From Clostridiaceae bacterium (GTDB taxonomy: Bacteria > Bacillota > Clostridia > Lachnospirales > Lachnospiraceae), in contig CAJSZV010000006.1 of the NCBI GenBank assembly GCA_910574345.1, positions 8,340 through 72,339 of the forward strand: a DNA stretch of 64,000 bases. Reading direction: 5' to 3'. Of this stretch, positions 1-64,000 are shown piece after piece. The translations under genes and the position numbers were made by a program. The stretch's first letter is position 1. Each line of letters opens with the position of its first letter. Below the pieces are notes generated by a model. That model saw only the letters and a program-made list of their open reading frames with translations. It was not told where the DNA came from and did no database searches.

Positions 1-511
<511 letters not shown>

Positions 512-640
512 TGGAAGAAGTAGGGGTCTTAGATACTGTTGTGTCTTTGGAAGTAAGCGGGAAGATGAGAGGAGGAGCCGGAAGGGGAGCGGGAGCTGTC
601 CGGAAGGAGTCCTGAGAGCGCTTACGAAGAGGGACAGAAA

Positions 641-761
641 TATCCGGTGCCGATACGCTTATGGGACACACCCGTACCCATGCCGAACACGACGGTTAAG
701 ACGTAAGCGGCCGATGGTACTATATTGGAGACGATATGGGAGAGCAGGTGGGTGCCGGATA
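641..761 (+). rRNA. rrf: 5S ribosomal RNA, placed between 16S and 23S
   Basis: The segment has the 5S hallmarks: terminal strands TATCCGGTG and GTGCCGGATA that pair with each other, the loop-A/B core CCGTACCCATGCCGAACACG, and the typical 3' half ending in GGGAGAGCAGGTGGGTGCCG. Length is about 121 nt, as expected. It lies 135 nt after 16S and 8 nt before tRNA-Ala, upstream of 23S rather than after it. No second 5S is seen after the 23S gene. Confidence 0.93.
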
Positions 762-769
762 CAAAAAAT

Positions 770-842
770 GGGGGTGTAGCTCAGTTGGGAGAGCACCTGC
801 CTTGCAAGCAGGGGGTCAAGAGTTCGAATCTCTCCATCTCCA
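770..842 (+). tRNA. tRNA-Ala (TGC)
   Basis: Full cloverleaf of 73 nt. The 7-bp acceptor stem GGGGGTG/CATCTCC includes G-T pairs. The D-arm is TAGCTCAGTTGGGAGAGC, the anticodon arm CCTGC-CTTGCAA-GCAGG reads TGC, and the T-arm has GTTCGAATC. CCA is not encoded. It sits in the 16S-23S spacer, the common place for tRNA-Ala, but here after the 5S gene. Confidence 0.96.
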
Positions 843-1132
843 TTTGCACGGAAGCAGAAAGAAGGATGAGCCTTGGGAAACAAGAGGGAGTCCGCTGTTA
901 TCGTGCAGGTCCGTACCTTGAAAACCACATATTGAAAACTATATCAGAGAATATGACAAATATTCAAGACATCCGAGGCCTTATGGCGGAAGCCATAGGG
1001 AAAGAAACAACCAAGAGAAAGACACAGATGTCCGAATCCGTGAGGAGGAGGACAGCCTGAACAAAAGCCGACAGGTGCAACGCTATGCACCGGAACCCAA
1101 CCTTTAAGCACCCGCGAAAGGGAGGGAGAGTT
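843..1132 (+). other. Transcribed spacer between tRNA-Ala and 23S rRNA
   Basis: A 290-nt stretch without a credible gene. It is part of the rRNA precursor; short open frames here are chance. The last part (about 1080-1132) probably pairs with sequence after 23S to form the 23S processing stem, which I infer from its position and did not fold. Confidence 0.6.
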
Positions 1133-4022
<2,890 letters not shown>

Positions 4023-4112
4023 AAGGAAGAGGGAAGGCGTGTTGAAGGGTAAGAAGGATGAAGGAGATATAGTGCAGTATGTGGTTTTGAGGGTACGGGC
4101 GGAAAGAAGTAA

Positions 4113-4185
4113 TCCTTGATAGCTCAGTCGGTAGAGCATGCGGCTGTTAACCGCAGTGTCGTTGGTTCGAGTCCAACTCAGGGAG
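4113..4185 (+). tRNA. tRNA-Asn (GTT)
   Basis: The 73-nt cloverleaf has acceptor stem TCCTTGA/TCAGGGA with one G-T pair, the anticodon loop in GCGGCTGTTAACCGC reading GTT, and T-arm GTTGG-TTCGAGT-CCAAC. CCA is not encoded. First gene of the tRNA cluster behind 23S, probably co-transcribed with the rRNA operon because no terminator is obvious in between. Confidence 0.96.
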
Positions 4186-4233
4186 TTGGCACAGGGGGAG
4201 ATGAAGTTATCAGCCGGTGCGAGGAGGAAAGAG

Positions 4234-4305
4234 GGCCCCATGGTCAAGCGGTTAAGACATCGCCCTTTCACGGCGGTAACACGAGTTCGAATCTCGTTGG
4301 GGTCA
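4234..4305 (+). tRNA. tRNA-Glu (TTC)
   Basis: The 72-nt cloverleaf has acceptor GGCCCCA/TGGGGTC, the anticodon loop in CGCCCTTTCACGGCG reading TTC, and T-arm ACGAG-TTCGAAT-CTCGT. CCA is not encoded. Confidence 0.96.
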
Positions 4306-4339
4306 TTGGAAACACAGCATTGCTCATTGAGAGTATTTC

Positions 4340-4413
4340 GGACCTTTAGCTCAGTTGGTTAGAGCAACCGGCTCATAACCGGTCGGTCCTGGGTTCGAGT
4401 CCCCGAAGGTCCA
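4340..4413 (+). tRNA. tRNA with CAT anticodon (Ile2 or elongator Met)
   Basis: The 74-nt cloverleaf has acceptor GGACCTT/AAGGTCC, the anticodon loop in CCGGCTCATAACCGG reading CAT, and T-arm CTGGG-TTCGAGT-CCCCG with one mismatch. It is not the initiator because it lacks the mismatched 5' end and the GGG/CCC anticodon stem of tRNA-fMet. The start GGACCTTTAGCTCAGTTGG resembles Bacillus tRNA-Ile2, whose C34 becomes lysidine, so Ile2 is at least as likely as Met. Confidence 0.93.
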
Positions 4414-4454
4414 TTGTTTTTTAAATTTTTAATAAATGCAGTATTTTGTTATCT

Positions 4455-4528
4455 GGCCTGGTGGCTCAGCTGGTTAGAGCGCCGCCCTGTCACGGCGGAG
4501 GTCGTGGGTTCGAACCCCATCCGGGTCG
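4455..4528 (+). tRNA. tRNA-Asp (GTC)
   Basis: The 74-nt cloverleaf has acceptor GGCCTGG/CCGGGTC with G-T pairs, the anticodon loop in CCGCCCTGTCACGGCGG reading GTC, and T-arm GTGGG-TTCGAAC-CCCAT. CCA is not encoded. Confidence 0.95.
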
Positions 4529-4565
4529 TTGTACTGAAAAGTAAAGTAGCTGAAAAGTGAATAGC

Positions 4566-4638
4566 GGGGTCTTAGCTCAGCTGGGAGAGCATCTGCCTTA
4601 CAAGCAGAGGGTCATAGGTTCGAGCCCTATAGGCCCCA
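4566..4638 (+). tRNA. tRNA-Val (TAC)
   Basis: The 73-nt cloverleaf has acceptor GGGGTCT/AGGCCCC, the anticodon loop in CTGCCTTACAAGCAG reading TAC, and T-arm ATAGG-TTCGAGC-CCTAT. CCA is not encoded. Confidence 0.95.
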
Positions 4639-4649
4639 TCAGTTTTTAT

Positions 4650-4735
4650 GCCGCAGTGGCGGAACAGGCAGACGCACAGGACTTAAAATCCTGCGGGACT
4701 AATCTCCCGTACCGGTTCGATTCCGGTCTGCGGCA
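4650..4735 (+). tRNA. tRNA-Leu (TAA)
   Basis: An 86-nt class II tRNA with acceptor GCCGCAG/CTGCGGC, the anticodon loop in CAGGACTTAAAATCCTG reading TAA, a long variable arm (CGGGACTAATCTCCCG) and T-arm ACCGG-TTCGATT-CCGGT. It is the last tRNA before a strong terminator. Confidence 0.96.
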
Positions 4736-4745
4736 TTTGAGTCAG

Positions 4746-4784
4746 GACGTTTTCTACAAGAAGAGGTGGAAAACGTCTTTTTAA
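4746..4784 (+). terminator. Terminator after the tRNA cluster
   Basis: Stem GACGTTTT (4746-4753) pairs with AAAACGTC (4770-4777), extended by inner pairs, and is followed by TTTTTAATTTTT. It closes the rRNA/tRNA transcript. Confidence 0.85.
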
Positions 4785-4873
4785 TTTTTATGTTAAATTC
4801 CTCGCCCTGTGACCTGCCACAAAATTCAATTAAATTTAAATTTAAAAAAGCAAAAAAAATTGAAAAAAGTGGG

Positions 4874-4902
4874 TTGACGAAAGTTATAGAATGTGCTATT
4901 AT
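4874..4902 (+). promoter_or_regulatory. Sigma-A promoter of tRNA-Gln
   Basis: TTGACG (4874-4879) and TATTAT (4897-4902) are separated by 17 nt, about 40 nt upstream of the tRNA-Gln gene. The tRNA is therefore transcribed on its own, after the cluster terminator. Confidence 0.8.
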
Positions 4903-4941
4903 ATATTTCGTCGCTGAGATAAAGCAGCGGCAGGACAAGAT

Positions 4942-5013
4942 TGGGCTATCGCCAAATGGTAAGGCAACGGACTCTGACTCCGTCATTTCAAGGTTCGAAT
5001 CCTTGTAGCCCAG
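4942..5013 (+). tRNA. tRNA-Gln (CTG)
   Basis: The 72-nt cloverleaf has acceptor TGGGCTA/TAGCCCA, the anticodon loop in GGACTCTGACTCC reading CTG, and T-arm CAAGG-TTCGAAT-CCTTG. CCA is not encoded. It has its own promoter and terminator. Confidence 0.95.
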
Positions 5014-5019
5014 TTGGGA

Positions 5020-5064
5020 AAGATCTTAAGCGTTGGAAAGTCAATGTTTAAGGTCTTTTTGTTT
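5020..5064 (+). terminator. Terminator of tRNA-Gln
   Basis: AAGATCTTAA near 5020 pairs with TTAAGGTCTT near 5048-5057 (one G-T pair), followed by TTTTTGTTTT. Confidence 0.75.
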
Positions 5065-5089
5065 TAACAGAAAAACCTCGGATGGAATC

Positions 5090-5118
5090 TAGACATTCTG
5101 ATAGAAATACTATATAAT
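5090..5118 (+). promoter_or_regulatory. Sigma-A promoter of the thioesterase operon
   Basis: TAGACA (5090-5095), a 17-nt spacer and TATAAT (5113-5118), about 35 nt before the thioesterase start. Confidence 0.75.
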
Positions 5119-5152
5119 GGTACTGATTTTGTTTTGAGAGGAAATACAAGAG

Positions 5153-5860
5153 ATGTATCAGTTTGAAAGCAGAGTACGTTACAGCGAGACCGATGAACTG
5201 GGGAAGTTGTCCCTTACGGGAATCCTGAATTATCTGCAGGATTGTTCCACATTTCAGTCAGAAGACTTGGGAATGGGGATCAGGTATTTGAAGGATCATA
5301 AGCGGGCATGGTGGCTGACTTCCTGGCAGATTATTATAGAGCGGTATCCTCTTTTGGGAGAGCAGATTGTGGTGAGTACTTGGCCCTATGATTTTAAAGG
5401 GATATACGGATATCGGAATTTTGCTATCCAGGATCTGAACGGACAGTATTTGGTAAAGGCAGGATCCATCTGGTTTTTCTTTGATACGGAGAATCAGAGA
5501 CCGGCAAAGATACGGGAAGAAGATATTCGCGGATATGGGAATCCACAGCCCAGGCTTGATATGGAATATGCGCCCAGGCGGATTGCATTGCCTGACAGGT
5601 ATGATGAGAAGGAACCGGTGTTAGTAGCCAGGCATCATCTTGATACTAACCGTCATGTGAACAACGCTCAATATATAGATATAGCGAGAGAGTTTTTGCC
5701 GGAGAATTTTTGTGTAAAAGAACTTCGCGCAGAGTATAAAAAGGCAGCGGTTTTGGGAGATTATATGATACCGAGAGTCAGCAGGATCGAGAATGGGTAT
5801 GTGACGGCACTGTGTGATTCCCAAGGCGCACCGCATGCAGTCGTATGGCTGCGGGAATGA
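5153..5860 (+). CDS. Acyl-ACP thioesterase (FatA/FatB-like, hot-dog fold)
   Basis: A 235-aa cytoplasmic enzyme predicted to release fatty acids from acyl carrier protein. It shows the double hot-dog layout of bacterial acyl-ACP thioesterases: a first domain opening YSETDELGKLSLTGILNYLQDC (about 9-30) and a second around LDTNRHVNNAQYIDIARE (about 162-180), where Asn and His in TNRHVNN match the family's catalytic region. The start follows GAGAGGAAATACAAG. The stop overlaps the next gene region, and a promoter is visible upstream. Family-level function is firm; chain-length specificity cannot be read. Confidence 0.9.
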   Translation: MYQFESRVRYSETDELGKLSLTGILNYLQDCSTFQSEDLGMGIRYLKDHKRAWWLTSWQIIIERYPLLGEQIVVSTWPYDFKGIYGYRNFAIQDLNGQYLVKAGSIWFFFDTENQRPAKIREEDIRGYGNPQPRLDMEYAPRRIALPDRYDEKEPVLVARHHLDTNRHVNNAQYIDIAREFLPENFCVKELRAEYKKAAVLGDYMIPRVSRIENGYVTALCDSQGAPHAVVWLRE

Positions 5861-5868
5861 GGATAGAT

Positions 5869-6702
5869 ATGATTGAATTAGGAAAACGTCAGCTTTTGGA
5901 AGTTGTGCGTAAAAAAGAGTTTGGAGTTTATCTGGGAGAGAAGGCGGACGATGAGTCAGCAGTCCTGCTTCCTAAAAAGCAGGTTCCTGAGGGGACTGAG
6001 ATCGGAGACAAGATAGAGGTTTTTATCTATAAGGATTCGGAGGATCGCTTGATAGCCACTACAGGGGAAGCCCTTGTGCAGGTGGGGGAAGTAGCTCTTT
6101 TGAAAGTAAAGGAAGTAGGGAAGATCGGAGCATTTTTGGATATGGGCCTGGAGAAGGATCTGCTTCTGCCTTTTAAGGAACAGAATCACAAGGTTCGGGC
6201 AGGGGAAGAATGTCTGGTGGCCTTGTATGTAGACAAGAGCAGACGCCTTGCAGCGACTATGAAGGTATATTCCTACATGAGCAACCAGTCGCCGTATAAG
6301 AAGGATGATAAGGTAACAGGCACCGTCTATGAGATCAATGAGAACCTGGGAGCATTTGTGGCTGTGGACAACCGGTATTATGGTCTGATTCCTGCCAGAG
6401 AGCTGTTTGGCGATATTCATGAGGGTGATACTGTAGAGGCCAGAGTAGTGAAAGTCCGGGAGGACGGCAAGCTGGACTTAAGCCCAAGAGAGAAGTCCTA
6501 TCTTCAGATGGACGCAGATTCGCAGATGGTTATGAAGATGATCGATCAGTGCGGCGGTGTGCTGCCGTTTAATGATAAGGTATCGCCTGAACTGATCAAG
6601 GACAAGTTCCATCTGAGCAAGAATGCATTTAAAAGGGCCGTAGGCCGCCTTTTAAAAGAGGGAAAGATTAAGATTACAGAAAAGACTATAGAAAGGGTAT
6701 AG
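5869..6702 (+). CDS. S1-domain RNA-binding protein, CvfB-like
   Basis: About 277 aa with tandem S1 (OB-fold) RNA-binding modules and a C-terminal winged-helix segment (DKVSPELIKDKFHLSKNAFKRAVGRLLKEGKI), the architecture of CvfB/YitL. CvfB is known from staphylococci as a regulator of virulence gene expression; its molecular role is not well defined. In-frame ATGs lie at 5845, 5857 and 5869. I chose 5869 because GAGG sits 6-8 nt upstream and the protein then begins MIELGKRQ like its relatives. It is translationally coupled to the thioesterase, whose stop is at 5858-5860. Confidence 0.85.
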   Translation: MIELGKRQLLEVVRKKEFGVYLGEKADDESAVLLPKKQVPEGTEIGDKIEVFIYKDSEDRLIATTGEALVQVGEVALLKVKEVGKIGAFLDMGLEKDLLLPFKEQNHKVRAGEECLVALYVDKSRRLAATMKVYSYMSNQSPYKKDDKVTGTVYEINENLGAFVAVDNRYYGLIPARELFGDIHEGDTVEARVVKVREDGKLDLSPREKSYLQMDADSQMVMKMIDQCGGVLPFNDKVSPELIKDKFHLSKNAFKRAVGRLLKEGKIKITEKTIERV

Positions 6703-6712
6703 GAGGTTTGTC

Positions 6713-7297
6713 TTGGACTCGATAGAATATTATAATAAGTACGCGGCAAAGGTGTATGAAGATACCGTTGATGTGGATATGAGCGAGATTATGGAGGAAT
6801 TCCTAAAGCTTTTAGAAGAAGGGGATACCATTCTGGATCTGGGCTGTGGTTCCGGTCGTGATTCTCTGACCATGTATGAGCTGGGATTTGATGTGACGCC
6901 CCTTGACGCATCAGAAGAGATGTGTAAGCTGGCTGAGATACATACAGGTCTGGATGTGCTTCAGATGACATTTGAAGAGATGGAGTTTGAAGACGTATTT
7001 GACGGCATCTGGGCTTGCGGCGCCCTGGTTCATATTCCCAAAAACGAGATGCCAGAGATCCTGGGACGCCTTCACGACGCTCTCTGTGAGGGAGGAATCC
7101 TGTATATGTCAGTTAAGAAAGGGGATTTTGAAGGCTTCCGCGGAGAGAGATATTTTACCGATTATACAGGGGACAGCCTTACGTCCATGATATCCAGGAC
7201 AGGCCTTTTTGAGATTTTAAAGACATGGGAGACTGAGGATGCCAGATCGGGTCATCCGGATACTGTGTGGATTAATCTGCTGGCAAGGAAGAGATAA
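6713..7297 (+). CDS. Class I SAM-dependent methyltransferase
   Basis: 194 aa with the SAM-binding Rossmann motif I LDLGCGSGRDSL (about 42-53), the acidic residue of motif II (TPLDASEEM) and motif post-II (GIWACGALVHI). The start is TTG, set by a perfect AGGAGG (6701-6706) six bases upstream. It lies 10 nt after the CvfB-like gene, so it probably belongs to the same operon. The substrate is unknown. Confidence 0.85.
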   Translation: MDSIEYYNKYAAKVYEDTVDVDMSEIMEEFLKLLEEGDTILDLGCGSGRDSLTMYELGFDVTPLDASEEMCKLAEIHTGLDVLQMTFEEMEFEDVFDGIWACGALVHIPKNEMPEILGRLHDALCEGGILYMSVKKGDFEGFRGERYFTDYTGDSLTSMISRTGLFEILKTWETEDARSGHPDTVWINLLARKR

Positions 7298-7310
7298 CTG
7301 GAAAAGAGGA

Positions 7311-7345
7311 ATCGGCGGCGCCTTTTTTGAGGTGCCGCTGTTTTA
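7311..7345 (+). terminator. Terminator after the methyltransferase
   Basis: CGGCGGCGCC pairs with GGTGCCGCTG across a TTTTTTGA loop and is followed by TTTTAG. Confidence 0.65.
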
Positions 7346-7377
7346 GTCTGCAGAATTTGGATGAAAAGGAGACGTAT

Positions 7378-8223
7378 ATGAAAAAATATCCGGTTTATAT
7401 AGAATATCTGCTCATTGTAGTCGGGGCGTTTATTATGGGGTTTGCCATTAAGAACCTGTATGACCCGATCAATCTGGTTACCGGAGGAGTATCGGGAATC
7501 GCCATTATCTTAAAAAGTGTGGCGGGGTTGCCGCTGTGGATTACCAATACCATATGTAACATTCCGCTGTTTTTGGCCGCATGGAAGATTAAAGGGTGGA
7601 GCTTTATAAAGCGAACCCTGACAGCTACGGCTTCTCTGTCGTTATCTTTATATATCATTCCGGAGGCTCCGTTTTTGATGGATGATCTGTTTCTTACGGC
7701 ATTGTTTGGGGGAATCGTCAGCGGACTTGGAACGGGGCTGGTCTTTCTCTTCCAGGCCACCACAGGAGGCACGGATATGCTTGCTGCGCTTCTTCAGAGG
7801 ATACCCATGCTGCGCCATTATTCCATAGCCAGAATCATGCAGGTATTGGACGGTATGGTGGTGGTTTTGGGAGCGGCGGTTTTCGGCATCCGTTTTGCCA
7901 TGTATGCCCTGATTGCCATTTACGCTGTGGCAAAAGTGTCCGATGGATTTTTGGAGGGCCTGCACTTTTCGAAACAGGCTTATGTGATTTCTGATCATTA
8001 TGAGGAGATTGCCCAGGCCGTTATGACAAGGATGGAAAGAGGCGTTACGGCCATGGATGCGGTGGGGATGTATTCGGGGCAGGATAAGAAAATGCTGTTC
8101 TGCGTGGTGTCCAAAAAGGAAATTGTGGTCTTAAGGGAAATTGTGGCAGAATTTGACAAAAAGGCTTTTTTGATTGTTACGGATGTAAAAGAGGTATTTG
8201 GAGAAGGGTTTATCGAATATTAA
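7378..8223 (+). CDS. YitT family membrane protein (DUF161/DUF2179)
   Basis: 281 aa. Five or six hydrophobic segments fill the first 190 residues (for example EYLLIVVGAFIMGFAI and ALFGGIVSGLGTGLVFLF), with the family's NLVTGGVSGIAII block near 32 and TTGGTDMLAALL near 137. A soluble C-terminal DUF2179 domain follows. ATG 7378 has AAGGAGA upstream; the longer frame to 7327 has no ribosome site. YitT proteins are common in Firmicutes and of unknown function. Confidence 0.9.
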   Translation: MKKYPVYIEYLLIVVGAFIMGFAIKNLYDPINLVTGGVSGIAIILKSVAGLPLWITNTICNIPLFLAAWKIKGWSFIKRTLTATASLSLSLYIIPEAPFLMDDLFLTALFGGIVSGLGTGLVFLFQATTGGTDMLAALLQRIPMLRHYSIARIMQVLDGMVVVLGAAVFGIRFAMYALIAIYAVAKVSDGFLEGLHFSKQAYVISDHYEEIAQAVMTRMERGVTAMDAVGMYSGQDKKMLFCVVSKKEIVVLREIVAEFDKKAFLIVTDVKEVFGEGFIEY

Positions 8224-8421
8224 CATAAAAGAATTGAAATTATGTGCAATCTTTTGTGTTTTTAGGGATGAAAAAAAATCAATATACAGATTAGCCAAAT
8301 AAAAAAAAGGATTTTGGTAAATTACAATATGGTATAAAAATGTTGTTTCGTGTATGATACAGTTAATAACAAAAGGGACTTCCCTTCTAAGTTTACATTT
8401 CATTTATAGGAGGATTTGAGA

Positions 8422-9534
8422 ATGGCTAGTCTGTCATTAAAGAATGTAACAAAAGCGTATCCTAACGGATTTGTAGCAGTAAAGGATTTCAACCTGGAAA
8501 TAGCTGATAAGGAGTTCATCATTTTCGTAGGCCCATCCGGATGTGGTAAGTCCACAACTCTTCGTATGGTTGCAGGTCTGGAGGATATTTCTTCTGGTGA
8601 ACTGTATATTGATGGCAAACTGGTTAATGATGTGGAACCTAAGGACAGAGATATCGCCATGGTATTCCAGAACTACGCTCTGTATCCTCATATGTCTGTA
8701 TATGACAATATGGCATTTGGTCTGAAGCTGAGAAAGACTCCGAAGGAAGAGATCGACAAGCTGGTTCATGAAGCGGCAAGAATTCTTGATCTGGAGCATC
8801 TGTTAGACCGTAAGCCCAAGGCTCTGTCCGGTGGTCAGAGACAGCGTGTTGCTATGGGCCGTGCCATTGTACGTAATCCTAAAGTATTCCTTATGGATGA
8901 GCCGCTGTCCAACTTGGATGCCAAGCTGAGAGGTCAGATGCGTATTGAGATCTCCAAGCTGCATCAGAGACTGCAGGCAACTATCATCTATGTAACACAT
9001 GACCAGACCGAGGCTATGACACTTGGTACCAGAATCGTTGTTATGAAGGACGGTGTTGTTCAGCAGGTTGATTCTCCCCAGAATCTGTATGATAAGCCAT
9101 GCAACAAGTTCGTTGCAGGATTCATCGGAGCTCCTCAGATGAATATGGTAGATGCTAAGGTAGGCAAGGAAGGCGCAGATGTTACTTTGACCTTTGGCAA
9201 CCATACTATCTCTCTGCCGGCAGAGAAAGGCAAAGTTCTGGAGGCTAAGAATTATATCGGCAAGACCGTAACTCTTGGTATCCGTCCGGAAGATCTTCAT
9301 GATGATCAGGCGTGGTTAGACGCGTCACCCAAGAGCATCATTGAGGCAACCGTTCGTGTATACGAGCTCTTAGGTGCAGAAGTATTCTTATACTTTGATG
9401 TTGAAGAGTCTAACTTCACTGCAAGAGTAAATCCGCGTACAGCTGCAAGAGTCGGTGATAATGTAAGACTGGCATTAGACCTGACCAAGATCCATGTATT
9501 TGACAAAGATACAGAGCAGATTATCGTTAACTAG
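8422..9534 (+). CDS. Sugar ABC transporter ATP-binding protein, MsmK/UgpC type
   Basis: 371-aa ATPase of the MalK subfamily. Walker A GPSGCGKST is at 37-45, the signature LSGGQRQR near 135 and Walker B VFLMDEPLSNLD near 155, followed by a C-terminal TOBE regulatory region (about 240-371). It energises carbohydrate importers at the inner face of the membrane. AGGAGG (8408-8413) sets the ATG. No permease or binding protein lies nearby, which fits the known role of MsmK-like ATPases that serve several sugar importers encoded elsewhere. A terminator follows directly, so it is monocistronic. Confidence 0.93.
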   Translation: MASLSLKNVTKAYPNGFVAVKDFNLEIADKEFIIFVGPSGCGKSTTLRMVAGLEDISSGELYIDGKLVNDVEPKDRDIAMVFQNYALYPHMSVYDNMAFGLKLRKTPKEEIDKLVHEAARILDLEHLLDRKPKALSGGQRQRVAMGRAIVRNPKVFLMDEPLSNLDAKLRGQMRIEISKLHQRLQATIIYVTHDQTEAMTLGTRIVVMKDGVVQQVDSPQNLYDKPCNKFVAGFIGAPQMNMVDAKVGKEGADVTLTFGNHTISLPAEKGKVLEAKNYIGKTVTLGIRPEDLHDDQAWLDASPKSIIEATVRVYELLGAEVFLYFDVEESNFTARVNPRTAARVGDNVRLALDLTKIHVFDKDTEQIIVN

Positions 9535-9577
9535 GATGTTGCCCTTTGCACCTGTAAATCGTAACTAGAAAAATAAG

Positions 9578-9612
9578 GCAGGCAAGTGATATACTTGCTT
9601 GCTTTTTTTTGT
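9578..9612 (+). terminator. Terminator of the MsmK-type ATPase gene
   Basis: GCAGGCAAGT pairs with ACTTGCTTGC (one G-T pair) around GATAT, followed by eight Ts. Confidence 0.85.
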
Positions 9613-9616
9613 TTTT

Positions 9617-9625
9617 TGCTATAAT
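9617..9625 (+). promoter_or_regulatory. Extended -10 promoter of the CdaR-like gene
   Basis: TG-C-TATAAT (9617-9625) is an extended -10 element. No convincing -35 stands at 17 nt; TTGCTT elements lie at 15 and 19 nt spacing. Confidence 0.6.
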
Positions 9626-9702
9626 ATAATATAAGGATAAGTTTACGATAATTATTCAGATAGATGGAAGGGTTGCAGTTTACAAAAAAAGGAGCGTGTG
9701 CT

Positions 9703-10791
9703 ATGATTTCAAACCAGATACTTCAGACAACCATTGACGGCCTGAAAGGCATAACAAGAATAGATCTTTGTGTCTGTGAGACAGAAGGCAAAGTATTAGC
9801 AACTACATTTCCCGATGCAGAAGAATACGAAAGTTCTATCCTCGCTTTTGTAGATTCGCCGGCAGACAGCCAGGTAATCCAGGGTTACCAGTTTTTTAAG
9901 GTCTTTGACGAGCATCAGCTGGAATATATCCTTCTTGCCAAGGGCGGAAGCGATGATGCATATATGGTGGGAAAACTTGCGGCATTCCAGATCCAGAATC
10001 TTCTGGTGGCCTATAAGGAGCGTTTTGATAAGGATAATTTTATCAAGAATCTGCTTCTTGATAATCTGCTGCTGGTAGACATCTATAACCGTGCAAAGAA
10101 GCTGCATATTGAGACCAGCGTAAAAAGAGTCGTATATATTATTGAGACAAAACACGAGAAAGACGTGAATGCATTAGAGACTGTGAGAAGTCTGTTTGCC
10201 AGCAAGACAAAAGACTTTATCACGGCTGTAGATGAGAAGAACATTATCCTGGTGAAAGAGGTAAAGCCTACGGAGTCCTACGATGATTTGGAGAAGACCG
10301 CCAATATGGTTCTGGATATGTTGAATACAGAGGCCATGACCAAGGTGCATGTGGCTTTCGGTACAGTGGTAGGCGAGATTAAGGAAGTCTCCAGATCCTA
10401 TAAGGAAGCTAAGATGGCTCTGGATGTGGGAAAGATCTTCTACAGCGACAAGAACGTGATTGCTTATAATAAACTGGGGATCGGACGCCTGATCTATCAG
10501 CTTCCCATTCCGCTGTGCCGGATGTTTATTAAAGAGATATTTGACGGAAAGTCTCCGGATGAGTTTGATGATGAAACATTGACTACCATTAACAAGTTCT
10601 TTGAAAACAGTCTGAATGTATCAGAGACATCAAGGCAGCTTTATATTCACAGGAACACTCTGGTATACCGTCTGGATAAGCTGCAGAAGAGCACTGGTCT
10701 GGATCTTCGTATCTTTGAGGATGCCATTACCTTTAAGATTGCGCTTATGGTAGTGAAATATATGAAATACATGGAAAACTCAGACTTTTAA
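9703..10791 (+). CDS. CdaR/PucR-family transcriptional regulator
   Basis: 362 aa. The C-terminal PucR-type helix-turn-helix is clear: NVSETSRQLYIHRNTLVYRLDKLQKSTGLD (about 305-335), preceded by a GGDEF-like/CdaR middle region with FGTVVGEIKEVSRSYKEAKMAL. The family includes CdaR, the sugar-diacid regulator of enteric bacteria; the ligand here is unknown. ATG 9703 is chosen because AAAGGAG precedes it; the ATG at 9664 has none. It lies 16 nt before ftsE, so it may share that transcript. Confidence 0.85.
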   Translation: MISNQILQTTIDGLKGITRIDLCVCETEGKVLATTFPDAEEYESSILAFVDSPADSQVIQGYQFFKVFDEHQLEYILLAKGGSDDAYMVGKLAAFQIQNLLVAYKERFDKDNFIKNLLLDNLLLVDIYNRAKKLHIETSVKRVVYIIETKHEKDVNALETVRSLFASKTKDFITAVDEKNIILVKEVKPTESYDDLEKTANMVLDMLNTEAMTKVHVAFGTVVGEIKEVSRSYKEAKMALDVGKIFYSDKNVIAYNKLGIGRLIYQLPIPLCRMFIKEIFDGKSPDEFDDETLTTINKFFENSLNVSETSRQLYIHRNTLVYRLDKLQKSTGLDLRIFEDAITFKIALMVVKYMKYMENSDF

Positions 10792-10807
10792 AGGACGAAG
10801 GACAGCA

Positions 10808-11491
10808 ATGATTGAAATTACAAATGTATATAAAACCTACGACACCGGGAATAAGGCTCTTCGGAATATTAATATTTCCATAGAGGACGGAGAGTTTGTG
10901 TTTATTGTGGGACGAAGCGGTTCCGGCAAATCTACGCTCCTGAAGCTCCTTTTAAAGGAGGTAGAGCCTACTTCCGGTAAGATTGTAGTAAATGACATGA
11001 ATCTGGGGAAGATGCCCAGAAGATACGTTCCGAAATACCGCAGAAGGCTGGGAGTCGTGTTTCAGGACTTCCGGCTTTTAAAAGACCGCAATGTCTATGA
11101 GAATGTGGCTTTTGCCCAGAGGGTAATCGGCGCATCTCCAAGAAAGATTCGGGAGAAGGTGCCGTCCATGCTCCAGATGGTGGGTCTGTCTGCCAAGTAT
11201 AAGTCTTATCCACAACAGCTGTCCGGCGGTGAACAGCAAAGGGTTGCCATCGCCAGAGCATTGATTAACCGCCCGGAGGTTTTATTAGCCGACGAGCCTA
11301 CAGGGAATTTGGACCATCATAATGCCATAGAGATCATGAAGCTGTTGGATGAGATTAACCGCATGGGAACCACGGTAGTGGTGGTGACCCACAGCAATGA
11401 GATTGTTAATCTGATGCAGAGGCGTGTGATTACCATGGACCGTGGCTGCGTTGTAAGTGATGAAGAAGGCGGATTGATTCATGAGGATTAG
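10808..11491 (+). CDS. ftsE: Cell division ATP-binding protein FtsE
   Basis: 227-aa ABC ATPase with Walker A GRSGSGKST (35-43), signature LSGGEQQR (near 138) and Walker B VLLADEPTGNLD. The short single-domain form and the overlap with ftsX identify FtsE. FtsEX sits at the division septum or lateral wall and uses ATP to switch on peptidoglycan hydrolases. The gene overlaps ftsX by 11 nt, so the two are translationally coupled. Confidence 0.96.
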   Translation: MIEITNVYKTYDTGNKALRNINISIEDGEFVFIVGRSGSGKSTLLKLLLKEVEPTSGKIVVNDMNLGKMPRRYVPKYRRRLGVVFQDFRLLKDRNVYENVAFAQRVIGASPRKIREKVPSMLQMVGLSAKYKSYPQQLSGGEQQRVAIARALINRPEVLLADEPTGNLDHHNAIEIMKLLDEINRMGTTVVVVTHSNEIVNLMQRRVITMDRGCVVSDEEGGLIHED

Positions 11492-12389
11492 TACATTTTG
11501 GTATTGCCTGAAAGAAGGCGTTAAGAATATATGCAGAAATGTTTGGTTTTCTCTTGCATCTGTGGCGACGATTTCTGCGTGTATTTTTTTATTTTGTTTG
11601 TTCTTCAGTATTGTTGTGAATATCCAGTACGTAGTGAAGAATGTAGAGGGAACCATAGGAATTACAGTGTTCTTTGATGATGAGCTTACAGAGGACGAGA
11701 TTAAGCGTATCGGAGCGGAGATCGGGAAAAGGCCGGAGATAAGCAGCATGGAGTTTACCTCGGCTGAGCAGGCATGGGAGAATATGAAAAATGATTATTT
11801 TGCCGGCCATGAGGAATTGGCAGAAGGTTTTGCCGATGACAATCCCCTGGCAGGATCTGCATCCTACCAGATTTTCCTGCACGAGATCGAGAACCAGGAC
11901 CAGGTTGTAGCCTACCTTCAGGGAGTGTCGGGGGTAAGGGAAGTTAATTATTCCAACAGCGCGGCGGAAGGACTAAACAGTTTTAATGCGATTATCGGAC
12001 TTTTATCACTGGCGATTATCGGAGTATTGCTGGCAGTTTCTGTGTTCCTTATCAGCAACACAATCAATGTGGCTGCTTCCTTTCGGAAGAATGAGAATGA
12101 GATTATGCGGTACATAGGAGCGACGAATTATATGATCCGGGCTCCCTTTGTGGTTGAAGGAATTGTAATGGGACTTATGGGAGCGGGAATTCCTTTGGTC
12201 GGCATGTATTTTTTGTATTTGCGTTCCGTGGGATACCTTACTACCCGGTTTCAGATTTTATCGAGGATTTTCCAGTTTCTTCCCTTAAGTCAGATCTTTC
12301 CCTATATGGCTGTGGTGGCCGTGCTCTTGGGACTGGGAATCGGGTTCTTTGCAAGTTTCTTTACCATAAGGAAACATCTGAAGGTATAA
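11481..12389 (+). CDS. ftsX: Cell division permease-like protein FtsX
   Basis: 302 aa with the FtsX topology: one N-terminal membrane segment (about 20-42), an extracellular domain of about 110 residues, and three C-terminal segments including ISNTINVAASFRKNENEIMRYIGAT, the family signature. It conveys FtsE ATP hydrolysis to a wall hydrolase outside the cell. It overlaps ftsE and is followed after 59 nt by an S41 protease. Confidence 0.95.
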   Translation: MRISTFWYCLKEGVKNICRNVWFSLASVATISACIFLFCLFFSIVVNIQYVVKNVEGTIGITVFFDDELTEDEIKRIGAEIGKRPEISSMEFTSAEQAWENMKNDYFAGHEELAEGFADDNPLAGSASYQIFLHEIENQDQVVAYLQGVSGVREVNYSNSAAEGLNSFNAIIGLLSLAIIGVLLAVSVFLISNTINVAASFRKNENEIMRYIGATNYMIRAPFVVEGIVMGLMGAGIPLVGMYFLYLRSVGYLTTRFQILSRIFQFLPLSQIFPYMAVVAVLLGLGIGFFASFFTIRKHLKV

Positions 12390-12448
12390 TGTCAGCTTAA
12401 ATGGGAATATTAAGCAAAACGCGCTCAAATCCATAAAGGAGTGAATAT

Positions 12449-13771
12449 ATGGAAAGTAAGAATAAGTTTTGGAAGGGTGTTCTGGTGGGAGCCCTTGTAA
12501 TGGCTTTTGCCGGACTTGTAATCGTGGGGGTGTCGGCAGGAATCTTCCTGATCGGAAAGACTGTGATGGACAATCCTGCTCAGATTGTTGAGGAGGACGG
12601 TTCCTCTGCCCACGGCGAGGGGGAGCTGGATCTGAACCGGATCTCCCGTAAGATGGATTATATCCAGGGAATCGTGGAAGAATACTATCTGTTTGATGAA
12701 GATTTGGAGCATGTGGAGGATGGGATCTATACAGGGCTTATGTATGGCCTTGATGATCCGTATTCCGTTTATTACAATGAAAAAGACTATCAATCCATGC
12801 AGGAGGATACGTCAGGCAAATATTGTGGAATCGGGGCCATGGTTTCCCAGAATCGTTCCACGGGAATTGCCACGGTAACCAAGGTCTTTAAGGACGCGCC
12901 GTCTTTTGAAGCCGGCATGCTCCCCGGAGACATCATATATGAAGTGGAAGGGGAAAATGTAGCAGGTATGGAATTAGACCTGCTGGTCAGCAATTATATC
13001 CGAGGAGAAGAGGGAAGCAAGGTAAAGATTACAGTACTGCGGGGCGATGCCAATGAGGAAGTGGAACTGACCATAGAACGGAGGCAGATCGAGGTTCCTA
13101 CAGTGGAACATGAGATGTTAAAAGACCATGTGGGTTATATTTATGTCATGCAGTTTGACGAGGTTACCAGTGAACAGTTTAAGACAGCAGTGGATGACCT
13201 GGAGCGTCAGGGAATGGAGAAACTGGTTGTGGATCTGCGGGATAATCCCGGGGGCCTCCTGGACGCTGTAGTGGAAATGCTGGCATATGTGCTTCCTGAT
13301 GATAGGATGGACGGGATGCTGGTATATACAGCCGATAAAGACGGAAAGGGCGACCGGTTCTTCTGTAAAGACGGAAAGATTCAGTACGAAAGCGACTACC
13401 AGCAGCAGAACAGCGGATATCCAAAAGAAGATAATCATGACATTGATGTGCCCATGGCGGTGCTGATCAACGGCAACTCGGCCAGCGCATCGGAAGTGTT
13501 CACAGGTGCTATCCAGGATTATGAGGCCGGCGTGGTAGTGGGTACTCAGACCTTCGGCAAAGGAATCGTTCAGAGTCTCCTGCCTTTGGGAGACGGCACA
13601 GCTATTAAGCTGACCACAGCCCATTACTATACTCCCAGCGGATTTGACCTTCACGGCGTGGGCCTGACCCCGGATGTGGAAGTGGATCTGGATGAAGAGC
13701 TGAAGACGAAGGCTGTAGTGGAGAAGAGCGAGGACAATCAGCTTCAGGCTGCTATTGAGGCTCTTGACTAG
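12449..13771 (+). CDS. S41 carboxyl-terminal processing protease (CtpA/CtpB-like)
   Basis: 440 aa. One N-terminal membrane anchor (about 10-36) is followed by a PDZ domain (about 125-210, with FEAGMLPGDIIYEVEG) and the S41 catalytic core. The Ser-Lys dyad is S346 in NGNSASASE and K371 in TFGKG, with Q375 four residues later; this 25-residue spacing matches CtpB. It should cleave extracytoplasmic proteins near their C-termini. It follows ftsX in the same direction and probably belongs to the ftsEX transcript. In related Firmicutes this protease often stands next to an M23 wall hydrolase, which is absent here. Confidence 0.92.
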   Translation: MESKNKFWKGVLVGALVMAFAGLVIVGVSAGIFLIGKTVMDNPAQIVEEDGSSAHGEGELDLNRISRKMDYIQGIVEEYYLFDEDLEHVEDGIYTGLMYGLDDPYSVYYNEKDYQSMQEDTSGKYCGIGAMVSQNRSTGIATVTKVFKDAPSFEAGMLPGDIIYEVEGENVAGMELDLLVSNYIRGEEGSKVKITVLRGDANEEVELTIERRQIEVPTVEHEMLKDHVGYIYVMQFDEVTSEQFKTAVDDLERQGMEKLVVDLRDNPGGLLDAVVEMLAYVLPDDRMDGMLVYTADKDGKGDRFFCKDGKIQYESDYQQQNSGYPKEDNHDIDVPMAVLINGNSASASEVFTGAIQDYEAGVVVGTQTFGKGIVQSLLPLGDGTAIKLTTAHYYTPSGFDLHGVGLTPDVEVDLDEELKTKAVVEKSEDNQLQAAIEALD

Positions 13772-13852
13772 GAATTTTATTCTCGCGAAGGCAACGTGCC
13801 AAGGTCAAGCTGGATTGACTTTGGCGACTGCCCGCGGGGGTGTTGACTGACA

Positions 13853-13904
13853 CAGCGGCGGTTATGGCCCATGGCTATTGTGGGTTCATGGCTGCCGCTT
13901 TTTG
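13853..13904 (+). terminator. Terminator after the S41 protease
   Basis: AGCGGC at 13854 pairs with GCCGCT near 13894, with further pairing in a long hairpin (GGCCCA...TGGGTT), followed by TTTTTG. Confidence 0.6.
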
Positions 13905-13961
13905 TTATATAGAGGCAAGATGTGCAGGAGAAATACGGTGAAAGGGAAAGGGGATAAGACG

Positions 13962-14708
13962 ATGGATATTATGGAGAAAATGGAGGCGGCAAAGCCTAAA
14001 TTCACAAAGACGGATTTAAAGATATATGAGTTGGTAAAGGCGGAGTCACAGTATATTGCCAGGACATCTACGGCGATGATTACCGCAGATTATGGTTTGT
14101 CCCAGGCAGCTCTCACCAGATTCAGCCAGAAACTGGGATATAATGGTTATAATGAATTTAAGTATGAAATATCCAGACATTCACATAAGACTTTGACGGT
14201 GAACGGAACGAAAGATTCTCCTATGGAGGTCTATATAAAGAATTTTCGATATTTTGAAGAACTATATCAGGAGGGGAAGTGTCAGGAGGCAGCAGATGTC
14301 ATCAGCCGGGCCAGCCGGGTTTACATAACCGGTTATCATCGGTCATACCTTGCGGCAGAGCTGCTGAATTATAATCTCCTCGATTTTTGTTATGACAGTA
14401 TGTGCCTGAGAGCTGACGAAATCTTTAAGATTGATGCTTTTTCCAGAGAGGGAAGTCTGCTGATTATCTTTTCCGTATCAAATCCAACTTACCTTGAACT
14501 TGTCTCTGAGATTGGAAAGATGAAGAGAAATAAACCTAAGATTATGTTAGTGACTCTCAGTGAAAAGCATCCCTTAAGCAAAAGGTCGGATTATGTGTAT
14601 GTACTTCCTAATCTGAGAAGCGCTCCGTCTCACTATATAGAGCCTATGGTTATGTTCAGTGCATTTATCCAGGAGATCGCAGCCTTTCTTTCACCTAAAA
14701 ACGAATAG
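13962..14708 (+). CDS. RpiR/MurR-family regulator with SIS domain
   Basis: About 248 aa. The N-terminal HTH_6 domain (about 12-80, with ITADYGLSQAALTRFSQKLGYNGYNEFK) is typical of RpiR regulators, and the rest is a SIS sugar-phosphate isomerase fold (about 110-230) that usually senses a phosphosugar. ATG 13962 follows AAAGGGG. A GTG at 13938 with AGGAG seven bases upstream is a real alternative that would add eight residues. The neighbouring PTS operon starts 96 nt downstream and has an inverted repeat over its promoter, so that operon is the likely target. Confidence 0.88.
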   Translation: MDIMEKMEAAKPKFTKTDLKIYELVKAESQYIARTSTAMITADYGLSQAALTRFSQKLGYNGYNEFKYEISRHSHKTLTVNGTKDSPMEVYIKNFRYFEELYQEGKCQEAADVISRASRVYITGYHRSYLAAELLNYNLLDFCYDSMCLRADEIFKIDAFSREGSLLIIFSVSNPTYLELVSEIGKMKRNKPKIMLVTLSEKHPLSKRSDYVYVLPNLRSAPSHYIEPMVMFSAFIQEIAAFLSPKNE

Positions 14709-14732
14709 ATATTTAAAAAATTAAAATTATAA

Positions 14733-14761
14733 TTGAATGTTCATTCAATATGTTGTATAAT
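14733..14761 (+). promoter_or_regulatory. Promoter of the PTS EIIC operon with overlapping operator
   Basis: TTGAAT (14733-14738), 17 nt and TATAAT (14756-14761). A perfect inverted repeat TTGAATG-TT-CATTCAA (14733-14748) covers the -35 element. The position suits an operator for the RpiR-type regulator encoded just upstream. Confidence 0.75.
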
Positions 14762-14804
14762 GTAACCATCTTAAATCATGATAATTACGAAGGAGGTATA
14801 CAAC

Positions 14805-16109
14805 ATGAATGAATTATCAAACAAATTTCAGGACTGGATGGAAAAGACGCTGCTGCCTGTGGGGTCAAAGATTTCTTCCCAGAGACATCTGGCGGCGGTC
14901 AGGGACGGTATGACAGTGCTGATTCCGTTAACGATTGTAGGAGGATTTGCCTGTCTTCTGGCTGTGCCTCCGGTTCCGGCAGGAGTGACAGAGCCCACCA
15001 ACGCTGTTTATGCATTTCTTCTGGCATGGCAGGCATGGGCCAACTCTATTAAGACATACCTGATGATTCCGTATCAGCTGACTATGGGATGTCTGACCCT
15101 TTATGTAGTGGCAAGTATTGCATATAATTTGTCAGGTTTTTATCATATGAATGGTCTGAACAATTTGATTTCCGCCATATTAGTATTTCTTGTAGTCAGT
15201 GATGGAGTCGATCTTACAACAGGAACCATTAATATTGCAATGCTTGGAGCCGGATATATGTTTGGCGGAATGGTGGTGTCTATATTGGTGGTAGAGATTA
15301 ATCATTTCTTTATCAAGCATAATATTACCATTAAAATGCCGGATACTGTGCCCCCCAATGTGGCAGCGCCTTTCAATGTACTGATCCCTTTGATTTTTAA
15401 TGTGGTGCTTTTCAGTATTATTAACGGAGCAGTGACCAGCCTTACAGGGGCAGGATTTACATCTCTTGTATTTACGATTTTCCAGCCGCTGATTAAGGCC
15501 ACAGGCTCTCTTCCCTCGGTCCTGCTGATTTGTTTTGTGGCGCAGCTCTTCTGGTTTTTTGGAATCCATGGACAGAATATGACGAATGTAGTAGTGGCGC
15601 CGATTACGACAGCAGCATTGGCTGCCAATATGGAAGCATATACAGCCGGGCTGCCGCTGCCATACATTTATGCGGGAAACGCTGCCACTTTATTTGGGGG
15701 CTGGCTGGCCTTTTTTGCCATGCAGCTTCTGATGCTGACGGTATGTAAATCAAAACAGCTTACAAGTCTGGTGAAGGTTTCTTTTGTTCCCAGCTGTTTT
15801 AATATCAATGAGCCGGGCATATTTGGTATTCCAACGGTACTTAATGTTTATCTGTTTATTGCGTGTGTGCTTTGCCAGTGGATTAATTATGGCGTCTACT
15901 ATATTTGTGCTTCCATAGGTCTTGTGGGACGTTTTTTTGTAACTCTTCCATTCACGACGCCGGGACCGGTCGCCGCATTTTTGGCAACTATGGATTGGAA
16001 GGCTGTGGTATTATGGTTTATTCTGCTGGTGGCGGATTATTTTGTAATAATGCCTTTTATAAAGGCTCATGACAAACAGTTGTGCATGGAAGAGGCAAAA
16101 GGTGAATAG
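14805..16109 (+). CDS. PTS EIIC permease, lactose/cellobiose family
   Basis: 434-aa polytopic membrane protein with the EIIC features of the lactose/cellobiose class: N-terminal LLPVGSKISSQRHLAAVRDGMTVLIPLTIVGG, the substrate-site regions FWFFGIHGQNM and FNINEPGIFGIPTVLN, and about ten membrane segments. It moves a beta-linked sugar and hands it over phosphorylated. No EIIA or EIIB is encoded beside it, so these must come from elsewhere. AGGAGG (14791-14796) sets ATG 14805. Confidence 0.92.
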   Translation: MNELSNKFQDWMEKTLLPVGSKISSQRHLAAVRDGMTVLIPLTIVGGFACLLAVPPVPAGVTEPTNAVYAFLLAWQAWANSIKTYLMIPYQLTMGCLTLYVVASIAYNLSGFYHMNGLNNLISAILVFLVVSDGVDLTTGTINIAMLGAGYMFGGMVVSILVVEINHFFIKHNITIKMPDTVPPNVAAPFNVLIPLIFNVVLFSIINGAVTSLTGAGFTSLVFTIFQPLIKATGSLPSVLLICFVAQLFWFFGIHGQNMTNVVVAPITTAALAANMEAYTAGLPLPYIYAGNAATLFGGWLAFFAMQLLMLTVCKSKQLTSLVKVSFVPSCFNINEPGIFGIPTVLNVYLFIACVLCQWINYGVYYICASIGLVGRFFVTLPFTTPGPVAAFLATMDWKAVVLWFILLVADYFVIMPFIKAHDKQLCMEEAKGE

Positions 16110-16121
16110 GAGGAGATTAAA

Positions 16122-16940
16122 ATGGTTTATTTCACAAGTGAAAAATTGACAAATCGGATTACAAGGATTCGGGATATACTGGGTACCTGTCTGTATCTGG
16201 TGGAAGGAGATGAAAAAGCCTGTCTGCTGGACACAGGAGACGGATACGGAAACTTAAAAGAATATGTGGAGACTTTGACTCATAAGCCGGTTTTTGTAGT
16301 GCTGACTCATGGACATCTGGATCATGTGGGAGGAGCCTGCTTTTTTGATGAAGTTTACATGAATTCCAAAGATCAGGCGGTCTATGACGAACACAGTACA
16401 GTGGAGTTTCGGTATCACAGAAATCAAGAGAAATGGCCGAATATCGCAGAGATTCCAAGAGAGGAATATAATCCTCCCTATGAGGGGGAACTGAGGGAAC
16501 TTCATGACGGGCAGATTTTTGATCTGGGGCACTGCCATATTGAGATGATCGGGGTTCCGGGCCATACCCAGGGGATGATGTGCGCCTTGATTCAGGAAGA
16601 ACGGTATATTGTGTTCGGTGATGCCTGCGGCGTATTTGTACTGCTGCATAACGATCAGTCCAGCAATGTGTCTGAGTACCGAAAAAGCCTGGTTCGTCTG
16701 AAAACATATGAGGACAGATACGACTATATTATTCGGAATCACGGAACAGGCCAGTCGCCTAAGGAATTGCTTGATAATGTAATTGAATGCTGTGATGCCA
16801 TCTTAAACGGCACGGCGGACAATGTGGAAATTGAATTCGCCGGCGAAAAGCTTCTTCTGTGTAAAGCCGTTGACGGAAAAAACGGGCGTCTGGATGGGAA
16901 AGAGGGAAATATTGCCTACAAAAAGGAAAAGGGAATCTAA
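16122..16940 (+). CDS. MBL-fold metallo-hydrolase linked to the PTS operon
   Basis: 272 aa with the metallo-beta-lactamase fold. The metal-binding motif THGHLDH gives H63, H65, D67 and H68; a second histidine stands in GVPGHTQGM (near 148), the bridging aspartate in FGDACG (near 167) and a final histidine in IIRNHGTG. It lies 12 nt after the EIIC gene with AGGAGG upstream, so the two are co-expressed. The substrate is unknown; hydrolysis of a phosphorylated ester or lactone made from the imported sugar is an inference from context. Confidence 0.85.
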   Translation: MVYFTSEKLTNRITRIRDILGTCLYLVEGDEKACLLDTGDGYGNLKEYVETLTHKPVFVVLTHGHLDHVGGACFFDEVYMNSKDQAVYDEHSTVEFRYHRNQEKWPNIAEIPREEYNPPYEGELRELHDGQIFDLGHCHIEMIGVPGHTQGMMCALIQEERYIVFGDACGVFVLLHNDQSSNVSEYRKSLVRLKTYEDRYDYIIRNHGTGQSPKELLDNVIECCDAILNGTADNVEIEFAGEKLLLCKAVDGKNGRLDGKEGNIAYKKEKGI

Positions 16941-16945
16941 GGATT

Positions 16946-16982
16946 TATCAGCCTGGCCGGTGTGGTCAGGCTGATCCTTTTC
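16946..16982 (+). terminator. Terminator of the EIIC-MBL operon
   Basis: ATCAGCCTGGCC pairs with GGTCAGGCTGAT around GGTGT, followed by CCTTTTC. The T-run is short. Confidence 0.6.
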
Positions 16983-16984
16983 GG

Positions 16985-17272
16985 CTATGACTGGAGAGAC
17001 ATCCATCTCTTTAAAGTGGGGAACCACTGCTTCATCATGGCGTGGGCCTGCTCCCGGGTTCCCATGGGATGGCCGTTTTCTTCGTTGAATTTCAGGTTGA
17101 AATCAATCATTTCTTCCATAGTCATGGAGGGGTTAGTGAAAGCACCCTTTTGATAGCAGTAACAGCAGTAGTCTTCGTTCCTGCTCCCATCCTCGTTGGT
17201 TCCGAAGTCGGTATCAGCTTCCATGGGCATACCGCAGCTCTGACAAAATCGTTTTGACATTTCCTGTGTCAT
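16985..17272 (-). CDS. Small zinc-ribbon protein
   Basis: 95 aa on the minus strand with FCQSCGMPM near 9-17 and YCCYCYQKG near 34-42, matching the putative zinc-ribbon family of small clostridial proteins. The tail has FNLKFNEENGHPMGTREQAHAMMKQWFPTLKRW, also typical. AGGAGG eight bases upstream on that strand selects the ATG at 17272 over the one at 17257. The role is unknown. Confidence 0.85.
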   Translation of the reverse strand: MTQEMSKRFCQSCGMPMEADTDFGTNEDGSRNEDYCCYCYQKGAFTNPSMTMEEMIDFNLKFNEENGHPMGTREQAHAMMKQWFPTLKRWMSLQS

Positions 17273-17415
17273 AGGTTAATCCTCCTATATGCATATTTTG
17301 TTTATCAGCCGATGACTGGCTGCTGACTTAAGTACACTCCTGTTATATCATATAAAATATGACACAGTTTGTCATATTATAAAAAATAGCTGAAAAAACT
17401 TTTGACTCCGGCATT

Positions 17416-17577
17416 ATGTTTACAAAAGCAGTTGTCAGGCAGAATAAAATTCCCTTTGAAATAACAGCCGATCCGTTTTACAGCGAGGAGAATCAAAGAC
17501 ATTTAAGTAAGGCAATTGCAGATCTTGAAGCTGGTAAGGGGCAAATACATGAATTAGCTGAGGTTGATGATGAATAA
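17416..17577 (+). pseudogene. RelB/DinJ-type antitoxin, 5' end missing
   Basis: The readable frame (53 aa from ATG 17416) has the conserved RelB/DinJ C-terminal half: VVRQNKIPFEITADPFYSEEN followed by HLSKAIADLEAGKGQIHEL. The N-terminal ribbon-helix-helix DNA-binding part, normally about 25-30 residues, is absent; the frame hits TAA at 17380 after ten poorly matching codons. I infer a deletion of the 5' end. It overlaps the toxin remnant by 8 nt, the usual antitoxin-toxin arrangement. Confidence 0.8.
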
Positions 17578-17842
17578 ACTGTGGCAGGATGAAGCGTGGG
17601 AGGATTAGGTCTGTTGGCAATCCCAGGATCGTAAAACTTTTAAGCGAATTAACCAGCTTTTCCAGCTTTTACAAGACATATCTCGCAATGGGTATGAAGG
17701 CATAGGAAAACCTGAGCTTTTGAAGGGAAACCATTCGGGGTGGTGGAGCCGCCGTATTGATGAGAGCAATCGGCTGGTTTACCGGATTCATAATGGGCAA
17801 ATTGAAATTGCACAGTGCCGTTCTCATTATGGTGATAAATAG
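17570..17842 (+). pseudogene. Txe/YoeB-family toxin with an amber stop at codon 13
   Basis: Reading through one TAG (17606-17608) gives 90 codons that match YoeB from end to end: MNKLWQDEAWED-stop-VCWQ, then GYEGIGKPELLKGNHSGWWSRRI and a C-terminal CRSHYGDK. In YoeB the stop position is a tyrosine (WDDYLYWQ), so a TAC/TAT to TAG change explains it. The Glu, Arg and His-Tyr equivalents of the YoeB ribonuclease site are all intact, so inactivation looks recent. YoeB cleaves mRNA at the ribosome. The stop codon abuts the convergent WYL gene. Confidence 0.85.
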
Positions 17843-18781
17843 CTATGGTTCCTGCGCTTGGTAAGACGGGGCGTATAGTCTCGCCACAGCCACGGCTTCC
17901 CTCTCCAATTCTTTTCTCATCCATTCAGGCTCAAGAACCTGGACATCTTTCCCGAAAGACATAAGAAAACCGAGAATCCATTGCCCCGGCGGGTATGAGG
18001 TATGAACAAGAAAGGAGCCGTTTTTCTGTGTTTCAATCTCCTCCGGGAGAAAGGCATCCATGACCCGGTAAGCGGCCATGGGGGAGAACAGGAGGGTAAA
18101 GGGGATGGTCGGAGGGGCATAAGAGGAATCCATATATTCCTTTGGAAAGTTTGCCTCATGGATTCTTCCGGGAGAGAATGTCTCATCCAGAACCGTAAGA
18201 TCCAGGATACGGTTGAGGCGAAACATGCGGTAATCTTCTTTCAGGAGACAGTATGCCTTCAGATACCAGCCGCCTCCTTTGTAATAGAGGCATAAAGGTT
18301 CTACAGTCCGGCTGCTTTCCTGGCTGCTGGAATTGTAGTAGGTAAAATGAAGCCGGCGGCAGGTGAGAATGGCTTCTTTGCACCGTTCAAAATACTGCTG
18401 TTCTTTGGCATGACCATCCCAGGAGCCAAAGTCTACTTCCAGCCAGTCCGTGGGTTTCTTTTGAAAGAGGACCGACAGGCGGGAGAGAAGGGCAGAGTTG
18501 TCTATGGCTTTTATGGTTTGGAGGCTCTTAAGGGCGGTAAGGAGTTCTTCCTGCTCTTTTTCGTCGATGAGGGAGCGGTCCATCTGGAACTGCTCCATAA
18601 GCCGGATACCGCCGCCTTTTCCCCTCTGGCAGTATACGGGAATTCCTGAGGCGGACAAGGCGTCAAGGTCACGGTAGATGGTTCGCTGGGATACTTCCAG
18701 CTTGTGGGCCAGCCATGAGGCCGTCAGTTCCCGGTGTTCCATGAGGAGATATAAGATTTCAAATAAGCGGCTGTTTTTCAT
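17843..18781 (-). CDS. WYL-domain transcriptional regulator (YafY-like)
   Basis: 312 aa. The N-terminal HTH_11/DeoR-like wing (about 1-60, LTASWLAHKLEVSQRTIYRDLDALSASGIPVY) is followed by a WYL domain (about 140-215, with LHFTYYNSSSQ and the GGWYLKAYC block) and a WCX tail. Such proteins sense small ligands or nucleic acid through the WYL domain. Transcribed away from the methyltransferase gene at 18933. Its target is not evident. Confidence 0.9.
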   Translation of the reverse strand: MKNSRLFEILYLLMEHRELTASWLAHKLEVSQRTIYRDLDALSASGIPVYCQRGKGGGIRLMEQFQMDRSLIDEKEQEELLTALKSLQTIKAIDNSALLSRLSVLFQKKPTDWLEVDFGSWDGHAKEQQYFERCKEAILTCRRLHFTYYNSSSQESSRTVEPLCLYYKGGGWYLKAYCLLKEDYRMFRLNRILDLTVLDETFSPGRIHEANFPKEYMDSSYAPPTIPFTLLFSPMAAYRVMDAFLPEEIETQKNGSFLVHTSYPPGQWILGFLMSFGKDVQVLEPEWMRKELEREAVAVARLYAPSYQAQEP

Positions 18782-18870
18782 GAGTTTCCCCTATGAGATT
18801 CGCTGATGAATGGTGTCTGAGGCGTGTTACGGGGCCTTTATTAATCCATTTTACCAACCCCAAAAAGTAA

Positions 18871-18899
18871 TTGCAAGATAAATGAGAATGGATTATAAT
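18871..18899 (+). promoter_or_regulatory. Sigma-A promoter of the RlmI-like gene
   Basis: TTGCAA (18871-18876), 17 nt and TATAAT (18894-18899). Confidence 0.75.
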
Positions 18900-18932
18900 A
18901 GGTCAGATTAAACGATGGGGAAGGATAAGGAA

Positions 18933-20135
18933 ATGGAACAGGCAAAGGCGATTTTGAAAAAAGGACAGGGCCGCAGCTTAAAGGCGGGAGGCGCCTGGAT
19001 CTATGACAATGAGATCGAAAAGATTCAGGGAGAGTTTGAAGACGGAGATATGGTCCGGGTGGAGGACTTTGACGGATATCCCTTAGGCCAGGGATTTATC
19101 AATACAAAGTCTACGATTACGGTTCGGATGATGACCAGGAAAAAAGATGTGGTCGTAGACGAGGATTTTATAGAGATGAGAGTCCGCAATGCCTGGAATT
19201 ACCGGAAGGATACGGCAGATACAGGCAGCTGCCGTGTGATCTTCGGGGAGGCAGACTTTCTTCCGGGGATTGTCGTGGACAAATTTTCCGATGTGCTGGT
19301 GGTGGAATCTCTGGCTTTGGGAATCGACCGCTTTAAGATGGTGATCCTTGAGAAATTAAAAAAAGTTCTTCTGGAAGACGGAATCAGAATTCGGGGTATC
19401 TATGAGCGAAGCGATGCCAAGGTGCGTCTTTCGGAGGGCATGGAGCGGGTGAAAGGGTTTATCGGAGAGCCTTTTGATACCAAGGTGGAGATCATGGAGA
19501 ACGGGGTCCGTTATCTGGTGGATGTGCAGGACGGACAGAAGACCGGATTTTTCCTGGATCAGAAGTATAACCGTCAGGCGGTGGGAAGGCTGTGCAGAGG
19601 AAAGAGGGTTCTGGACTGCTTTACTCACACAGGATCTTTTGCCTTAAATGCAGGAATAAACGGGGCAGCATCTGTCCTGGGAGTGGATGCCTCGGAACTG
19701 GGCGTGGAGCAGGCCAGGGAGAATGCAAGGCTTAACGGGCTGGAAGACAGGGTAAAATTTGTCTGTGCCGATGTGTTTGAATTTCTTCCGAGACTGGAAG
19801 CAGAAGGAGAGAAGTTCGATGTGGTGATTCTGGATCCGCCGGCATTTACCAAGTCCCGCAATTCCGTTAAGAATGCGGTGAAGGGTTACCGGGAGATCAA
19901 CCTGAGGGGGATGAAGCTTGTGAAGGACGGCGGCTATCTGGCTACCTGTTCCTGTTCCCACTTCATGGACCCGGAGCTTTTTCAAAAGACCGTCAGGGAG
20001 GCGGCGGCAGGGGTCCACAAGAGACTGAGACAGGTGGAGTACCGGACCCAGGCGGCGGATCATCCTATCTTGTGGGCGGCGGATACGTCTTATTATCTGA
20101 AATTCTATATATTTCAGGTGTGCGAGGAGCGGTAA
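18933..20135 (+). CDS. Class I SAM-dependent rRNA methyltransferase, RlmI-like
   Basis: About 400 aa. An N-terminal PUA domain (about 1-75) is followed by a middle region and a Rossmann methyltransferase domain with motif I DCFTHTGSFALNAG (about 228-241), the acidic VDASELG and the catalytic-loop DPPAFTKSR. This is the RlmI/YccW layout; RlmI makes m5C1962 in E. coli 23S rRNA. GGGGAAGG eight bases upstream favours ATG 18933; an ATG at 18915 would add six residues but has a poor ribosome site. Confidence 0.88.
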   Translation: MEQAKAILKKGQGRSLKAGGAWIYDNEIEKIQGEFEDGDMVRVEDFDGYPLGQGFINTKSTITVRMMTRKKDVVVDEDFIEMRVRNAWNYRKDTADTGSCRVIFGEADFLPGIVVDKFSDVLVVESLALGIDRFKMVILEKLKKVLLEDGIRIRGIYERSDAKVRLSEGMERVKGFIGEPFDTKVEIMENGVRYLVDVQDGQKTGFFLDQKYNRQAVGRLCRGKRVLDCFTHTGSFALNAGINGAASVLGVDASELGVEQARENARLNGLEDRVKFVCADVFEFLPRLEAEGEKFDVVILDPPAFTKSRNSVKNAVKGYREINLRGMKLVKDGGYLATCSCSHFMDPELFQKTVREAAAGVHKRLRQVEYRTQAADHPILWAADTSYYLKFYIFQVCEER

Positions 20136-20138
20136 AAA

Positions 20139-20180
20139 GGAGCAGAAGTCCTGGCGGTTTGTCAGGGCTTTTGCTCTTAC
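20139..20180 (+). terminator. Hairpin terminator after the RlmI-like gene
   Basis: GAGCAGAAGTCCTG pairs with CAGGGCTTTTGCTC around GCGGTTTGT. The following T-run is weak (TTAC), so termination strength is uncertain. Confidence 0.5.
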
Positions 20181-20568
20181 ATAAGATAAACTTACTCGTT
20201 TATATAATCTAATTGTGTCAGGTTAATACCGGATGCGGAGAGGATTACTTTTAATTCGATATATTTTCGCTTTATTTTTTGTATACATCAGAATCTTTTT
20301 CACAGGAGGACATATAATCCTGGAGTCTGGAAAATTCTTCAACAGATATTTTTAACATCTCCCCTTCAGCCATGGACTCACTTTTTATAATGGGGCAGCT
20401 GCCTAATAAGACAATTTCGTTTTGGTAGCTAAGGATGTATTATATCAAATAGGAAATGGGGTGTAAAGACCTTCCGGGGATGAAGAGTAGGTGACAAAGA
20501 GAGAAAATCGTGCTACCATAGTAGAAAGAAGTGAGATTTTATAAGGGAGAAGCAAAGAAAGAACAACT
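20181..20568. other. 388-nt stretch with only a possible gene remnant
   Basis: No full gene is seen. On the minus strand an open frame (20272-20439) contains an ATG at 20373 giving 33 aa, MAEGEMLKISVEEFSRLQDY and onward to a terminal DVYKK. In-frame sequence upstream of that ATG (EIVLLGSCPIIKSES) also looks protein-like but has no start before a TAA at 20440-20442. This could be the 3' remnant of a lost gene. I recognise no family. Confidence 0.3.
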
Positions 20569-21126
20569 ATGGAAAAGCAGGAAAAGACCAGATACAAACT
20601 GGCCGAATCGGTGAAAGCGTGTATGAAGACCACTCCGGTGGACAAGATCACGGTGAAGGATATTGTGGAGGGCGCAGGGGTGGCAAGGCAGACCTTTTAC
20701 CGGAATTTTCTGGACAAATACGACCTGATCAACTGGTATTTCGACAAGCTGGTTCTGACCTGTTTTGAACAGATCGGGGTCAGCCATACGGTGGAGGAGA
20801 GTCTGACTCAAAAGCTTCGGTTTATCCGGGAGGAAAAAGCATTCTTTATGGGGGCCTTCCGCTCCGACGACCATAATTCCTTAAAGGAACATGACTTTGA
20901 ACTGATTCTCCGGTTTTATGAGGAGCTTATCTCCAAAAGGTCAGCGAAAGCCATAAGCGAGGAGATCCAATTTCTCCTTGAGATGTACTGTCAGGGTTCG
21001 GTGTACATGACGGTAAAGTGGATTCTTGGCGGCATGAAAGAGGCCCCGGAGGATATGGCCCGGAAGCTGGTGGAAGCCATGCCTCCCAAGCTGGAGAAAG
21101 TCTTTGCAGAATCAGGTTTATTATAA
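20569..21126 (+). CDS. TetR/AcrR-family regulator
   Basis: 185 aa. The N-terminal TetR HTH is readable (about 8-55): VDKITVKDIVEGAGVARQTFYRNFLDKYDLINW. The C-terminal domain resembles the TetR_C group seen in DhaS-like regulators. It lies upstream of a lactaldehyde reductase gene in the same direction but is separated from it by a terminator, so control of fucO is plausible but unproven. Confidence 0.88.
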   Translation: MEKQEKTRYKLAESVKACMKTTPVDKITVKDIVEGAGVARQTFYRNFLDKYDLINWYFDKLVLTCFEQIGVSHTVEESLTQKLRFIREEKAFFMGAFRSDDHNSLKEHDFELILRFYEELISKRSAKAISEEIQFLLEMYCQGSVYMTVKWILGGMKEAPEDMARKLVEAMPPKLEKVFAESGLL

Positions 21127-21168
21127 AAGTGCACAATATGAGATGTGGTATTTTCACAAAGATTGCGG

Positions 21169-21206
21169 GAAAGTGACAGACAGGACGGATTGTCACTTTC
21201 TTTTTT
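21169..21206 (+). terminator. Terminator of the tetR gene
   Basis: GAAAGTGACA (21169-21178) pairs perfectly with TGTCACTTTC (21191-21200), followed by six Ts. Confidence 0.85.
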
Positions 21207-21272
21207 GCCGTATAGTCGTTAAACTTATAACAGAACTGAAAATTAGTTTTTATAGAAAAGGAGAGATATGCC

Positions 21273-22421
21273 ATGGCAAACAGAATTGTATTAAATGAAA
21301 CTTCCTATCACGGAGCAGGAGCCATCAGGGAGATTCCCGCAGAGGTAAAGGGAAGAGGGTTTGCGAAAGCATTCGTATGTTCCGACCCCGATCTGATCAA
21401 ATTCGGTGTGACAAAGAAAGTTACCGATGTTCTGGAGACAGAAGGGCTGGCATATGAGATTTATTCTGATATCAAGGCCAATCCAACCATTGAAAACGTA
21501 CAGTCCGGCGTAGCGGCATTTAAGGCTTCCGGCGCAGACTATATTATCGCCATCGGCGGCGGTTCTTCCATGGATACGGCCAAGGCTGTGGGAATCATTA
21601 TCAACAATCCGGAATTTGAGGATGTGAGGAGCTTAGAGGGCGTTGCGCCTACGAAGAAGCCCTGTGTGCCGATTATTGCCGTGCCCACCACAGCAGGCAC
21701 AGCGGCGGAGGTTACCATCAACTATGTAATCACTGATGTGGAGAAAAAGAGAAAATTTGTATGTGTGGACACCCATGACATTCCTGTAGTGGCTGTCATT
21801 GACCCGGATATGATGGCTTCCATGCCAAAAGGACTGACTGCCGCCACAGGCATGGACGCTCTGACCCATGCCATTGAGGGATATATTACCAAAGGCGCAT
21901 GGGAGATGACGGATATGTTCCATCTCAAAGCCATTGAAATTATCGCAGATTCCCTAAGGGGCGCTGTGGACAATACTCCAAAGGGCAGAGAGGGCATGGC
22001 TCTTGGACAGTATGTGGCAGGTATGGGATTCTCCAACGTAGGACTGGGAATCGTTCATTCCATGGCGCATTCCTTAGGCGCCGTCTACGATACGCCTCAC
22101 GGTGTGGCCAATGCCATTCTCCTTCCCACGGTTATGGAATACAACGCACCATGTACCGGTGATAAGTACAGATACATCGCCAAGGCTATGGGCGTAGAGG
22201 GAACAGAATCCATGAGTCAGGAAGAGTACCGCAGGGCTGCAGTGGATGCCGTGAAGAAGCTGTCCCAGGATGTGGGAATCCCGGCAGACTTAAAGGAGAT
22301 CGTGAAAGAAGAGGATATCCAGTTCCTGGCGGAGTCTGCCTTTGCAGATGCCTGCCGTCCAGGTAATCCAAGAGACACTTCCGTGGAAGAGATTACCAGG
22401 CTGTATAAGTCATTGATGTAA
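21273..22421 (+). CDS. fucO: Lactaldehyde reductase (FucO), iron-dependent alcohol dehydrogenase
   Basis: 382-aa group III alcohol dehydrogenase. The NAD-binding GGGSSMDTAKA is near 97-107. Metal-binding positions fit the FucO pattern: D and H in MDALTHAIEGYI, H in LGIVHSMAHSLGA and H in TPHGVANA. The enzyme reduces lactaldehyde from fucose or rhamnose breakdown to 1,2-propanediol. AAAGGAGAG precedes ATG 21273. No fucose or rhamnose genes are adjacent, so a 1,2-diol or other aldehyde substrate cannot be excluded. Confidence 0.9.
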   Translation: MANRIVLNETSYHGAGAIREIPAEVKGRGFAKAFVCSDPDLIKFGVTKKVTDVLETEGLAYEIYSDIKANPTIENVQSGVAAFKASGADYIIAIGGGSSMDTAKAVGIIINNPEFEDVRSLEGVAPTKKPCVPIIAVPTTAGTAAEVTINYVITDVEKKRKFVCVDTHDIPVVAVIDPDMMASMPKGLTAATGMDALTHAIEGYITKGAWEMTDMFHLKAIEIIADSLRGAVDNTPKGREGMALGQYVAGMGFSNVGLGIVHSMAHSLGAVYDTPHGVANAILLPTVMEYNAPCTGDKYRYIAKAMGVEGTESMSQEEYRRAAVDAVKKLSQDVGIPADLKEIVKEEDIQFLAESAFADACRPGNPRDTSVEEITRLYKSLM

Positions 22422-22457
22422 TCAATTAACACACAAATTTTGGAATCTAAGGCAGAG

Positions 22458-22498
22458 GAGATCATCCGAAGGAGAGCTTTTTCGGATGGTCTCTTTTT
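22458..22498 (+). terminator. Terminator of fucO
   Basis: GAGATCATCCGAA pairs with TTCGGATGGTCTC (one G-T pair), followed by TTTTT. Confidence 0.85.
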
Positions 22499-22735
22499 CG
22501 TTCTATAGAAAAATTCGTCCTATAGAACAAAAATGCTCCGCTTAGGATGCGTACTGGGCCCAAAGGAAAAGGGCTGCCGCCGCAGCCGCGCTCCGGCCAG
22601 AACAGAAAAGCTTTTCCAAGGCCAGTTTGTACAATTACAAGAAAAGGTTAAGTAAAAAGTAAACAAACCCAGGGATAAATATGGTAAAATGGGAAGGCAT
22701 GCTGACAATGGTAAATTTACATAAGGAGAATGTCT
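22499..22735. other. Intergenic region upstream of the lysozyme gene
   Basis: No gene. It contains a direct repeat of CTATAGAA near 22502 and 22520 and a TAAAAT element (22685-22690) that could be a -10, but no good -35 is visible at the right distance. The lysozyme promoter is probably within the last 60 nt. Confidence 0.4.
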
Positions 22736-24385
22736 ATGAAAAATAAAAAATGTCTGTTAAAAGTCTGCCGGAGCGCTGTACTGGTAGGAACAATTGTTGC
22801 GATGTCGGGAATTCCGGCGCAGGCAGTGTGGGCCATCGGTCCCGGAGAAGTCGGAGGAAGTTCGGTGAGTACGGCCAATATAGGTCCGGGCGGGCCGGGA
22901 GCAGGCGGCGGAGGAACCTCGTCCTCAGCAGAAAACAGCGCCGCTGCGAACCCCAACGCATGGAAGCGGTCCGGCGGGAATTATCTTATGCCTGACGGTT
23001 CCCTTATCACCAATGTGTTCCGAAGGGGAATTGACGTGTCCAGATGGCAGGGGGATGTGAACTGGAGCCAGGTAGCAGGGGATGACGTATCTTTTGTTAT
23101 GTTGGGAACCCGCTCTAAAGGTGAAGTGGATCCTTATTTTCATAAGAATATCCAGGGGGCCAGCAGCGCGGGGATTCAGGTTGGAGTGTATATCTATTCT
23201 CTGGCCACTACTCCTGAAATGGCTGTGGAAGAAGCCGATTTTGTCATCAATCTGATCAAGGACTACCCGGTGTCCTATCCGGTGGCGCTGGATATGGAGG
23301 ACAGCACTCAGGCAGCTCTCTCCAAAGATGAACTGGCTGCCATTGCCAATGCCTTCTGCAGCAGAATCGCCGGTGCAGGGTATTATCCCATTATTTATGC
23401 CAACGAACATTGGCTTAATAATTCTCTGGACATGTCAAAGATGAATTATCCGGTGTGGGTAGCGCGGTATTCTCAGAAACCTTCCTACTCTTCGCCGGTT
23501 ATGTGGCAGGCTACCAATACAGGCAGGATCAGCGGAATCGGAACCAATGTGGATATTGATTTCCAGTTCCAGGATTTTTCAGGAGTCATACCTGCCAATA
23601 CATGGAGGAACATCGGAGGCAGCGCCTACTATTATGCCAATTACACGAAGCAGAAAGACAACTGGATTAACGATGGGGACGGATGGTACTACATGGGCGC
23701 TGACGGTTTGGCCCTTAGAAACTGGCAGACCCTGAACGGTGAACGGTATTATCTGGACGAAAACACCGGAAAGATGCAGTATGGCTGGAGAGTGGATAAT
23801 GGAGCATGGTATTATCTTGGAAATTCCGGCGCTGCAGTGAAGGGATGGGTGAATGATAACGGGGCCTGGTATCATATGAACCAGAATGGCGTTATGGAGA
23901 CAGGCTGGTTAAACGACAACGGACAGAAGTATTACCTGAGAGACAACGGACAGAGGGCCGTGGGCTGGAGACAGATCGACGGGTTCTGGTATTGGTTTGA
24001 CGGAGAAGGCCGGATGACCACCGGATGGCAGATGATAGACGGAGCATGGCAGTATTTTGGCAGTGACGGACATATGGCGACGGGGCTGATCGAAGTCGAC
24101 GGCGTGAAATATTATCTGAATCCGGATAATGGCCGTATGGCAGCCGATACGACCCTGACCATAGGGGATGTGACTTACAGGGCTGACGCAAGCGGTGCAC
24201 TCAGCGTTGTGGTTCCTGATGAGATGGGAGATTCTGCACAGACAGGGATTTTGCAGGATACACAGAACTCTCAGAATACTCAGGATACACAGAACTCTCA
24301 GGATGCCCAGGGGCCTCAGAATACATCGGGAACCGGGACAGTCCAGAATCCTGACTTCATGACAGGTCCCGGAGCGCAGGGATAA
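22736..24385 (+). CDS. Secreted GH25 lysozyme with choline-binding-type repeats
   Basis: 549 aa. The N-terminal signal peptide (about 1-32, cleavage likely after PAQA or VWA) leads into a Gly/Ser linker and a GH25 muramidase domain (about 98-290: RGIDVSRWQGDVNW, then YPVALDMED with the acidic pair, and MWQATNTGRI). About eight cell-wall-binding repeats of the GWxxxNGxWYYL type follow (about 300-490), then a Gln/Asn/Asp-rich tail. It should cut glycan strands of peptidoglycan outside the cell and anchor to wall polymers. ATG 22736 is chosen because AAGGAG lies seven bases upstream; ATG 22730 is only one base from it. Confidence 0.93.
   Translation: MKNKKCLLKVCRSAVLVGTIVAMSGIPAQAVWAIGPGEVGGSSVSTANIGPGGPGAGGGGTSSSAENSAAANPNAWKRSGGNYLMPDGSLITNVFRRGIDVSRWQGDVNWSQVAGDDVSFVMLGTRSKGEVDPYFHKNIQGASSAGIQVGVYIYSLATTPEMAVEEADFVINLIKDYPVSYPVALDMEDSTQAALSKDELAAIANAFCSRIAGAGYYPIIYANEHWLNNSLDMSKMNYPVWVARYSQKPSYSSPVMWQATNTGRISGIGTNVDIDFQFQDFSGVIPANTWRNIGGSAYYYANYTKQKDNWINDGDGWYYMGADGLALRNWQTLNGERYYLDENTGKMQYGWRVDNGAWYYLGNSGAAVKGWVNDNGAWYHMNQNGVMETGWLNDNGQKYYLRDNGQRAVGWRQIDGFWYWFDGEGRMTTGWQMIDGAWQYFGSDGHMATGLIEVDGVKYYLNPDNGRMAADTTLTIGDVTYRADASGALSVVVPDEMGDSAQTGILQDTQNSQNTQDTQNSQDAQGPQNTSGTGTVQNPDFMTGPGAQG
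24254..24307 (+). repeat. 27-nt tandem direct repeat in the lysozyme 3' end
   Basis: Two 27-nt units share an identical 21-nt core (24254-24274 and 24281-24301) starting CAGGATACACAGAACTC. They encode the QDTQNSQ-type tail, and shorter related QNTQ/QGPQ units flank them. Slippage during replication is the likely origin. Confidence 0.8.
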
Positions 24386-24434
24386 GAACAGAGAAAGGGC
24401 AGTTCTCAGTGAACGCCCGGAAAGCAGGAACAGG

Positions 24435-25061
24435 ATGGACCATAGAGATAAAGGAATCTTAGAGGATCTTGAGAAAGCGGGAAAAGTGCTGGTAGGAATC
24501 GGCGCGGAGTGGAAGGCTGAGAGAGAACCGGAGATTTTTAAGGCTTATGAAGCCCTTGCCGGGCTTTTGGAAGGAAAAGATTATTTTGTAGTAACAACCA
24601 ACACCGATGCTCTTATTTATGAAAGCTCTCTAAACCCTGACAGGATCGTGGCGCCCTGCGGCAATGAGACCTGGAGGCAGTGTTCCAAGGCCTGTACCAA
24701 GGATATCTGGGAGCCGGGGGAGATACCTGACGATATCTGCCCTCACTGCGGCGCCCCTCTTACAGGCAACACAAGAGAAGCCGGGACTTATATAGAAGAA
24801 GGCTATCTTCCTCAGTGGCAGAAGTATACCAGGTGGCTGTCCATGACCATGAACCGGGAACTTCTGGTGCTGGAGCTGGGGGAAGGGTTCAAAGTTCCCA
24901 CTGTGATACGGTGGCCTTTCGAGAAGACTGTGTTTTTTAATCAGAAGTCCCGTATGTACCGGGTTCATGAAACCTTAAGCCAGGTGACGGAGGAGATTAA
25001 GGAACGCGCTGTGTCTGTACGGGAAAATTCGGTACAATGGATAAGGAAACTGGAAAAGTGA
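24435..25061 (+). CDS. Sir2-like (sirtuin-fold) protein
   Basis: 208 aa. The N-terminal VLVGIGAEWK (about 18-27) resembles the NAD-binding GAGIS loop, TTNTDALI (near 55) resembles TQNID, and four cysteines in RQCSKAC and CPHCG form a zinc-binding site, followed by VIRWPFEKTVFFNQ in the position of the second Rossmann half. The catalytic His of sirtuins is not seen; the expected place reads VAPCGNETW. Family membership is likely but activity is doubtful. No operon partner is evident. Confidence 0.65.
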   Translation: MDHRDKGILEDLEKAGKVLVGIGAEWKAEREPEIFKAYEALAGLLEGKDYFVVTTNTDALIYESSLNPDRIVAPCGNETWRQCSKACTKDIWEPGEIPDDICPHCGAPLTGNTREAGTYIEEGYLPQWQKYTRWLSMTMNRELLVLELGEGFKVPTVIRWPFEKTVFFNQKSRMYRVHETLSQVTEEIKERAVSVRENSVQWIRKLEK

Positions 25062-25090
25062 TTGTAATTTGCCGGAGAATTTTGTATAAT
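25062..25090 (+). promoter_or_regulatory. Sigma-A promoter of hisHF
   Basis: TTGTAA (25062-25067), 17 nt and TATAAT (25085-25090), 73 nt before hisH. Confidence 0.7.
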
Positions 25091-25162
25091 GTGAAAGAAT
25101 TTATTACCGTTTAGCCGAATGCCAGAGGGTAACAGGAATATTGCCCTGAAGGGGATAGCCAT

Positions 25163-25768
25163 ATGATTGCGATCATTGATTACGATGCAGGAAATTTAAG
25201 AAGTGTGGAAAAAGCTCTCCGGTTTCTCGGTCAGGAGACCGTGATTACCAGGGATCGTCAGGAGATTCTGGACGCAGATAAAGTGATACTTCCGGGAGTG
25301 GGAGCTTTCGGTGATGCCATGAGACGTCTTTGCCAATATGACCTGGTGGATGTGATTCACCAGGCGGTCAGGCAAAGAACCCCCTTTCTGGGAATCTGCT
25401 TAGGGATGCAGCTCATGTTTGAGGGCAGCGAGGAAAGCGAAGGGGCAGAGGGGCTGGGACTTCTTAAGGGCAGGCTCTTTAGGTTTCCGGACTGTCCGGG
25501 ATTTAAGATTCCCCACATGGGATGGAATTCTCTGGATATCAGGCCGGATTCCAGGCTGTTTGCAGGGATTTCTTCGGGAGCGTATGTGTATTTTGTCCAC
25601 TCTTATTATCTGAAGGCTGAGAATGAAGATGTGGTGGCAGCCTTGGCGGAATACAGCACCCGCATTCATGCGGCAGTGGAGACAGACAATCTCTATGGCT
25701 GTCAGTTTCATCCTGAAAAGAGCTCAGATACAGGCCTAAGGATACTGAAGAATTTTGTGGAACTGTAA
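25163..25768 (+). CDS. hisH: Imidazole glycerol phosphate synthase glutaminase subunit HisH
   Basis: 201-aa class I glutamine amidotransferase. Nucleophile Cys79 lies in [17 protein letters not shown]; His and Glu of the triad lie in QFHPEKSS (near 180). It supplies ammonia to HisF for the fifth step of histidine synthesis. hisF follows 31 nt downstream. The other his genes are not in the window. Confidence 0.96.
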
Positions 25769-25799
25769 TATTGGCTGTACAAGCATGGCGGAGGTAAGT

Positions 25800-26561
25800 A
25801 TGTTTACAAAACGAATCATTCCCTGTCTGGACGTGCATAAAGGCCGGGTGGTGAAAGGTGTCAATTTTGTGAATCTGAGAGATGCAGGAGACCCGGTGGA
25901 GATTGCAGCCGCCTATGGAAAGGCAGGAGCTGACGAGCTGGTATTTTTGGATATTACGGCCTCATCCGACGCGAGAACTACTATGGTGGACATGGTGCGC
26001 CGTGTGGCGGAGACCGTATTCATCCCTTTTACCGTAGGGGGCGGCATCCGCACCGTGGAAGATTTCAGGCGTCTTCTGCGGGAAGGGGCAGACAAGATAT
26101 CCATTAATTCTTCCGCCATTGATCATCCTGAACTGATTCATGATGCGGCGGAGAAATTTGGCCGGCAGTGTGTGGTAGTGGCTATTGATGCCAAGAGAAG
26201 AACAGACGGAACCGGCTGGAATGTGTACAAGCACGGGGGACGGATTGACACCGGCCTGGATGCCATAGAGTGGGCGGTAAAGGCGGACCGCATGGGAGCA
26301 GGGGAGATTCTTCTCACCAGCATGGACTGCGACGGAACAAAAAGCGGATATGACTGTGAGCTGACATCCAGAATTGCCGGCAGCGTATCAGTACCTGTGA
26401 TTGCCTCCGGCGGCGCAGGGACAAAGGAACATTTCTACGAGGCATTGACAGACGGGAAGGCGGATGCAGCCCTGGCAGCGTCTCTGTTCCATTATAAAGA
26501 ACTGGAAATTCATGAGCTGAAAGCCTATCTTCATGAACGGGGCGTTTCCGTGCGCAGATAA
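25800..26561 (+). CDS. hisF: Imidazole glycerol phosphate synthase cyclase subunit HisF
   Basis: 253-aa TIM barrel. The catalytic aspartates are in [18 protein letters not shown] (near 11) and VVVAIDAKR (near 130); phosphate-binding loops [10 protein letters not shown] and [11 protein letters not shown] are present. With HisH it makes IGP and AICAR from PRFAR. GGAGG five bases upstream places the start at ATG 25800, not at the longer frame from 25755. Confidence 0.97.
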
Positions 26562-26642
26562 GAGCCCTGTACAGCTGCCGCCACAGAGGGTTGGGGAATA
26601 TATAAAAAAACGGGATAATACATTTTAGAAAAGGGGAAAACT

Positions 26643-27317
26643 ATGGGAGCAATACAGAATGACTGGCTTGAGGCCGTAGGCGGGGAATTTCATAAGCCTT
26701 ACTACAAAGAATTGTATGAATTTGTGAAGGAAGAGTATAATACAAAGACCGTGTATCCGCCGGCGGACGATATTTTTAATGCTCTGCATCTGACTCCCTT
26801 AAAGGATGTGAAAGTATTGGTGCTGGGTCAGGATCCCTATCACAATGTGAACCAAGCTCACGGGCTGTCATTCTCCGTACTGCCGGGGCAGAAAGTGCCG
26901 CCGTCTCTGCAGAATATTTATCAGGAGCTCCATGATGATTTAGGATGCTATATTCCCAATCATGGTTATCTGGAAAAGTGGGCAAAGCAGGGGGTGCTGA
27001 TGCTGAATACGGTGCTGACTGTGCAGGCCCACAAGCCGAACTCCCATCAGGGGAAAGGCTGGGAGAAGTTTACGGACGCCATTATTGAAGCTGTCAACAC
27101 GCAGGATCGCCCCATTGTGTACCTTTTGTGGGGAAGGCCGGCTCAGAGAAAGGTTCCCATGCTGAATAATCCGAAACATCTGATTTTAACAGCTCCCCAT
27201 CCCAGTCCCTACTCTGCAGCAAGCGGTTTCTTCGGATGCCGTCATTTCAGTCAGGCCAACGAGTTTTTAAAGGCCAACGGTGCGGAGCCTGTTGACTGGC
27301 AGATTGAAAATATTTAG
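26643..27317 (+). CDS. ung: Uracil-DNA glycosylase
   Basis: 224 aa, family 1 UDG. The water-activating Asp64 lies in [19 protein letters not shown] and the DNA-intercalation motif is APHPSPYSA (near 189). It removes uracil from DNA to start base-excision repair. AAAAGGGGAAAACT precedes the ATG, and uppP follows 8 nt downstream, so the two may be co-transcribed. Confidence 0.97.
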
Positions 27318-27325
27318 AGGAGAGT

Positions 27326-28216
27326 ATGATGAGCGTCATTGAAGTATTGAAGGTGCTGGTCTTTGGGATTGTGGAAGGCTTTACGGAATGGCTTCCTATC
27401 AGCAGCACAGGGCATATGATATTGCTTGACGATTTAATCCACCTGAACGTGACAGATGAATTCAGAGAGGTGTTCATGGTGGTAATACAGCTGGGAGCCA
27501 TTCTGGCAGTGGTGCTTTTGTATTTTAAAAAGCTGAATCCCTTTGTTTCTCTTAGGTCCGTAAGGGGCAGGGACTTATCTAATGTATGGGCTCTGGGGAA
27601 TTTTGCGGCAGTGAAAAAACATACCATGATTTTGTGGTTCAAAGTCGTGGTTGCCTGTCTTCCGGCGGCTATGGTGGGAATTCCTTTAGATGACTGGATG
27701 GAAGCCCATCTTCGCAGCAGTTATGTGGTGGCAGCCATGCTGATTCTCTATGGAATCCTGTTTATTGTTGTAGAGAACCGAAATTACGGCCAGAGGCCGG
27801 CAGTGGAGAGAACAGGTCAGATGTCGATTCAGCTGGCGTTTTATATTGGCCTGTTCCAGGTATTGTCTCTGGTGCCGGGTACTTCCCGCTCCGGTGCCAC
27901 TATTCTGGGTGCCATGATTTTGGGGTGTTCCCGAAGCGCGGCGGCAGAGTTTTCCTTTTTCTTGGGAATTCCGGTGATGTTCGGGGCAAGCCTTTTAAAA
28001 CTGGTGAAGTTCGGTTTTCATTTTACAGGGGCTGAAGTGTTTATCTTGCTCTTCGGCATGGTAGTGGCATTTTTAGTATCTGTCTATTCCATCAAATTTT
28101 TGATGAGCTATATCAGGAGAAATGATTTTAAACTGTTCGGCTATTATCGGATTGTGCTAGGAATTATAGTGTTTTTATATTTTGGAATTAAGGCGCTTTT
28201 GGCGTTCTGGGCATAG
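27326..28216 (+). CDS. uppP: Undecaprenyl-diphosphate phosphatase (UppP/BacA)
   Basis: 296-aa membrane protein. Active-site regions are both present: [20 protein letters not shown] (about 17-36) and the [10 protein letters not shown] motif (near 186). It recycles the lipid carrier for cell wall synthesis and contributes to bacitracin tolerance. GAGGAGAG precedes the paired ATGs 27326 and 27329; either could be used. Confidence 0.96.
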
Positions 28217-28228
28217 AGTATATAAAAG

Positions 28229-28270
28229 AAAAGGTGAAAGATCGTCCTGGTACGAGTCTTTCACCTTTAT
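28229..28270 (+). terminator. Terminator of uppP
   Basis: AAAGGTGAAAGA pairs with TCTTTCACCTTT around a short loop and ends in TTTATG. Confidence 0.7.
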
Positions 28271-28317
28271 GTATGCTTGTTGGTATCTGATAAAACCATT
28301 AGATTTCCTCTCTTGCA

Positions 28318-28563
28318 TCAGGGCGCAAATAATCTTCCGATCCGCTCCTCTGCATGTTTTTCGTCGCTGCCGTTAAAAAAGAACAATTGTGTCTTAGCAT
28401 GTGTATCAAAACCCTGTATCATCGCCTCGTAATCTTTCACGTTAACCCTGGATGCTTCATACTCTACAAAAATGTCGCAATCACAGGAGTTAGCAGTCGT
28501 GATCAATACGGTCAATGGAATGGGATGATACCTTTGGCGAATATCCATTGCCTTACGTAACAT
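28318..28563 (-). CDS. HPr-like protein with altered phosphorylation sites
   Basis: 81 aa with the HPr length and fold pattern (TTANSCDCDIFVEY then RVNVKDYEAMIQGF). Aligned on this, His13 stands at the HPr His15 position, but the active-site Arg17 is replaced (YHPIP in place of LHARP). Asp44 stands where the regulatory Ser46 would be, 31 residues after the His exactly as in HPr. It may be a regulatory relative, not a working phosphocarrier. AAGGAGG lies upstream on the minus strand. No PTS gene is adjacent. Confidence 0.75.
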   Translation of the reverse strand: MLRKAMDIRQRYHPIPLTVLITTANSCDCDIFVEYEASRVNVKDYEAMIQGFDTHAKTQLFFFNGSDEKHAEERIGRLFAP

Positions 28564-28621
28564 GATTCAGCCTCCTTACCTGGTATGGAAACATAATATG
28601 ACGGTATGTAATTACTTCTTT

Positions 28622-28650
28622 ATTGTAGCACGTCAAGATTAAAATTTCAA
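28622..28650 (-). promoter_or_regulatory. Promoter of the HPr-like gene
   Basis: On the minus strand: TTGAAA (28645-28650), 17 nt and TACAAT (28622-28627), with TGC directly before the -10 (extended -10). Confidence 0.7.
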
Positions 28651-28737
28651 GCAAGGAGACTGAAAAAAACTTAAGAATTTCGAAAAAAATTAGTAAATAT
28701 TAACGAAATTTTGTGATTTGAGGAAACAAAAGAGCAT

Positions 28738-29766
28738 TTATATTCCATCTGCAATATCATAAATCAATCTTTCGGAATCATTCCAGCCAAGGCATGGGTC
28801 TGTGATAGACCTTCCGTAACAGTGTTCCCCGATCTTTTGGCTTCCCGGTTCAATATAGCTTTCGATCATAACCCCCTTTACCATCTCTCTGATCTCCGGG
28901 GAATGGCGGCGGCTGTGGAGGACTTCTTTTACAATACGTACCTGTTCCATATACTGCTTGCCGGAATTGGAGTGGTTGGCGTCCACGATGCAGGCGGGAT
29001 TCTTTAAGTCGCGCTGTCTGTACAGTTCATGAAGAAGAATCAAATCTTCATAATGGTAGTTGGGCAGGTTCTGGCCATGTTTGTTGACAGCGCCCCGAAG
29101 AATGGTATGGGTCAGGGGATTGCCTGAAGTCTTGACTTCCCAGCCCCGGAAAATAAACTCATGGGAACCCTGGGCAGCCACTACAGAGTTAAGCATAACA
29201 GACAAATCGCCGCTGGTAGGATTCTTCATGCCCACAGGCACGTCGCAGCCGCTGGCTACCAGCCGGTGCTGCTGATTTTCCACAGAGCGGGCCCCTACGG
29301 CTATATAGGACATAAGGTCATCTAAGTAACGTAAGTTTTCCGGATACAGCATCTCATCAGCAGTGGTCAGGCCTGTCTCCTGGACTACGTGCATATGCAT
29401 CTTGCGGATGGCAATAAGCCCTTCATGCATGTCAGGCCGTTTCTCCGGGTCAGGCTGATGGAGCAGCCCCTTGTAGCCTTCACCGGTGGTGCGGGGCTTG
29501 TTGGTGTATACCCTGGGAATAATGATAACCTGATCTTTTACTTTTTCCTGTACCGGAACCAGGCGGCTGACATAATCAAGAACCGCATCCTCGTTGTCAG
29601 CGGAGCAGGGTCCGATAATTACCAGAAACTTATTGCTTTTTCCCGTCAGCACGTCTTTGATTTCCCGGTCCCGTTGTTCTTTTAAAGAGGCCAGTCCTGC
29701 CGGAAGGGGAAACTGCTGACGGATCTCAGCCGGACTTGGCAGCATATTGATAAATTCTAATCCCAT
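28738..29766 (-). CDS. 3-deoxy-7-phosphoheptulonate (DAHP) synthase, class I alpha
   Basis: 342 aa. It carries the AroF/G/H-type landmarks IIGPCSADN (near 51), IIPRVYTNKPRTTGEGYKG, GMKNPTSGD (near 185) and IVDANHSNSGKQ (near 255). It condenses PEP and erythrose 4-phosphate, the first step of aromatic amino acid synthesis. The start is set by AAGGAG on the minus strand; the frame extending to 29814 has no ribosome site. No tryptophan or tyrosine leader structure was recognised upstream. Confidence 0.94.
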   Translation of the reverse strand: MGLEFINMLPSPAEIRQQFPLPAGLASLKEQRDREIKDVLTGKSNKFLVIIGPCSADNEDAVLDYVSRLVPVQEKVKDQVIIIPRVYTNKPRTTGEGYKGLLHQPDPEKRPDMHEGLIAIRKMHMHVVQETGLTTADEMLYPENLRYLDDLMSYIAVGARSVENQQHRLVASGCDVPVGMKNPTSGDLSVMLNSVVAAQGSHEFIFRGWEVKTSGNPLTHTILRGAVNKHGQNLPNYHYEDLILLHELYRQRDLKNPACIVDANHSNSGKQYMEQVRIVKEVLHSRRHSPEIREMVKGVMIESYIEPGSQKIGEHCYGRSITDPCLGWNDSERLIYDIADGI

Positions 29767-29822
29767 AATACATTCTCCTTGTGTCGCGATTTTTGTAATG
29801 ATCTGGATTTTCACAAAGACTT

Positions 29823-29851
29823 ATTATAAGGCAAAAACAAGGGAAATGCAA
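29823..29851 (-). promoter_or_regulatory. Promoter of the DAHP synthase gene
   Basis: On the minus strand: TTGCAT (29846-29851), 17 nt and TATAAT (29823-29828). Confidence 0.75.
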
Positions 29852-29894
29852 AATAAATTTATGTTTCCCGAAATTTATTATGATTCCAATAAGA

Positions 29895-29926
29895 AACCAA
29901 AAAAGGATGCCAAAACAGGCATCCCT
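29895..29926 (-). terminator. Terminator of the PH-domain gene
   Basis: GGATGCC and GGCATCC (29905-29911 and 29918-29924) form the stem; on the minus strand it is followed by a run of Ts. The other side is also T-rich on the plus strand, so it could act both ways. Confidence 0.75.
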
Positions 29927-29933
29927 CTTTTTT

Positions 29934-30353
29934 CTACATGGGCTGGTGATCAAAATCGCACATTCCATCATCATCCAGATCCATATGTTCATGAGCAGGG
30001 CCGCTATAGAACTCCTTGCCCACCACGTTGTAGGACTGGCGGCTTTCTTCAATAGCCTGAGACAAAAGGCGGCGGACTTTTGCAGGCTGTTTAATGTTTT
30101 TCAGGGTAATCTCTGGAGTGGAATCCACCTTTGTCTTTAAGATAATATCACCGGTGCCGAAAAGTTTGCCTGCCAGGCTCTGGCGGAAGGTCAGATCCAC
30201 GATGCGGTACAGAAGCGTCTCGTCAAGAGTGGTATTTAAGAATCCATGTTTGATCATAAGGCGTCCGTCTTCTATGTAGTAGGTGGTGAAGCTTAAGGGG
30301 AACCAGAGATGGTGCTTTTTGTCCATCCACAGGTAATCGGTCTGTTTTGCCAT
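29934..30353 (-). CDS. PH-domain-like protein with an acidic C-terminal tail
   Basis: 139 aa. Residues about 10-110 fit a bacterial PH (bPH_2/YdbT-like) domain: FTTYYIEDGRLMIKHGFLNTTLDETLLYRIVDLTFRQSL and GDIILKTKVDS. The last 20 residues contain HEHMDLDDDGMCDFDH, where DLDDDG matches the DxDxDG core of an EF-hand calcium loop. No signal peptide or membrane segment is seen. The function of this family is unknown. Confidence 0.75.
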   Translation of the reverse strand: MAKQTDYLWMDKKHHLWFPLSFTTYYIEDGRLMIKHGFLNTTLDETLLYRIVDLTFRQSLAGKLFGTGDIILKTKVDSTPEITLKNIKQPAKVRRLLSQAIEESRQSYNVVGKEFYSGPAHEHMDLDDDGMCDFDHQPM

Positions 30354-30385
30354 AGTGTATCCTTCTTTCTTTGTGCTTGTTCTGT

Positions 30386-30414
30386 ATTATACCACAGAAA
30401 GCCCATGGTGTCAT
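30386..30414 (-). promoter_or_regulatory. Promoter of the PH-domain gene
   Basis: On the minus strand: ATGACA (30409-30414), 17 nt and TATAAT (30386-30391). Confidence 0.65.
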
Positions 30415-30481
30415 GTGGGAAACATTGAGATAGGTACATTTCTTAGAACCTTGTATTTTTTGTATTGCGGTACAAAAAGTG

Positions 30482-30510
30482 TTGATAAATGGAAAGTTTT
30501 TGTATATACT
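30482..30510 (+). promoter_or_regulatory. Promoter of the metallophosphoesterase gene
   Basis: TTGATA (30482-30487), 17 nt and TATACT (30505-30510). Confidence 0.7.
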
Positions 30511-30554
30511 TATCAAAAATCATAGGACGGATTGACTTTTAAGGAGGCCCCGAT

Positions 30555-31184
30555 TTGAGATACTATATTGCAGATCTGCATTTTTTCCACGAGGCAGTGA
30601 ATCATCATATGGACTGCCGAGGGTTTGACAGCGCGGCGGTTATGAATGAATACATGATACAAAAATGGAACGCTAAAGTCAGAATGAGGGACGAAGTCAT
30701 CATCATCGGAGACCTGTCCTGGGGCAATGCAGAGGTGACCAACGGGCTTTTAAAACATCTGAACGGAATCCTCTGCCTGATTCAGGGGAATCATGACCGG
30801 TTTCTCACAGACAAAAACATGGACGCCAGTCGTTTCAAGTGGATTAAGTCCTATGAAGAGCTGTCGGACAATCGGAGAAAAGTGGTTCTGTGCCATTACC
30901 CCATTATGTTTTACAACGGGCAGTACCGGCTTGACGAGACGGGAAATCCCAGGACCTATATGCTTCACGGCCATGTCCATGACACCAAAGATCAGAGACT
31001 GCTGGAACAGTTTCAGGAAATTACCAGGCAGGCCGTTATAACCGATGTTCAGGGCAATGCCCGCCATATTCCGTGCCAGATGATCAACTGTTTCTGCAAG
31101 TACTCTGATTACGAACCTTTAACCCTGGATGAGTGGATTGAGAATGATAAGACCAGGAGAAGCAAAATGGTAAAGACAGAGTAA
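30555..31184 (+). CDS. Metallophosphoesterase
   Basis: 209 aa of the calcineurin-like fold. Metal ligands are visible in order: ADLHFFHE (near 6), IIGDLSWGN (near 52), QGNHDRF (near 77), LCHYPI (near 114) and LHGHVHD (near 139). The start is TTG with AAGGAGG (30541-30547) seven bases upstream. Close relatives are hydrolases of unknown phosphoester substrate. It converges with the PRD regulator across 7 nt and no terminator is visible between them. Confidence 0.88.
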   Translation: MRYYIADLHFFHEAVNHHMDCRGFDSAAVMNEYMIQKWNAKVRMRDEVIIIGDLSWGNAEVTNGLLKHLNGILCLIQGNHDRFLTDKNMDASRFKWIKSYEELSDNRRKVVLCHYPIMFYNGQYRLDETGNPRTYMLHGHVHDTKDQRLLEQFQEITRQAVITDVQGNARHIPCQMINCFCKYSDYEPLTLDEWIENDKTRRSKMVKTE

Positions 31185-31191
31185 AGGTTTG

Positions 31192-32739
31192 TCACACAAA
31201 ATAGTCGCTGTACTGTGTGGTCAGATACCTGATCATCTCTTCCTGGCTTTTTCCGGCCAGTTCCAGGACAAAGGAAGTGGTATGAAACCGGTGCTTCAGG
31301 GTGGTAAACCCCAGATTTAAAAGGGATTCAACATCCTCAGGCGTGACGAAGAAATTAATCTTTATCACAGGAAAGTTCTTTTTGTGGAGAAGATTGTAAA
31401 TACGTGTGGAGAAGCAGAAAATATAATCATAGTCCATGGCATTTAACCGGTGGATTTCGTTGATATTCAGGGTGCCCGTCCATTTTAGGTTAACCTTGTC
31501 ACGGATCTGTTCCAGAAAGAAGCTGACCCGCTCAAAGTTGATGCTGGTGACGACCACAACCTTTTTGTGTCCGCCGCTTACAGTCTGGTTGCGGAGAACA
31601 TGTTTTTGGATTAAAAGGGTCAGAGTGGACGTATGTTCCTCTGCAAAGTCAAAGTTGTAGGCAGCCTTAAAAAGAACAGCATATTTTTCTATGGTCTGAT
31701 ACAGGGCGGGGAATTGGCCCCTGGTATTTTCTACGGTCTTGTCCACGAAAGTACAGTGAAAATGGGCCAGGGTGATCTCCCTGTAAAAATAATTATAGAG
31801 CTCCAGAATCAGATCATCATGGACGGAAAAAGGATCAGGCAGACTGGTGATGACCTGTTCCGCAAAATCTTCCGTCGTATACCATAATCGGTGATCCACT
31901 GGAAAATCAAGGCTCCTGGAAAAGTTCATCATACTGACAGCCACATTGCAGAACCAGTTGGCCGGAGGTGAGTCCGAAAAAGAAAGGTTCATGGGCGAAA
32001 GGGGCAGATTAGGAGAAAAGATCATATCTTGTGTCACCGGCCGTATGATCATAATACAGAAAAATAAAAGCAGAAACTTTTTGGAGGGATAGTTGATGGA
32101 CAGGGAGTGACGGGTGAGAAAATCCTCCAGCTGTTCTGCTGCCTGCCGGCTTACAGGCAGAAGATAAGGTTCCGCCAGGGCATAGGTCTGATTTTCCAAG
32201 GGTGTGTTGGCAAAGCGGGCTTCAATCCGGTTCTCGGCTGTAAACTCCAAAAGAGGATGGAGGATGTCAATGACCAGAAAGCGGAACATGAGCTCATCCC
32301 CTGTAATGGATAACCCCTTTGTCTTAAGGGTATTAAGGGTCAGTTTATAGTCCTTCAAAAATTGCCTGAGATGGGCTGTGTCCTGCTTTTTGGTGGTGAG
32401 GGAGAACCCCCATTGTTCATAGAGGGCACTGGCATTGACATAACCGTGAAAAAAGATGGCCACGATCATAACACGGATTCGCTCCAGCCAGGAACTGGCA
32501 TAGTCGTCCATGGAAATATGTCTGGCAAACTCCACATAGTCACTGTAGCTTAAGCGGCAGATACAGTGGCTCTTTTTGACTTCAATCAAAGGCGACTCGG
32601 AATACAGGTTAATCTGTTCAATGGCACGGCGGATGGAAATCTCATTTTTTCCAAACTGGAAGGCGACGGTGGAGAGAAGGGTTCGTTCTCTCTTTTGAAT
32701 AAAGCGAAGCAGAATCAAGTCGTTATAGCTGAGGCCCAT
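31192..32739 (-). CDS. PRD/BglG-like or Mga-like transcriptional regulator
   Basis: 515 aa. The N-terminal HTH region (about 5-60: LLSTVAFQFGKNEISIRRAIEQINLY) is followed by PRD-like helical regions and a C-terminal EIIB-like segment (about 390-470: KKVVVVTSINFERVSFFLEQI). This resembles Mga/BglG-type regulators that sense PTS activity by phosphorylation. It is divergent from the PTS EIIBC operon across a 161-nt region with promoters in both directions, so it most likely controls that operon in response to the imported sugar. Assignment to a precise subfamily is uncertain. Confidence 0.78.
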   Translation of the reverse strand: MGLSYNDLILLRFIQKRERTLLSTVAFQFGKNEISIRRAIEQINLYSESPLIEVKKSHCICRLSYSDYVEFARHISMDDYASSWLERIRVMIVAIFFHGYVNASALYEQWGFSLTTKKQDTAHLRQFLKDYKLTLNTLKTKGLSITGDELMFRFLVIDILHPLLEFTAENRIEARFANTPLENQTYALAEPYLLPVSRQAAEQLEDFLTRHSLSINYPSKKFLLLFFCIMIIRPVTQDMIFSPNLPLSPMNLSFSDSPPANWFCNVAVSMMNFSRSLDFPVDHRLWYTTEDFAEQVITSLPDPFSVHDDLILELYNYFYREITLAHFHCTFVDKTVENTRGQFPALYQTIEKYAVLFKAAYNFDFAEEHTSTLTLLIQKHVLRNQTVSGGHKKVVVVTSINFERVSFFLEQIRDKVNLKWTGTLNINEIHRLNAMDYDYIFCFSTRIYNLLHKKNFPVIKINFFVTPEDVESLLNLGFTTLKHRFHTTSFVLELAGKSQEEMIRYLTTQYSDYFV

Positions 32740-32765
32740 GGAAAACTCCTTTCCTTTTTGTGTTC

Positions 32766-32794
32766 ATTATAAAATTGAGGGCAATATAATGCAA
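32766..32794 (-). promoter_or_regulatory. Promoter of the PRD regulator
   Basis: On the minus strand: TTGCAT (32789-32794), 17 nt and TATAAT (32766-32771). Confidence 0.75.
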
Positions 32795-32817
32795 CATTTT
32801 TTTAAACATTTTTTGCC

Positions 32818-32846
32818 TTGAAGCACCCGATAAAATCATGCATAAT
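32818..32846 (+). promoter_or_regulatory. Promoter of the PTS-lyase-GH4-deacetylase operon
   Basis: TTGAAG (32818-32823), 17 nt and CATAAT (32841-32846). The downstream palindrome lies about 13 nt after the -10. Confidence 0.65.
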
Positions 32847-32858
32847 AAAATCAGTTCA

Positions 32859-32870
32859 TGAAGCGCTTCA
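32859..32870 (+). promoter_or_regulatory. 12-bp palindrome TGAAGCGCTTCA, possible operator
   Basis: A perfect 12-bp palindrome with a central CG, located at or just after the expected transcription start of the PTS operon. The centre resembles LacI-family and cre sites (which are usually 14 bp, TGNAANCGNTTNCA), but two bases are missing relative to cre. It could bind the divergent regulator or CcpA; the sequence alone does not decide. Confidence 0.6.
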
Positions 32871-32900
32871 GGTTCAATCTAATAACAAGAGGATGAAAAA

Positions 32901-34478
32901 ATGAATACGAAAAAATCCAGTTGGAAAGAAAGTATCCAGACATTTGGCCGCTCTCTTTTGCTTCCTATTGCCCTTCTTGCGCCTATTGGCATGGTAATGG
33001 GAATCTGCAGCGCCTTGGGACAGTCTTACATGATTGCCAAATTTCCCGTTTTGGGCAATGAAAACCTTCGTCTGATTCTCTCCAGCCTTCAGACTATCAC
33101 AAGCATTGTATTTAACAATATTCCCATTCTGTTTGCCATGGGTGTGGCACAGGGAATGGCAAAACACGAAAAAGGAATCGCCGTATTTGCAGCTACTGTG
33201 GGCTACCTGACCCTCAATGTGGTTATGAGCGTGTACTTGAAAGCCACAGGGACCCTGGCGGACCCGGCCATCGCGGCACAGGTCGGACAGGGAACGGTTC
33301 TTGGAATCCAGACTCTTAAGATTGAAGCCTTAGGCGGTCTGATTGCAGGCATTGTAGCGGCAAAGGTAGCCGACAGATTCTACCGTCTGGAACTTCCCCT
33401 GGCATTTGCGTTTTTTGGAGGCAAGAAATCCATTCCCATTATTACTTTTGTGGCTATGGTTCCCATCGGACTTGTGATTCCTGTAATTTGGAGTATTTTT
33501 ACGTCCTTCCTCAACAGCATTTCCTTTATCTTTATGGCACCTCACATCGGAAATGCCATTTATTACACACTGAACCGGGCTCTCATACCCTTTGGACTTC
33601 ACCATGTATTGGCATCTCTGATTCGGTTTACAGAGGCAGGGGGCGTGTACATGATCAACGGAACCGAGTATGTGGGAATCCTCAATGCTATGAATGAGAT
33701 TCAGTTTAACCTGGGCCCCACCAGTGAATACTGGAGCGAACTAATGCCTGCCTTGTCCAGTTATTTGGGCGGAGCTCAGATGCTGACCACTCTGTTCAGG
33801 GTTCCGGCTATCGGCTTGGCTATGTATCATACCTCCTACTTAAAGAACAGAAAAATAGCCAAGGGCGTTCTTCTCACCTGCTGTCTGACCGCCTTCTTGG
33901 GAAATATTACGGAGCCTTTGGAGTTCTCGTTCTTATTTATTTCACCGTCTCTGTTTATTCTGTACTGTATTATGTGCGGTATTGGAGCGCTGCCTTACCA
34001 GATGTTAAAGATCAGCATCGGCTACATCAGAGGAACCATTTTTGACTTCGGAATTTTCGGTCTGCTGTATGAGAATACTCACTGGCCGGCTCTGATTCTT
34101 TTGGGAGTCATCAATTTCGTGGCATTTTATGTGGTATTCCGCTGGTATATTGAGAAATTCAATCTGGAGACACCGGGACGCGAGTCTTTCGAGGTGGAAG
34201 AATCGGCAAGCGTTCTGCTGAAAGAAAAGAACTGGCCTGCCATTGCCGCTATTGTGATCGAGGGGTTAGGCGGAAAGGGCAATATTGTAAATGTGGAAAA
34301 CTGTATTTCCAGACTTCGTGTGGACTTAAATGACGGAACCAAAGTGGATCAGGTGAAGATCAAGGATTCAGGATGCGCAGGTATTTTCTTCCCTTCCGAA
34401 AAGCATATTCATGTGGTGTTCGGACCCCATGTGGAATTCGTCCGCCATGCGGTGGATGACGCACTGAAGAAATCATAA
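32901..34478 (+). CDS. PTS EIIBC permease, glucose/maltose/N-acetylglucosamine superfamily
   Basis: 525 aa. The EIIC part (about 1-425) has ten or so membrane segments with landmarks RALIPFGLHHVLASLIRF and FLGNITEPLEFSFLFISP; the C-terminal EIIB domain (about 440-525) has phosphorylated Cys468 in VENCISRLRVDLND. It imports and phosphorylates a sugar at the inner membrane; there is no EIIA domain. First gene of a tight operon with lyase, GH4 and deacetylase genes, so the imported substrate should be an alpha-linked, probably amino-sugar-containing glycoside. AAGAGGATG precedes the ATG. Confidence 0.92.
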   Translation: MNTKKSSWKESIQTFGRSLLLPIALLAPIGMVMGICSALGQSYMIAKFPVLGNENLRLILSSLQTITSIVFNNIPILFAMGVAQGMAKHEKGIAVFAATVGYLTLNVVMSVYLKATGTLADPAIAAQVGQGTVLGIQTLKIEALGGLIAGIVAAKVADRFYRLELPLAFAFFGGKKSIPIITFVAMVPIGLVIPVIWSIFTSFLNSISFIFMAPHIGNAIYYTLNRALIPFGLHHVLASLIRFTEAGGVYMINGTEYVGILNAMNEIQFNLGPTSEYWSELMPALSSYLGGAQMLTTLFRVPAIGLAMYHTSYLKNRKIAKGVLLTCCLTAFLGNITEPLEFSFLFISPSLFILYCIMCGIGALPYQMLKISIGYIRGTIFDFGIFGLLYENTHWPALILLGVINFVAFYVVFRWYIEKFNLETPGRESFEVEESASVLLKEKNWPAIAAIVIEGLGGKGNIVNVENCISRLRVDLNDGTKVDQVKIKDSGCAGIFFPSEKHIHVVFGPHVEFVRHAVDDALKKS

Positions 34479-34493
34479 GGAAAGAGGCGGAGT

Positions 34494-35855
34494 ATGAGTG
34501 GATTATACGACTCAAAAAGCAAGCTGGATGACCGGGGAATCAAGGAACTTCTAAGTTCTGAAAATGAACTGGCCACATGGCTTAAAGTGGAGCAGGCCCT
34601 GGCCAGAGCCCAGGCACAGGAAGGCGTGATTCCCAAAGAGGGGGCGGAGGATATCGGCAGGCGCTCCTTAGAAGAGCTGGACCTTAAGGAGATGGAGCGA
34701 ATCAAGGAAAAGGTGGGACACGGCTTTGTGCCTTTTGTAAAAGTTCTTGTAAAGGCCTGCAAAGAGACAGGGGGGCGGTATGTCCACTATGGTGTGACGA
34801 CCCAGAATATCCAGCAGACGTCGCAGCTTTACATTGCCAAGGAAGTTACGGCCATTTATAAGGGATTCCTGGCGGATATTCTCTCTCATCTCTCTGTCCT
34901 GGCCAAAGATCACGCGGATACGGTTATGGCCGGAAGAACCCATGGGAGACATGCCATACCTATTACTTACGGATATAAAACCGCTGTGTGGTTAAGCGAG
35001 CTTTTAAGCGGAATTGAACGGCTGGAGGAATGCGAAAAGAGAGTGTTCGTGTGCATGATGGGGGGAGCCGCCGGAGGGTTCCACGCCATGGGGGAAGCGG
35101 GACCGAGAGTACAGGCCAGGGTAGGAGAAGAACTTGGCATGAGGTCTATGGATGTGCCCAGCCGCAGCATGCATCAAATGAAACTGGAGTATATCATGAA
35201 TCTCTGCCTGCTGTGCAATGTATTTCACAAGATGGCGGAGGAAGTGTACTACACAGGGATTGAGGAGTTCGGGGAGGTCAGCGAGGCCTTTACTCCGGGA
35301 ACTATCGGAAGTTCTACCATGCCTCAGAAGATCAATCCCAAGCTGGCCAAGGGAATTATCGCAAATTCACAGAAGCTTTATTCTCTTCCCGGCACAGGGA
35401 TGTATGCTTCCTGCCGGATGTTCGAGGGGGATTCCAGCGCATATATGCTTTTTGACCATCTCATGAAAGAGGCCATGGAACTGACCTGTGAGGTTCTGAT
35501 ACGGGCAGAGGAACTGACAAGGACCATTTCTGTCAATAAGGAGCGGATGAGAGCCAATGCCAACAGGAACCATGGTCTGGACAACAGCGAATACATTATG
35601 ATGAATGTGGCTGCCAGAATCGGCAAGGACAGGGCTCACGAACTCATGTATGACAAGGCTATAGAAGCAGAGACTCAGGAAAAGGAATACATAGAAGTTC
35701 TCATGGAGGACGACACTTTAATGTCCATGTTTACGGAAGAAGAAATAAGAGACATGCTGAGGCCGGAACGTTATACGGGAATCTGCAGTGTTCTGGCCAG
35801 GGAGATGGCACATAAGGGAGAGATGAAAGCCAGACAGATGAAGGGAGAAGAGTGA
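34494..35855 (+). CDS. Fumarase/adenylosuccinate-lyase superfamily enzyme of unknown substrate
   Basis: 453 aa. The superfamily signature GSSTMPQKINP (near 270) is present, along with the other active-site blocks HYGVTTQNIQQT (near 98) and GRTHGRHAIPITYG (near 147). Members eliminate fumarate, or a similar acid, from C-N or C-O linked succinyl groups. It is a clear adenylosuccinate-lyase-type sequence but sits in a sugar operon 15 nt after PTS EIIBC and overlapping the GH4 gene, not with purine genes. I infer a catabolic lyase acting on an imported conjugate. Confidence 0.85.
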   Translation: MSGLYDSKSKLDDRGIKELLSSENELATWLKVEQALARAQAQEGVIPKEGAEDIGRRSLEELDLKEMERIKEKVGHGFVPFVKVLVKACKETGGRYVHYGVTTQNIQQTSQLYIAKEVTAIYKGFLADILSHLSVLAKDHADTVMAGRTHGRHAIPITYGYKTAVWLSELLSGIERLEECEKRVFVCMMGGAAGGFHAMGEAGPRVQARVGEELGMRSMDVPSRSMHQMKLEYIMNLCLLCNVFHKMAEEVYYTGIEEFGEVSEAFTPGTIGSSTMPQKINPKLAKGIIANSQKLYSLPGTGMYASCRMFEGDSSAYMLFDHLMKEAMELTCEVLIRAEELTRTISVNKERMRANANRNHGLDNSEYIMMNVAARIGKDRAHELMYDKAIEAETQEKEYIEVLMEDDTLMSMFTEEEIRDMLRPERYTGICSVLAREMAHKGEMKARQMKGEE

Positions 35856-37186
35856 TGAGAAAACCCCATGTTATTACCATTGCCGGAGCGGGAAGCGCCA
35901 GAGTGCCTGCTCTGATCGGAACACTGGTGAATTATAAGGAACGTTTTCCGCTGTCTAAAATAATTTTTTACGATATTGACGAAGAACGGATGGGACTGAT
36001 GGAGGCTTACGACAGGCTGGTGCTGAACAGTTTTTATCCTGAGTGCCAGGCTGTGTTTACCACAGACGAGGATGAGGCTTACAGGAATACCGATTTTGTC
36101 TTCTGTCAGATGCGGGTGGGAAAGACGGCCATGCGTTCTCTGGATGAGAAGATTCCCTTAAAATACGGTCTGGTGGGCCAGGAGACCTGCGGACCCGGCG
36201 GCTTTGCCTATGGAATGCGTTCCCTGGGGGCTATGAAACACATGGTGGAAAAGGTGCGCTCCTACTCAAAAGATACATGGATTCTGAATTACACCAACCC
36301 GGCGGCTATTGTTGCCCTGGGGTTGGATAAGATGTTCCCTGATGATAAAAGAATCCTCAATCTGTGCGATCAGCCCTACTCTCTGATGAAAAGCTACTCA
36401 AAGATTCTTGGGGTTCCCCAGGAAAAACTGAGAGCCAGGTATTTCGGTCTGAATCATTTCGGATGGTTTACCCAGTTAAAGGATACGGAGGGCAACGATT
36501 ACTTTGACACCTTAAGAGCCTACTTGAGAGATCATGACTTTAGACCCTTTAACGCGGAGCAGCGCTCCAAGTCCTGGCTGGATACTTATGTGCGCGTCAA
36601 CAAATATATGAAGTACCTGGATGAGTATGTGCCCACCACCTACCTTCAGTACTACATGTTTCCCCAGGAGATTGCGGCGGAAAGCGATCCCGAATACACA
36701 AGGGCCGATGAGTCCAGGGATTCCAGGGAAAGGGAAGTGTTTGAAGCGTGTGAAAGGGCAGCGGGGAAGGATTCCATGGACAGGGAGGATATGCTGACCA
36801 ACAGCGTTTTCGGAAATCTTATGGTGGAAGTTGCGGAATCCATTGCCTATGATTTGAACAATGAATTTATCGTTTTGGTTCGGAATGAAGGGATTATCAG
36901 TAATTTTGAGGAGACGGCCATTGTTGAGGTGGCAGGAACCATAGGAAAAGAAGGTGCCAAGGGATATCCCTTCGGTCCCATAAAGCCTTATTACAAAGGC
37001 CTTATGGAAGGGCAGTACGCCTATGAACTTCTGACGGTGGAAGCATTTATGGAACAGAATTATGACAAGGCCCTTATGGCTCTTATTCTGAACCGGACTG
37101 TGGTGGATCCTTCCAAGGCAAAGGCTGTGCTGGACGATCTGCTTGAGGCCAACAAAGATTACTGGACACTGAGCAAGGAGGCGTAA
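35855..37186 (+). CDS. GH4 family 6-phospho-glycosidase
   Basis: 443 aa. The NAD-binding start VITIAGAGSARVPALIG (6-22), the NPA motif in LNYTNPAAIVA, the metal Cys in ILNLCDQPYSLM and the metal His in GLNHFGWF define GH4. In GH4 the residues after the Cys correlate with substrate: CD-P is typical of 6-phospho-alpha-glucosidases, CN-P of beta-glucosidases and CHS of alpha-galactosidases. CDQP here points to an alpha-linked 6-phospho-sugar. The enzymes need NAD and Mn. The ATG overlaps the lyase stop (TGATG). Confidence 0.88.
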   Translation: MRKPHVITIAGAGSARVPALIGTLVNYKERFPLSKIIFYDIDEERMGLMEAYDRLVLNSFYPECQAVFTTDEDEAYRNTDFVFCQMRVGKTAMRSLDEKIPLKYGLVGQETCGPGGFAYGMRSLGAMKHMVEKVRSYSKDTWILNYTNPAAIVALGLDKMFPDDKRILNLCDQPYSLMKSYSKILGVPQEKLRARYFGLNHFGWFTQLKDTEGNDYFDTLRAYLRDHDFRPFNAEQRSKSWLDTYVRVNKYMKYLDEYVPTTYLQYYMFPQEIAAESDPEYTRADESRDSREREVFEACERAAGKDSMDREDMLTNSVFGNLMVEVAESIAYDLNNEFIVLVRNEGIISNFEETAIVEVAGTIGKEGAKGYPFGPIKPYYKGLMEGQYAYELLTVEAFMEQNYDKALMALILNRTVVDPSKAKAVLDDLLEANKDYWTLSKEA

Positions 37187-38391
37187 TGGTTCTCTATTCA
37201 AAACATATTATATTGGAACAAGATACATTTGACGGGTTTCTTGAGATGGAAGACGGGAAGATCAAGGGTTTGTATAAACGGTATGAGGGGCCGTATGAAG
37301 ATTTTTCCAATGAGATTATCTTTCCGGGGTTTATAGACATTCATGTCCATGGATGGGCTACAGGTTCTTTCTGGTTTCAGAAGACAAAGGAATCTGTGAA
37401 GGAAATGTGCAGAACCCTTCCTTTTGCAGGAGTCACCTCGTTTCTGGCCACATCAGGAGCTGACACGTTGGAAGAGATTGAGAAATGCATCCTTGCGGCT
37501 GACGATGGGTGGGACGAGACGGAGGAGAAGAATAAAGGACAAAATGGGGCAGAGCTTTTGGGAGTCCATCTGGAGGGTCCCTTTATCAATCCTCAGTACC
37601 GGGGAATGCAGAAGGAAGAGTGCTGCATAGAGCCGAATCTTCAGGTGATGAAGGAGCTTTACGGCAGCTTCCGTCATAAACAGCTGTGCCGTCATATGAC
37701 CATTGCCGTGGAGAGGGACCATGCAAGAGAGGTGCTGGATTTTTGCAGGGATCATGGAATTCAGACTGCCGTAGGCCACAGCGGAGCCACGTTTCATGAG
37801 ATTGCTTCCATAAAAGACGCAGGCATCGGCGGCGTAACCCATATGTTCAGCGGAATGAGGGGATTCCATCATCGGGAACCGGGAGTTGTGGGGGCTGCCC
37901 TGTACTTTGATGATTTGATGTGTGAGTTTGCCAAGCAGACGGGAATGACTGTGTCCCATGAGGCTTTTGACATTGCCTTTCGGATAAAGGGCAGTGACCG
38001 AATCATCCTGACCACTGACTGCAGCGGTCTTGCCAGAACACAAAGCCAGTTCGACCATTATGTGAGAAAGATACGGTTTGTGAAGGACGGGGAACTGGCG
38101 CGGTTAGACCATTATGACGGCAGACAGGAGTGGATTGACCCGAAAGACTACGACGCAGTGAAGGAACTGGAACTGAGTTATGCAAAGTCTGTAAAAAATA
38201 TGGCCGGACATACCAAGGTTACCTGGCATGATATTATGAAAATGACAAGTTTTAATCCGGCTAAATATATTCATGCGGACGACAGGAAAGGGAGCATAAA
38301 GCCGGGGATGGACGGGGATCTGACTATTATGGATCAGGACTTAAATCTGGTGAGCACATTCTGCCGGGGGAAACAGATCCGGGAGAACTGA
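37186..38391 (+). CDS. N-acetylglucosamine-6-phosphate deacetylase-like amidohydrolase
   Basis: 401 aa. Metal-binding FIDIHVHGW (H53, H55), the HLEGPFINP block (near 128), GHSGATF (near 197), the THMFSGM block and the catalytic Asp in ILTTDCSG (near 283) follow the NagA order. It removes acetyl from an N-acetylhexosamine 6-phosphate. It is the last gene of the operon and overlaps the GH4 stop by one base, which argues that the glycoside carries an N-acetylated amino sugar. No NagB is present here. Confidence 0.87.
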   Translation: MVLYSKHIILEQDTFDGFLEMEDGKIKGLYKRYEGPYEDFSNEIIFPGFIDIHVHGWATGSFWFQKTKESVKEMCRTLPFAGVTSFLATSGADTLEEIEKCILAADDGWDETEEKNKGQNGAELLGVHLEGPFINPQYRGMQKEECCIEPNLQVMKELYGSFRHKQLCRHMTIAVERDHAREVLDFCRDHGIQTAVGHSGATFHEIASIKDAGIGGVTHMFSGMRGFHHREPGVVGAALYFDDLMCEFAKQTGMTVSHEAFDIAFRIKGSDRIILTTDCSGLARTQSQFDHYVRKIRFVKDGELARLDHYDGRQEWIDPKDYDAVKELELSYAKSVKNMAGHTKVTWHDIMKMTSFNPAKYIHADDRKGSIKPGMDGDLTIMDQDLNLVSTFCRGKQIREN

Positions 38392-38417
38392 CGGGAGAAA
38401 AGAAGGCCTCCTGCTCA

Positions 38418-38446
38418 TTGCCTTTGGCAGGAAAATGGGGTATACT
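38418..38446 (+). promoter_or_regulatory. Sigma-A promoter of the UlaG-like gene
   Basis: TTGCCT (38418-38423), 17 nt and TATACT (38441-38446). Confidence 0.75.
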
Positions 38447-38495
38447 AAAGAATATACGGTTGCAAAACCAAGGAATGAAAAGGAGGCATCCCATA

Positions 38496-39110
38496 ATGAG
38501 AATAACCTGGCTGGGGCATTCATGTTTTAAAGCAGAATCAGGGGGATACACGGTCATACTGGATCCCTATGAAGACGGAAGCGTACCAGGATGCGCTCCC
38601 GTAAGGGAGACCGCTGATGAGGTACTGTGCAGTCATGAACATTTTGATCATAATTTCAGAGACGGAGTAACCCTAAAAGAAAGCGGTTCAGCTCCCATAA
38701 AAGTTCATACAATCTCTACTTACCATGATGATAAAAAAGGAACTCTTCGGGGGAGCAATAAGATCCATATCCTGGACGACGGACAGGTAAAAGTTGCGCA
38801 TATGGGGGATTTAGGGTGTGAACTGGAGCCGGAACAGACGGAGCAACTGAAAGGTCTGGATGCAGTCCTTATACCTGTAGGAGGATATTATACCATTGAT
38901 GCGGCGCAGGCGAAAAAGCTTATCGACCAAATCAGGCCTAAGGTGACAGTGCCTATGCACTATCAGGGACAGGGATTCGGGTTTGACGTGCTGAAAACGG
39001 TGGAGGATTACACAAAACAGTGCGGGGATGTGAGACATTACCCGGCCAATGTAATCGAAATCGAGAAGGACACAGAGAGCCAGACAGCGGTTTTGACGAT
39101 TCGGAGGTAG
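38496..39110 (+). CDS. MBL-fold metal-dependent hydrolase (UlaG/RNase Z-like subgroup)
   Basis: 204 aa. WLGHSCF (near 5-11), HEHFDHNF (47-54), HMGDLG near 108 and VPMHYQGQ near 150 are the conserved blocks of the small MBL hydrolases related to UlaG. AGGAGG nine bases upstream picks ATG 38496; the longer frame beginning at 38418 lies over the promoter. The substrate is unknown and its own promoter separates it from the PTS operon. Confidence 0.85.
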   Translation: MRITWLGHSCFKAESGGYTVILDPYEDGSVPGCAPVRETADEVLCSHEHFDHNFRDGVTLKESGSAPIKVHTISTYHDDKKGTLRGSNKIHILDDGQVKVAHMGDLGCELEPEQTEQLKGLDAVLIPVGGYYTIDAAQAKKLIDQIRPKVTVPMHYQGQGFGFDVLKTVEDYTKQCGDVRHYPANVIEIEKDTESQTAVLTIRR

Positions 39111-39119
39111 GATTTAGGG

Positions 39120-39524
39120 TTGGATAATCTGAGAGATAAATTCCGCCGGTTTATGGTGGGGCGTTATGGTATGGATGAACTGAACCGGTTTCTAGCCGCA
39201 TTGACTCTGATCTTTGTGATAGTGCATCTCTTTGTGAGAAGTCCCGTCTTTTTCTGGCTGGAACTGGCAAGTATTATATTGGTTTATATGCGAATGTTTT
39301 CCCGAAATACAGGAAAGCGTTTCCACGAGAATCAGAAGTATCTCCATTTTGCGTTTTATGCAAGAGAATATGTGGGGAATCTTAGATTTAAGTTAAAGGA
39401 AAAGGGCAGATACAAGATATTCAAATGTCCTGACTGCGGACAAAAGATTCGGATTCCCAGAGGCCATGGAAAGATCGAGATTCACTGCCGCAGCTGCGGA
39501 CACAACTTTATGGGAAAAAGTTAG
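39120..39524 (+). CDS. Small membrane protein with C-terminal zinc ribbon
   Basis: 134 aa. A membrane hairpin (about 24-58: FLAALTLIFVIVHLFV and FFWLELASIILVYMRMF) is followed by a cytoplasmic zinc ribbon with FKCPDCGQKIRIPRG and IHCRSCGHNF. The start is TTG at 39120 in a weak GGA-type context nine bases after the preceding stop; an ATG at 39153 is an alternative. This matches a common clostridial family of unknown function. Confidence 0.75.
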   Translation: MDNLRDKFRRFMVGRYGMDELNRFLAALTLIFVIVHLFVRSPVFFWLELASIILVYMRMFSRNTGKRFHENQKYLHFAFYAREYVGNLRFKLKEKGRYKIFKCPDCGQKIRIPRGHGKIEIHCRSCGHNFMGKS

Positions 39525-39532
39525 AAGCCCTC

Positions 39533-39561
39533 TTGACAAACAGATAAAGATTCCCTATAAT
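39533..39561 (+). promoter_or_regulatory. Consensus promoter of tyrS
   Basis: TTGACA (39533-39538), 17 nt and TATAAT (39556-39561), an exact consensus promoter. Confidence 0.9.
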
Positions 39562-39567
39562 GGCTTT

Positions 39568-39871
39568 AATTTCATGAAAAAAGCGATGATAAGAACAAGT
39601 AATATGCCGCATAAGCACACAGAAAGCAGCCGGATGATGAGAGGCGCGTGGAAAGCGGTATGTGAATACATCTTTGAGCTTCACACCCAACGGCAGTGCC
39701 TAGTAGGCTGTGACGGATTCCCGCACACGTTATAGTGCCAGAGTGTATGATAAGGCCGGCAGGAATGTTGGTTTGCACTCCAAGAGACAGGAAGGCGTGA
39801 GCCTTTTTGTGAACATTAGGTGGTACAGCGAGATAAATGCCTCGTCCTTTTGAAGGGACGGGGTTTTTTAT
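39568..39871 (+). promoter_or_regulatory. T-box leader of tyrS
   Basis: A leader of about 300 nt. The T-box core reads AGGTGGTACAGCGAG (about 39818-39832), and a terminator hairpin CCTCGTCC/GGGACGGGG with a T-run ends at 39871. In the stem I region GAATACATC carries TAC (39667-39669) at a position suited to the specifier loop, which matches tyrosine. Uncharged tRNA-Tyr is expected to stabilise the antiterminator and allow tyrS transcription. Confidence 0.9.
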
Positions 39872-39919
39872 TTTATGAAAGAGTTTCTGTGAAAAACATT
39901 AGGAAAAGGAGAGACAGAC

Positions 39920-41146
39920 ATGCAGTGTTATGACGAACTGGTAGCCAGAGGCCTGATCGCCCAGGTGACTGATGAGGAAGAGATCAGAAAGATGGTAAAT
40001 GAAGGGAAAGCAGTATTTTATATTGGTTTTGACCCCACAGCAGACAGTCTCCATGTAGGACATTTTATGGCTCTGTGCCTCATGAAGCGTCTGCAGATGG
40101 CAGGCAATAAGCCTATCGCCCTTATCGGCGGCGGAACAGGAATGGTGGGGGATCCTTCGGGAAGAACGGATATGCGCCAGATGATGACAGTGGAGACGAT
40201 CCAGCATAATTGTGACTGCTTCAAGGAGCAGATGAGTAAGTTTATTGATTTTTCCGAGGGAAAGGCCCTGATGGTCAACAATGCGGACTGGCTTTTGGAG
40301 CTGAATTATGTGGAACTGTTAAGGGAGGTGGGTTCCTGCTTTTCCGTCAATAATATGCTGAGAGCAGAGTGCTACAGGCAGCGTATGGAGAAAGGGCTTA
40401 GTTTCCTGGAATTCAACTACATGATTATGCAGAGCTATGATTTTTATGAGCTGTTTAAGAGATACGGCTGCAATATGCAGTTCGGCGGCGACGATCAGTG
40501 GAGCAACATGTTGGGAGGTACGGAGCTGATTCGCCGGAAGCTGGGCAAAGACGCCTATGCCATGACGATCACTCTCCTTTTAAACTCCGAGGGCAAGAAG
40601 ATGGGCAAGACTCAGTCAGGAGCCGTATGGCTGGATCCTAATAAGACTTCGCCCTTCGATTTTTATCAGTACTGGAGAAATGTGGCGGATGCAGATGTGC
40701 TGAAGTGTCTGAGGATGTTAACCTTCCTGCCTCTTGAAGAGATCGACGCCATGGATCATTGGGAGGGAAGCCAGCTGAATAGGGCTAAAGAGATTCTGGC
40801 TTACGAGCTTACTAAACTTGTCCATGGAGAAGAGGAGGCAGAGAAAGCCGGGGAAGCTTCCAGGGCTTTGTTCAAAGGCCAGGGAAGTTTGGAGAATATG
40901 CCGTCTCATCAGTTAAAGGATGAGGATTTCAATGAAGAAGGCCGGATTGATATTCTGGCTGTTCTTCAGAAGTCCGGTTTGGCTCCTTCCCGTGCAGAAG
41001 CAAGAAGAAATGTGGAACAGGGCGGTGTCTCCATTAATGGAGAACAGATAAAGGATGTGAAGAAAACCTTTGGAAGAGAGGAATTCTCCAGCGAGGGCAT
41101 GATTGTGAAGCGGGGAAAGAAGAACTTTATGAGGGTTATGGCTTAA
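39920..41146 (+). CDS. tyrS: Tyrosyl-tRNA synthetase
   Basis: 408 aa, class I. The HIGH-type motif HVGH is at 45-48 and the KMSKS-type motif KMGKT at 227-231; [10 protein letters not shown] (near 190) is the tyrosine pocket region. The C-terminal S4 domain (about 340-400) has [19 protein letters not shown]. It charges tRNA-Tyr. Controlled by the T-box upstream; a terminator follows. Confidence 0.97.
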
Positions 41147-41154
41147 AATATGAA

Positions 41155-41191
41155 AAAGGCCGGCACAGTTTGAAGGGGTGCCGGTCTTTTT
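41155..41191 (+). terminator. Terminator of tyrS
   Basis: GGCCGGCAC pairs with GTGCCGGTC around AGTTTGAAGGG, followed by TTTTT. Confidence 0.85.
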
Positions 41192-41198
41192 CCGTCTT

Positions 41199-41393
41199 TC
41201 AGGCGTAGGCTGACATGGAAAACATCTTGCCCATCTCATCAACACGTCGGTCAATGGCGGAAGAAAGACTTTTTTTCGCATCCTGTCTGAACTTAGGATT
41301 CCCCAGCTCTTCATAGAAATTCCCTGCGGTGCTCCCATAGGAACTGGTTATCCGATCCTTTGCCTGGGTGAACATGGAGTTCAGTTTTGCCAT
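41199..41393 (-). CDS. Small unrecognised protein, possibly a gene 3' end
   Basis: 64 aa from ATG 41393: MAKLNSMFTQAKDRITSSYG... , helical and soluble. The frame stays open upstream to 41504, and that part also looks coding (YVGTKNHLEQTYAEDEEKLAEH), but there is no standard start between the TAA of the upstream lipoprotein gene (41505-41507) and 41393. The true gene may therefore be a 3' remnant, or may begin at 41393 with a weak ribosome site. No family recognised. Confidence 0.5.
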   Translation of the reverse strand: MAKLNSMFTQAKDRITSSYGSTAGNFYEELGNPKFRQDAKKSLSSAIDRRVDEMGKMFSMSAYA

Positions 41394-41504
41394 GTGTTCC
41401 GCCAGCTTTTCTTCATCTTCTGCGTAAGTCTGCTCTAAGTGATTTTTGGTGCCTACATAAGTGTTTTCTAAAAAATATATCGGCTTTTTTGAGCGGATTA
41501 CAAT

Positions 41505-42263
41505 TTATTTCTCCATATCCTGGTTCTCCTCTTTCTTGTGGGCAGGCCATGAGGAGATCATGGATAGGACAATTTTTTCATCACTCAGGAGAAAACGAAT
41601 GCGATCTTCGATAGATCTGTCATCCAGTTCCGGTTCCAGTTCATAATCTAAAGTATAGACCACAACTTCCTGTTCCCAGTTGTCCTTTTCCCGGTAGTAC
41701 ACTCTGGCATTCCTGCCAGGAACTTTTAAAAGGCCGAACCATTGCTCTCTGGCTTTTTGTCCGCAGTGATAAAAATAGCATCTGGTTTCCGCGGAGGTCA
41801 GGAATAACTCATTTTTTCCCAGCTCTTTTTGAAATTGGATTTCCCCAGTCTCCATATCCGCCAGCATAAGAATGCTTTCCGTAAGGGAGCCGCTGATGTA
41901 TCCGTTATAATGAGGAGAATTCCAGTTTTCCGCAGAAATCCAGATATACTCATCCCAGGCGGCCTCCCCCCGAACCACAGAGTAGCCTGCCTCCGGATAT
42001 TCATAAATTACCAGGCCGTCTTCATTAAGAATGCGGATATCATATTTTTTGGTCTTTTTATAATTCTCTGACTGTTCCGCCTGGATCTGATAGGAGGTGC
42101 CTTCCACAGGAGACAGCTCATCCCAGGTGTAGCAGTCCCTGGAGTAACCGGAAGGATACTGAACTTCAATAACTGCGGTCCCCCTTTGGCTGTTGAAATC
42201 ACAGCCGGACAGCAGAACTGAAAATGTAAAAATAAATGCTGTAAATATGTGCTTTATCTTCAT
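41505..42263 (-). CDS. Putative lipoprotein of unknown function
   Basis: 252 aa. The N-terminal signal ends in the lipobox LLSGC (Cys21), so the mature protein should be anchored outside the cytoplasmic membrane. The rest is a mixed alpha/beta soluble domain with many aromatic residues (YDIRILNEDGLVIYEYPEAGY). No known domain recognised. The stop is in frame with the small ORF that follows it. Confidence 0.75.
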   Translation of the reverse strand: MKIKHIFTAFIFTFSVLLSGCDFNSQRGTAVIEVQYPSGYSRDCYTWDELSPVEGTSYQIQAEQSENYKKTKKYDIRILNEDGLVIYEYPEAGYSVVRGEAAWDEYIWISAENWNSPHYNGYISGSLTESILMLADMETGEIQFQKELGKNELFLTSAETRCYFYHCGQKAREQWFGLLKVPGRNARVYYREKDNWEQEVVVYTLDYELEPELDDRSIEDRIRFLLSDEKIVLSMISSWPAHKKEENQDMEK

Positions 42264-42424
42264 AAGATCGTTCCTGTATTATCTTTTCATATAGTGTATC
42301 AAATTTTATGTTTCTTTACAATATATTTTCTTTGCGGGAGAACCCCTTGGCTTTATGGACAGACCGTGATATTGTATTTATGACTAAAATAGTATTTTGG
42401 GTCATACAAAAGGAGAGAAGGTCT

Positions 42425-42838
42425 ATGGCAAAAAGTTTTACAGAACGAGAAAAGGAAAAAATCAGAAAAAATTTGCAGGATATTTGTAAGCAGAATTGGA
42501 CCCGGTACGGTTATAAGAAGACAAGCGTGGATGAACTTTGTAAACAGACAGGGAGCTCAAAGGGAGCCTTTTATCTGTTTTGTGTATCGAAGGAGGCTCT
42601 CTTCTGTCAGGTTTTGTGTTCGGTGCAGGAGGAGATCGTCTCTAAAGCTTCCAAAGTGATGGAGGAACACAGAGATAAGTATGGCGCTGCAGAGGCGATG
42701 AAACTTATATACAGGGAATATGACAAGAACAATTTTTTGTATCATTCCGACAGCGCGGATTTTACCATTTTAATGAATAAGTTATCGGAAGAGCAGATAG
42801 AGAAAATGAAAGAGTCCAATGACAGGAGGAAGAGATGA
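42425..42838 (+). CDS. TetR-family regulator, C-terminally truncated
   Basis: 137 aa. The N-terminal HTH is normal (about 25-60: YGYKKTSVDELCKQTGSSKGAFYLFCVSKEALFCQVL), but family members usually reach 180-200 residues; here the ligand domain ends at KLSEEQIEKMKESN followed by an unrelated DRRKR and a stop. AGGAGAGAAG precedes ATG 42425. The end overlaps the start of a DUF4180 remnant by 4 nt, which suggests an internal deletion that joined two once-separate genes. Confidence 0.75.
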   Translation: MAKSFTEREKEKIRKNLQDICKQNWTRYGYKKTSVDELCKQTGSSKGAFYLFCVSKEALFCQVLCSVQEEIVSKASKVMEEHRDKYGAAEAMKLIYREYDKNNFLYHSDSADFTILMNKLSEEQIEKMKESNDRRKR

Positions 42839-43005
42839 AAACAGAAGTGATTGGAAAAAATAATGTGGATATTGCGGTTGTAAGCAGTGATAAGCTGGTG
42901 ATTACAGACGTTTTGTCGGCTTTGGATTTTATTATGACAGTGAAGTATGAGACAGACTGTACCAACATTGCTTTAAATAAGGAAGCAGTAATTGATGATT
43001 ATTAA
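42835..43005 (+). pseudogene. DUF4180 protein, 3' half missing
   Basis: 56 codons beginning MKTEVIGKNNVDIAVVSSDK then LVITDVLSALDFIMTVKYE and ending NIALNKEAVIDDY-stop. This matches the N-terminal half of DUF4180 proteins, which normally go on for another 50-60 residues after the KEA block. GGAGG lies upstream. DUF4180 genes often follow a TetR gene, so this pair looks like a shrunken version of that operon. Confidence 0.7.
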
Positions 43006-43071
43006 AAGATTAAGAAATAGATATATGTCAGGAATAGATTAGAATTTATAATAAGCTTATAGGAGAGAAGT

Positions 43072-43329
43072 ATGGCGGAATTAACATCTATGATGAATAT
43101 TGGTAAGGAGATGGCAAGGAAGCTGGATTCCGTGGGAATTGGTTCGGCGGAGGAACTGGTCCGGTTAGGGGCGGAGCAGGCTTTTTTGAAAGTGAAAGAA
43201 AGGTATCCGAATGTGTGTCTGGTACATTTGTATGCGCTGGAGGGCGCAGTATGCAATGTGGAGTTCAATAGTCTTTCGGAGGGCAGGAAAAGGGAACTGA
43301 AAGAGTTTAGTGATTTTTTGAAGAGTTGA
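43072..43329 (+). CDS. TfoX/Sxy C-terminal domain protein
   Basis: 85 aa covering only the TfoX C-terminal domain: LTSMMNIGKEMARKLDSVGIGSAEELVRLGAEQAFLKVKERYP and YALEGAVCNVEF. This helix-hairpin-helix-like domain is found alone in many Firmicutes; a role in competence cannot be assumed. GGAGAGAAGT precedes the ATG. Confidence 0.85.
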   Translation: MAELTSMMNIGKEMARKLDSVGIGSAEELVRLGAEQAFLKVKERYPNVCLVHLYALEGAVCNVEFNSLSEGRKRELKEFSDFLKS

Positions 43330-43387
43330 TGGCAGGAGGGAAAGCAGTCCGGAAAGGATGTATTTTTATGGGAGCGGGGATGGTACT

Positions 43388-43669
43388 ATGAAAGGATTTG
43401 AACGGAAAAATCAATTAAGGGAGATACAGTCCAATGACGGATTGTTCTCACTGCCATTTAAGGAACAATGTCTGTATGTGGCAGAGGTATTTCAAAGGAT
43501 TGCTGACAGAAGAGATATAAAATTGAAACAAGGGCTGGTGCTTTTTATGTGGAAGGGGTGTTTTCATGTATCCGGTGATCGAGGCGTTCCTGCGGCCGGT
43601 GAGTTTGAGGAAGTGCCGATGGGGATGGGTGCATACGTCTATGATGAGAGGGGGATTTTGTCCCTTTAA
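43388..43669 (+). CDS. Small unrecognised protein
   Basis: 93 aa from ATG 43388 (an ATG at 43358 is possible but its ribosome site is too close). Contains YVAEVFQRIADRRDIKLKQGLVLFMWKGCFHVSG; mixed helix and strand, no membrane segment. No family recognised. It stands at the left edge of the island. Confidence 0.5.
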   Translation: MKGFERKNQLREIQSNDGLFSLPFKEQCLYVAEVFQRIADRRDIKLKQGLVLFMWKGCFHVSGDRGVPAAGEFEEVPMGMGAYVYDERGILSL

Positions 43670-43730
43670 TCAATATTATTTCATGCTATACTGTCATTAA
43701 CAAATAGAGTTGGCAAAGGGGATTTAAAGT

Positions 43731-44546
43731 ATGACAGAATGGATACTGCCCTATAATGAAAAAGGGAAAGATGCATTTAGAGTCAATGATGCTCTCCATA
43801 ATCTTGATAGGATTGAATGGGTACAGAATATAAATTTGACCAATATTAATATTGGAGATATTGTATATCTGTATGAAGCAGCTCCGGTGAAAGCAATACG
43901 TTGGAAATGTAAAGTGACAGATGTGCGGAGGAAAGATAGCATTATTGATGATTCGGCGTATTCCGGTTCCGGGATGACTTATGACGGTCCATTCATTGAG
44001 CTTGAGCCGCTATGTGAATATTTTTTATTACAGCTGCTTTCCCTTGATAATCTTAGGAAGAATGGTTATGACGGGAATATGCAAGGGTCATGCAGGCTTG
44101 AGCGATTTAAACCTGATTTATCAGAGTATATTCATAAAATTGATAAGATTCATTCTTCTGATGAGGAAATAACTAAAGTTGTTCAGAAGATTTCAATGCA
44201 GGAATTAGAAAAACTGGCAAGAATATTTTCTAAAAAGAATCCAGAAGTAAGGGAAACAAAAACAAAGCAGTACAAGCGAAGTGCATTTGTTTCTGCTTAT
44301 GCTAAAAGGCGGGCTGGTTCATATTGTGAGTTGTGTGGGGAAGTGGCGCCCTTTCTGGACAAGGACGGGAATCCATATTTGGAAATACATCATGTTGTGT
44401 GGTTATCCGAAGGAGGGGCGGATAGTATCGATAATACAGTGGCCTTATGTCCGAATTGCCATAGGAAAATGCATATAGTTCAGGAACCAAAAGATATCCT
44501 CTATTTACAAAATTCTTTGGGCGGAGCAGCAGCGGGAAAGTCGTGA
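43731..44546 (+). CDS. EVE-like domain plus HNH endonuclease
   Basis: 271 aa. Residues about 1-105 look like an EVE/PUA-fold reader (NIGDIVYLYEAAPVKAIRWKCKVTD). Residues about 190-255 form an HNH nuclease with zinc cysteines YCELCG and CPNCH and the catalytic EIHHVVWLSEGGADSIDNTVALC. EVE-HNH proteins are thought to restrict DNA carrying modified bases. The last dozen codons (from about 44507) read phage portal DNA in another frame, so the natural 3' end was replaced or the gene simply reads into the remnant; the HNH core is complete. Confidence 0.82.
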   Translation: MTEWILPYNEKGKDAFRVNDALHNLDRIEWVQNINLTNINIGDIVYLYEAAPVKAIRWKCKVTDVRRKDSIIDDSAYSGSGMTYDGPFIELEPLCEYFLLQLLSLDNLRKNGYDGNMQGSCRLERFKPDLSEYIHKIDKIHSSDEEITKVVQKISMQELEKLARIFSKKNPEVRETKTKQYKRSAFVSAYAKRRAGSYCELCGEVAPFLDKDGNPYLEIHHVVWLSEGGADSIDNTVALCPNCHRKMHIVQEPKDILYLQNSLGGAAAGKS

Positions 44547-44645
44547 ATGAGCGGACGGCCATGCAGGATACGGCGGTCTATTCCTGTGTGCGGATTCTGT
44601 CGGAGGCAATTGCTTCCCTGCCGGTGCATTTGTACCGGAATACCC
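44501..44645 (+). pseudogene. Phage portal protein N-terminal fragment (HK97-type)
   Basis: In the frame one off from the HNH gene the DNA encodes KFFGRSSSGKVVNERTAMQD then TAVYSCVRILSEAIASLPVH and LYRN, the conserved N-terminus of HK97-type portal proteins. The match breaks after LYRN, where the frame goes directly into a KTR-type sequence. The remaining 350 or so residues of a portal protein are missing. No other phage structural gene is visible. Confidence 0.8.
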
Positions 44646-44659
44646 CTTTGCTTTTTCAA

Positions 44660-44803
44660 ATGGGAGTAGTAAATAATGCAGAATGGCTGATATGTCCTGG
44701 CTGCGGAAATAAAACAAGGTTAAGAATGCGAATTGCAGTAATGTATTTTGTGGATTTTTCAGAAAGAGAACTTGACAAACATGATATCTTGTGCCATTCT
44801 TAA
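44660..44803 (+). pseudogene. Cysteine-rich KTR-domain protein, truncated
   Basis: In frame with the portal fragment: MGVVNNAEWLICPGCGNKTRLRMR, the conserved N-terminus of small cysteine-rich KTR proteins carried by Tn916/Tn1549-type conjugative transposons. The second CPKC pair and the end of the family are lacking; sequence after RLRMR (IAVMYFVDFSE) does not match. It marks a second class of mobile DNA in the same 300 bp. Confidence 0.65.
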
Positions 44804-44872
44804 GCAAGCGGAGCGGTACTATAACTATATAGCCCCACGATTTGTTATGCTCAATTTTATACCATCAGCAGT

Positions 44873-44922
44873 GGCGCTCTTATGCCCGCAGGGAACTGCG
44901 TGGCGGGGAGCGTCTTTTTGTT
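44873..44922 (+). terminator. Terminator after the mobile-element remnants
   Basis: CGCTC (44874-44878) and CCCGC pair with GCGGG and GAGCG (44908-44912), followed by TCTTTTTG. The surrounding sequence (44804-44926) has no gene. Confidence 0.7.
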
Positions 44923-44926
44923 TTGA

Positions 44927-45439
44927 ATGAAGGCGGTGTTCCATCAATTTGCCCGGAACATATATGACTTTGACGATGGGCATGGCGGCCGTGAAATCAT
45001 TTATCATGAGTTGGACGAAAATGGTGACATTGCTCATGCAATAGAAATGTGGAACAGTTCTGATGGACGGTATTTTTTAATAGATCATGCACAAGGTGAT
45101 TCACAGGTGGAAATCAGTGAAGAGGAGTGGTGTGAAAGAGTTGATTCGATTATGGTAATGCGAACGGATTTGATTCTCTGGTCTGAATTTCCGAAAAGCC
45201 AGACGGAGGATCTGACATCAGAAATGCTGACATTTCTTGGGGAAACACGGAATGACGGCTGGCGGTGCGAAGGAGCCTGCGTCAATACTGACGGCATTAC
45301 CTGTGAAAGTTTTTTAGTCCGAATCACCTCCCAGGATCGTTCGTTTTTTCAGGAAACCGCGTTGTCCACAGAAAGCCGTACCATGCCAACAGGAGAGGCT
45401 CATTGGAAGGATGTGAACCGGATGTGCTGGTACATTTAG
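44927..45439 (+). CDS. Unrecognised protein, possible immunity-type gene
   Basis: 170 aa, soluble, acidic: NIYDFDDGHGGREIIYHELDE near 11, SEEEWCERVDSIMVM near 67, DGWRCEGACVNTDG near 110. There is no ribosome site before ATG 44927 and the terminator lies just upstream, so the real N-terminus may be missing. Its place at the head of the array suggests an immunity or cargo role, which is inference only. Confidence 0.5.
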   Translation: MKAVFHQFARNIYDFDDGHGGREIIYHELDENGDIAHAIEMWNSSDGRYFLIDHAQGDSQVEISEEEWCERVDSIMVMRTDLILWSEFPKSQTEDLTSEMLTFLGETRNDGWRCEGACVNTDGITCESFLVRITSQDRSFFQETALSTESRTMPTGEAHWKDVNRMCWYI

Positions 45440-45509
45440 GCGGCGGACGTGGGGGAACATAAGGGTATGCAGGTTCACTGTACATTTTTCCGTATGGGAC
45501 CCTGCCTCT

Positions 45510-46460
45510 ATGGACGAACCTCTGCAAACCATGACAGCAGGGGCAGATTTTCGCCCAAATTGCTATACGATAGATGCGAACTTCGATGGCTACGGGGATT
45601 TTACCTGTACCTATATCCAAGGAAATCAGGTATATTATGACCACCTTTGGATTTGGAATGAAGGACACAGCCGGTTTGAGGGTGTTCCGGAATATGACGA
45701 GATATCCGTTCCTGATTTGGATGAAGAAACAAAAACAATTTACGGATTTACCCCCAGCAGCGGCGGAGGTACAGGACTGCATACTTTTCATCAGTGGGAC
45801 AGTGGCAATCTTCTCTGTATGCGGCAGATTGAAATTTATCATGTGGGCAATTGGGGATATCAGGTATCAGCAGTGATGCCTGACGAAGAACCAGAGGATG
45901 AGGCGTTACAATACTATTATCGGAATTATTATCAACCAGTTTTGGTTTTGACAGATGCGGAAGGCGGAAAGTATTGTTTCTGCTATGGTTTTGATGGATA
46001 TACCTCGGTAGTGTCCTATACATCTATAATCGAACGGACATCTGGCGAGTATGAGGAAGTATTAAAAACAGTTAGATTAGAACTGGCCAAGCGTAATCGA
46101 AACCAGGCTCCATTTGAGGAAAACCTTAACGAAGTTGGGGTAAGCGAATATTATGATATATTAGTTGAACTTAATGCTAAGACTATTTCAATAGATGGGG
46201 GCAAGACGATTTGGGATAAAAGCGGTTTCTGGTGTACGAACTATTGTAGCAATAACTTTGTTGACTGTATGCGTTTTGGCATTGGCGAAGTTGATACGGA
46301 GGGAAACAGTCAGGCTGCAGATCGTCATATTAAACAAGAATATAGCGCAGAGCAGCTTTTGGCATTTTATCAGCAAGGGCTTGATTTGCAGAATCGTTTG
46401 ATAGAACTATATAAGAGGAGGCACGAGATTTCTCATTCGAGTACAGAAACTGGAAGCTGA
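45510..46460 (+). CDS. XAC2610-like protein, 5' end uncertain
   Basis: 316 aa from ATG 45510. NCYTIDANFDGYGDFTCTYIQ then YYDHLWIWNEGHSRFEGVPE and EISVPDLDEETKTIYGFTPS and GNLLCMRQIEI follow the VCBS-like XAC2610 family, including the calcium-loop type DANFDGYGD. In-frame coding signal continues upstream (VHFSVWDPAS) to about 45430 without a normal start, so the N-terminal secretion signal seen in relatives is missing here. The C-terminal 130 residues are unrelated and unrecognised. Confidence 0.6.
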   Translation: MDEPLQTMTAGADFRPNCYTIDANFDGYGDFTCTYIQGNQVYYDHLWIWNEGHSRFEGVPEYDEISVPDLDEETKTIYGFTPSSGGGTGLHTFHQWDSGNLLCMRQIEIYHVGNWGYQVSAVMPDEEPEDEALQYYYRNYYQPVLVLTDAEGGKYCFCYGFDGYTSVVSYTSIIERTSGEYEEVLKTVRLELAKRNRNQAPFEENLNEVGVSEYYDILVELNAKTISIDGGKTIWDKSGFWCTNYCSNNFVDCMRFGIGEVDTEGNSQAADRHIKQEYSAEQLLAFYQQGLDLQNRLIELYKRRHEISHSSTETGS

Positions 46461-46474
46461 GATGGAGGTATTTT

Positions 46475-46774
46475 ATGAAAAGATATATTGCAATACTTCT
46501 TCTAGTAATGATTGCTTTAGGGCTGTCAGGGTGTGGGGAGGACGTTATTCTTTCCAATAGCACGGTAGATATGACGGGAGGCATGGTCAATGTTTCCGGC
46601 GATTTGGGACAGATATCAGGAGACAGTATAATCAGAAGAATAAAAATAGATGATATAAATGATTTGAAAAATGTTCTCTATTTTGAGCTTACAACAAAAA
46701 ATAAGAGTGGTGAAGAAAATGTGTATCAGTTACAAATGTCTCTGACAAAAATAACGAAAAATGCTGGCGATTAA
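46475..46774 (+). CDS. Small putative lipoprotein
   Basis: 99 aa. The signal peptide ends in LGLSGC (lipobox Cys20), so it is probably a surface lipoprotein. The remainder is a small beta-rich domain (STVDMTGGMVNVSGDLGQ). GGAGG precedes the ATG. No family recognised; small lipoproteins of this kind occur as immunity proteins, but this is context only. Confidence 0.7.
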   Translation: MKRYIAILLLVMIALGLSGCGEDVILSNSTVDMTGGMVNVSGDLGQISGDSIIRRIKIDDINDLKNVLYFELTTKNKSGEENVYQLQMSLTKITKNAGD

Positions 46775-46815
46775 ATCCAGACATTTTCCTGTTGAAATAA
46801 GTGGAGGTTTTAAGT

Positions 46816-46977
46816 ATGCGGACAATTATTTCTGTTGTGATAATTATAATTGCTGCTGTTATTGGCTTTTTTATGGGATCAGGAATGAATCGGGCTATGG
46901 GTGGCGCAACGCTATTTGCGGTGATTGCGGGTTTTGCGTGTACGATTCAAGCGATTGATGGCAAGAAAAAGCCGTAA
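46816..46977 (+). CDS. Two-segment membrane miniprotein, 53 aa
   Basis: A short gene with GGAGG nine bases before ATG 46816. It reads MRTIISVVIIIIAAVIGFFM then GSGMNRAMGGATLFAVIAGF and ends ACTIQAIDGKKKP-stop. Two hydrophobic helices (about 3-20 and 29-44) with a Gly-rich hinge and a basic tail fit a small inner-membrane protein. No family recognised. It follows the lipoprotein gene by 41 nt and may be co-expressed. Confidence 0.65.
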   Translation: MRTIISVVIIIIAAVIGFFMGSGMNRAMGGATLFAVIAGFACTIQAIDGKKKP

Positions 46978-47096
46978 TATACAGTTTGCCGAAAAAACAA
47001 TCAAAACTTGCCGAAAATGCTTTTTAGAGCCAAAAGCACAGACGAGGCGGTGCGGGCTATGGAGGACAGTGTAGATTTCGGAAAGGTGATTATGAT

Positions 47097-47519
47097 ATGG
47101 ATTTCGGAAAATGTTTATTTAATTCCTTACAAATTGGAGTACACGGAAAGTATAAAGACAGGCCCAGATTTCCAGATGGAGAATTTACGCCTGAATTATA
47201 CAATTGCATCAAAAATGCTTTAGATACTGAAACCTTTACACATTTATACGGATACTATAATGCTGACGCAGTAGGCATCACTGTGGAATATGAAAATAGA
47301 TTATCTTACATTGTTATTCATAATGATTTGACTGGTTTTTCATACACATACATCAATCTAAATAATAAAGAAGATAAAACACAAGTAGACATTGGCGGAA
47401 GTACAATTTCTAAAAAATATGTTTACGATAATAAGACAACTATTCTAAATATCATTGTAATATTTCTGACAACAGGAGAACCATGTAGTCAATATGAATG
47501 GCTTGAATTAAAAGAGTAA
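47097..47519 (+). CDS. Putative immunity protein, Imm1-like C-terminal end
   Basis: 140 aa, acidic, soluble. The end TILNIIVIFLTTGEPCSQYEWLE resembles the Imm1-type ending (short helix, TG, then W near the end), shared with the genes at 47551 and 49665. ATG 47097 follows GGAAAGG. Upstream (46978-47096) only gene debris is seen. The toxin it would neutralise is not in the window. Confidence 0.6.
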   Translation: MDFGKCLFNSLQIGVHGKYKDRPRFPDGEFTPELYNCIKNALDTETFTHLYGYYNADAVGITVEYENRLSYIVIHNDLTGFSYTYINLNNKEDKTQVDIGGSTISKKYVYDNKTTILNIIVIFLTTGEPCSQYEWLELKE

Positions 47520-47550
47520 TAAAAAAGATATAAAAATTGGAGAACAGGTT

Positions 47551-48039
47551 ATGGAACAAAAATGTCATGATCTCACATTAACTTTTTTGAACAATGGAGA
47601 GTCCGTGTGTAAGGAAATCGAATTTAATCCAGATGCGTTACATGAGATTAAAAGTAAGATAGATGCTGAGGATTTGCTTACATTCGCTGCTGTCTATGGC
47701 GATGACGAATGGGCAATGGATGTATCCTGCGAAGGCAAAGATTCTTATATCGTGATGATAGAAATAGCAACAGGAATCACATATACATTTCTTAATCCGC
47801 AGTATTCAGACTTGTTTGAGCATTACAATTCAATCCATAATATTTTTGTATGTTCAAATATGGATGAATTTGAGCAGGACGAAAAAAACAGAGAAGCATT
47901 AACGCTATCTGAAATAAATGGAAATGATTGTCCATTACTTCATATCTGTGACAACAAACATGATTTATTTGAGATCATAATGAGTTTTATAAACACTGGC
48001 TCCATGTATTCAGGAGTTAATTGGTTAAGGAGCGAATAA
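47551..48039 (+). CDS. Putative immunity protein, Imm1-like C-terminal end
   Basis: 162 aa. It shares with its left neighbour the layout LYGYYNADAVGITVEY / FAAVYGDDEWAMDVSCEG, the middle SYIVMIEIATGITYTFLN (compare LSYIVIHNDLTGFSYTYIN) and the end FEIIMSFINTGSMYSGVNWL. The two are therefore diverged tandem duplicates. The end resembles Imm1. GGAGAACAGGTT precedes the ATG. Confidence 0.6.
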   Translation: MEQKCHDLTLTFLNNGESVCKEIEFNPDALHEIKSKIDAEDLLTFAAVYGDDEWAMDVSCEGKDSYIVMIEIATGITYTFLNPQYSDLFEHYNSIHNIFVCSNMDEFEQDEKNREALTLSEINGNDCPLLHICDNKHDLFEIIMSFINTGSMYSGVNWLRSE

Positions 48040-48119
48040 ATTATCTCTTACCAATAGCCATAAAACGGTTGGATGCCGCAAAAAAACAGTTTAATAGAGA
48101 GAGGAAATGGAGGCACACG

Positions 48120-48986
48120 ATGAAACGCTGTATCATTTGCAAAAAAGAAATTATCGAATTTGGCGAAAAACACTTTACTGGTTTTCAGTCTATCTTTCCC
48201 CCGAAAGAATTTGACAAAGCCTGCTACTTCATCCTGGGAGATGGGAGCAGCGGCCCGTATTACCCATTTGCACAGAGAAGTGAGACAGGCAGTTTCCGGC
48301 ATCTGCGCATTGAGCGTGGATTCTGGAATGAACAGATTCATCTGCGGCTCAACAGTGTCTATGTTAGTTATCTCAAATACGATTGGAGTGCAGCCATGTG
48401 TGCTTACGGGGTGTCGAACTATTCCGGTTATGGCAGGCTTTCCAGTATCCCCGAAAAATATACGGTCTGTTCCCCATGGTTTGATACGGAGAATGACAAG
48501 GATAGTCTGCAAAAGGGTCTTGTTGAATTAGGGGCATGGTATGTCGAACATTTGCCGGAGATAAACCTCTCCTATGAAAAACAGCAGACGTGGCTGGACA
48601 AGGACTACCGTGATGCCAAAATAACCAGGGCTTATTTGGATGAACATTTATCCGAATTGACAGAGCCGGAAATTTTTGAACTGTATCGGACAGTTGATCG
48701 TCTTGCAGGTGAGTATGAGAAGTCGGATATGAAAAACCGAAAGAATTCCCTGGGGTATAGTGCTTCACTTTCAGGTTTCAATGATTTTTGCTATGGCAAG
48801 TTTCCACCTAAGATCAATCATTGGGTAGACGAATTAAGTGAGATGATGCTGTCAAAGAAGGTTGTAAAAGGCATAGATATAGATTATGCCCGATCCTTTG
48901 CCATAAAAACTCTGCTGTACCTTTTCCATGACAGCCAGGAAGCAAATTATCCTGCTATACTGAAACATAAAGAGATATGGAAATAA
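48120..48986 (+). CDS. Unrecognised protein with N-terminal CxxC
   Basis: 288 aa. GGAGG seven bases upstream fixes ATG 48120; the open frame to 48021 overlaps the previous gene. It begins MKRCIICKKEIIEFGEKHF, a single CxxC that may bind metal with distant partners. A middle domain (YFILGDGSSGPYYPF, HLRLNSVYVSYLKYDW) and a helical C-terminal half follow. No family recognised. Confidence 0.6.
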   Translation: MKRCIICKKEIIEFGEKHFTGFQSIFPPKEFDKACYFILGDGSSGPYYPFAQRSETGSFRHLRIERGFWNEQIHLRLNSVYVSYLKYDWSAAMCAYGVSNYSGYGRLSSIPEKYTVCSPWFDTENDKDSLQKGLVELGAWYVEHLPEINLSYEKQQTWLDKDYRDAKITRAYLDEHLSELTEPEIFELYRTVDRLAGEYEKSDMKNRKNSLGYSASLSGFNDFCYGKFPPKINHWVDELSEMMLSKKVVKGIDIDYARSFAIKTLLYLFHDSQEANYPAILKHKEIWK

Positions 48987-49058
48987 AGATCAACGGAAAA
49001 ATGAATTACAAAAAAGCAACGAATGATATCAGAAAATTATTTTGTAGGAGTGAAAACT

Positions 49059-49610
49059 ATGAATATCCTGGATTTAGCTGACCTGCTCTTATCTCCTGAT
49101 GAAAAGAAGGAGCTGCAAACTTCAAAAGAGCTGTTAGAGCAATCAAATTATTCTGCGTTTTATGAAAGCAATCAGAATATTATCAAAAGCATTTTATTTC
49201 TTGAAACACTTGATGAGTTTCTGGACTTTTCAAAAGAAAACAGCCTTGATAAAGAATGTTATTGCGCTGCTTTTCTCTGCGCTTACGGTTACGGTATCCA
49301 GATCGGCGGCTATGAGGATGACTTGACACATACTTTAACAGAGTTTTTCCATACACAGGGAATGGAATATCCGGAAATTTCAGAGATTGTCTGTAAAGAA
49401 AAGATATATACGGATTGCAGCGATTATGACAATTTCAAAAAATCTATGACTGCAATAAACCAGGAATTAGATACACATGGGATAAGGTTAGTCGTTTTGG
49501 AAGATTTTGTTTACTGTGATTGTGAGTATACTGTTTTGAAGCTGGACAAAGCACTTGCTGATAAGATGCTTTCCTCATGGAGCAACGAAAATTTTGAAAT
49601 TTATTTATGA
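49059..49610 (+). CDS. DUF6630-like protein, possible immunity gene
   Basis: 183 aa from ATG 49059, which follows AGGAG. The C-terminal half (ICKEKIYTDCSDYDNFKKSM... then AINQELDTHGIRLVVLEDFVYCDCEYTVLKLDKAL) resembles the DUF6630 pattern of an acidic loop followed by a long helix and GxRLV strand. I hold this match loosely. All-cytoplasmic, acidic. Confidence 0.55.
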   Translation: MNILDLADLLLSPDEKKELQTSKELLEQSNYSAFYESNQNIIKSILFLETLDEFLDFSKENSLDKECYCAAFLCAYGYGIQIGGYEDDLTHTLTEFFHTQGMEYPEISEIVCKEKIYTDCSDYDNFKKSMTAINQELDTHGIRLVVLEDFVYCDCEYTVLKLDKALADKMLSSWSNENFEIYL

Positions 49611-49664
49611 AGAAGCAGTTACCTTTTGGAAAAAATAAAGTGAACCAATAAAGGGGGCAATCTT

Positions 49665-50165
49665 ATGGAACCTAAAATAATCAAAACACTATGTGGTATG
49701 GAAGTTAAAATCATACCTAAGCAGGAGAATATCCCTGATTTTGATGCCAAAGCAATCCAGATAAAACATATTGACTATTATGATCCGCCATTTTCTTCTT
49801 ATGAAGCTGATGAAATTATAGAAGAAGTAATTTCCAAAATTTTGGAAGAAATACCGCAGAGGCTTAATATATATTTGTACTTAGACCCCTATGGGGAAGC
49901 CACGATGTTTGAAGTAAACTGTGATGGGGAATGGCTGGCAATCAGCTTTAGCTCGCATGGCGGAACCAAAGAGGAAAAGAACTATTATTCCTATAATCCG
50001 GAGTATGCCGGAGTAGAAGAATTTGCCCATGTGCAAAGCGGCGGCCAGTCACCGATTGAGAAATACCTTGCGCTTACCAATATGGAAGCTGGCGTAAAGG
50101 CGGTTGAGTATTTTATACGGACAGGAAAACTTTATCCAGGCATTGACTGGGCTGAACAGCTCTAA
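49665..50165 (+). CDS. Putative immunity protein, Imm1-type
   Basis: 166 aa. N-terminal helical part with DYYDPPFSSYEADEIIEEVI, a central strand pair (LYLDPYGEATMFEVNCDGEWLAISF) and the end AVEYFIRTGKLYPGIDWAEQL. The ending EYFxxTGKLxPxIxW is the clearest Imm1 signature in the array. Imm1 proteins neutralise nuclease-type polymorphic toxins. GGGGGCAATCTT precedes the ATG. Confidence 0.65.
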   Translation: MEPKIIKTLCGMEVKIIPKQENIPDFDAKAIQIKHIDYYDPPFSSYEADEIIEEVISKILEEIPQRLNIYLYLDPYGEATMFEVNCDGEWLAISFSSHGGTKEEKNYYSYNPEYAGVEEFAHVQSGGQSPIEKYLALTNMEAGVKAVEYFIRTGKLYPGIDWAEQL

Positions 50166-50203
50166 TGCAATATATAAAATTTAAAGAACCTCCGGAGGAC
50201 AGG

Positions 50204-50755
50204 ATGATGAGAAAACCCACGGATGATATTGCGAACTGGCGATTACAGCAGGAGAATACATCAAAACCATTCCCATATGTTTTCCCGCAGATGCCGCCAC
50301 GTTTCCGGCGATGCTGTGCCTTTGCGAAAGCAGTATTTCTGATACAATGGGGATGCTTTGCCGCTTTTGGTGTTTGCAGTTTGGTGCTGTTCATTCCCGT
50401 GGTTATTTGGGGCAAGGACATGGGAATGAGTGCCATGATAGAAAACAAACCGTTTTTGGCATTTTTCATTGTGGTGGCTGCCATATCACTTCCGATTTTT
50501 TTTGCGGCTGTTCCGTTTGGATTTACCCCAAAACTTTTTTGGCGGTGTCCTTGCTGTGGGCATCCATTTCCATATTATGTTCCGAAAAGAGGGGATAACC
50601 TGAAAGAAAAGGAGTGTTTGCGGAATATAGAGTGGCGGCATATCAAATATGCGAAACTAAAATTTTGTCCGCTGATCATTCCGTCAGTCTGCCCGGAGTG
50701 CAAATGTAAGTTTTTTGAAATGACGGATGATTTACAAAATACAAGGAAAAATTGA
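50204..50755 (+). CDS. Membrane protein with zinc-ribbon tail
   Basis: 183 aa. Two membrane segments (about 38-63 and 76-98: FAAFGVCSLVLFIPVVIW and FLAFFIVVAAISLPIFFAAV) are followed by a metal-binding part with RCPCCGHPFPYY and VCPECKCKFF. GGAGG (50194-50198) sets ATG 50204 or 50207; the frame to 50165 overlaps the previous stop. No family recognised. Confidence 0.6.
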   Translation: MMRKPTDDIANWRLQQENTSKPFPYVFPQMPPRFRRCCAFAKAVFLIQWGCFAAFGVCSLVLFIPVVIWGKDMGMSAMIENKPFLAFFIVVAAISLPIFFAAVPFGFTPKLFWRCPCCGHPFPYYVPKRGDNLKEKECLRNIEWRHIKYAKLKFCPLIIPSVCPECKCKFFEMTDDLQNTRKN

Positions 50756-50793
50756 TCAGGAGGAAAAATTGGAGATACAGGAGGTTCTCTTTT

Positions 50794-51088
50794 ATGATAT
50801 ATGCAGAAAAAGGAAGAGAACAGGAATGTTTTATTGATTTTGTGGAAAAGGCTTTAGGAATATTGGATAAAGAGAAGTACCGTGATTTTTTAGCTGTGTT
50901 TGATAATAGTAGAATATTGACGGAACAAGAATTGATCTCTGCACTGCATGGAAGTGTGGGGAGAACCAGACAGCTGCCTGTCGGGAATGTGGGGCGACAT
51001 TTGGAAAACCAATAACACATATTACCTCATTGTTTATTATGACAGCAATGGTGTTGTTGAACATATTATGGTTATGAATCAAGATTAA
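50794..51088 (+). pseudogene. Frameshifted small gene (immunity-like)
   Basis: The first frame reads MIYAEKGREQECFIDFVEKA then LGILDKEKYRDFLAVFDNSR and ILTEQELISALH, after GGAGG upstream. From about 50948 the coding signal changes frame: EVWGEPDSCLSGMWGDIWKT followed by NNTYYLIVYYDSNGVVEHIM and a stop at 51086-51088. The first frame alone would end at 51015 with a meaningless Arg-rich tail. One base lost or gained near 50945-50955 explains it. Family not recognised. Confidence 0.65.
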
Positions 51089-51140
51089 CAAATCCTATTT
51101 TTAGAACTGGAAAAATCGTGACTGGAGGCGGTAAATAAAC

Positions 51141-51263
51141 ATGGGTAATATTTTTGGTTTTGAAGAAACAGAAAAGATGGGTCTCAGAAAAGGTGACGTT
51201 TTTTATTTTAACGATTGGATTGATGAAAAAATCATTTCCATATTGGAGGAGATAATAGAGTAG
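51141..51263 (+). pseudogene. Short reading frame ended by TAG, in frame with the next one
   Basis: GGAGG (51124-51128) and ATG 51141 start MGNIFGFEETEKMGLRKGDV then FYFNDWIDEKIISILEEIIE and TAG (51261-51263). The frame continues open for another 201 codons, with protein-like sequence from FLSLTQAQFTKKYNGENSAY. This can be either an interrupted gene or a small gene followed by a truncated one. Confidence 0.5.
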
Positions 51264-51866
51264 TTTCTTTCCCTGACGCAGGCGCAATTTACAAAGAAAT
51301 ACAATGGAGAAAACAGTGCTTATGTCAATCGGAGAAATATTCGTGGCGGATGGAAAAAGATTTTTCATCGGGAATTTGGCAACAAGAGTTTTGACAGCTC
51401 AAACATTTTGATATTAGACAATTGTACTTCACAAAATTTGCAGACAGTTTACGCCTGCGTGAAGCCGAGTAATTATAAGGCTCCGTCCATAGATTATTTT
51501 GTGTACGGTTATCTCTATTTTCAGTGCCCGCTTGATATAGAATGGAGAGAACTTTGCTTAAGTACACGTTTTGGTGTTCCATGCCCGAATTTTATACAAA
51601 TCCTATGGCCGGAATTAACGCAAAAAATAGAATCCGAAATCCCCAATGAGTTACATGGAAAATTAGTAAATGCCAATCTGTTTCTTGACATACTTGATCG
51701 TAAATCCGGGAAAATGCCTGAGCCGACATTGGAGCAGATACAAACCAGGTATCAAAAACTGTATTGGTTGCTGAAACCAATTCTTGTGTTACCTGAACGA
51801 CCTATGTTTATGAAAAAAGGGGATTGGGAGAAGCGTCTAAGGCGGTTTGAAGAGAAACAATCATAA
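51264..51866 (+). pseudogene. Unrecognised protein, start missing
   Basis: A 200-codon frame without a normal start: the first usual start codon is a TTG at 51408, but coding signal (KYNGENSAYVNRRNIRGGWK then KIFHREFGNKSFDSSN) begins at the TAG before it. The main body reads YFVYGYLYFQCPLDIEWREL near 60-80 and ends in KKGDWEKRLRRFEEKQS. If the gene is alive, translation would have to start at TTG 51408 and lose 48 residues. Confidence 0.5.
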
Positions 51867-51893
51867 CTTCAAGTTTGCAAGGGAGTGCATTAC

Positions 51894-52085
51894 ATGAAAG
51901 TGAGTAATTATTTATCTGGTGCAGTAAGACAATTTTCGTATTGGTTTGTGCATGGGACATTAGGATATCCTATTTTAGAGGGAATTGAGTATTTGAATGA
52001 ATTAGATGAAGACAGCAGCTGTATGGAACAGGCATTTTCGATATTTATGAATAACATTGAGTTAGATAATGTGGGAAATATATAA
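51894..52085 (+). CDS. Small unrecognised protein
   Basis: 63 aa from ATG 51894, with GGGAG eight bases upstream: MKVSNYLSGAVRQFSYWFVH then GTLGYPILEGIEYLNELDED. Soluble and acidic. It may be the 5' part of a longer gene cut short. No family recognised. Confidence 0.5.
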   Translation: MKVSNYLSGAVRQFSYWFVHGTLGYPILEGIEYLNELDEDSSCMEQAFSIFMNNIELDNVGNI

Positions 52086-52118
52086 CCTATAAAATTAAAA
52101 TTTTTAGGGAGGGTATAA

Positions 52119-52466
52119 ATGACAGCAGAAGAAATTTTTTGTGATTTGTTCGATAAATATGGTGAGGATTTTAACTGGTATATGGTGCCTTTATCACAAT
52201 CAAATGGCATATTTGTTGAAGAATTAAAAAAAGAGATTGGAGAAAGACATTTTTTATATCATAAAAAAGTCTGGGCAGTAGCAAAATGTGAATCTAATGA
52301 TGATGTTTTATATGTTACTGATGGAGAACAGGGTGCAGATACTTACTATATTTTTCATCTGACTTATTCAAAGCAGAATTTAGAGGGGTTCCCTAAGTAT
52401 GAAAAATTTGCAGACATATATGCAGTAAAAGAATTTATTGAACAGGCATTTATAAAAACTATATAA
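52119..52466 (+). CDS. Small unrecognised acidic protein, possible immunity gene
   Basis: 115 aa, single alpha/beta domain: EEIFCDLFDKYGEDFNWYMV, KKVWAVAKCESNDDVLYVTD and a C-terminal helix KYEKFADIYAVKEFIEQAF. GGAGGG precedes the ATG. The size, acidity and single-domain make-up resemble polymorphic-toxin immunity proteins, but no named family fits. Confidence 0.6.
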   Translation: MTAEEIFCDLFDKYGEDFNWYMVPLSQSNGIFVEELKKEIGERHFLYHKKVWAVAKCESNDDVLYVTDGEQGADTYYIFHLTYSKQNLEGFPKYEKFADIYAVKEFIEQAFIKTI

Positions 52467-52538
52467 AGGAACATTCAATTTGTGGAGGTTTCGTAACTGT
52501 TAAACGGAATGTACCAACATAATGTGAAAGAAAAGAGG

Positions 52539-53396
52539 ATGAAAACAAACATGAAAGCTGCTATGCAATATCAAAATAAAACTCCGGAAGAGATTGTTCG
52601 TCAATACAAAAAAAGACTTCGAGCTAAGCAGGGGCTTCTCATACTGATCTTACTGCTACATATCATTATCAATATTAGAGGAATCTGGTGGGGTGATGAT
52701 GGCATGGCAGATGTTTTACTTAAACTGTTAATTTTTATTGCGGTCACTTTTCCAATCAACATCTGGATTTCCTGGGATTTTATGTCTCTGAATCTGATCC
52801 TGAACCAGAACTGCGATCCGGTAACCTATGTTCAGGTGCTGCGTCTGCTTGAAAAAGTACATAAAAGAAAGCGGAGTGCCCTGGCTATCCGTATCAATGA
52901 GGCGGCTGGTCTTATGTGGTCTGGACAGTTTTCTGATGCCCTGGCTTTGGCGGAGCCTTTGCGTAAGTACAAATTAAGTGTTAATTATCGGATTTCTCTT
53001 TTGAACATTCGTTTTAACTGTTATAAAAAAATGGAAGATTTGGAAAGGGCAATGCAGGTTAAACATGAGGCAGAGGTTCTTGTTTCCTCATTCAAAAAAG
53101 CATCCTTACAGAGAACAGGGCAAGAGCTGCTGAACGTTATGGATGCCAGCCTGGCCCTATGGCGGGGGGATCATGAGACATACCGCCGTATGGAGGAAGC
53201 CCGAAGCGCCAGATATACGGCTAAACTTCAAAAGGTGGTTTCTGTCGTATGTCTTGCGGATGTTGATATTGCCTGTGGAGAACTAAAGAATGCCAAAACC
53301 CATCTGGAATATGCAATCCAGGAGGGCGGGACTTTGTATGTTGTAGAAGATGCCCGGCGTATGCTGGCGGAACTGACGCAAAAGGAGCAAGGATAG
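52539..53396 (+). CDS. Membrane-anchored TPR-like protein
   Basis: About 285 aa. Two membrane segments lie near 25-45 and 57-77 (LLILILLLHIIINI and LLIFIAVTFPINIWISWDF). A cytoplasmic helical region with tetratricopeptide-like spacing follows (INEAAGLMWSGQFSDALALAEPL, FNCYKKMEDLERAMQVKHEAE, DVDIACGELKNAKTHLEYAIQEGG). Start choice is uncertain among 52509, 52539 and 52551. Function unknown. Confidence 0.6.
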   Translation: MKTNMKAAMQYQNKTPEEIVRQYKKRLRAKQGLLILILLLHIIINIRGIWWGDDGMADVLLKLLIFIAVTFPINIWISWDFMSLNLILNQNCDPVTYVQVLRLLEKVHKRKRSALAIRINEAAGLMWSGQFSDALALAEPLRKYKLSVNYRISLLNIRFNCYKKMEDLERAMQVKHEAEVLVSSFKKASLQRTGQELLNVMDASLALWRGDHETYRRMEEARSARYTAKLQKVVSVVCLADVDIACGELKNAKTHLEYAIQEGGTLYVVEDARRMLAELTQKEQG

Positions 53397-53425
53397 GATA
53401 TTTTTATTTGGGAGGAATTTTCAGG

Positions 53426-54133
53426 ATGGTAAAACAATATGGAATCGATCCAAGGCTTGTGATCTGGATACAAAAGAATACAGGGCATGACCTGCAGACC
53501 TTCAGTGATCTTGTTAAAATTAAATGTCTGGACAGCAGAAGGAGAAATTTCTCGGCTGTTAAAAAAATAGAGGATGTGCGTCTCCCCTCCTGGCTGGTGA
53601 TAAAGGATGATGATTTTTCCTTAATTGGGGAAATGACGAAGTTAAAACAGCTGTCTCTCCATGACGTTGCGATTGATGACTATTCTTTTCTGAGCAGGTG
53701 TAGAAATTTGAATACCCTCAATCTACAGGATACCAACTTTTCAGACTGCCGTCTGCTGACGGAATTCCCGGCTTTGAAGAAAGTATTTCTGCCTGCTTAC
53801 AGCCAGTTGAAACATAAGGAGGTATTGGAACAGTTGTCTTGCCTGAAAGAGATAAAAGAAGAAAAAACAGAAAAAACCCGGAGAGACAGAACAGGCTTGT
53901 CAGGGGATAGAGCCTTCTGTGGAGAGCCCGGCATCATGCAGGCCGCTGCGCTTGGGGGACACGGCACATTTGAGTATAGATGGCATGGGGATTGTCCTGT
54001 TTTCCGCAGAGGTTATGAAGGATGTTGTTCCAGGAAGCAATTTTCTGACAGCAGAATTTACGAATCCAGAACAGGTTGGAGCACACATTCGGAAAGGGGA
54101 TATCACGGCTTTCTGTACAGGTACGGGCGGTGA
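53426..54133 (+). CDS. LRR-like protein, 5' part of a frameshifted gene
   Basis: Coding signal runs from MVKQYGIDPRLVIWIQKNTG to about KEIKEEKTEKTRR (near 53885), then becomes meaningless to 54133. The leucine-rich part (MTKLKQLSLHDVAIDDYSFL then SRCRNLNTLNLQDTNFSDCR then LLTEFPALKKV) closely matches the C-terminal end of the SMI1 protein at 59641, including HKEVL. The break lies among two A6 runs near 53863-53878; after it, frame +1 carries on in the next entry. The pair probably was one gene. Confidence 0.55.
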   Translation: MVKQYGIDPRLVIWIQKNTGHDLQTFSDLVKIKCLDSRRRNFSAVKKIEDVRLPSWLVIKDDDFSLIGEMTKLKQLSLHDVAIDDYSFLSRCRNLNTLNLQDTNFSDCRLLTEFPALKKVFLPAYSQLKHKEVLEQLSCLKEIKEEKTEKTRRDRTGLSGDRAFCGEPGIMQAAALGGHGTFEYRWHGDCPVFRRGYEGCCSRKQFSDSRIYESRTGWSTHSERGYHGFLYRYGR

Positions 54134-55151
54134 TTTTATACTCTGGTTCCGCAATGGCCATCCGGATTCCAATGCGGAAAAGGAGTTCCCGGTCATGATC
54201 CGGCTGGCGCTGGAAGTAAGAGGCGGTTCCTTACAGTTCTGCGATCTGTTCTGGTTAAGTGACTGGAATACGGATTTTCCACAGGAGCAGATACTATCTC
54301 TGCCGGATGGATACTATCATATAACGGTCTGCACGAAAAAGCCGGAATCCGGATACTGGGGGGATGACCAGATTATTTGTCTCTATTTTAATGAATTGGA
54401 AGAAATGCCGGAGCTTACATGGCCTGGAGTTCCTTACCTGTTTACGGAAGAGCAGGAGATAGAAGCGCAAGAAACAGGCACACAGGGGCAGAACAAAAGA
54501 GACTATATGGAAATGATCCGACAGCTGTATGTGGTGGAAACGTTGCAGGGCTATACAGACGAAGAGATTGCTATCGTGAAAAAATATTTTGACCCATTGC
54601 CTTTGGCGCTGGAGGCATTCTGGAAAAGCGCTGCACGCACAGAGGCAATTCATAAGGTACAGGATCAATGGATCAAGCCGGAAGATTTTGAAAAGTGGGC
54701 CTGGTTAAGAGAAGGCGATTATCTGGTGATCCTGATTGAAAATCAGGGATGCTGCCGGGCAGGAATCCGAAAAAAGGATCTGGAAAAAACAGATCCGCCG
54801 GTTTATGTCGCTGCAGATGACCACAGATGGACCTTGTGCATCGGGACACTCAGCGAATTTCTGCAGGCTGCCCTTGCCTATGAAGCCATATTTGCGTTTC
54901 CTTTCCATGGAGAGGAGCTTATGTACTGGCTTACGGAAGAGGAACTGGAAACCGTCCGCTCCGGCCTTGAAAAACAGCCCTTTGGCCTTCATGGCTGGCT
55001 GGGGATGGACATGAGTTTTTACAGTAATGCCTCTGATAATATGGTTGCCGTTATGGACTGCGGCGACCTGGAAGCGCTTTATGGAGCTGCCAGCGAGACA
55101 GGATATCAGAAACTGATGGAGGTCATGGAAGGCCTTGGGGAAGCGATATAA
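53919..55151 (+). CDS. Unrecognised protein, 3' part of a frameshifted gene
   Basis: 410 aa from GTG 53919, no ribosome site. The frame is open upstream to about 53845, directly after the LRR part, so the GTG is probably not a true start. A beta-rich domain (LGDTAHLSIDGMGIVLFSAEV, about 13-175) is followed by a second domain (about 200-410: IVKKYFDPLPLALEAFWKSA, YLVILIENQGCCRAGI) of SMI1-like or related globular type. It stops 15 nt before the next gene. Confidence 0.55.
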   Translation: MESPASCRPLRLGDTAHLSIDGMGIVLFSAEVMKDVVPGSNFLTAEFTNPEQVGAHIRKGDITAFCTGTGGDFILWFRNGHPDSNAEKEFPVMIRLALEVRGGSLQFCDLFWLSDWNTDFPQEQILSLPDGYYHITVCTKKPESGYWGDDQIICLYFNELEEMPELTWPGVPYLFTEEQEIEAQETGTQGQNKRDYMEMIRQLYVVETLQGYTDEEIAIVKKYFDPLPLALEAFWKSAARTEAIHKVQDQWIKPEDFEKWAWLREGDYLVILIENQGCCRAGIRKKDLEKTDPPVYVAADDHRWTLCIGTLSEFLQAALAYEAIFAFPFHGEELMYWLTEEELETVRSGLEKQPFGLHGWLGMDMSFYSNASDNMVAVMDCGDLEALYGAASETGYQKLMEVMEGLGEAI

Positions 55152-55166
55152 GGGAGGGAAGAGCCG

Positions 55167-56486
55167 ATGAGCTTTCAGGATGAGATGAAGCAGATATTTT
55201 TACGCGTTGCGGCAGGGGAAGTGGAACCAAAAGAATGGGAAGCGTGGTGGAACAGCAATAAGGTTAAATTGGAAGAAGCCCTCAACCGGGGAGACAGAGG
55301 GAGGATGATGCCTGCCCTGTGGAACGCCAACTATTACTGGATGGCAAAGACACAGAGTGGTGTTGCCTATTATTTTCGTGCCCAGGGACGTCCGGTAAAG
55401 GTTTCGGATTATTATGAGAAGAAGATGCGGGAAGAGGAAGAGCGCGAAAGACAGAAGGCCATGGAAGGCTATCATAGGGATACCGCCCCTTCCAGACAGC
55501 GGTGGGAGGCATATCTGGAAGGCCATCCCACAGACAGGATCGCTTTTGACTGGAAAAGCCTGCTGGGAACACCGGCAGGGCAGAAACCGGCAAGGGATTT
55601 TGCCTATAAACATGCAAGGGAAACAGAACAGTGGAAAGAGTGCGGGGAAGAACTGAAGCTCCGCCTGAAAGAGAACCTGCAGGCAAAGATTGCTCCTGTC
55701 ACAAAAGCTTATGGCATGAAAAAAGCAGGACCCAAGACCTTTGTGCGGGAGAAGAACGGCCTGGTAACCCGCATCCAGTTTATCGGCTATTTCAGGGGCG
55801 GCGGATACGAGGCGATGTTCTGTTATTTTTGCCCCCTATATGCCATACCGTACGGGATCTTAGGCCTGCCGGGGCACATCTGCCAAGGGGAGAATTTCCA
55901 AAGGATGCGGAGAGACTGGGGCGTGATCCAGTATGGCATGGAAGCGGTGGACACTGCCATGGTGGAGCGTATCAACAGAAAATTTGATGATATCCTGATA
56001 TTCCTGGCGGATGGCGTGCTGCCGGAGTGGCAGAAGATCGACAGCCTGGAGACATATTTCGCGGAGGAACGCCGGGATTATCTGAATGCCACCAGGACAG
56101 GCCCAAAAGATCCAAGAACCGGCAGGGCCATGTGGGATCTGGATCAGGGAGGAAAGGAAGATCCCTGGAGGGCGGATGAGTATCTGTTCGGCGTATGGGA
56201 TTTGTTGAACGGAAGGGAAGCGGAAGGGTACGCACACCTGGAAGAATGCGTGAGACACAATTCCGATTATATAAAAGAACGTTTAAAGGAGTTCCCCAAT
56301 GCCTGCAATGATCCGAGAGACGCCATGGCGGTGATGTACCGCAATGCACAGTTGTTTCTTGGGACAAAGGAGATCCCAGATGCTGAAAAACGCCGGGACA
56401 GGATTCGGGAGACTTATGAGGAGGTATGCCGGTTCATGCGGTATTACCACGGTCTGGCAAAAAAGACGGAAAGGAACCTGGAATAG
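55167..56486 (+). CDS. Unrecognised 439-aa protein
   Basis: 439 aa with AGGGAGGGAAGAG before the ATG. Helical N-terminal part (FLRVAAGEVEPKEWEAWWNS) with a charged stretch MREEEERERQKAMEG, a middle beta region (RIQFIGYFRGGGYEAMFCYF) and a Trp-rich C-terminal part. Homology to a named family is not recognised. It shares operon position and base composition with the DUF4132 and SMI1 genes that follow. Confidence 0.6.
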   Translation: MSFQDEMKQIFLRVAAGEVEPKEWEAWWNSNKVKLEEALNRGDRGRMMPALWNANYYWMAKTQSGVAYYFRAQGRPVKVSDYYEKKMREEEERERQKAMEGYHRDTAPSRQRWEAYLEGHPTDRIAFDWKSLLGTPAGQKPARDFAYKHARETEQWKECGEELKLRLKENLQAKIAPVTKAYGMKKAGPKTFVREKNGLVTRIQFIGYFRGGGYEAMFCYFCPLYAIPYGILGLPGHICQGENFQRMRRDWGVIQYGMEAVDTAMVERINRKFDDILIFLADGVLPEWQKIDSLETYFAEERRDYLNATRTGPKDPRTGRAMWDLDQGGKEDPWRADEYLFGVWDLLNGREAEGYAHLEECVRHNSDYIKERLKEFPNACNDPRDAMAVMYRNAQLFLGTKEIPDAEKRRDRIRETYEEVCRFMRYYHGLAKKTERNLE

Positions 56487-56497
56487 AGGGAACTGTA

Positions 56498-58030
56498 ATG
56501 ATGGAAGAGAAAAAAGTACAGCTTGACAAGGTACGCAGGGCATTCCGGAATCCAAACCTGCGAGGCTGGATTCCCAGATACCTCCTGACAATACTGGAAC
56601 AGAGTGAAGACATCGAAGATACCCTGTCAAAAATGGAGCAGGCCATGCCAAAATACTGTGAGCCCCGCAAATTTGCCACGGAAGAGCTGCAGAGCCTGGA
56701 TGAGGGGAGTGAGAAACAGAATGACTGGAGGAGCCTGTTGGTTGAACTAAGCCCTGCCGTAAGAACCTTTTGGGAAGAGCGATATGACAATTACATCAAT
56801 CCCAATGGCAGATACCAAACACTTTTAGGATTTGCGGATATGCGGGAAAGGTATCTGGGAGTTTCCCATGAAAGCAGCGTACAGCTTTTGTATGGGATGG
56901 GATGGAAGCCTGTGGATACCATGTGCGCTTACCTGCTGAGCATGACTACAAACCGTATGTACAGCCTGTCTCCCGATGCTGTCAGAGAAGCTGTCAGACT
57001 GGACCGGGAGGCGGCCATCGGCCTTCTGGATAAAAAAGTGCTGGGAGAGGCCATCGTTCATCATCACTTCTCCTATCAGACAGAATGGCAGAAGCTGTGG
57101 ATGGAATTTTTGTACCTGTTCTGTGGATTTGAGGATCAGACATTTCTGCATATGGAGCACAAGACGAAAAAGCTGAAACAACAGTGCCAGGCCATCTGTG
57201 AGAAGCTTGCCAATCCGAATTATGAGCAAACGGAACTGGAAAAAGCATTGCGAGCCTGTGCCTTGCTGCCATCAAAGGAGGAAATGGCAGCCATTCCGGA
57301 TAAGAAATTTGAAAAAAAGCAGAAAGCAGCCCTGCTAAATGCGTTTGTCTGCAATTATCAATGGAGTTATCCCGACTGGATGGAAATAAAGGATCATCCG
57401 GCCTGCCGTACAATGATACAAAACCTGCTTTGGGGATGCTATGAGAATGGAGTGCTTCAAAATGCCTTTGCTCTGGAAGAAGGCGGACAGATAACGGATG
57501 GGAATGGGGAGGCGTTTTCCGGCAGGATTTTCCCCGAACAGGGGCGGATTGGCCTTGTACATCCGGAGGAACTGACAGAAGTGGAGCGGGATATCTGGAA
57601 AAAATATGCAGGGAAGAAAAAATGGAAACACCCCCTTCCCCAACTTAAGATACCTGTGTGCCGGGGGCAGTATGACCTGGCGGCATTTACCGGCATTCAG
57701 GTAACGCAGCTTTTCATGATCACGGCGGCGGGCAAGTGGGGCCTGTACCAGGGGAGCGGCAGGAACCAGTATATGTCGTATCATATGGTAGACCTTCTCC
57801 ACGGGTATGGCGCTCAGCTTACCTTTGACGGTATCTGGAGAGGACCGGAATATGGACCGGAGATCATCACGATAGACAAAGTGATTTTTTATCGGTTTCG
57901 GCATTTCCTGCTCTGGGATCATGTACCCGAAAGTCTGGTCTGTGCCCCGGAGGAACTGCCGGCACGCTTTGTGTCTACTGCAATGGCAGCTTTCCAGGCT
58001 ATCATCGGGAAAGGGAAAAAGAAAGAGTGA
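56498..58030 (+). CDS. DUF4132-domain protein
   Basis: 510 aa. The C-terminal third (KKWKHPLPQLKIPVCRGQYDLAAFTGIQV near 370-400, then GPEYGPEIITIDKVIFYRF) follows the DUF4132 pattern, in which the PxxQL segment is conserved. The N-terminal two thirds are helical repeats. DUF4132 proteins are often linked to WGR/MolR-type genes and contact-dependent systems, but the function is unknown. Paired ATGs at 56498 and 56501 follow AGAGGG. Confidence 0.6.
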   Translation: MMEEKKVQLDKVRRAFRNPNLRGWIPRYLLTILEQSEDIEDTLSKMEQAMPKYCEPRKFATEELQSLDEGSEKQNDWRSLLVELSPAVRTFWEERYDNYINPNGRYQTLLGFADMRERYLGVSHESSVQLLYGMGWKPVDTMCAYLLSMTTNRMYSLSPDAVREAVRLDREAAIGLLDKKVLGEAIVHHHFSYQTEWQKLWMEFLYLFCGFEDQTFLHMEHKTKKLKQQCQAICEKLANPNYEQTELEKALRACALLPSKEEMAAIPDKKFEKKQKAALLNAFVCNYQWSYPDWMEIKDHPACRTMIQNLLWGCYENGVLQNAFALEEGGQITDGNGEAFSGRIFPEQGRIGLVHPEELTEVERDIWKKYAGKKKWKHPLPQLKIPVCRGQYDLAAFTGIQVTQLFMITAAGKWGLYQGSGRNQYMSYHMVDLLHGYGAQLTFDGIWRGPEYGPEIITIDKVIFYRFRHFLLWDHVPESLVCAPEELPARFVSTAMAAFQAIIGKGKKKE

Positions 58031-58107
58031 AAATAGTTTTCGGTTTTCGGCAGGATTGGGGTGTATGAGTAACCCGTAAAGTTTGACCGGCTTACAGGAG
58101 GAGGAAA

Positions 58108-58911
58108 ATGGGAAAAACAGGAACAACGGGAAAGACAGGACAGCCCCCATGGGCAAAGCGTATTTTAAAATTGCTGGAGCAGGCAAAGGTGAAAGATCCG
58201 GACCTTGTGCGGTTTGGTGCCTATAGCCACAAGTATAAGCTGTCACCGCCTGCCAGTGAGGAGACGATACAAAAATTTGAGGAGCAGGAGGGAATACGGC
58301 TGCCGGAAGAATACCGGGATTTCCTGCTTTTTGTGGGAAACGGCGGCGCAGGCCCTTATTATGGGCTTTATGGGGTGAAGACACAGGAAAAGGAACTTCA
58401 CGATTCCCATGGTTCCCGCCTCTACCGCGTTCAGGAAGAGCCGGTGATCTATCCGAAGATGAGTGATGAGGATTGGAACAGGGTGGCCGATCCGGAGGGC
58501 AGACGAAAAGGAGAGGAGGTACATCCCTATGTGGGAGTCCTGCCCATCGGGAGCCAGGGCTGTACCCTTATGACAGGGATCATGCTTGCAGGACCTTATC
58601 GGGGGCAGGTGGTCTATTATGACGAGGATTTCTGCGGTCAGCCGTTTTTTGTGCGGGAACAGGGATTCCTTAAGTGGTATGAGAGATGGCTCCGGGAAGT
58701 GATCGCGGGTTATAATGACGAAGAGATTGGATTTGGATTAAATATAGATGGAACCCCCAGTCAGCTGATGGATCTGTACGAACAGACCGAAGATCCGGAG
58801 GAAAAAATAGAGATCATCGACAGTTTCTATAAATTTGAGACTTTGCCAGGAAAACAGAAAACGTATTTCAAAAAACCTGTGCCCAGGAATCCAACATGGA
58901 AGTGCGGATGA
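58108..58911 (+). CDS. SMI1/KNR4 (SUKH-1) family protein, probable immunity protein
   Basis: 267 aa. SMI1 domain (about 45-200): SPPASEETIQKFEEQEGIRL then PEEYRDFLLFVGNGGAGPYY, later HPYVGVLPIGSQGCTLMTGI and VRQQ-like FVREQGFLKWYERWL. SMI1/SUKH proteins are an established class of immunity proteins for polymorphic toxins. Its paralogue at 59641 runs on in one frame, while this one ends RNPTWKCG-stop and the coding continues in a second frame from 58896. GGAGGAGG precedes the ATG. Confidence 0.85.
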   Translation: MGKTGTTGKTGQPPWAKRILKLLEQAKVKDPDLVRFGAYSHKYKLSPPASEETIQKFEEQEGIRLPEEYRDFLLFVGNGGAGPYYGLYGVKTQEKELHDSHGSRLYRVQEEPVIYPKMSDEDWNRVADPEGRRKGEEVHPYVGVLPIGSQGCTLMTGIMLAGPYRGQVVYYDEDFCGQPFFVREQGFLKWYERWLREVIAGYNDEEIGFGLNIDGTPSQLMDLYEQTEDPEEKIEIIDSFYKFETLPGKQKTYFKKPVPRNPTWKCG

Positions 58912-59603
58912 AGCTGATCAAGATGCTGGTCCGTTTCCATGTGCCGGGCATGACGAAGGAGCTTGAAAAGCTGTGGGAATACGGGGCCTATGCGGAGGCG
59001 GTCTCCATCATCACCTATGAAGGCACCTGGGAGGTGAAGGAAGCCTGGTATGAGAGGGTATTTCAGGTACTGCCCAGGCTCCGGGGGGAGGGCTTCCGGG
59101 ATGCCTGCCATACCATCAGAGCCGTGAAGGATTATCCCAATGTCCATGCAGGAAGGCTGAGAGAAGCCTTGAACCGGAACGATCTGGACAGGAATGACAG
59201 GATTTCGCTGTTTCACTGTATTCAGGAGCTGAAGGGAAAAGAAGAAGTGCTGGATTATTTCCTGGATTATCTGTCCACAGAGGAAAATCCCGCTTTGCTG
59301 ATTTATGCCGTCTGGTGCACGGAGGGTGTAGAGAACCGGCAGCTGCAGGAGCTCTATGTACGTCTGATGGACAGGTACAGAACTCATGAAAATACGAAAT
59401 TTGACTATAAAGGCAGCCAGATGGTCTTAAGAGGCGGCGCCTGTCTGGGAGCCAGCAGACCGGAGGGACAGCTCACAAGCAACCTGATGCGGCAGTTCGA
59501 TTATTTTGGCCTGGATTATCCAGGTGGCTTTAAGCTTCTGATGGACGAGGGCAGATGGAAGGAATGGAAACAGCAGAACGGATTTGGGACAGTGGATAGA
59601 TAG
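58896..59603 (+). CDS. Continuation of the SMI1 protein in a second frame (HEAT-like part)
   Basis: 235 aa from ATG 58896, overlapping the previous gene by 16 nt. MEVRMKLIKMLVRFHVPGMT then KELEKLWEYGAYAEAVSIIT and helical repeats through FDYLSTEE align with the region after SMI1 in the paralogue at 59641. Either one base was lost near 58895 and the two frames were one gene, or the pair is coupled by overlapping ATG. The C-terminal 60 residues have no counterpart in the paralogue. Confidence 0.6.
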   Translation: MEVRMKLIKMLVRFHVPGMTKELEKLWEYGAYAEAVSIITYEGTWEVKEAWYERVFQVLPRLRGEGFRDACHTIRAVKDYPNVHAGRLREALNRNDLDRNDRISLFHCIQELKGKEEVLDYFLDYLSTEENPALLIYAVWCTEGVENRQLQELYVRLMDRYRTHENTKFDYKGSQMVLRGGACLGASRPEGQLTSNLMRQFDYFGLDYPGGFKLLMDEGRWKEWKQQNGFGTVDR

Positions 59604-59640
59604 AAGAAAGTAAGCAATATATCAAAGGAAGTAAAAGGCT

Positions 59641-61512
59641 ATGTCAAACACATTTCCGTTAGAAGAATTGCGCTCATTGTTAGAAAAGGCAAGGACCGCA
59701 GATGCGGATCTGAAACAATTTGGCGCAGAAAGTCATAAATATCAATGGAATCCGCCAGCGTCTTTGAAAGAGATAGAGGAATTTGAGCAGGAAACAGGGA
59801 TTGTTCTTCCAGATGGCTATCGTAACTTTCTGCTGCAGGCGGGGAACGGCGGAGCCGGGCCTTTTTATGGCCTGTTTCCTATTTCAGCGAGCAAAGGCTG
59901 GCCCATAGAGGCGGATAAGCTTCCCTGGCTGGATCCGGACAGGAGCGTAGAGGAACTGGAGGATGTGCCGGACTGGAAGCGGGGCTGTATCCCCATCGGT
60001 TCCCAGGGGGATACCTATATCACCTGCCTGATGGTGACAGGGCCGGACCGGGGCCGTGTCGTTTATATAGAATATGAGCGCTCCTGGATATTTTTCCCCA
60101 GGGAACCGGACTTTTTATCCTGGTATACCCGCTGGCTGCGGGAGGCGGCAGCCGGTTACGATATGGGGTGGTTTGGTATTTTCCTTGATGGTGATGAAGA
60201 AACACTGCAAAAGCACTATGTTCAGGCGGATACAGAAGGGGAAAGATTATTGGCCATTGACAGTATGGAAAAGTTCCCAGACTTATCGGATGCCTCCCAG
60301 GATTTTATATGTAGTATTCTGGATGAATGGGTCATGAAGGAGGATGTGGGCAGCCTGCCACGGCTGGCTTACCGTGTAGACCCCGAATTATATGGACAGT
60401 TTTTGGATAAACGATGGGAAGTTGGGCTGATTGACCGGGTGGTATATGAATTGTACCATACGCCTGCAGACAGAAAGGATCTGGCAAAACGTTGGAAAGA
60501 GCGCATCCTGGATAAGTTGCCGGAGCTTTCTCCGAAAACGTATTGTATTGCCATACCGCTTTTGAGGATGGGCGGCGGGGTGAATCTGGAACAGGTGGCA
60601 TTTCTCCTTGACAGGGCTGAAGGCAGGGAGAAAAGGGAGCTGCTCCGTGATTTAGGGCATTTCCCGGATGCAAAAGAACACCTGGAGATATGGTTGGGCT
60701 ATCTGCAGGAACGGGAGGATCTGGAACTGCTCCATTATGCTTTGCTGTCCGTTCCCCATGTCAACGATCCCCGGCTGCGGGAAGCACTGTGTAAGGTACA
60801 GGCCGCATTCCCGTTTGCCCTGGAAATGATTCATGTTGATGATTATAAAGATAAAGAAGCATTGGAGCGTTCCTTACGTCGGAATAAAGAACGCACGGTT
60901 TATAAAGCGGCAGACGCTGTCCTGACAGAGTTGTTTTATGAGGGCATTAACCCGGAGGATATCCGTCTGCCCCGTCCGTACCGCTTGAAAATGCCAGGGA
61001 ATGCAATGAGCGATTTAGGGATGTACCGAACCCTGCCGACAGATGGGATTTTGATACACCCATTGATTGCCCTTGCCATTCGGCAGGGATCGGGTGGAAG
61101 ACTGCCATCCACTGCCTGGGATTGGGGGCGGAAGCTGAAACAGGTCAAGGAGCTCCAGCTTGTCCTGTCCGAAAAAACAGTCCAGAGCTGGGAGGATGAA
61201 GCCCGTTGTGCCTATCTCCGTGCGCCGGACGAGCATTTTCCGCCAGAGCCTTATTATTATGATCTCCGGGGCTGGGCTGTCATTGGCGGGGTGGAAAATT
61301 TACGGGAATTGAGGATTTCTGAAATATGTGTGGAAGATTTCTCTTTCCTGGCACAGTGTAAGAATCTGCGGACGCTGTCCCTTTATAATACAAATTTTAC
61401 AGATTGCCGGTTATTGAAGGAGCTGCCAAAGCTAAGATATGTTGATCTCCGTTATTGTCGTTTGATACATAAAGAGGTTTTGAAGAAACTTCATGCGGAG
61501 TGTGAGCTATAA
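59641..61512 (+). CDS. SMI1/KNR4 protein with helical repeats and C-terminal LRR
   Basis: 623 aa in three parts. The SMI1 domain (about 25-180) has NPPASLKEIEEFEQETGIVL then PDGYRNFLLQAGNGGAGPFY and CIPIGSQGDTYITCLMVTGP. HEAT-like helical repeats follow (about 200-420), then leucine-rich repeats (about 520-623: GVENLRELRISEICVEDFSF then LAQCKNLRTLSLYNTNFTDC). It is a complete paralogue of the broken gene pair at 58108/58896, and its LRR end is shared with the gene at 53426. Likely an immunity protein, inferred from the SUKH domain. The ATG lies 37 nt after the previous stop. Confidence 0.85.
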   Translation: MSNTFPLEELRSLLEKARTADADLKQFGAESHKYQWNPPASLKEIEEFEQETGIVLPDGYRNFLLQAGNGGAGPFYGLFPISASKGWPIEADKLPWLDPDRSVEELEDVPDWKRGCIPIGSQGDTYITCLMVTGPDRGRVVYIEYERSWIFFPREPDFLSWYTRWLREAAAGYDMGWFGIFLDGDEETLQKHYVQADTEGERLLAIDSMEKFPDLSDASQDFICSILDEWVMKEDVGSLPRLAYRVDPELYGQFLDKRWEVGLIDRVVYELYHTPADRKDLAKRWKERILDKLPELSPKTYCIAIPLLRMGGGVNLEQVAFLLDRAEGREKRELLRDLGHFPDAKEHLEIWLGYLQEREDLELLHYALLSVPHVNDPRLREALCKVQAAFPFALEMIHVDDYKDKEALERSLRRNKERTVYKAADAVLTELFYEGINPEDIRLPRPYRLKMPGNAMSDLGMYRTLPTDGILIHPLIALAIRQGSGGRLPSTAWDWGRKLKQVKELQLVLSEKTVQSWEDEARCAYLRAPDEHFPPEPYYYDLRGWAVIGGVENLRELRISEICVEDFSFLAQCKNLRTLSLYNTNFTDCRLLKELPKLRYVDLRYCRLIHKEVLKKLHAECEL

Positions 61513-61649
61513 AGATGTAAATCATTGACAATAGTTTACAAAAGGCGGCGATGGCGGATGCTCGCTTTGCGGCGGCGACGGAGCGATCTATGTCCTGCCC
61601 TGCTATACTGCTTTTTATTGCCAGCCAACGAATATAGGGAGGAAGAAAA

Positions 61650-61934
61650 ATGGAATCGTACATCTTCGTAATAGCCATGATAGCGCTTTTTGCTTTCGGA
61701 ATTACTAAATTTGTTTATTATAAGATAAATAAGAATTCGGTTAAAAGCAAGACAAGCAAACAAAATGATCTGGTTATGAGAAGTGGTGTCGTTGGTTTAT
61801 GTCTTGGTGTGGGCGTTGGCGTAGCATTAAAAGATTTGTTCTCTGAAACCGCTATACTATTAGTTGGAATAATTGGGGCTACAATAGGTGTAATAATAGA
61901 AATTGTTATCAGACATCAAAAAGAATCTACCTGA
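61650..61934 (+). CDS. Small membrane protein
   Basis: 94 aa with GGGAGGAAG before the ATG. Two or three hydrophobic helices: FVIAMIALFAFGITKFVYY (about 5-24), VGLCLGVGVGVALK (about 48-62) and ILLVGIIGATIGVIIEIVI (about 69-87), with a Lys-rich loop (KNSVKSKTSKQN). No family recognised. The 137-nt gap before it holds only a short Gly/Cys-rich open stretch with no start. Confidence 0.6.
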   Translation: MESYIFVIAMIALFAFGITKFVYYKINKNSVKSKTSKQNDLVMRSGVVGLCLGVGVGVALKDLFSETAILLVGIIGATIGVIIEIVIRHQKEST

Positions 61935-62055
61935 TGCTCCTGAAGAAAGTAACATCGTTTTAGCAATTTGGGATTACATCCTGATTCCGCCTATGACAAA
62001 AGCGGAACTGGAAGATCTGGCCGGGAAACTGCGTGGGAAGGGAAGGTCTGTATGA
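61926..62055 (+). pseudogene. Orphan C-terminal gene fragment
   Basis: In the frame ending with TGA 62053-62055 the DNA reads KNLPDAPEESNIVLAIWDYI then LIPPMTKAELEDLAGKLRGK and GRSV-stop, good protein-like sequence without a start codon of its own. The final ATG overlaps the next gene (ATGA). It looks like the 3' end of a gene whose 5' part was replaced by the small membrane protein gene. Confidence 0.5.
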
Positions 62056-62813
62056 GCGGAGCAGCAGGAGAAAAGCAGGAAGCAGAAAAAAGGATAAAGG
62101 AATATATACAGGCCAGCTCCATGGGCCTGAGCAAAAAGGAAGAGCAGGATTTTAAAGAGCTTGTAATCCGCAATGAAGAAACGGCAAAAAAGGTATTCCG
62201 GGGTTCAAAACATATAGGGAAGGCGTATATCCTGATCTATTTGAACTCCCAGGGAAAAGACGCTGACATTGCAAAAGAAGAGGCAGCAGCCTGGGCCTGC
62301 CAGATGGAGTTTATAAACAGTAATGTTTCAGAAGAACGGGCATTCCGTTCCTGGCTGTCGGGAGAAACTGATATCATGCCGGAAACAATGCCGGTCAACA
62401 AATATATCATGGGATTTCCGCACAGAAAAAATGTAGAACTCTGTTATTTATCAAAGGTATGCACATTTACGGAGAGGCTTGTAGCTTATGGAGTAAAAAA
62501 GGGATATGTGGATATTGTACGGGGGCCAGTGAGGGAGATGATGCGCGAACTTGACAGCTCCTATGCGTGTTCTTTTCTTGAGCATACAGTCTGGACGTAT
62601 CAATTATCAGAAGAAGATATCATGCAGATGTATTCCGCAATCTATGCGATATCCGGAAACGCCAAAGCAGAAAAGGAGTTTTACCGTAATTTTATCTGTG
62701 CGTGGCTGGAGCAGGATAAGGACCGGTATCTGGCAGCCATTGAAAAGATAAGCAAAGATATGCGGAAAAAGATATTTGCTGTGTTAAAAAGAGAGAATCT
62801 GTATACGACATAG
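62052..62813 (+). CDS. Unrecognised helical protein
   Basis: 253 aa from ATG 62052 (GGAAGG upstream; ATG overlaps the stop of a gene fragment). All-helical prediction: KQEAEKRIKEYIQASSMGLS, then HIGKAYILIYLNSQGKDADI and a C-terminal DKDRYLAAIEKISKDMRKKI. Cytoplasmic, no motifs for catalysis seen. No family recognised. It is the partner of either the small membrane protein before it or the one after it. Confidence 0.6.
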   Translation: MSGAAGEKQEAEKRIKEYIQASSMGLSKKEEQDFKELVIRNEETAKKVFRGSKHIGKAYILIYLNSQGKDADIAKEEAAAWACQMEFINSNVSEERAFRSWLSGETDIMPETMPVNKYIMGFPHRKNVELCYLSKVCTFTERLVAYGVKKGYVDIVRGPVREMMRELDSSYACSFLEHTVWTYQLSEEDIMQMYSAIYAISGNAKAEKEFYRNFICAWLEQDKDRYLAAIEKISKDMRKKIFAVLKRENLYTT

Positions 62814-62850
62814 ATGTTTTTCAAATATAAGAGGAGTGAAAAGAAACAGA

Positions 62851-63036
62851 ATGAAAAGAATTGTGTTGGGAGGCTTTGCTTTTGTGGGCGGAGCTGTTAT
62901 GTATTCGACTGGCACATTGGGATTTGCCCATGTGGAGGTACAGGCAAATTATATGAAAATACCGCAGTATCTCGGAGTGATTGCAATGATCACAGGTATT
63001 ATTTTGGGTATATGTGGTTTGATAAATGATAAGTAA
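62851..63036 (+). CDS. Small two-segment membrane protein
   Basis: 61 aa from ATG 62851: MKRIVLGGFAFVGGAVMYST followed by a loop and IPQYLGVIAMITGIILGICG. GAGGAG lies 14 nt upstream, which is far; GTG 62836 is an alternative. It may be an immunity-type membrane peptide, by context only. Confidence 0.5.
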   Translation: MKRIVLGGFAFVGGAVMYSTGTLGFAHVEVQANYMKIPQYLGVIAMITGIILGICGLINDK

Positions 63037-63127
63037 TACTCCACTTCCAGATCAGACAGAGGTTTTCGTTTTTACCTTTAGTATAGTATCTGTGTTTTGA
63101 AGTGGTATATATGAAAGAGAAAGACTT

Positions 63128-63760
63128 ATGAGATACGAAATTATTCAAACAAAATCCTATCCTGCAGCTGAATTTGAAATTCAAAATAAGGAAGGGAATA
63201 TTGGAAAAGCTGTTAAAATTTGTGAAAAGAAAGTATGGTCATTTGAAATAGAATTTAAACAAAAGAACTTTCAGATGGTGTTTGCAAATTCATCTTTGCC
63301 ATCCTTGAAAACGATGTTTATAGAGATGCTTACATTTTCTCAGCCTAAAAATGATCTACACAGGCTTTGCATAGACGGAAAGGAACAAGGAGAAATTTTC
63401 AGGCGCTGGGGCCATTATTGGCTGGAGTTAAACGGCTGTAAATATAGTACCTGTACAGTAGGATTTGGTTCTGAAGGAATGAAGTGTCTGGTCTTTGAAG
63501 GTTTTGTTGACAGAAAGGATAATCCAACTGGAAAACAGATTGCTTTGATTGAAACGCCGAATTCAGGACAACGTTTAGACCGTTATCAGGTGACAGCTCG
63601 GGGAGATATGGCGGGATTAGTGGCTTTGCTTTTTGGACTTTTTTGGGACAATAACGCATTCCACAAAAGTGATACATATTATGAAAAAAGCTATTTAGTA
63701 TCGTGGGGGAAAGAAAAAAATTTGTATGATCCCTCTTTTAAAGATTCAATCATTGATTAA
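63128..63760 (+). CDS. Tubby/LURP-one-like domain protein
   Basis: 210 aa. A beta-rich single domain resembling the tubby C-terminal-like fold: SYPAAEFEIQNKEGNIGKAV, VWSFEIEFKQKNFQMVF, then KQIALIETPNSGQRLDRYQV and MAGLVALLFGLFWD. I see this as a fold-level resemblance, not a firm match. No signal peptide. GAAAGAGAAAG precedes the ATG. Confidence 0.55.
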   Translation: MRYEIIQTKSYPAAEFEIQNKEGNIGKAVKICEKKVWSFEIEFKQKNFQMVFANSSLPSLKTMFIEMLTFSQPKNDLHRLCIDGKEQGEIFRRWGHYWLELNGCKYSTCTVGFGSEGMKCLVFEGFVDRKDNPTGKQIALIETPNSGQRLDRYQVTARGDMAGLVALLFGLFWDNNAFHKSDTYYEKSYLVSWGKEKNLYDPSFKDSIID

Positions 63761-63787
63761 ATAGTAGATAGAGAAGGAACTCTGAAA

Positions 63788-64000
63788 GTGGAAGATTGTT
63801 ATATGCCTGATTATTTCAATTCATCGCATAATAAAATTAGTCCTGAACTGCAGGGAAGTGTTTTACGGGGCATTTTAGGAAGTGTTACCGGGATAATCGT
63901 CTGTATTCTGGTAATGCTGTTATGCGCCCTGTTCCAGATGAGCAGTTTCAGTACCATGCTCCAGCTTTTTACGGGGCTGGTGATCGGGGGGTTCTACCGT
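63788..64000 (+). CDS. Membrane protein, cut by the window edge
   Basis: 71 residues are visible from GTG 63788 (AAGGA nine bases upstream; ATG 63803 is the alternative): MEDCYMPDYFNSSHNKISPE then LQGSVLRGILGSVTGIIVCI. Hydrophobic segments lie near 30-47 and 58-70. The rest lies outside the window. No family recognised. Confidence 0.55.
   Translation, partial: MEDCYMPDYFNSSHNKISPELQGSVLRGILGSVTGIIVCILVMLLCALFQMSSFSTMLQLFTGLVIGGFYR

Follow-up and report, generated by a model that had tools for sequence, protein, structure and literature searches.

A long co-oriented array of immunity-like genes in a Lachnospiraceae genome, probably a horizontally exchanged polyimmunity locus

The window, a stretch of 64,000 nucleotides from a Lachnospiraceae contig (C6), ends in a dense row of genes that starts at about position 44,927 (positions given without a contig name are those of the window). 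The first-pass annotation had described this row as a 19-kb array. The array proved to be real but larger, running past the end of the window to C6:84,335, a length of about 31 kb. Its single-strand layout was borne out, as 39 of the 40 called ORFs of at least 70 aa between C6:53,200 and C6:84,400 (covering the part inside the window and what follows it) lie on the + strand, compared with 71 of 108 in the remainder of the first 126 kb of the contig. Twenty of the 24 gaps between the listed ORFs were shorter than 100 bases, and three measured 252 to 392. The median array ORF encodes 183 aa, in agreement with the earlier description of mostly short, single-domain proteins; however, the region between 53.4 and 61.5 kb holds ORFs of 235 to 623 aa, some of them multidomain, and several array ORFs reach 400 to 623 aa. 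The base composition of the array is mixed, the window stretch contains 11 families of direct repeats with two copies each, and promoter and terminator scans of the array gave counts close to those obtained with shuffled sequence.

All the genes described below lie on the + strand. At the left edge, and outside the array, an ORF in which remains of a phage portal and of a Cys-rich KTR protein are fused (44543..44803; PF14205, 26.6 bits with a cut-off of 25.5; PF04860, 25.5 bits, short of the cut-off of 39.1) marks old mobile DNA. The first gene of the array (44927..45439) encodes an acidic protein of 170 aa without a relative in the arrays compared, and the second (45510..46460) a XAC2610-related protein of 316 aa, found in five pieces of 31 to 83% identity at locus L066. 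The ORF at 46475..46774, by eye a lipoprotein-like remnant, is truncated (99 aa, compared with 163 to 165 aa in its relatives). Two members of an Imm1-like family follow, of 140 aa (47097..47519) and 162 aa (47551..48039), the latter 79% identical to a protein from the G397 array that lies near uvrB. The next three genes have close counterparts in the array of genome G398: a 321-aa protein with a weak zinc-finger match (48021..48986; relatives of 289 to 290 aa, 100% identity over 288 aa), an acidic protein (49023..49610; 183 to 195 aa, 95% identity) and a third Imm1-like protein of 166 aa (49665..50165; 96%). They are followed by a membrane-like protein with Cys pairs, both features judged by eye (50165..50755; 183 to 196 aa), a short remnant ORF (50752..51015), a truncated gene (51408..51866; 152 aa, compared with 296 aa in the G398 counterpart), an acidic protein of 115 aa (52119..52466; 97% in G398) and a protein of 281 to 295 aa, membrane-like by eye, with a TPR match below cut-off (52509..53396).

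The larger genes come next. ORFs 53408-54133 and 53919-55151 (53408..55151) correspond to a single 577-aa ORF in G398 (L067) and comprise an LRR-like part (below cut-off), a 160-aa domain and a C-terminal part. A 439-aa protein without curated family (55167..56486), with a dN/dS of 0.12, frequently adjoins the two genes that follow, which encode a DUF4132 protein of 534 aa (56426..58030; PF13569, E 1.4e-13) and, in ORFs 58108-58911 and 58896-59603 (58108..59603), an SMI1/KNR4 domain and then a C-terminal part. The last two ORFs form a single one of 488 to 511 aa in 12 of 15 loci. Thus, two window genes, 53408+53919 and 58108+58896, both in this region, are split by frameshifts; longer copies of broken array genes exist in other genomes. 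The gene at 59641..61512 encodes a multidomain protein of 623 aa with SMI1/KNR4 followed by a C-terminal LRR, 99% identical in G397. The row continues with a small protein, membrane-like by eye and probably disturbed (61650..61934), a protein of 253 to 281 aa (61968..62813; 98% in G397), a doubtful short ORF (62814..63029), a 210-aa protein without a relative in the arrays compared (63128..63760) and the start of a 431-aa protein (63788..64000) that is 76% identical in the twin array on C20.

Only three of the 23 window ORFs passed a Pfam cut-off: those at 56426 (DUF4132), 58108 and 59641 (both SMI1). The two SMI1/KNR4 genes that had been named from the sequence were confirmed, with domains at 58108-58911 and 59641-61512 scoring 49.1 and 48.4 bits, respectively, with SUKH-1 (PF09346; curated cut-off, 25.4). 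Similarly, the gene proposed as XAC2610-like matched NF047539 with 51.5 bits (cut-off, 35; E 1.1e-13). Immunity superfamilies are represented above cut-off by SUKH twice and the XAC2610-related family once, with LRR inside one of the SUKH proteins, and Imm1 is reached via relatives only. The claim of three Imm1-like genes stood in part. The three window proteins are mutually related, and two of the nine proteins of their family, neither from the window, matched PF14430 weakly (best E 0.001); however, none of the three matched any Pfam family up to E 10, in a program whose filters discard most weak matches. In total, 19 of the 23 window ORFs showed no match above cut-off in Pfam or in NCBIfam, the latter applied to 11 of the 23, and to this extent the prediction of at least five unrecognised families held.

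Families of toxins, secretion or mobility were absent from the 23 window-array ORFs (Pfam, E 0.05), a search that novel toxin families would escape. This upheld the earlier statement that no toxin or secretion gene is interspersed. The parallel statement on mobility genes was right for the inside of the array, but directly after the array come a tyrosine recombinase that is broken (C6:84,593-85,780) and then a 5' fragment of uvrB (C6:85,906).

Related arrays were found both in the same genome and in others. The same genome holds a second array of 17 kb; a related array lies there beside a relaxase and a serine recombinase. The array of G398 extends over about 43 kb. For 31 of the 39 array ORFs, one or more of five other arrays contained a relative (at least 40% identity over half of either protein). 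Near-identical stretches comprise 5.5 kb at 99.1% with G397 and 2.8 kb at 95% with G398, and the genomes that share arrays have pieces up to 99% identical despite diverged uvrB genes. In genome G022, short contigs (L096, L059) carry co-oriented SUKH+LRR, SUKH+Deam_C, BspA-LRR and Imm1-like genes, and the 160-aa domain of 53919 occurs there alone (L059:1550-2059, 48% identity). Against plasmids, the SMI1-LRR protein gave 32 records, all below 60% identity, and the 15 matches listed corresponded to the SMI1 part.

Of 25 pairs chosen among intact genes, the broken ones being left out, 24 allowed a dN/dS ratio to be computed; every ratio was below 1, the lowest being 0.08 and the highest 0.54. The tested intact array genes are under purifying selection, and this, together with the recent horizontal exchange, fits the reading as an array of orphan immunity genes. 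It also speaks, for intact genes, against the idea that the array is for the most part decayed mobile cargo that does not function as a unit today, an idea which we hold to be unlikely. That idea would account for the two frameshift-split genes, the several truncated ORFs, the damaged recombinases, the uvrB fragments and the mixed base composition, but the longer copies of the genes elsewhere and the second, 17-kb array kept in the same genome also tell against it.

The distribution of individual families bears on another alternative, namely, that the job of the SUKH/LRR proteins is a house function in the envelope, in signalling or of a chaperone-like kind, and that their co-orientation is no more than a result of shared transport as cargo. 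Copies of a 498-aa SMI1 gene at L074, L075 and L079 have no other relatives of the C6 array nearby, and an Imm1-like relative at L097 lies between tpiA- and gpmI-like genes (names given by eye); both observations would suit such a function. Against it, the families are patchy: among 397 family genomes, 59641 had matches in 24 and a three-row profile of the Imm1-like proteins in 10, the own genome being included in both counts, and some transfers are very recent. We thus regard a house function as improbable. When the Imm1-like profile was searched class-wide, matches appeared in three of 381 genomes: the own genome, one already known and one new, the new match covering 31 of 144 positions in DNA that looked housekeeping-like by eye. 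At eight other loci, the relatives of the Imm1-like genes have housekeeping genes, mobile DNA or other arrays as their surroundings, and inspection by eye revealed no toxin beside them.

The neighbourhood of toxins was searched with 88 models from the arrays (at least one of which is a recombinase piece that does not belong) in 20 LXG and 20 RHS neighbourhoods, 655 kb from 33 genomes. None of the window families was strongly matched in these 40 neighbourhoods; the one strong match among the 88 models came from family C20:13675, which belongs to the twin array. The check proposed in the first-pass annotation, that orthologues should sit beside toxins, thus turned out mostly against it. The immunity-array reading is not refuted by this outcome, since orphan immunity genes can lie away from toxins. 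The own genome gave no match to LXG or RHS, so the array genes are orphan with respect to these two classes. The G398 array ends in FlxA- and DUF3879-like genes, which were considered as possible secretion partners and dropped; the own genome has no DUF3879 match, and DUF3879 occurs at 14 places in nine genomes, one being the G398 array end, the place whose surroundings were read.

The right flank may relate the array to elements found in uvrB. In G399, the order is a uvrB fragment, an AbiEii module, an array, two damaged tyrosine recombinases and uvrB (G399 and G013:C18, of equal length and with a mirrored gene map, were counted once), and identity between the uvrB genes of G000 and G399 is 99% in the 5' part, falling to 76% over the remainder of the gene. 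G397 carries seven relatives of window ORFs upstream of uvrB, and about 3 kb separates the end of the closest one from that gene. Compared with this plan, the window array shows the right side only, with the recombinase remnant and the uvrB fragment and without a left fragment; a candidate left att copy at 42390, found with the 3' end of the uvrB fragment as query, was a single match with 3 mismatches, at chance level, and was rejected. The tyrosine recombinases that adjoin arrays in C6, G399 and G397 are damaged or remnants in all three cases. In G398, two uvrB sites have whole recombinases, and the stretches read there are free of array genes; the array of this genome lies elsewhere. Because of the damaged recombinases at the three sites and the G398 uvrB sites without array genes, the role of uvrB elements as carriers of the arrays is circumstantial. 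AbiEii occurs on sister uvrB elements, as does a CBASS-like cyclase together with AGS_C.

In view of these modules, the array (or just its 55167-56426-58108-59641 core) could instead act against phages or in some other intracellular defence, which would make the uvrB elements defence islands. Besides the AbiEii and the cyclase on sister elements, the joint recurrence of core genes at several loci would agree with it: the genes at 55167, 56426 and 58108 are often found as a group, also outside long arrays, and this group resembles a fixed unit more than independent antidotes. PADLOC, on the other side, returned weak matches only, for two of ten proteins (E 0.00089 at best for the candidate profile PDC-M40A, which covered the SMI1 region; E 0.0034 for ThsB1), no Pfam nuclease or NTPase domain was present in the 23 window ORFs, and the combination of SUKH, LRR and Imm is the signature of immunity arrays in the literature excerpts used here. 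A defence module therefore has a low probability in our judgement.

The array is probably, in our reading, a heterogeneous polyimmunity locus of a Lachnospiraceae bacterium that is exchanged horizontally and serves as an antidote stock against the toxins of neighbours. The earlier proposal of an orphan immunity array protecting against neighbours is thereby retained in part: the anatomy, selection and exchange fit it, while the toxin-neighbour test was mostly against it. The locus consists of a row of mostly unrelated small genes plus larger composites, with SUKH, LRR, Imm1-like, XAC2610-like and DUF4132 genes, and its gene-by-gene mosaic would reflect horizontal spread and reshuffling. Its products would be immunity proteins that bind and neutralise toxins from neighbouring bacteria, many of them per cell affording protection against several toxins; judged from the genes, protection against neighbours' toxins is probably what the array provides. 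As to its transport, elements may enter the 5' part of uvrB via paired tyrosine recombinases, the inserted element restoring uvrB with a 5' end of its own, and such elements may have brought the arrays. A broader proposal is more tentative: Lachnospiraceae integrative elements possibly land in the 5' part of uvrB, swap its 5' end and carry AbiE, CBASS-like systems and large mosaic immunity arrays, with gene-by-gene exchange with ICE-like elements, as a Gram-positive gut counterpart of rAID systems with many undescribed immunity families. If these readings are right, the horizontal sharing of antidote stocks seen in Bacteroidales extends to gut Lachnospiraceae, and the array supplies candidates for new immunity families, each of which can be tested against toxin domains. 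The uvrB landing site offers a simple handle for locating further such elements.

The kind of array has been known since 2012, and the candidate carrier targeting uvrB is the newest part. In the excerpts used here, polyimmunity loci (Zhang et al. 2012, PMC3482391) are described as co-oriented genes with no toxins between them, combining SUKH, LRR and other families, with multidomain polyimmunity proteins, sometimes adjacent recombinases, a content that differs between strains and Firmicutes among the bearers. As far as those excerpts go, the array agrees with heterogeneous polyimmunity loci in its tandem, co-oriented, toxin-free genes with small gaps, in SUKH/LRR mixed with other families, in its multidomain proteins, in a content that varies and in the adjacent recombinase remnant. 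It differs in its candidate carrier, uvrB elements with two tyrosine recombinases, in the copy beside a relaxase and a serine recombinase, and in its size (31 kb, and about 43 kb in G398) with a large share of ORFs (the 19 of 23 in the window) outside curated families. The rAID systems of Bacteroidales, reportedly first described by Ross et al. 2019, are a second point of comparison. In the portion of PMC12247911 drawn on, they are co-oriented arrays in which SUKH is among the orphan immunity genes and a tyrosine recombinase is present; the genes are short, of 100 to 300 codons, and conserved intergenic motifs define the systems. Within that portion, the array shares the co-oriented orphan immunity-like genes with SUKH and the tyrosine recombinase, here damaged or a remnant, and differs in lacking a conserved intergenic motif, in several genes above 300 codons and in the uvrB target; in a Lachnospiraceae host, T6SS toxins would not be the expected threat. 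A search for rAID-like motifs in 93 intergenic stretches of four arrays, some of them homologous, revealed little in common beyond words resembling ribosome-binding sites, with top word counts of 8, 3 and 3 for k=8, 10 and 12, compared with mean shuffle maxima of 6.8, 3.2 and 2.1, respectively. Orphan tdi genes in AID-like arrays encode proteins that protect and have homologues in Firmicutes too, according to the excerpt of PMC10470768. Judged by that excerpt, the cognate toxin is identified for tdi, whereas the array here is known from its genes alone; the two have in common diverse immunity-type genes linked to mobile DNA.

The window covers positions 8340-72339 of contig C6 in a draft genome of 5.6 Mb. 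The array begins at position 44,927 of the window and runs as a + strand row across the window end to finish at contig position C6:84,335. Between C6:53,200 and C6:84,400, 39 of the 40 called ORFs of at least 70 aa lie on the + strand (calls from a simple script, not a trained gene finder), in agreement with the one-strand arrangement described in the first-pass annotation. At the left edge, a single ORF (window 44543-44803) joins a phage-portal start to a Cys-rich KTR piece and is a scar of old mobile DNA. Judged by the array, the closest named relatives are assemblies with titles such as Lachnospiraceae, Clostridia and Hungatella, several of which, going by their MGBC names, presumably come from mouse gut.

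A Pfam cut-off was passed by 3 of the 23 window-array ORFs scanned, all on the + strand and named here by their start: 56426 (DUF4132), 58108 (SMI1/KNR4) and 59641 (SMI1/KNR4, with a C-terminal LRR). The two SMI1/KNR4 genes proposed earlier were thus recovered, as was the XAC2610-like gene, since NCBIfam named 45510 (+ strand) XAC2610-related, the sole name among ten ORFs scanned. None of the ten proteins of a second set (59641, two intact relatives and seven from the continuation beyond the window) was named by NCBIfam, and the SMI1 model matched three continuation genes, two above the cut-off and one below. The proposal of three Imm1-like proteins held in part: the three are mutually related, but Pfam gave no match for any of them. 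Once six relatives were added, Imm1 matches appeared in just two of nine family members, with a best E value of 0.001, so the kinship of this family with Imm1 is plausible but remote.

Several genes are broken or composite. Searching with the 58108 protein led to 15 loci (12 assemblies, going by the record names), and in 12 of these loci the SMI1 gene was a single ORF of 488 to 511 aa, the exceptions being L076 (398 aa), L080 (282 aa) and L073, where no such ORF was called; in the window, a frameshift (mutation or draft error) splits it into 58108 and 58896. Similarly, 53408 and 53919 are joined into a single 577 aa ORF in one genome (G398, locus L067), their relatives in other loci measuring 190 to 424 aa, and further array ORFs are shorter than their relatives (again mutation or draft error). 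A 160 aa domain of 53919 stands alone in another array, L059, with 48% identity. Across the proteins compared, LRR, SUKH and Imm1-like domains are fused in varied orders, as would be expected for polyimmunity proteins.

Comparison with five other arrays gave a relative, in one or more of them, for 31 of 39 array ORFs and none for the other 8. The numbers per array were 21 in G398, 15 in G399, 12 in the second array of the own genome (on contig C20), 10 in the G397 array locus (L066) and 7 at uvrB in G397. Synonymous divergence between the C6 and C20 arrays was uneven (1.01 for 74533, 0 for 75084, 0.07 for 75585 and 0.46 for 77346). Window positions 56,465-61,969 are 99.1% identical to L066 across 5.5 kb, and 48,105-50,948 are 95% identical to G398. 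The array pieces common to these genomes are the product of recent horizontal exchange, since the UvrB protein outside its 5'-encoded part is just 76 to 79% identical between the own genome and G397, G398 and G399. We picked 25 pairs of intact genes by hand, two of which compare relatives with each other. In all 24 computable pairs, dN/dS was below 1 (0.08 to 0.54, the highest based on 6 changes); the remaining pair was identical and gave no ratio.

Outside the window, the array is followed on its 3' side by tyrosine recombinase remnants and a uvrB 5' fragment (C6:85906-86226), then by a second recombinase remnant and uvrB fragment (C6:89796-90080); ahead of the whole uvrB (C6:121299-123359) lie two recombinase ORFs, 397 and 427 aa long. 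The tandem fragments look as if elements had inserted repeatedly at uvrB. G399 shows the order uvrB fragment, module, array, two recombinases and uvrB within about 25 kb. Its module comprises a shortened unnamed gene, a 182 aa gene, DUF5720, DUF6088 and AbiEii (families named via G398 orthologues), and its recombinases are both shortened, each with a stop inside the match. Between the own genome and G399, uvrB is 99% identical over its 5' part (83 aa) and 76% identical over the remainder, which suggests that elements carry in their own uvrB 5' end. Other genome pairs gave a less extreme contrast, the 5' part being conserved in any case; between G398 and G400 it was less alike (0.90) than the remainder (0.95), as if its history were its own. 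Upstream of uvrB in G397 there are seven window relatives, of which the one closest to the gene stops some 3 kb short of it; remnants of a recombinase and of DUF5720 are present there too.

Among the six genomes in which uvrB was read (the own genome, G114, G397, G398, G399 and G400, all except G114 picked for array genes), an array lay near uvrB or a uvrB fragment in three, and the recombinases were damaged in all three. At uvrB in G398 and G114, both recombinases of the pair are whole and the stretch read is free of array genes (in G114 the contig stops less than 5 kb away), and neither a whole pair nor an array was seen at uvrB in G400. The left element end of the window array was looked for and not found, so the reading of this array as uvrB cargo, which we infer, is taken from its right side.

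A uvrB element of G398 holds a CBASS-like cyclase, and the G398 array sits elsewhere (G398:C2:250160-293084, loci L208-L211); at about 43 kb it is larger than that of the window, 50 of its 53 called ORFs share a strand, metabolic genes flank it (by eye) and the 80 kb read contains none of the mobility genes tested for. DUF3879- and FlxA-like genes come after it. The CBASS-like operon (L201:2825-4198 and neighbours, on G398:C3) lies between two uvrB 5' fragments and encodes a CD-NTase with an AGS_C sensor, along with proteins that by eye resemble E1/E2 and JAB. The C20 array has on one side an ORF with DUF3849, YodL and LPD16 domains and on the other a MobA-type relaxase, about 2 kb past which is a large serine recombinase; we tentatively read the surroundings of this array as ICE-like. 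Beside an array fragment (L070:6227-11227), an ABC transporter, permease, histidine kinase and response regulator resemble, by eye, a bacteriocin-resistance module.

The first-pass annotation had also proposed a check for orthologues beside toxins; for the window families, none emerged in the LXG and RHS neighbourhoods searched. The own genome gave no LXG or RHS match; among 397 genomes of the family, LXG matches occurred in 34 (20 over the cut-off) and RHS matches in 127. We searched 20 LXG neighbourhoods (349 kb, 13 genomes) and 20 RHS neighbourhoods (306 kb, 20 genomes; centred on RHS matches, i.e., putative toxins), several ending at contig ends, with 88 array models, 21 of them from ORFs starting in the window, plus an Imm1-like model. 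The single strong hit (E = 1.2e-53, L176:11326) was to the C20:13675 family, which we take to be DUF4291, at a place where RHS tip and immunity-like cassettes follow one another; three more were marginal (E = 0.001 to 0.006), and no window family was among the strong or marginal matches in the 40 neighbourhoods. At this locus (G349:C49), an RHS gene precedes a series of displaced tip cassettes, two of which come with a similar small Cys-rich gene; beyond them lie genes provisionally named HEAT-like and DUF4291-like. When 164 array proteins were compared with the LXG set by tblastn, all matches were marginal (best E = 1e-4). The 121 kb control, drawn entirely from the own genome and hence not a matched one, produced three hits: one with a model of a recombinase piece, which does not belong among the array models, and two to a known SMI1 gene. 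The surroundings of Imm1-like relatives at eight loci were housekeeping, mobile or array genes, judged by eye.

On family resemblance and published polyimmunity biology, each array protein would most likely act by binding and blocking one incoming toxin of a neighbour, or a few such toxins. With many of these proteins encoded in a row, the host would tolerate several attackers though it does not own the toxins. Such arrays most likely grow and change through recombination between copies.

Among the papers listed from the largely open-access literature searched, none came up that describes elements of this kind landing in uvrB, and the titles and abstract starts of those listed revealed no immunity array like this one in Lachnospiraceae or Clostridia. 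Orphan immunity proteins are reported to protect Bacteroidales (PMC10470768, PMC12247911), orphan tdi homologues are mentioned in Firmicutes and LXG-linked pairs in Roseburia and Tyzzerella (PMC10470768), and polyimmunity loci with adjacent recombinases are already known, Firmicutes included (PMC3482391). The recombinase-linked immunity arrays of Bacteroidales (rAID) are similar, but their conserved intergenic motifs were tested for here and none was found.
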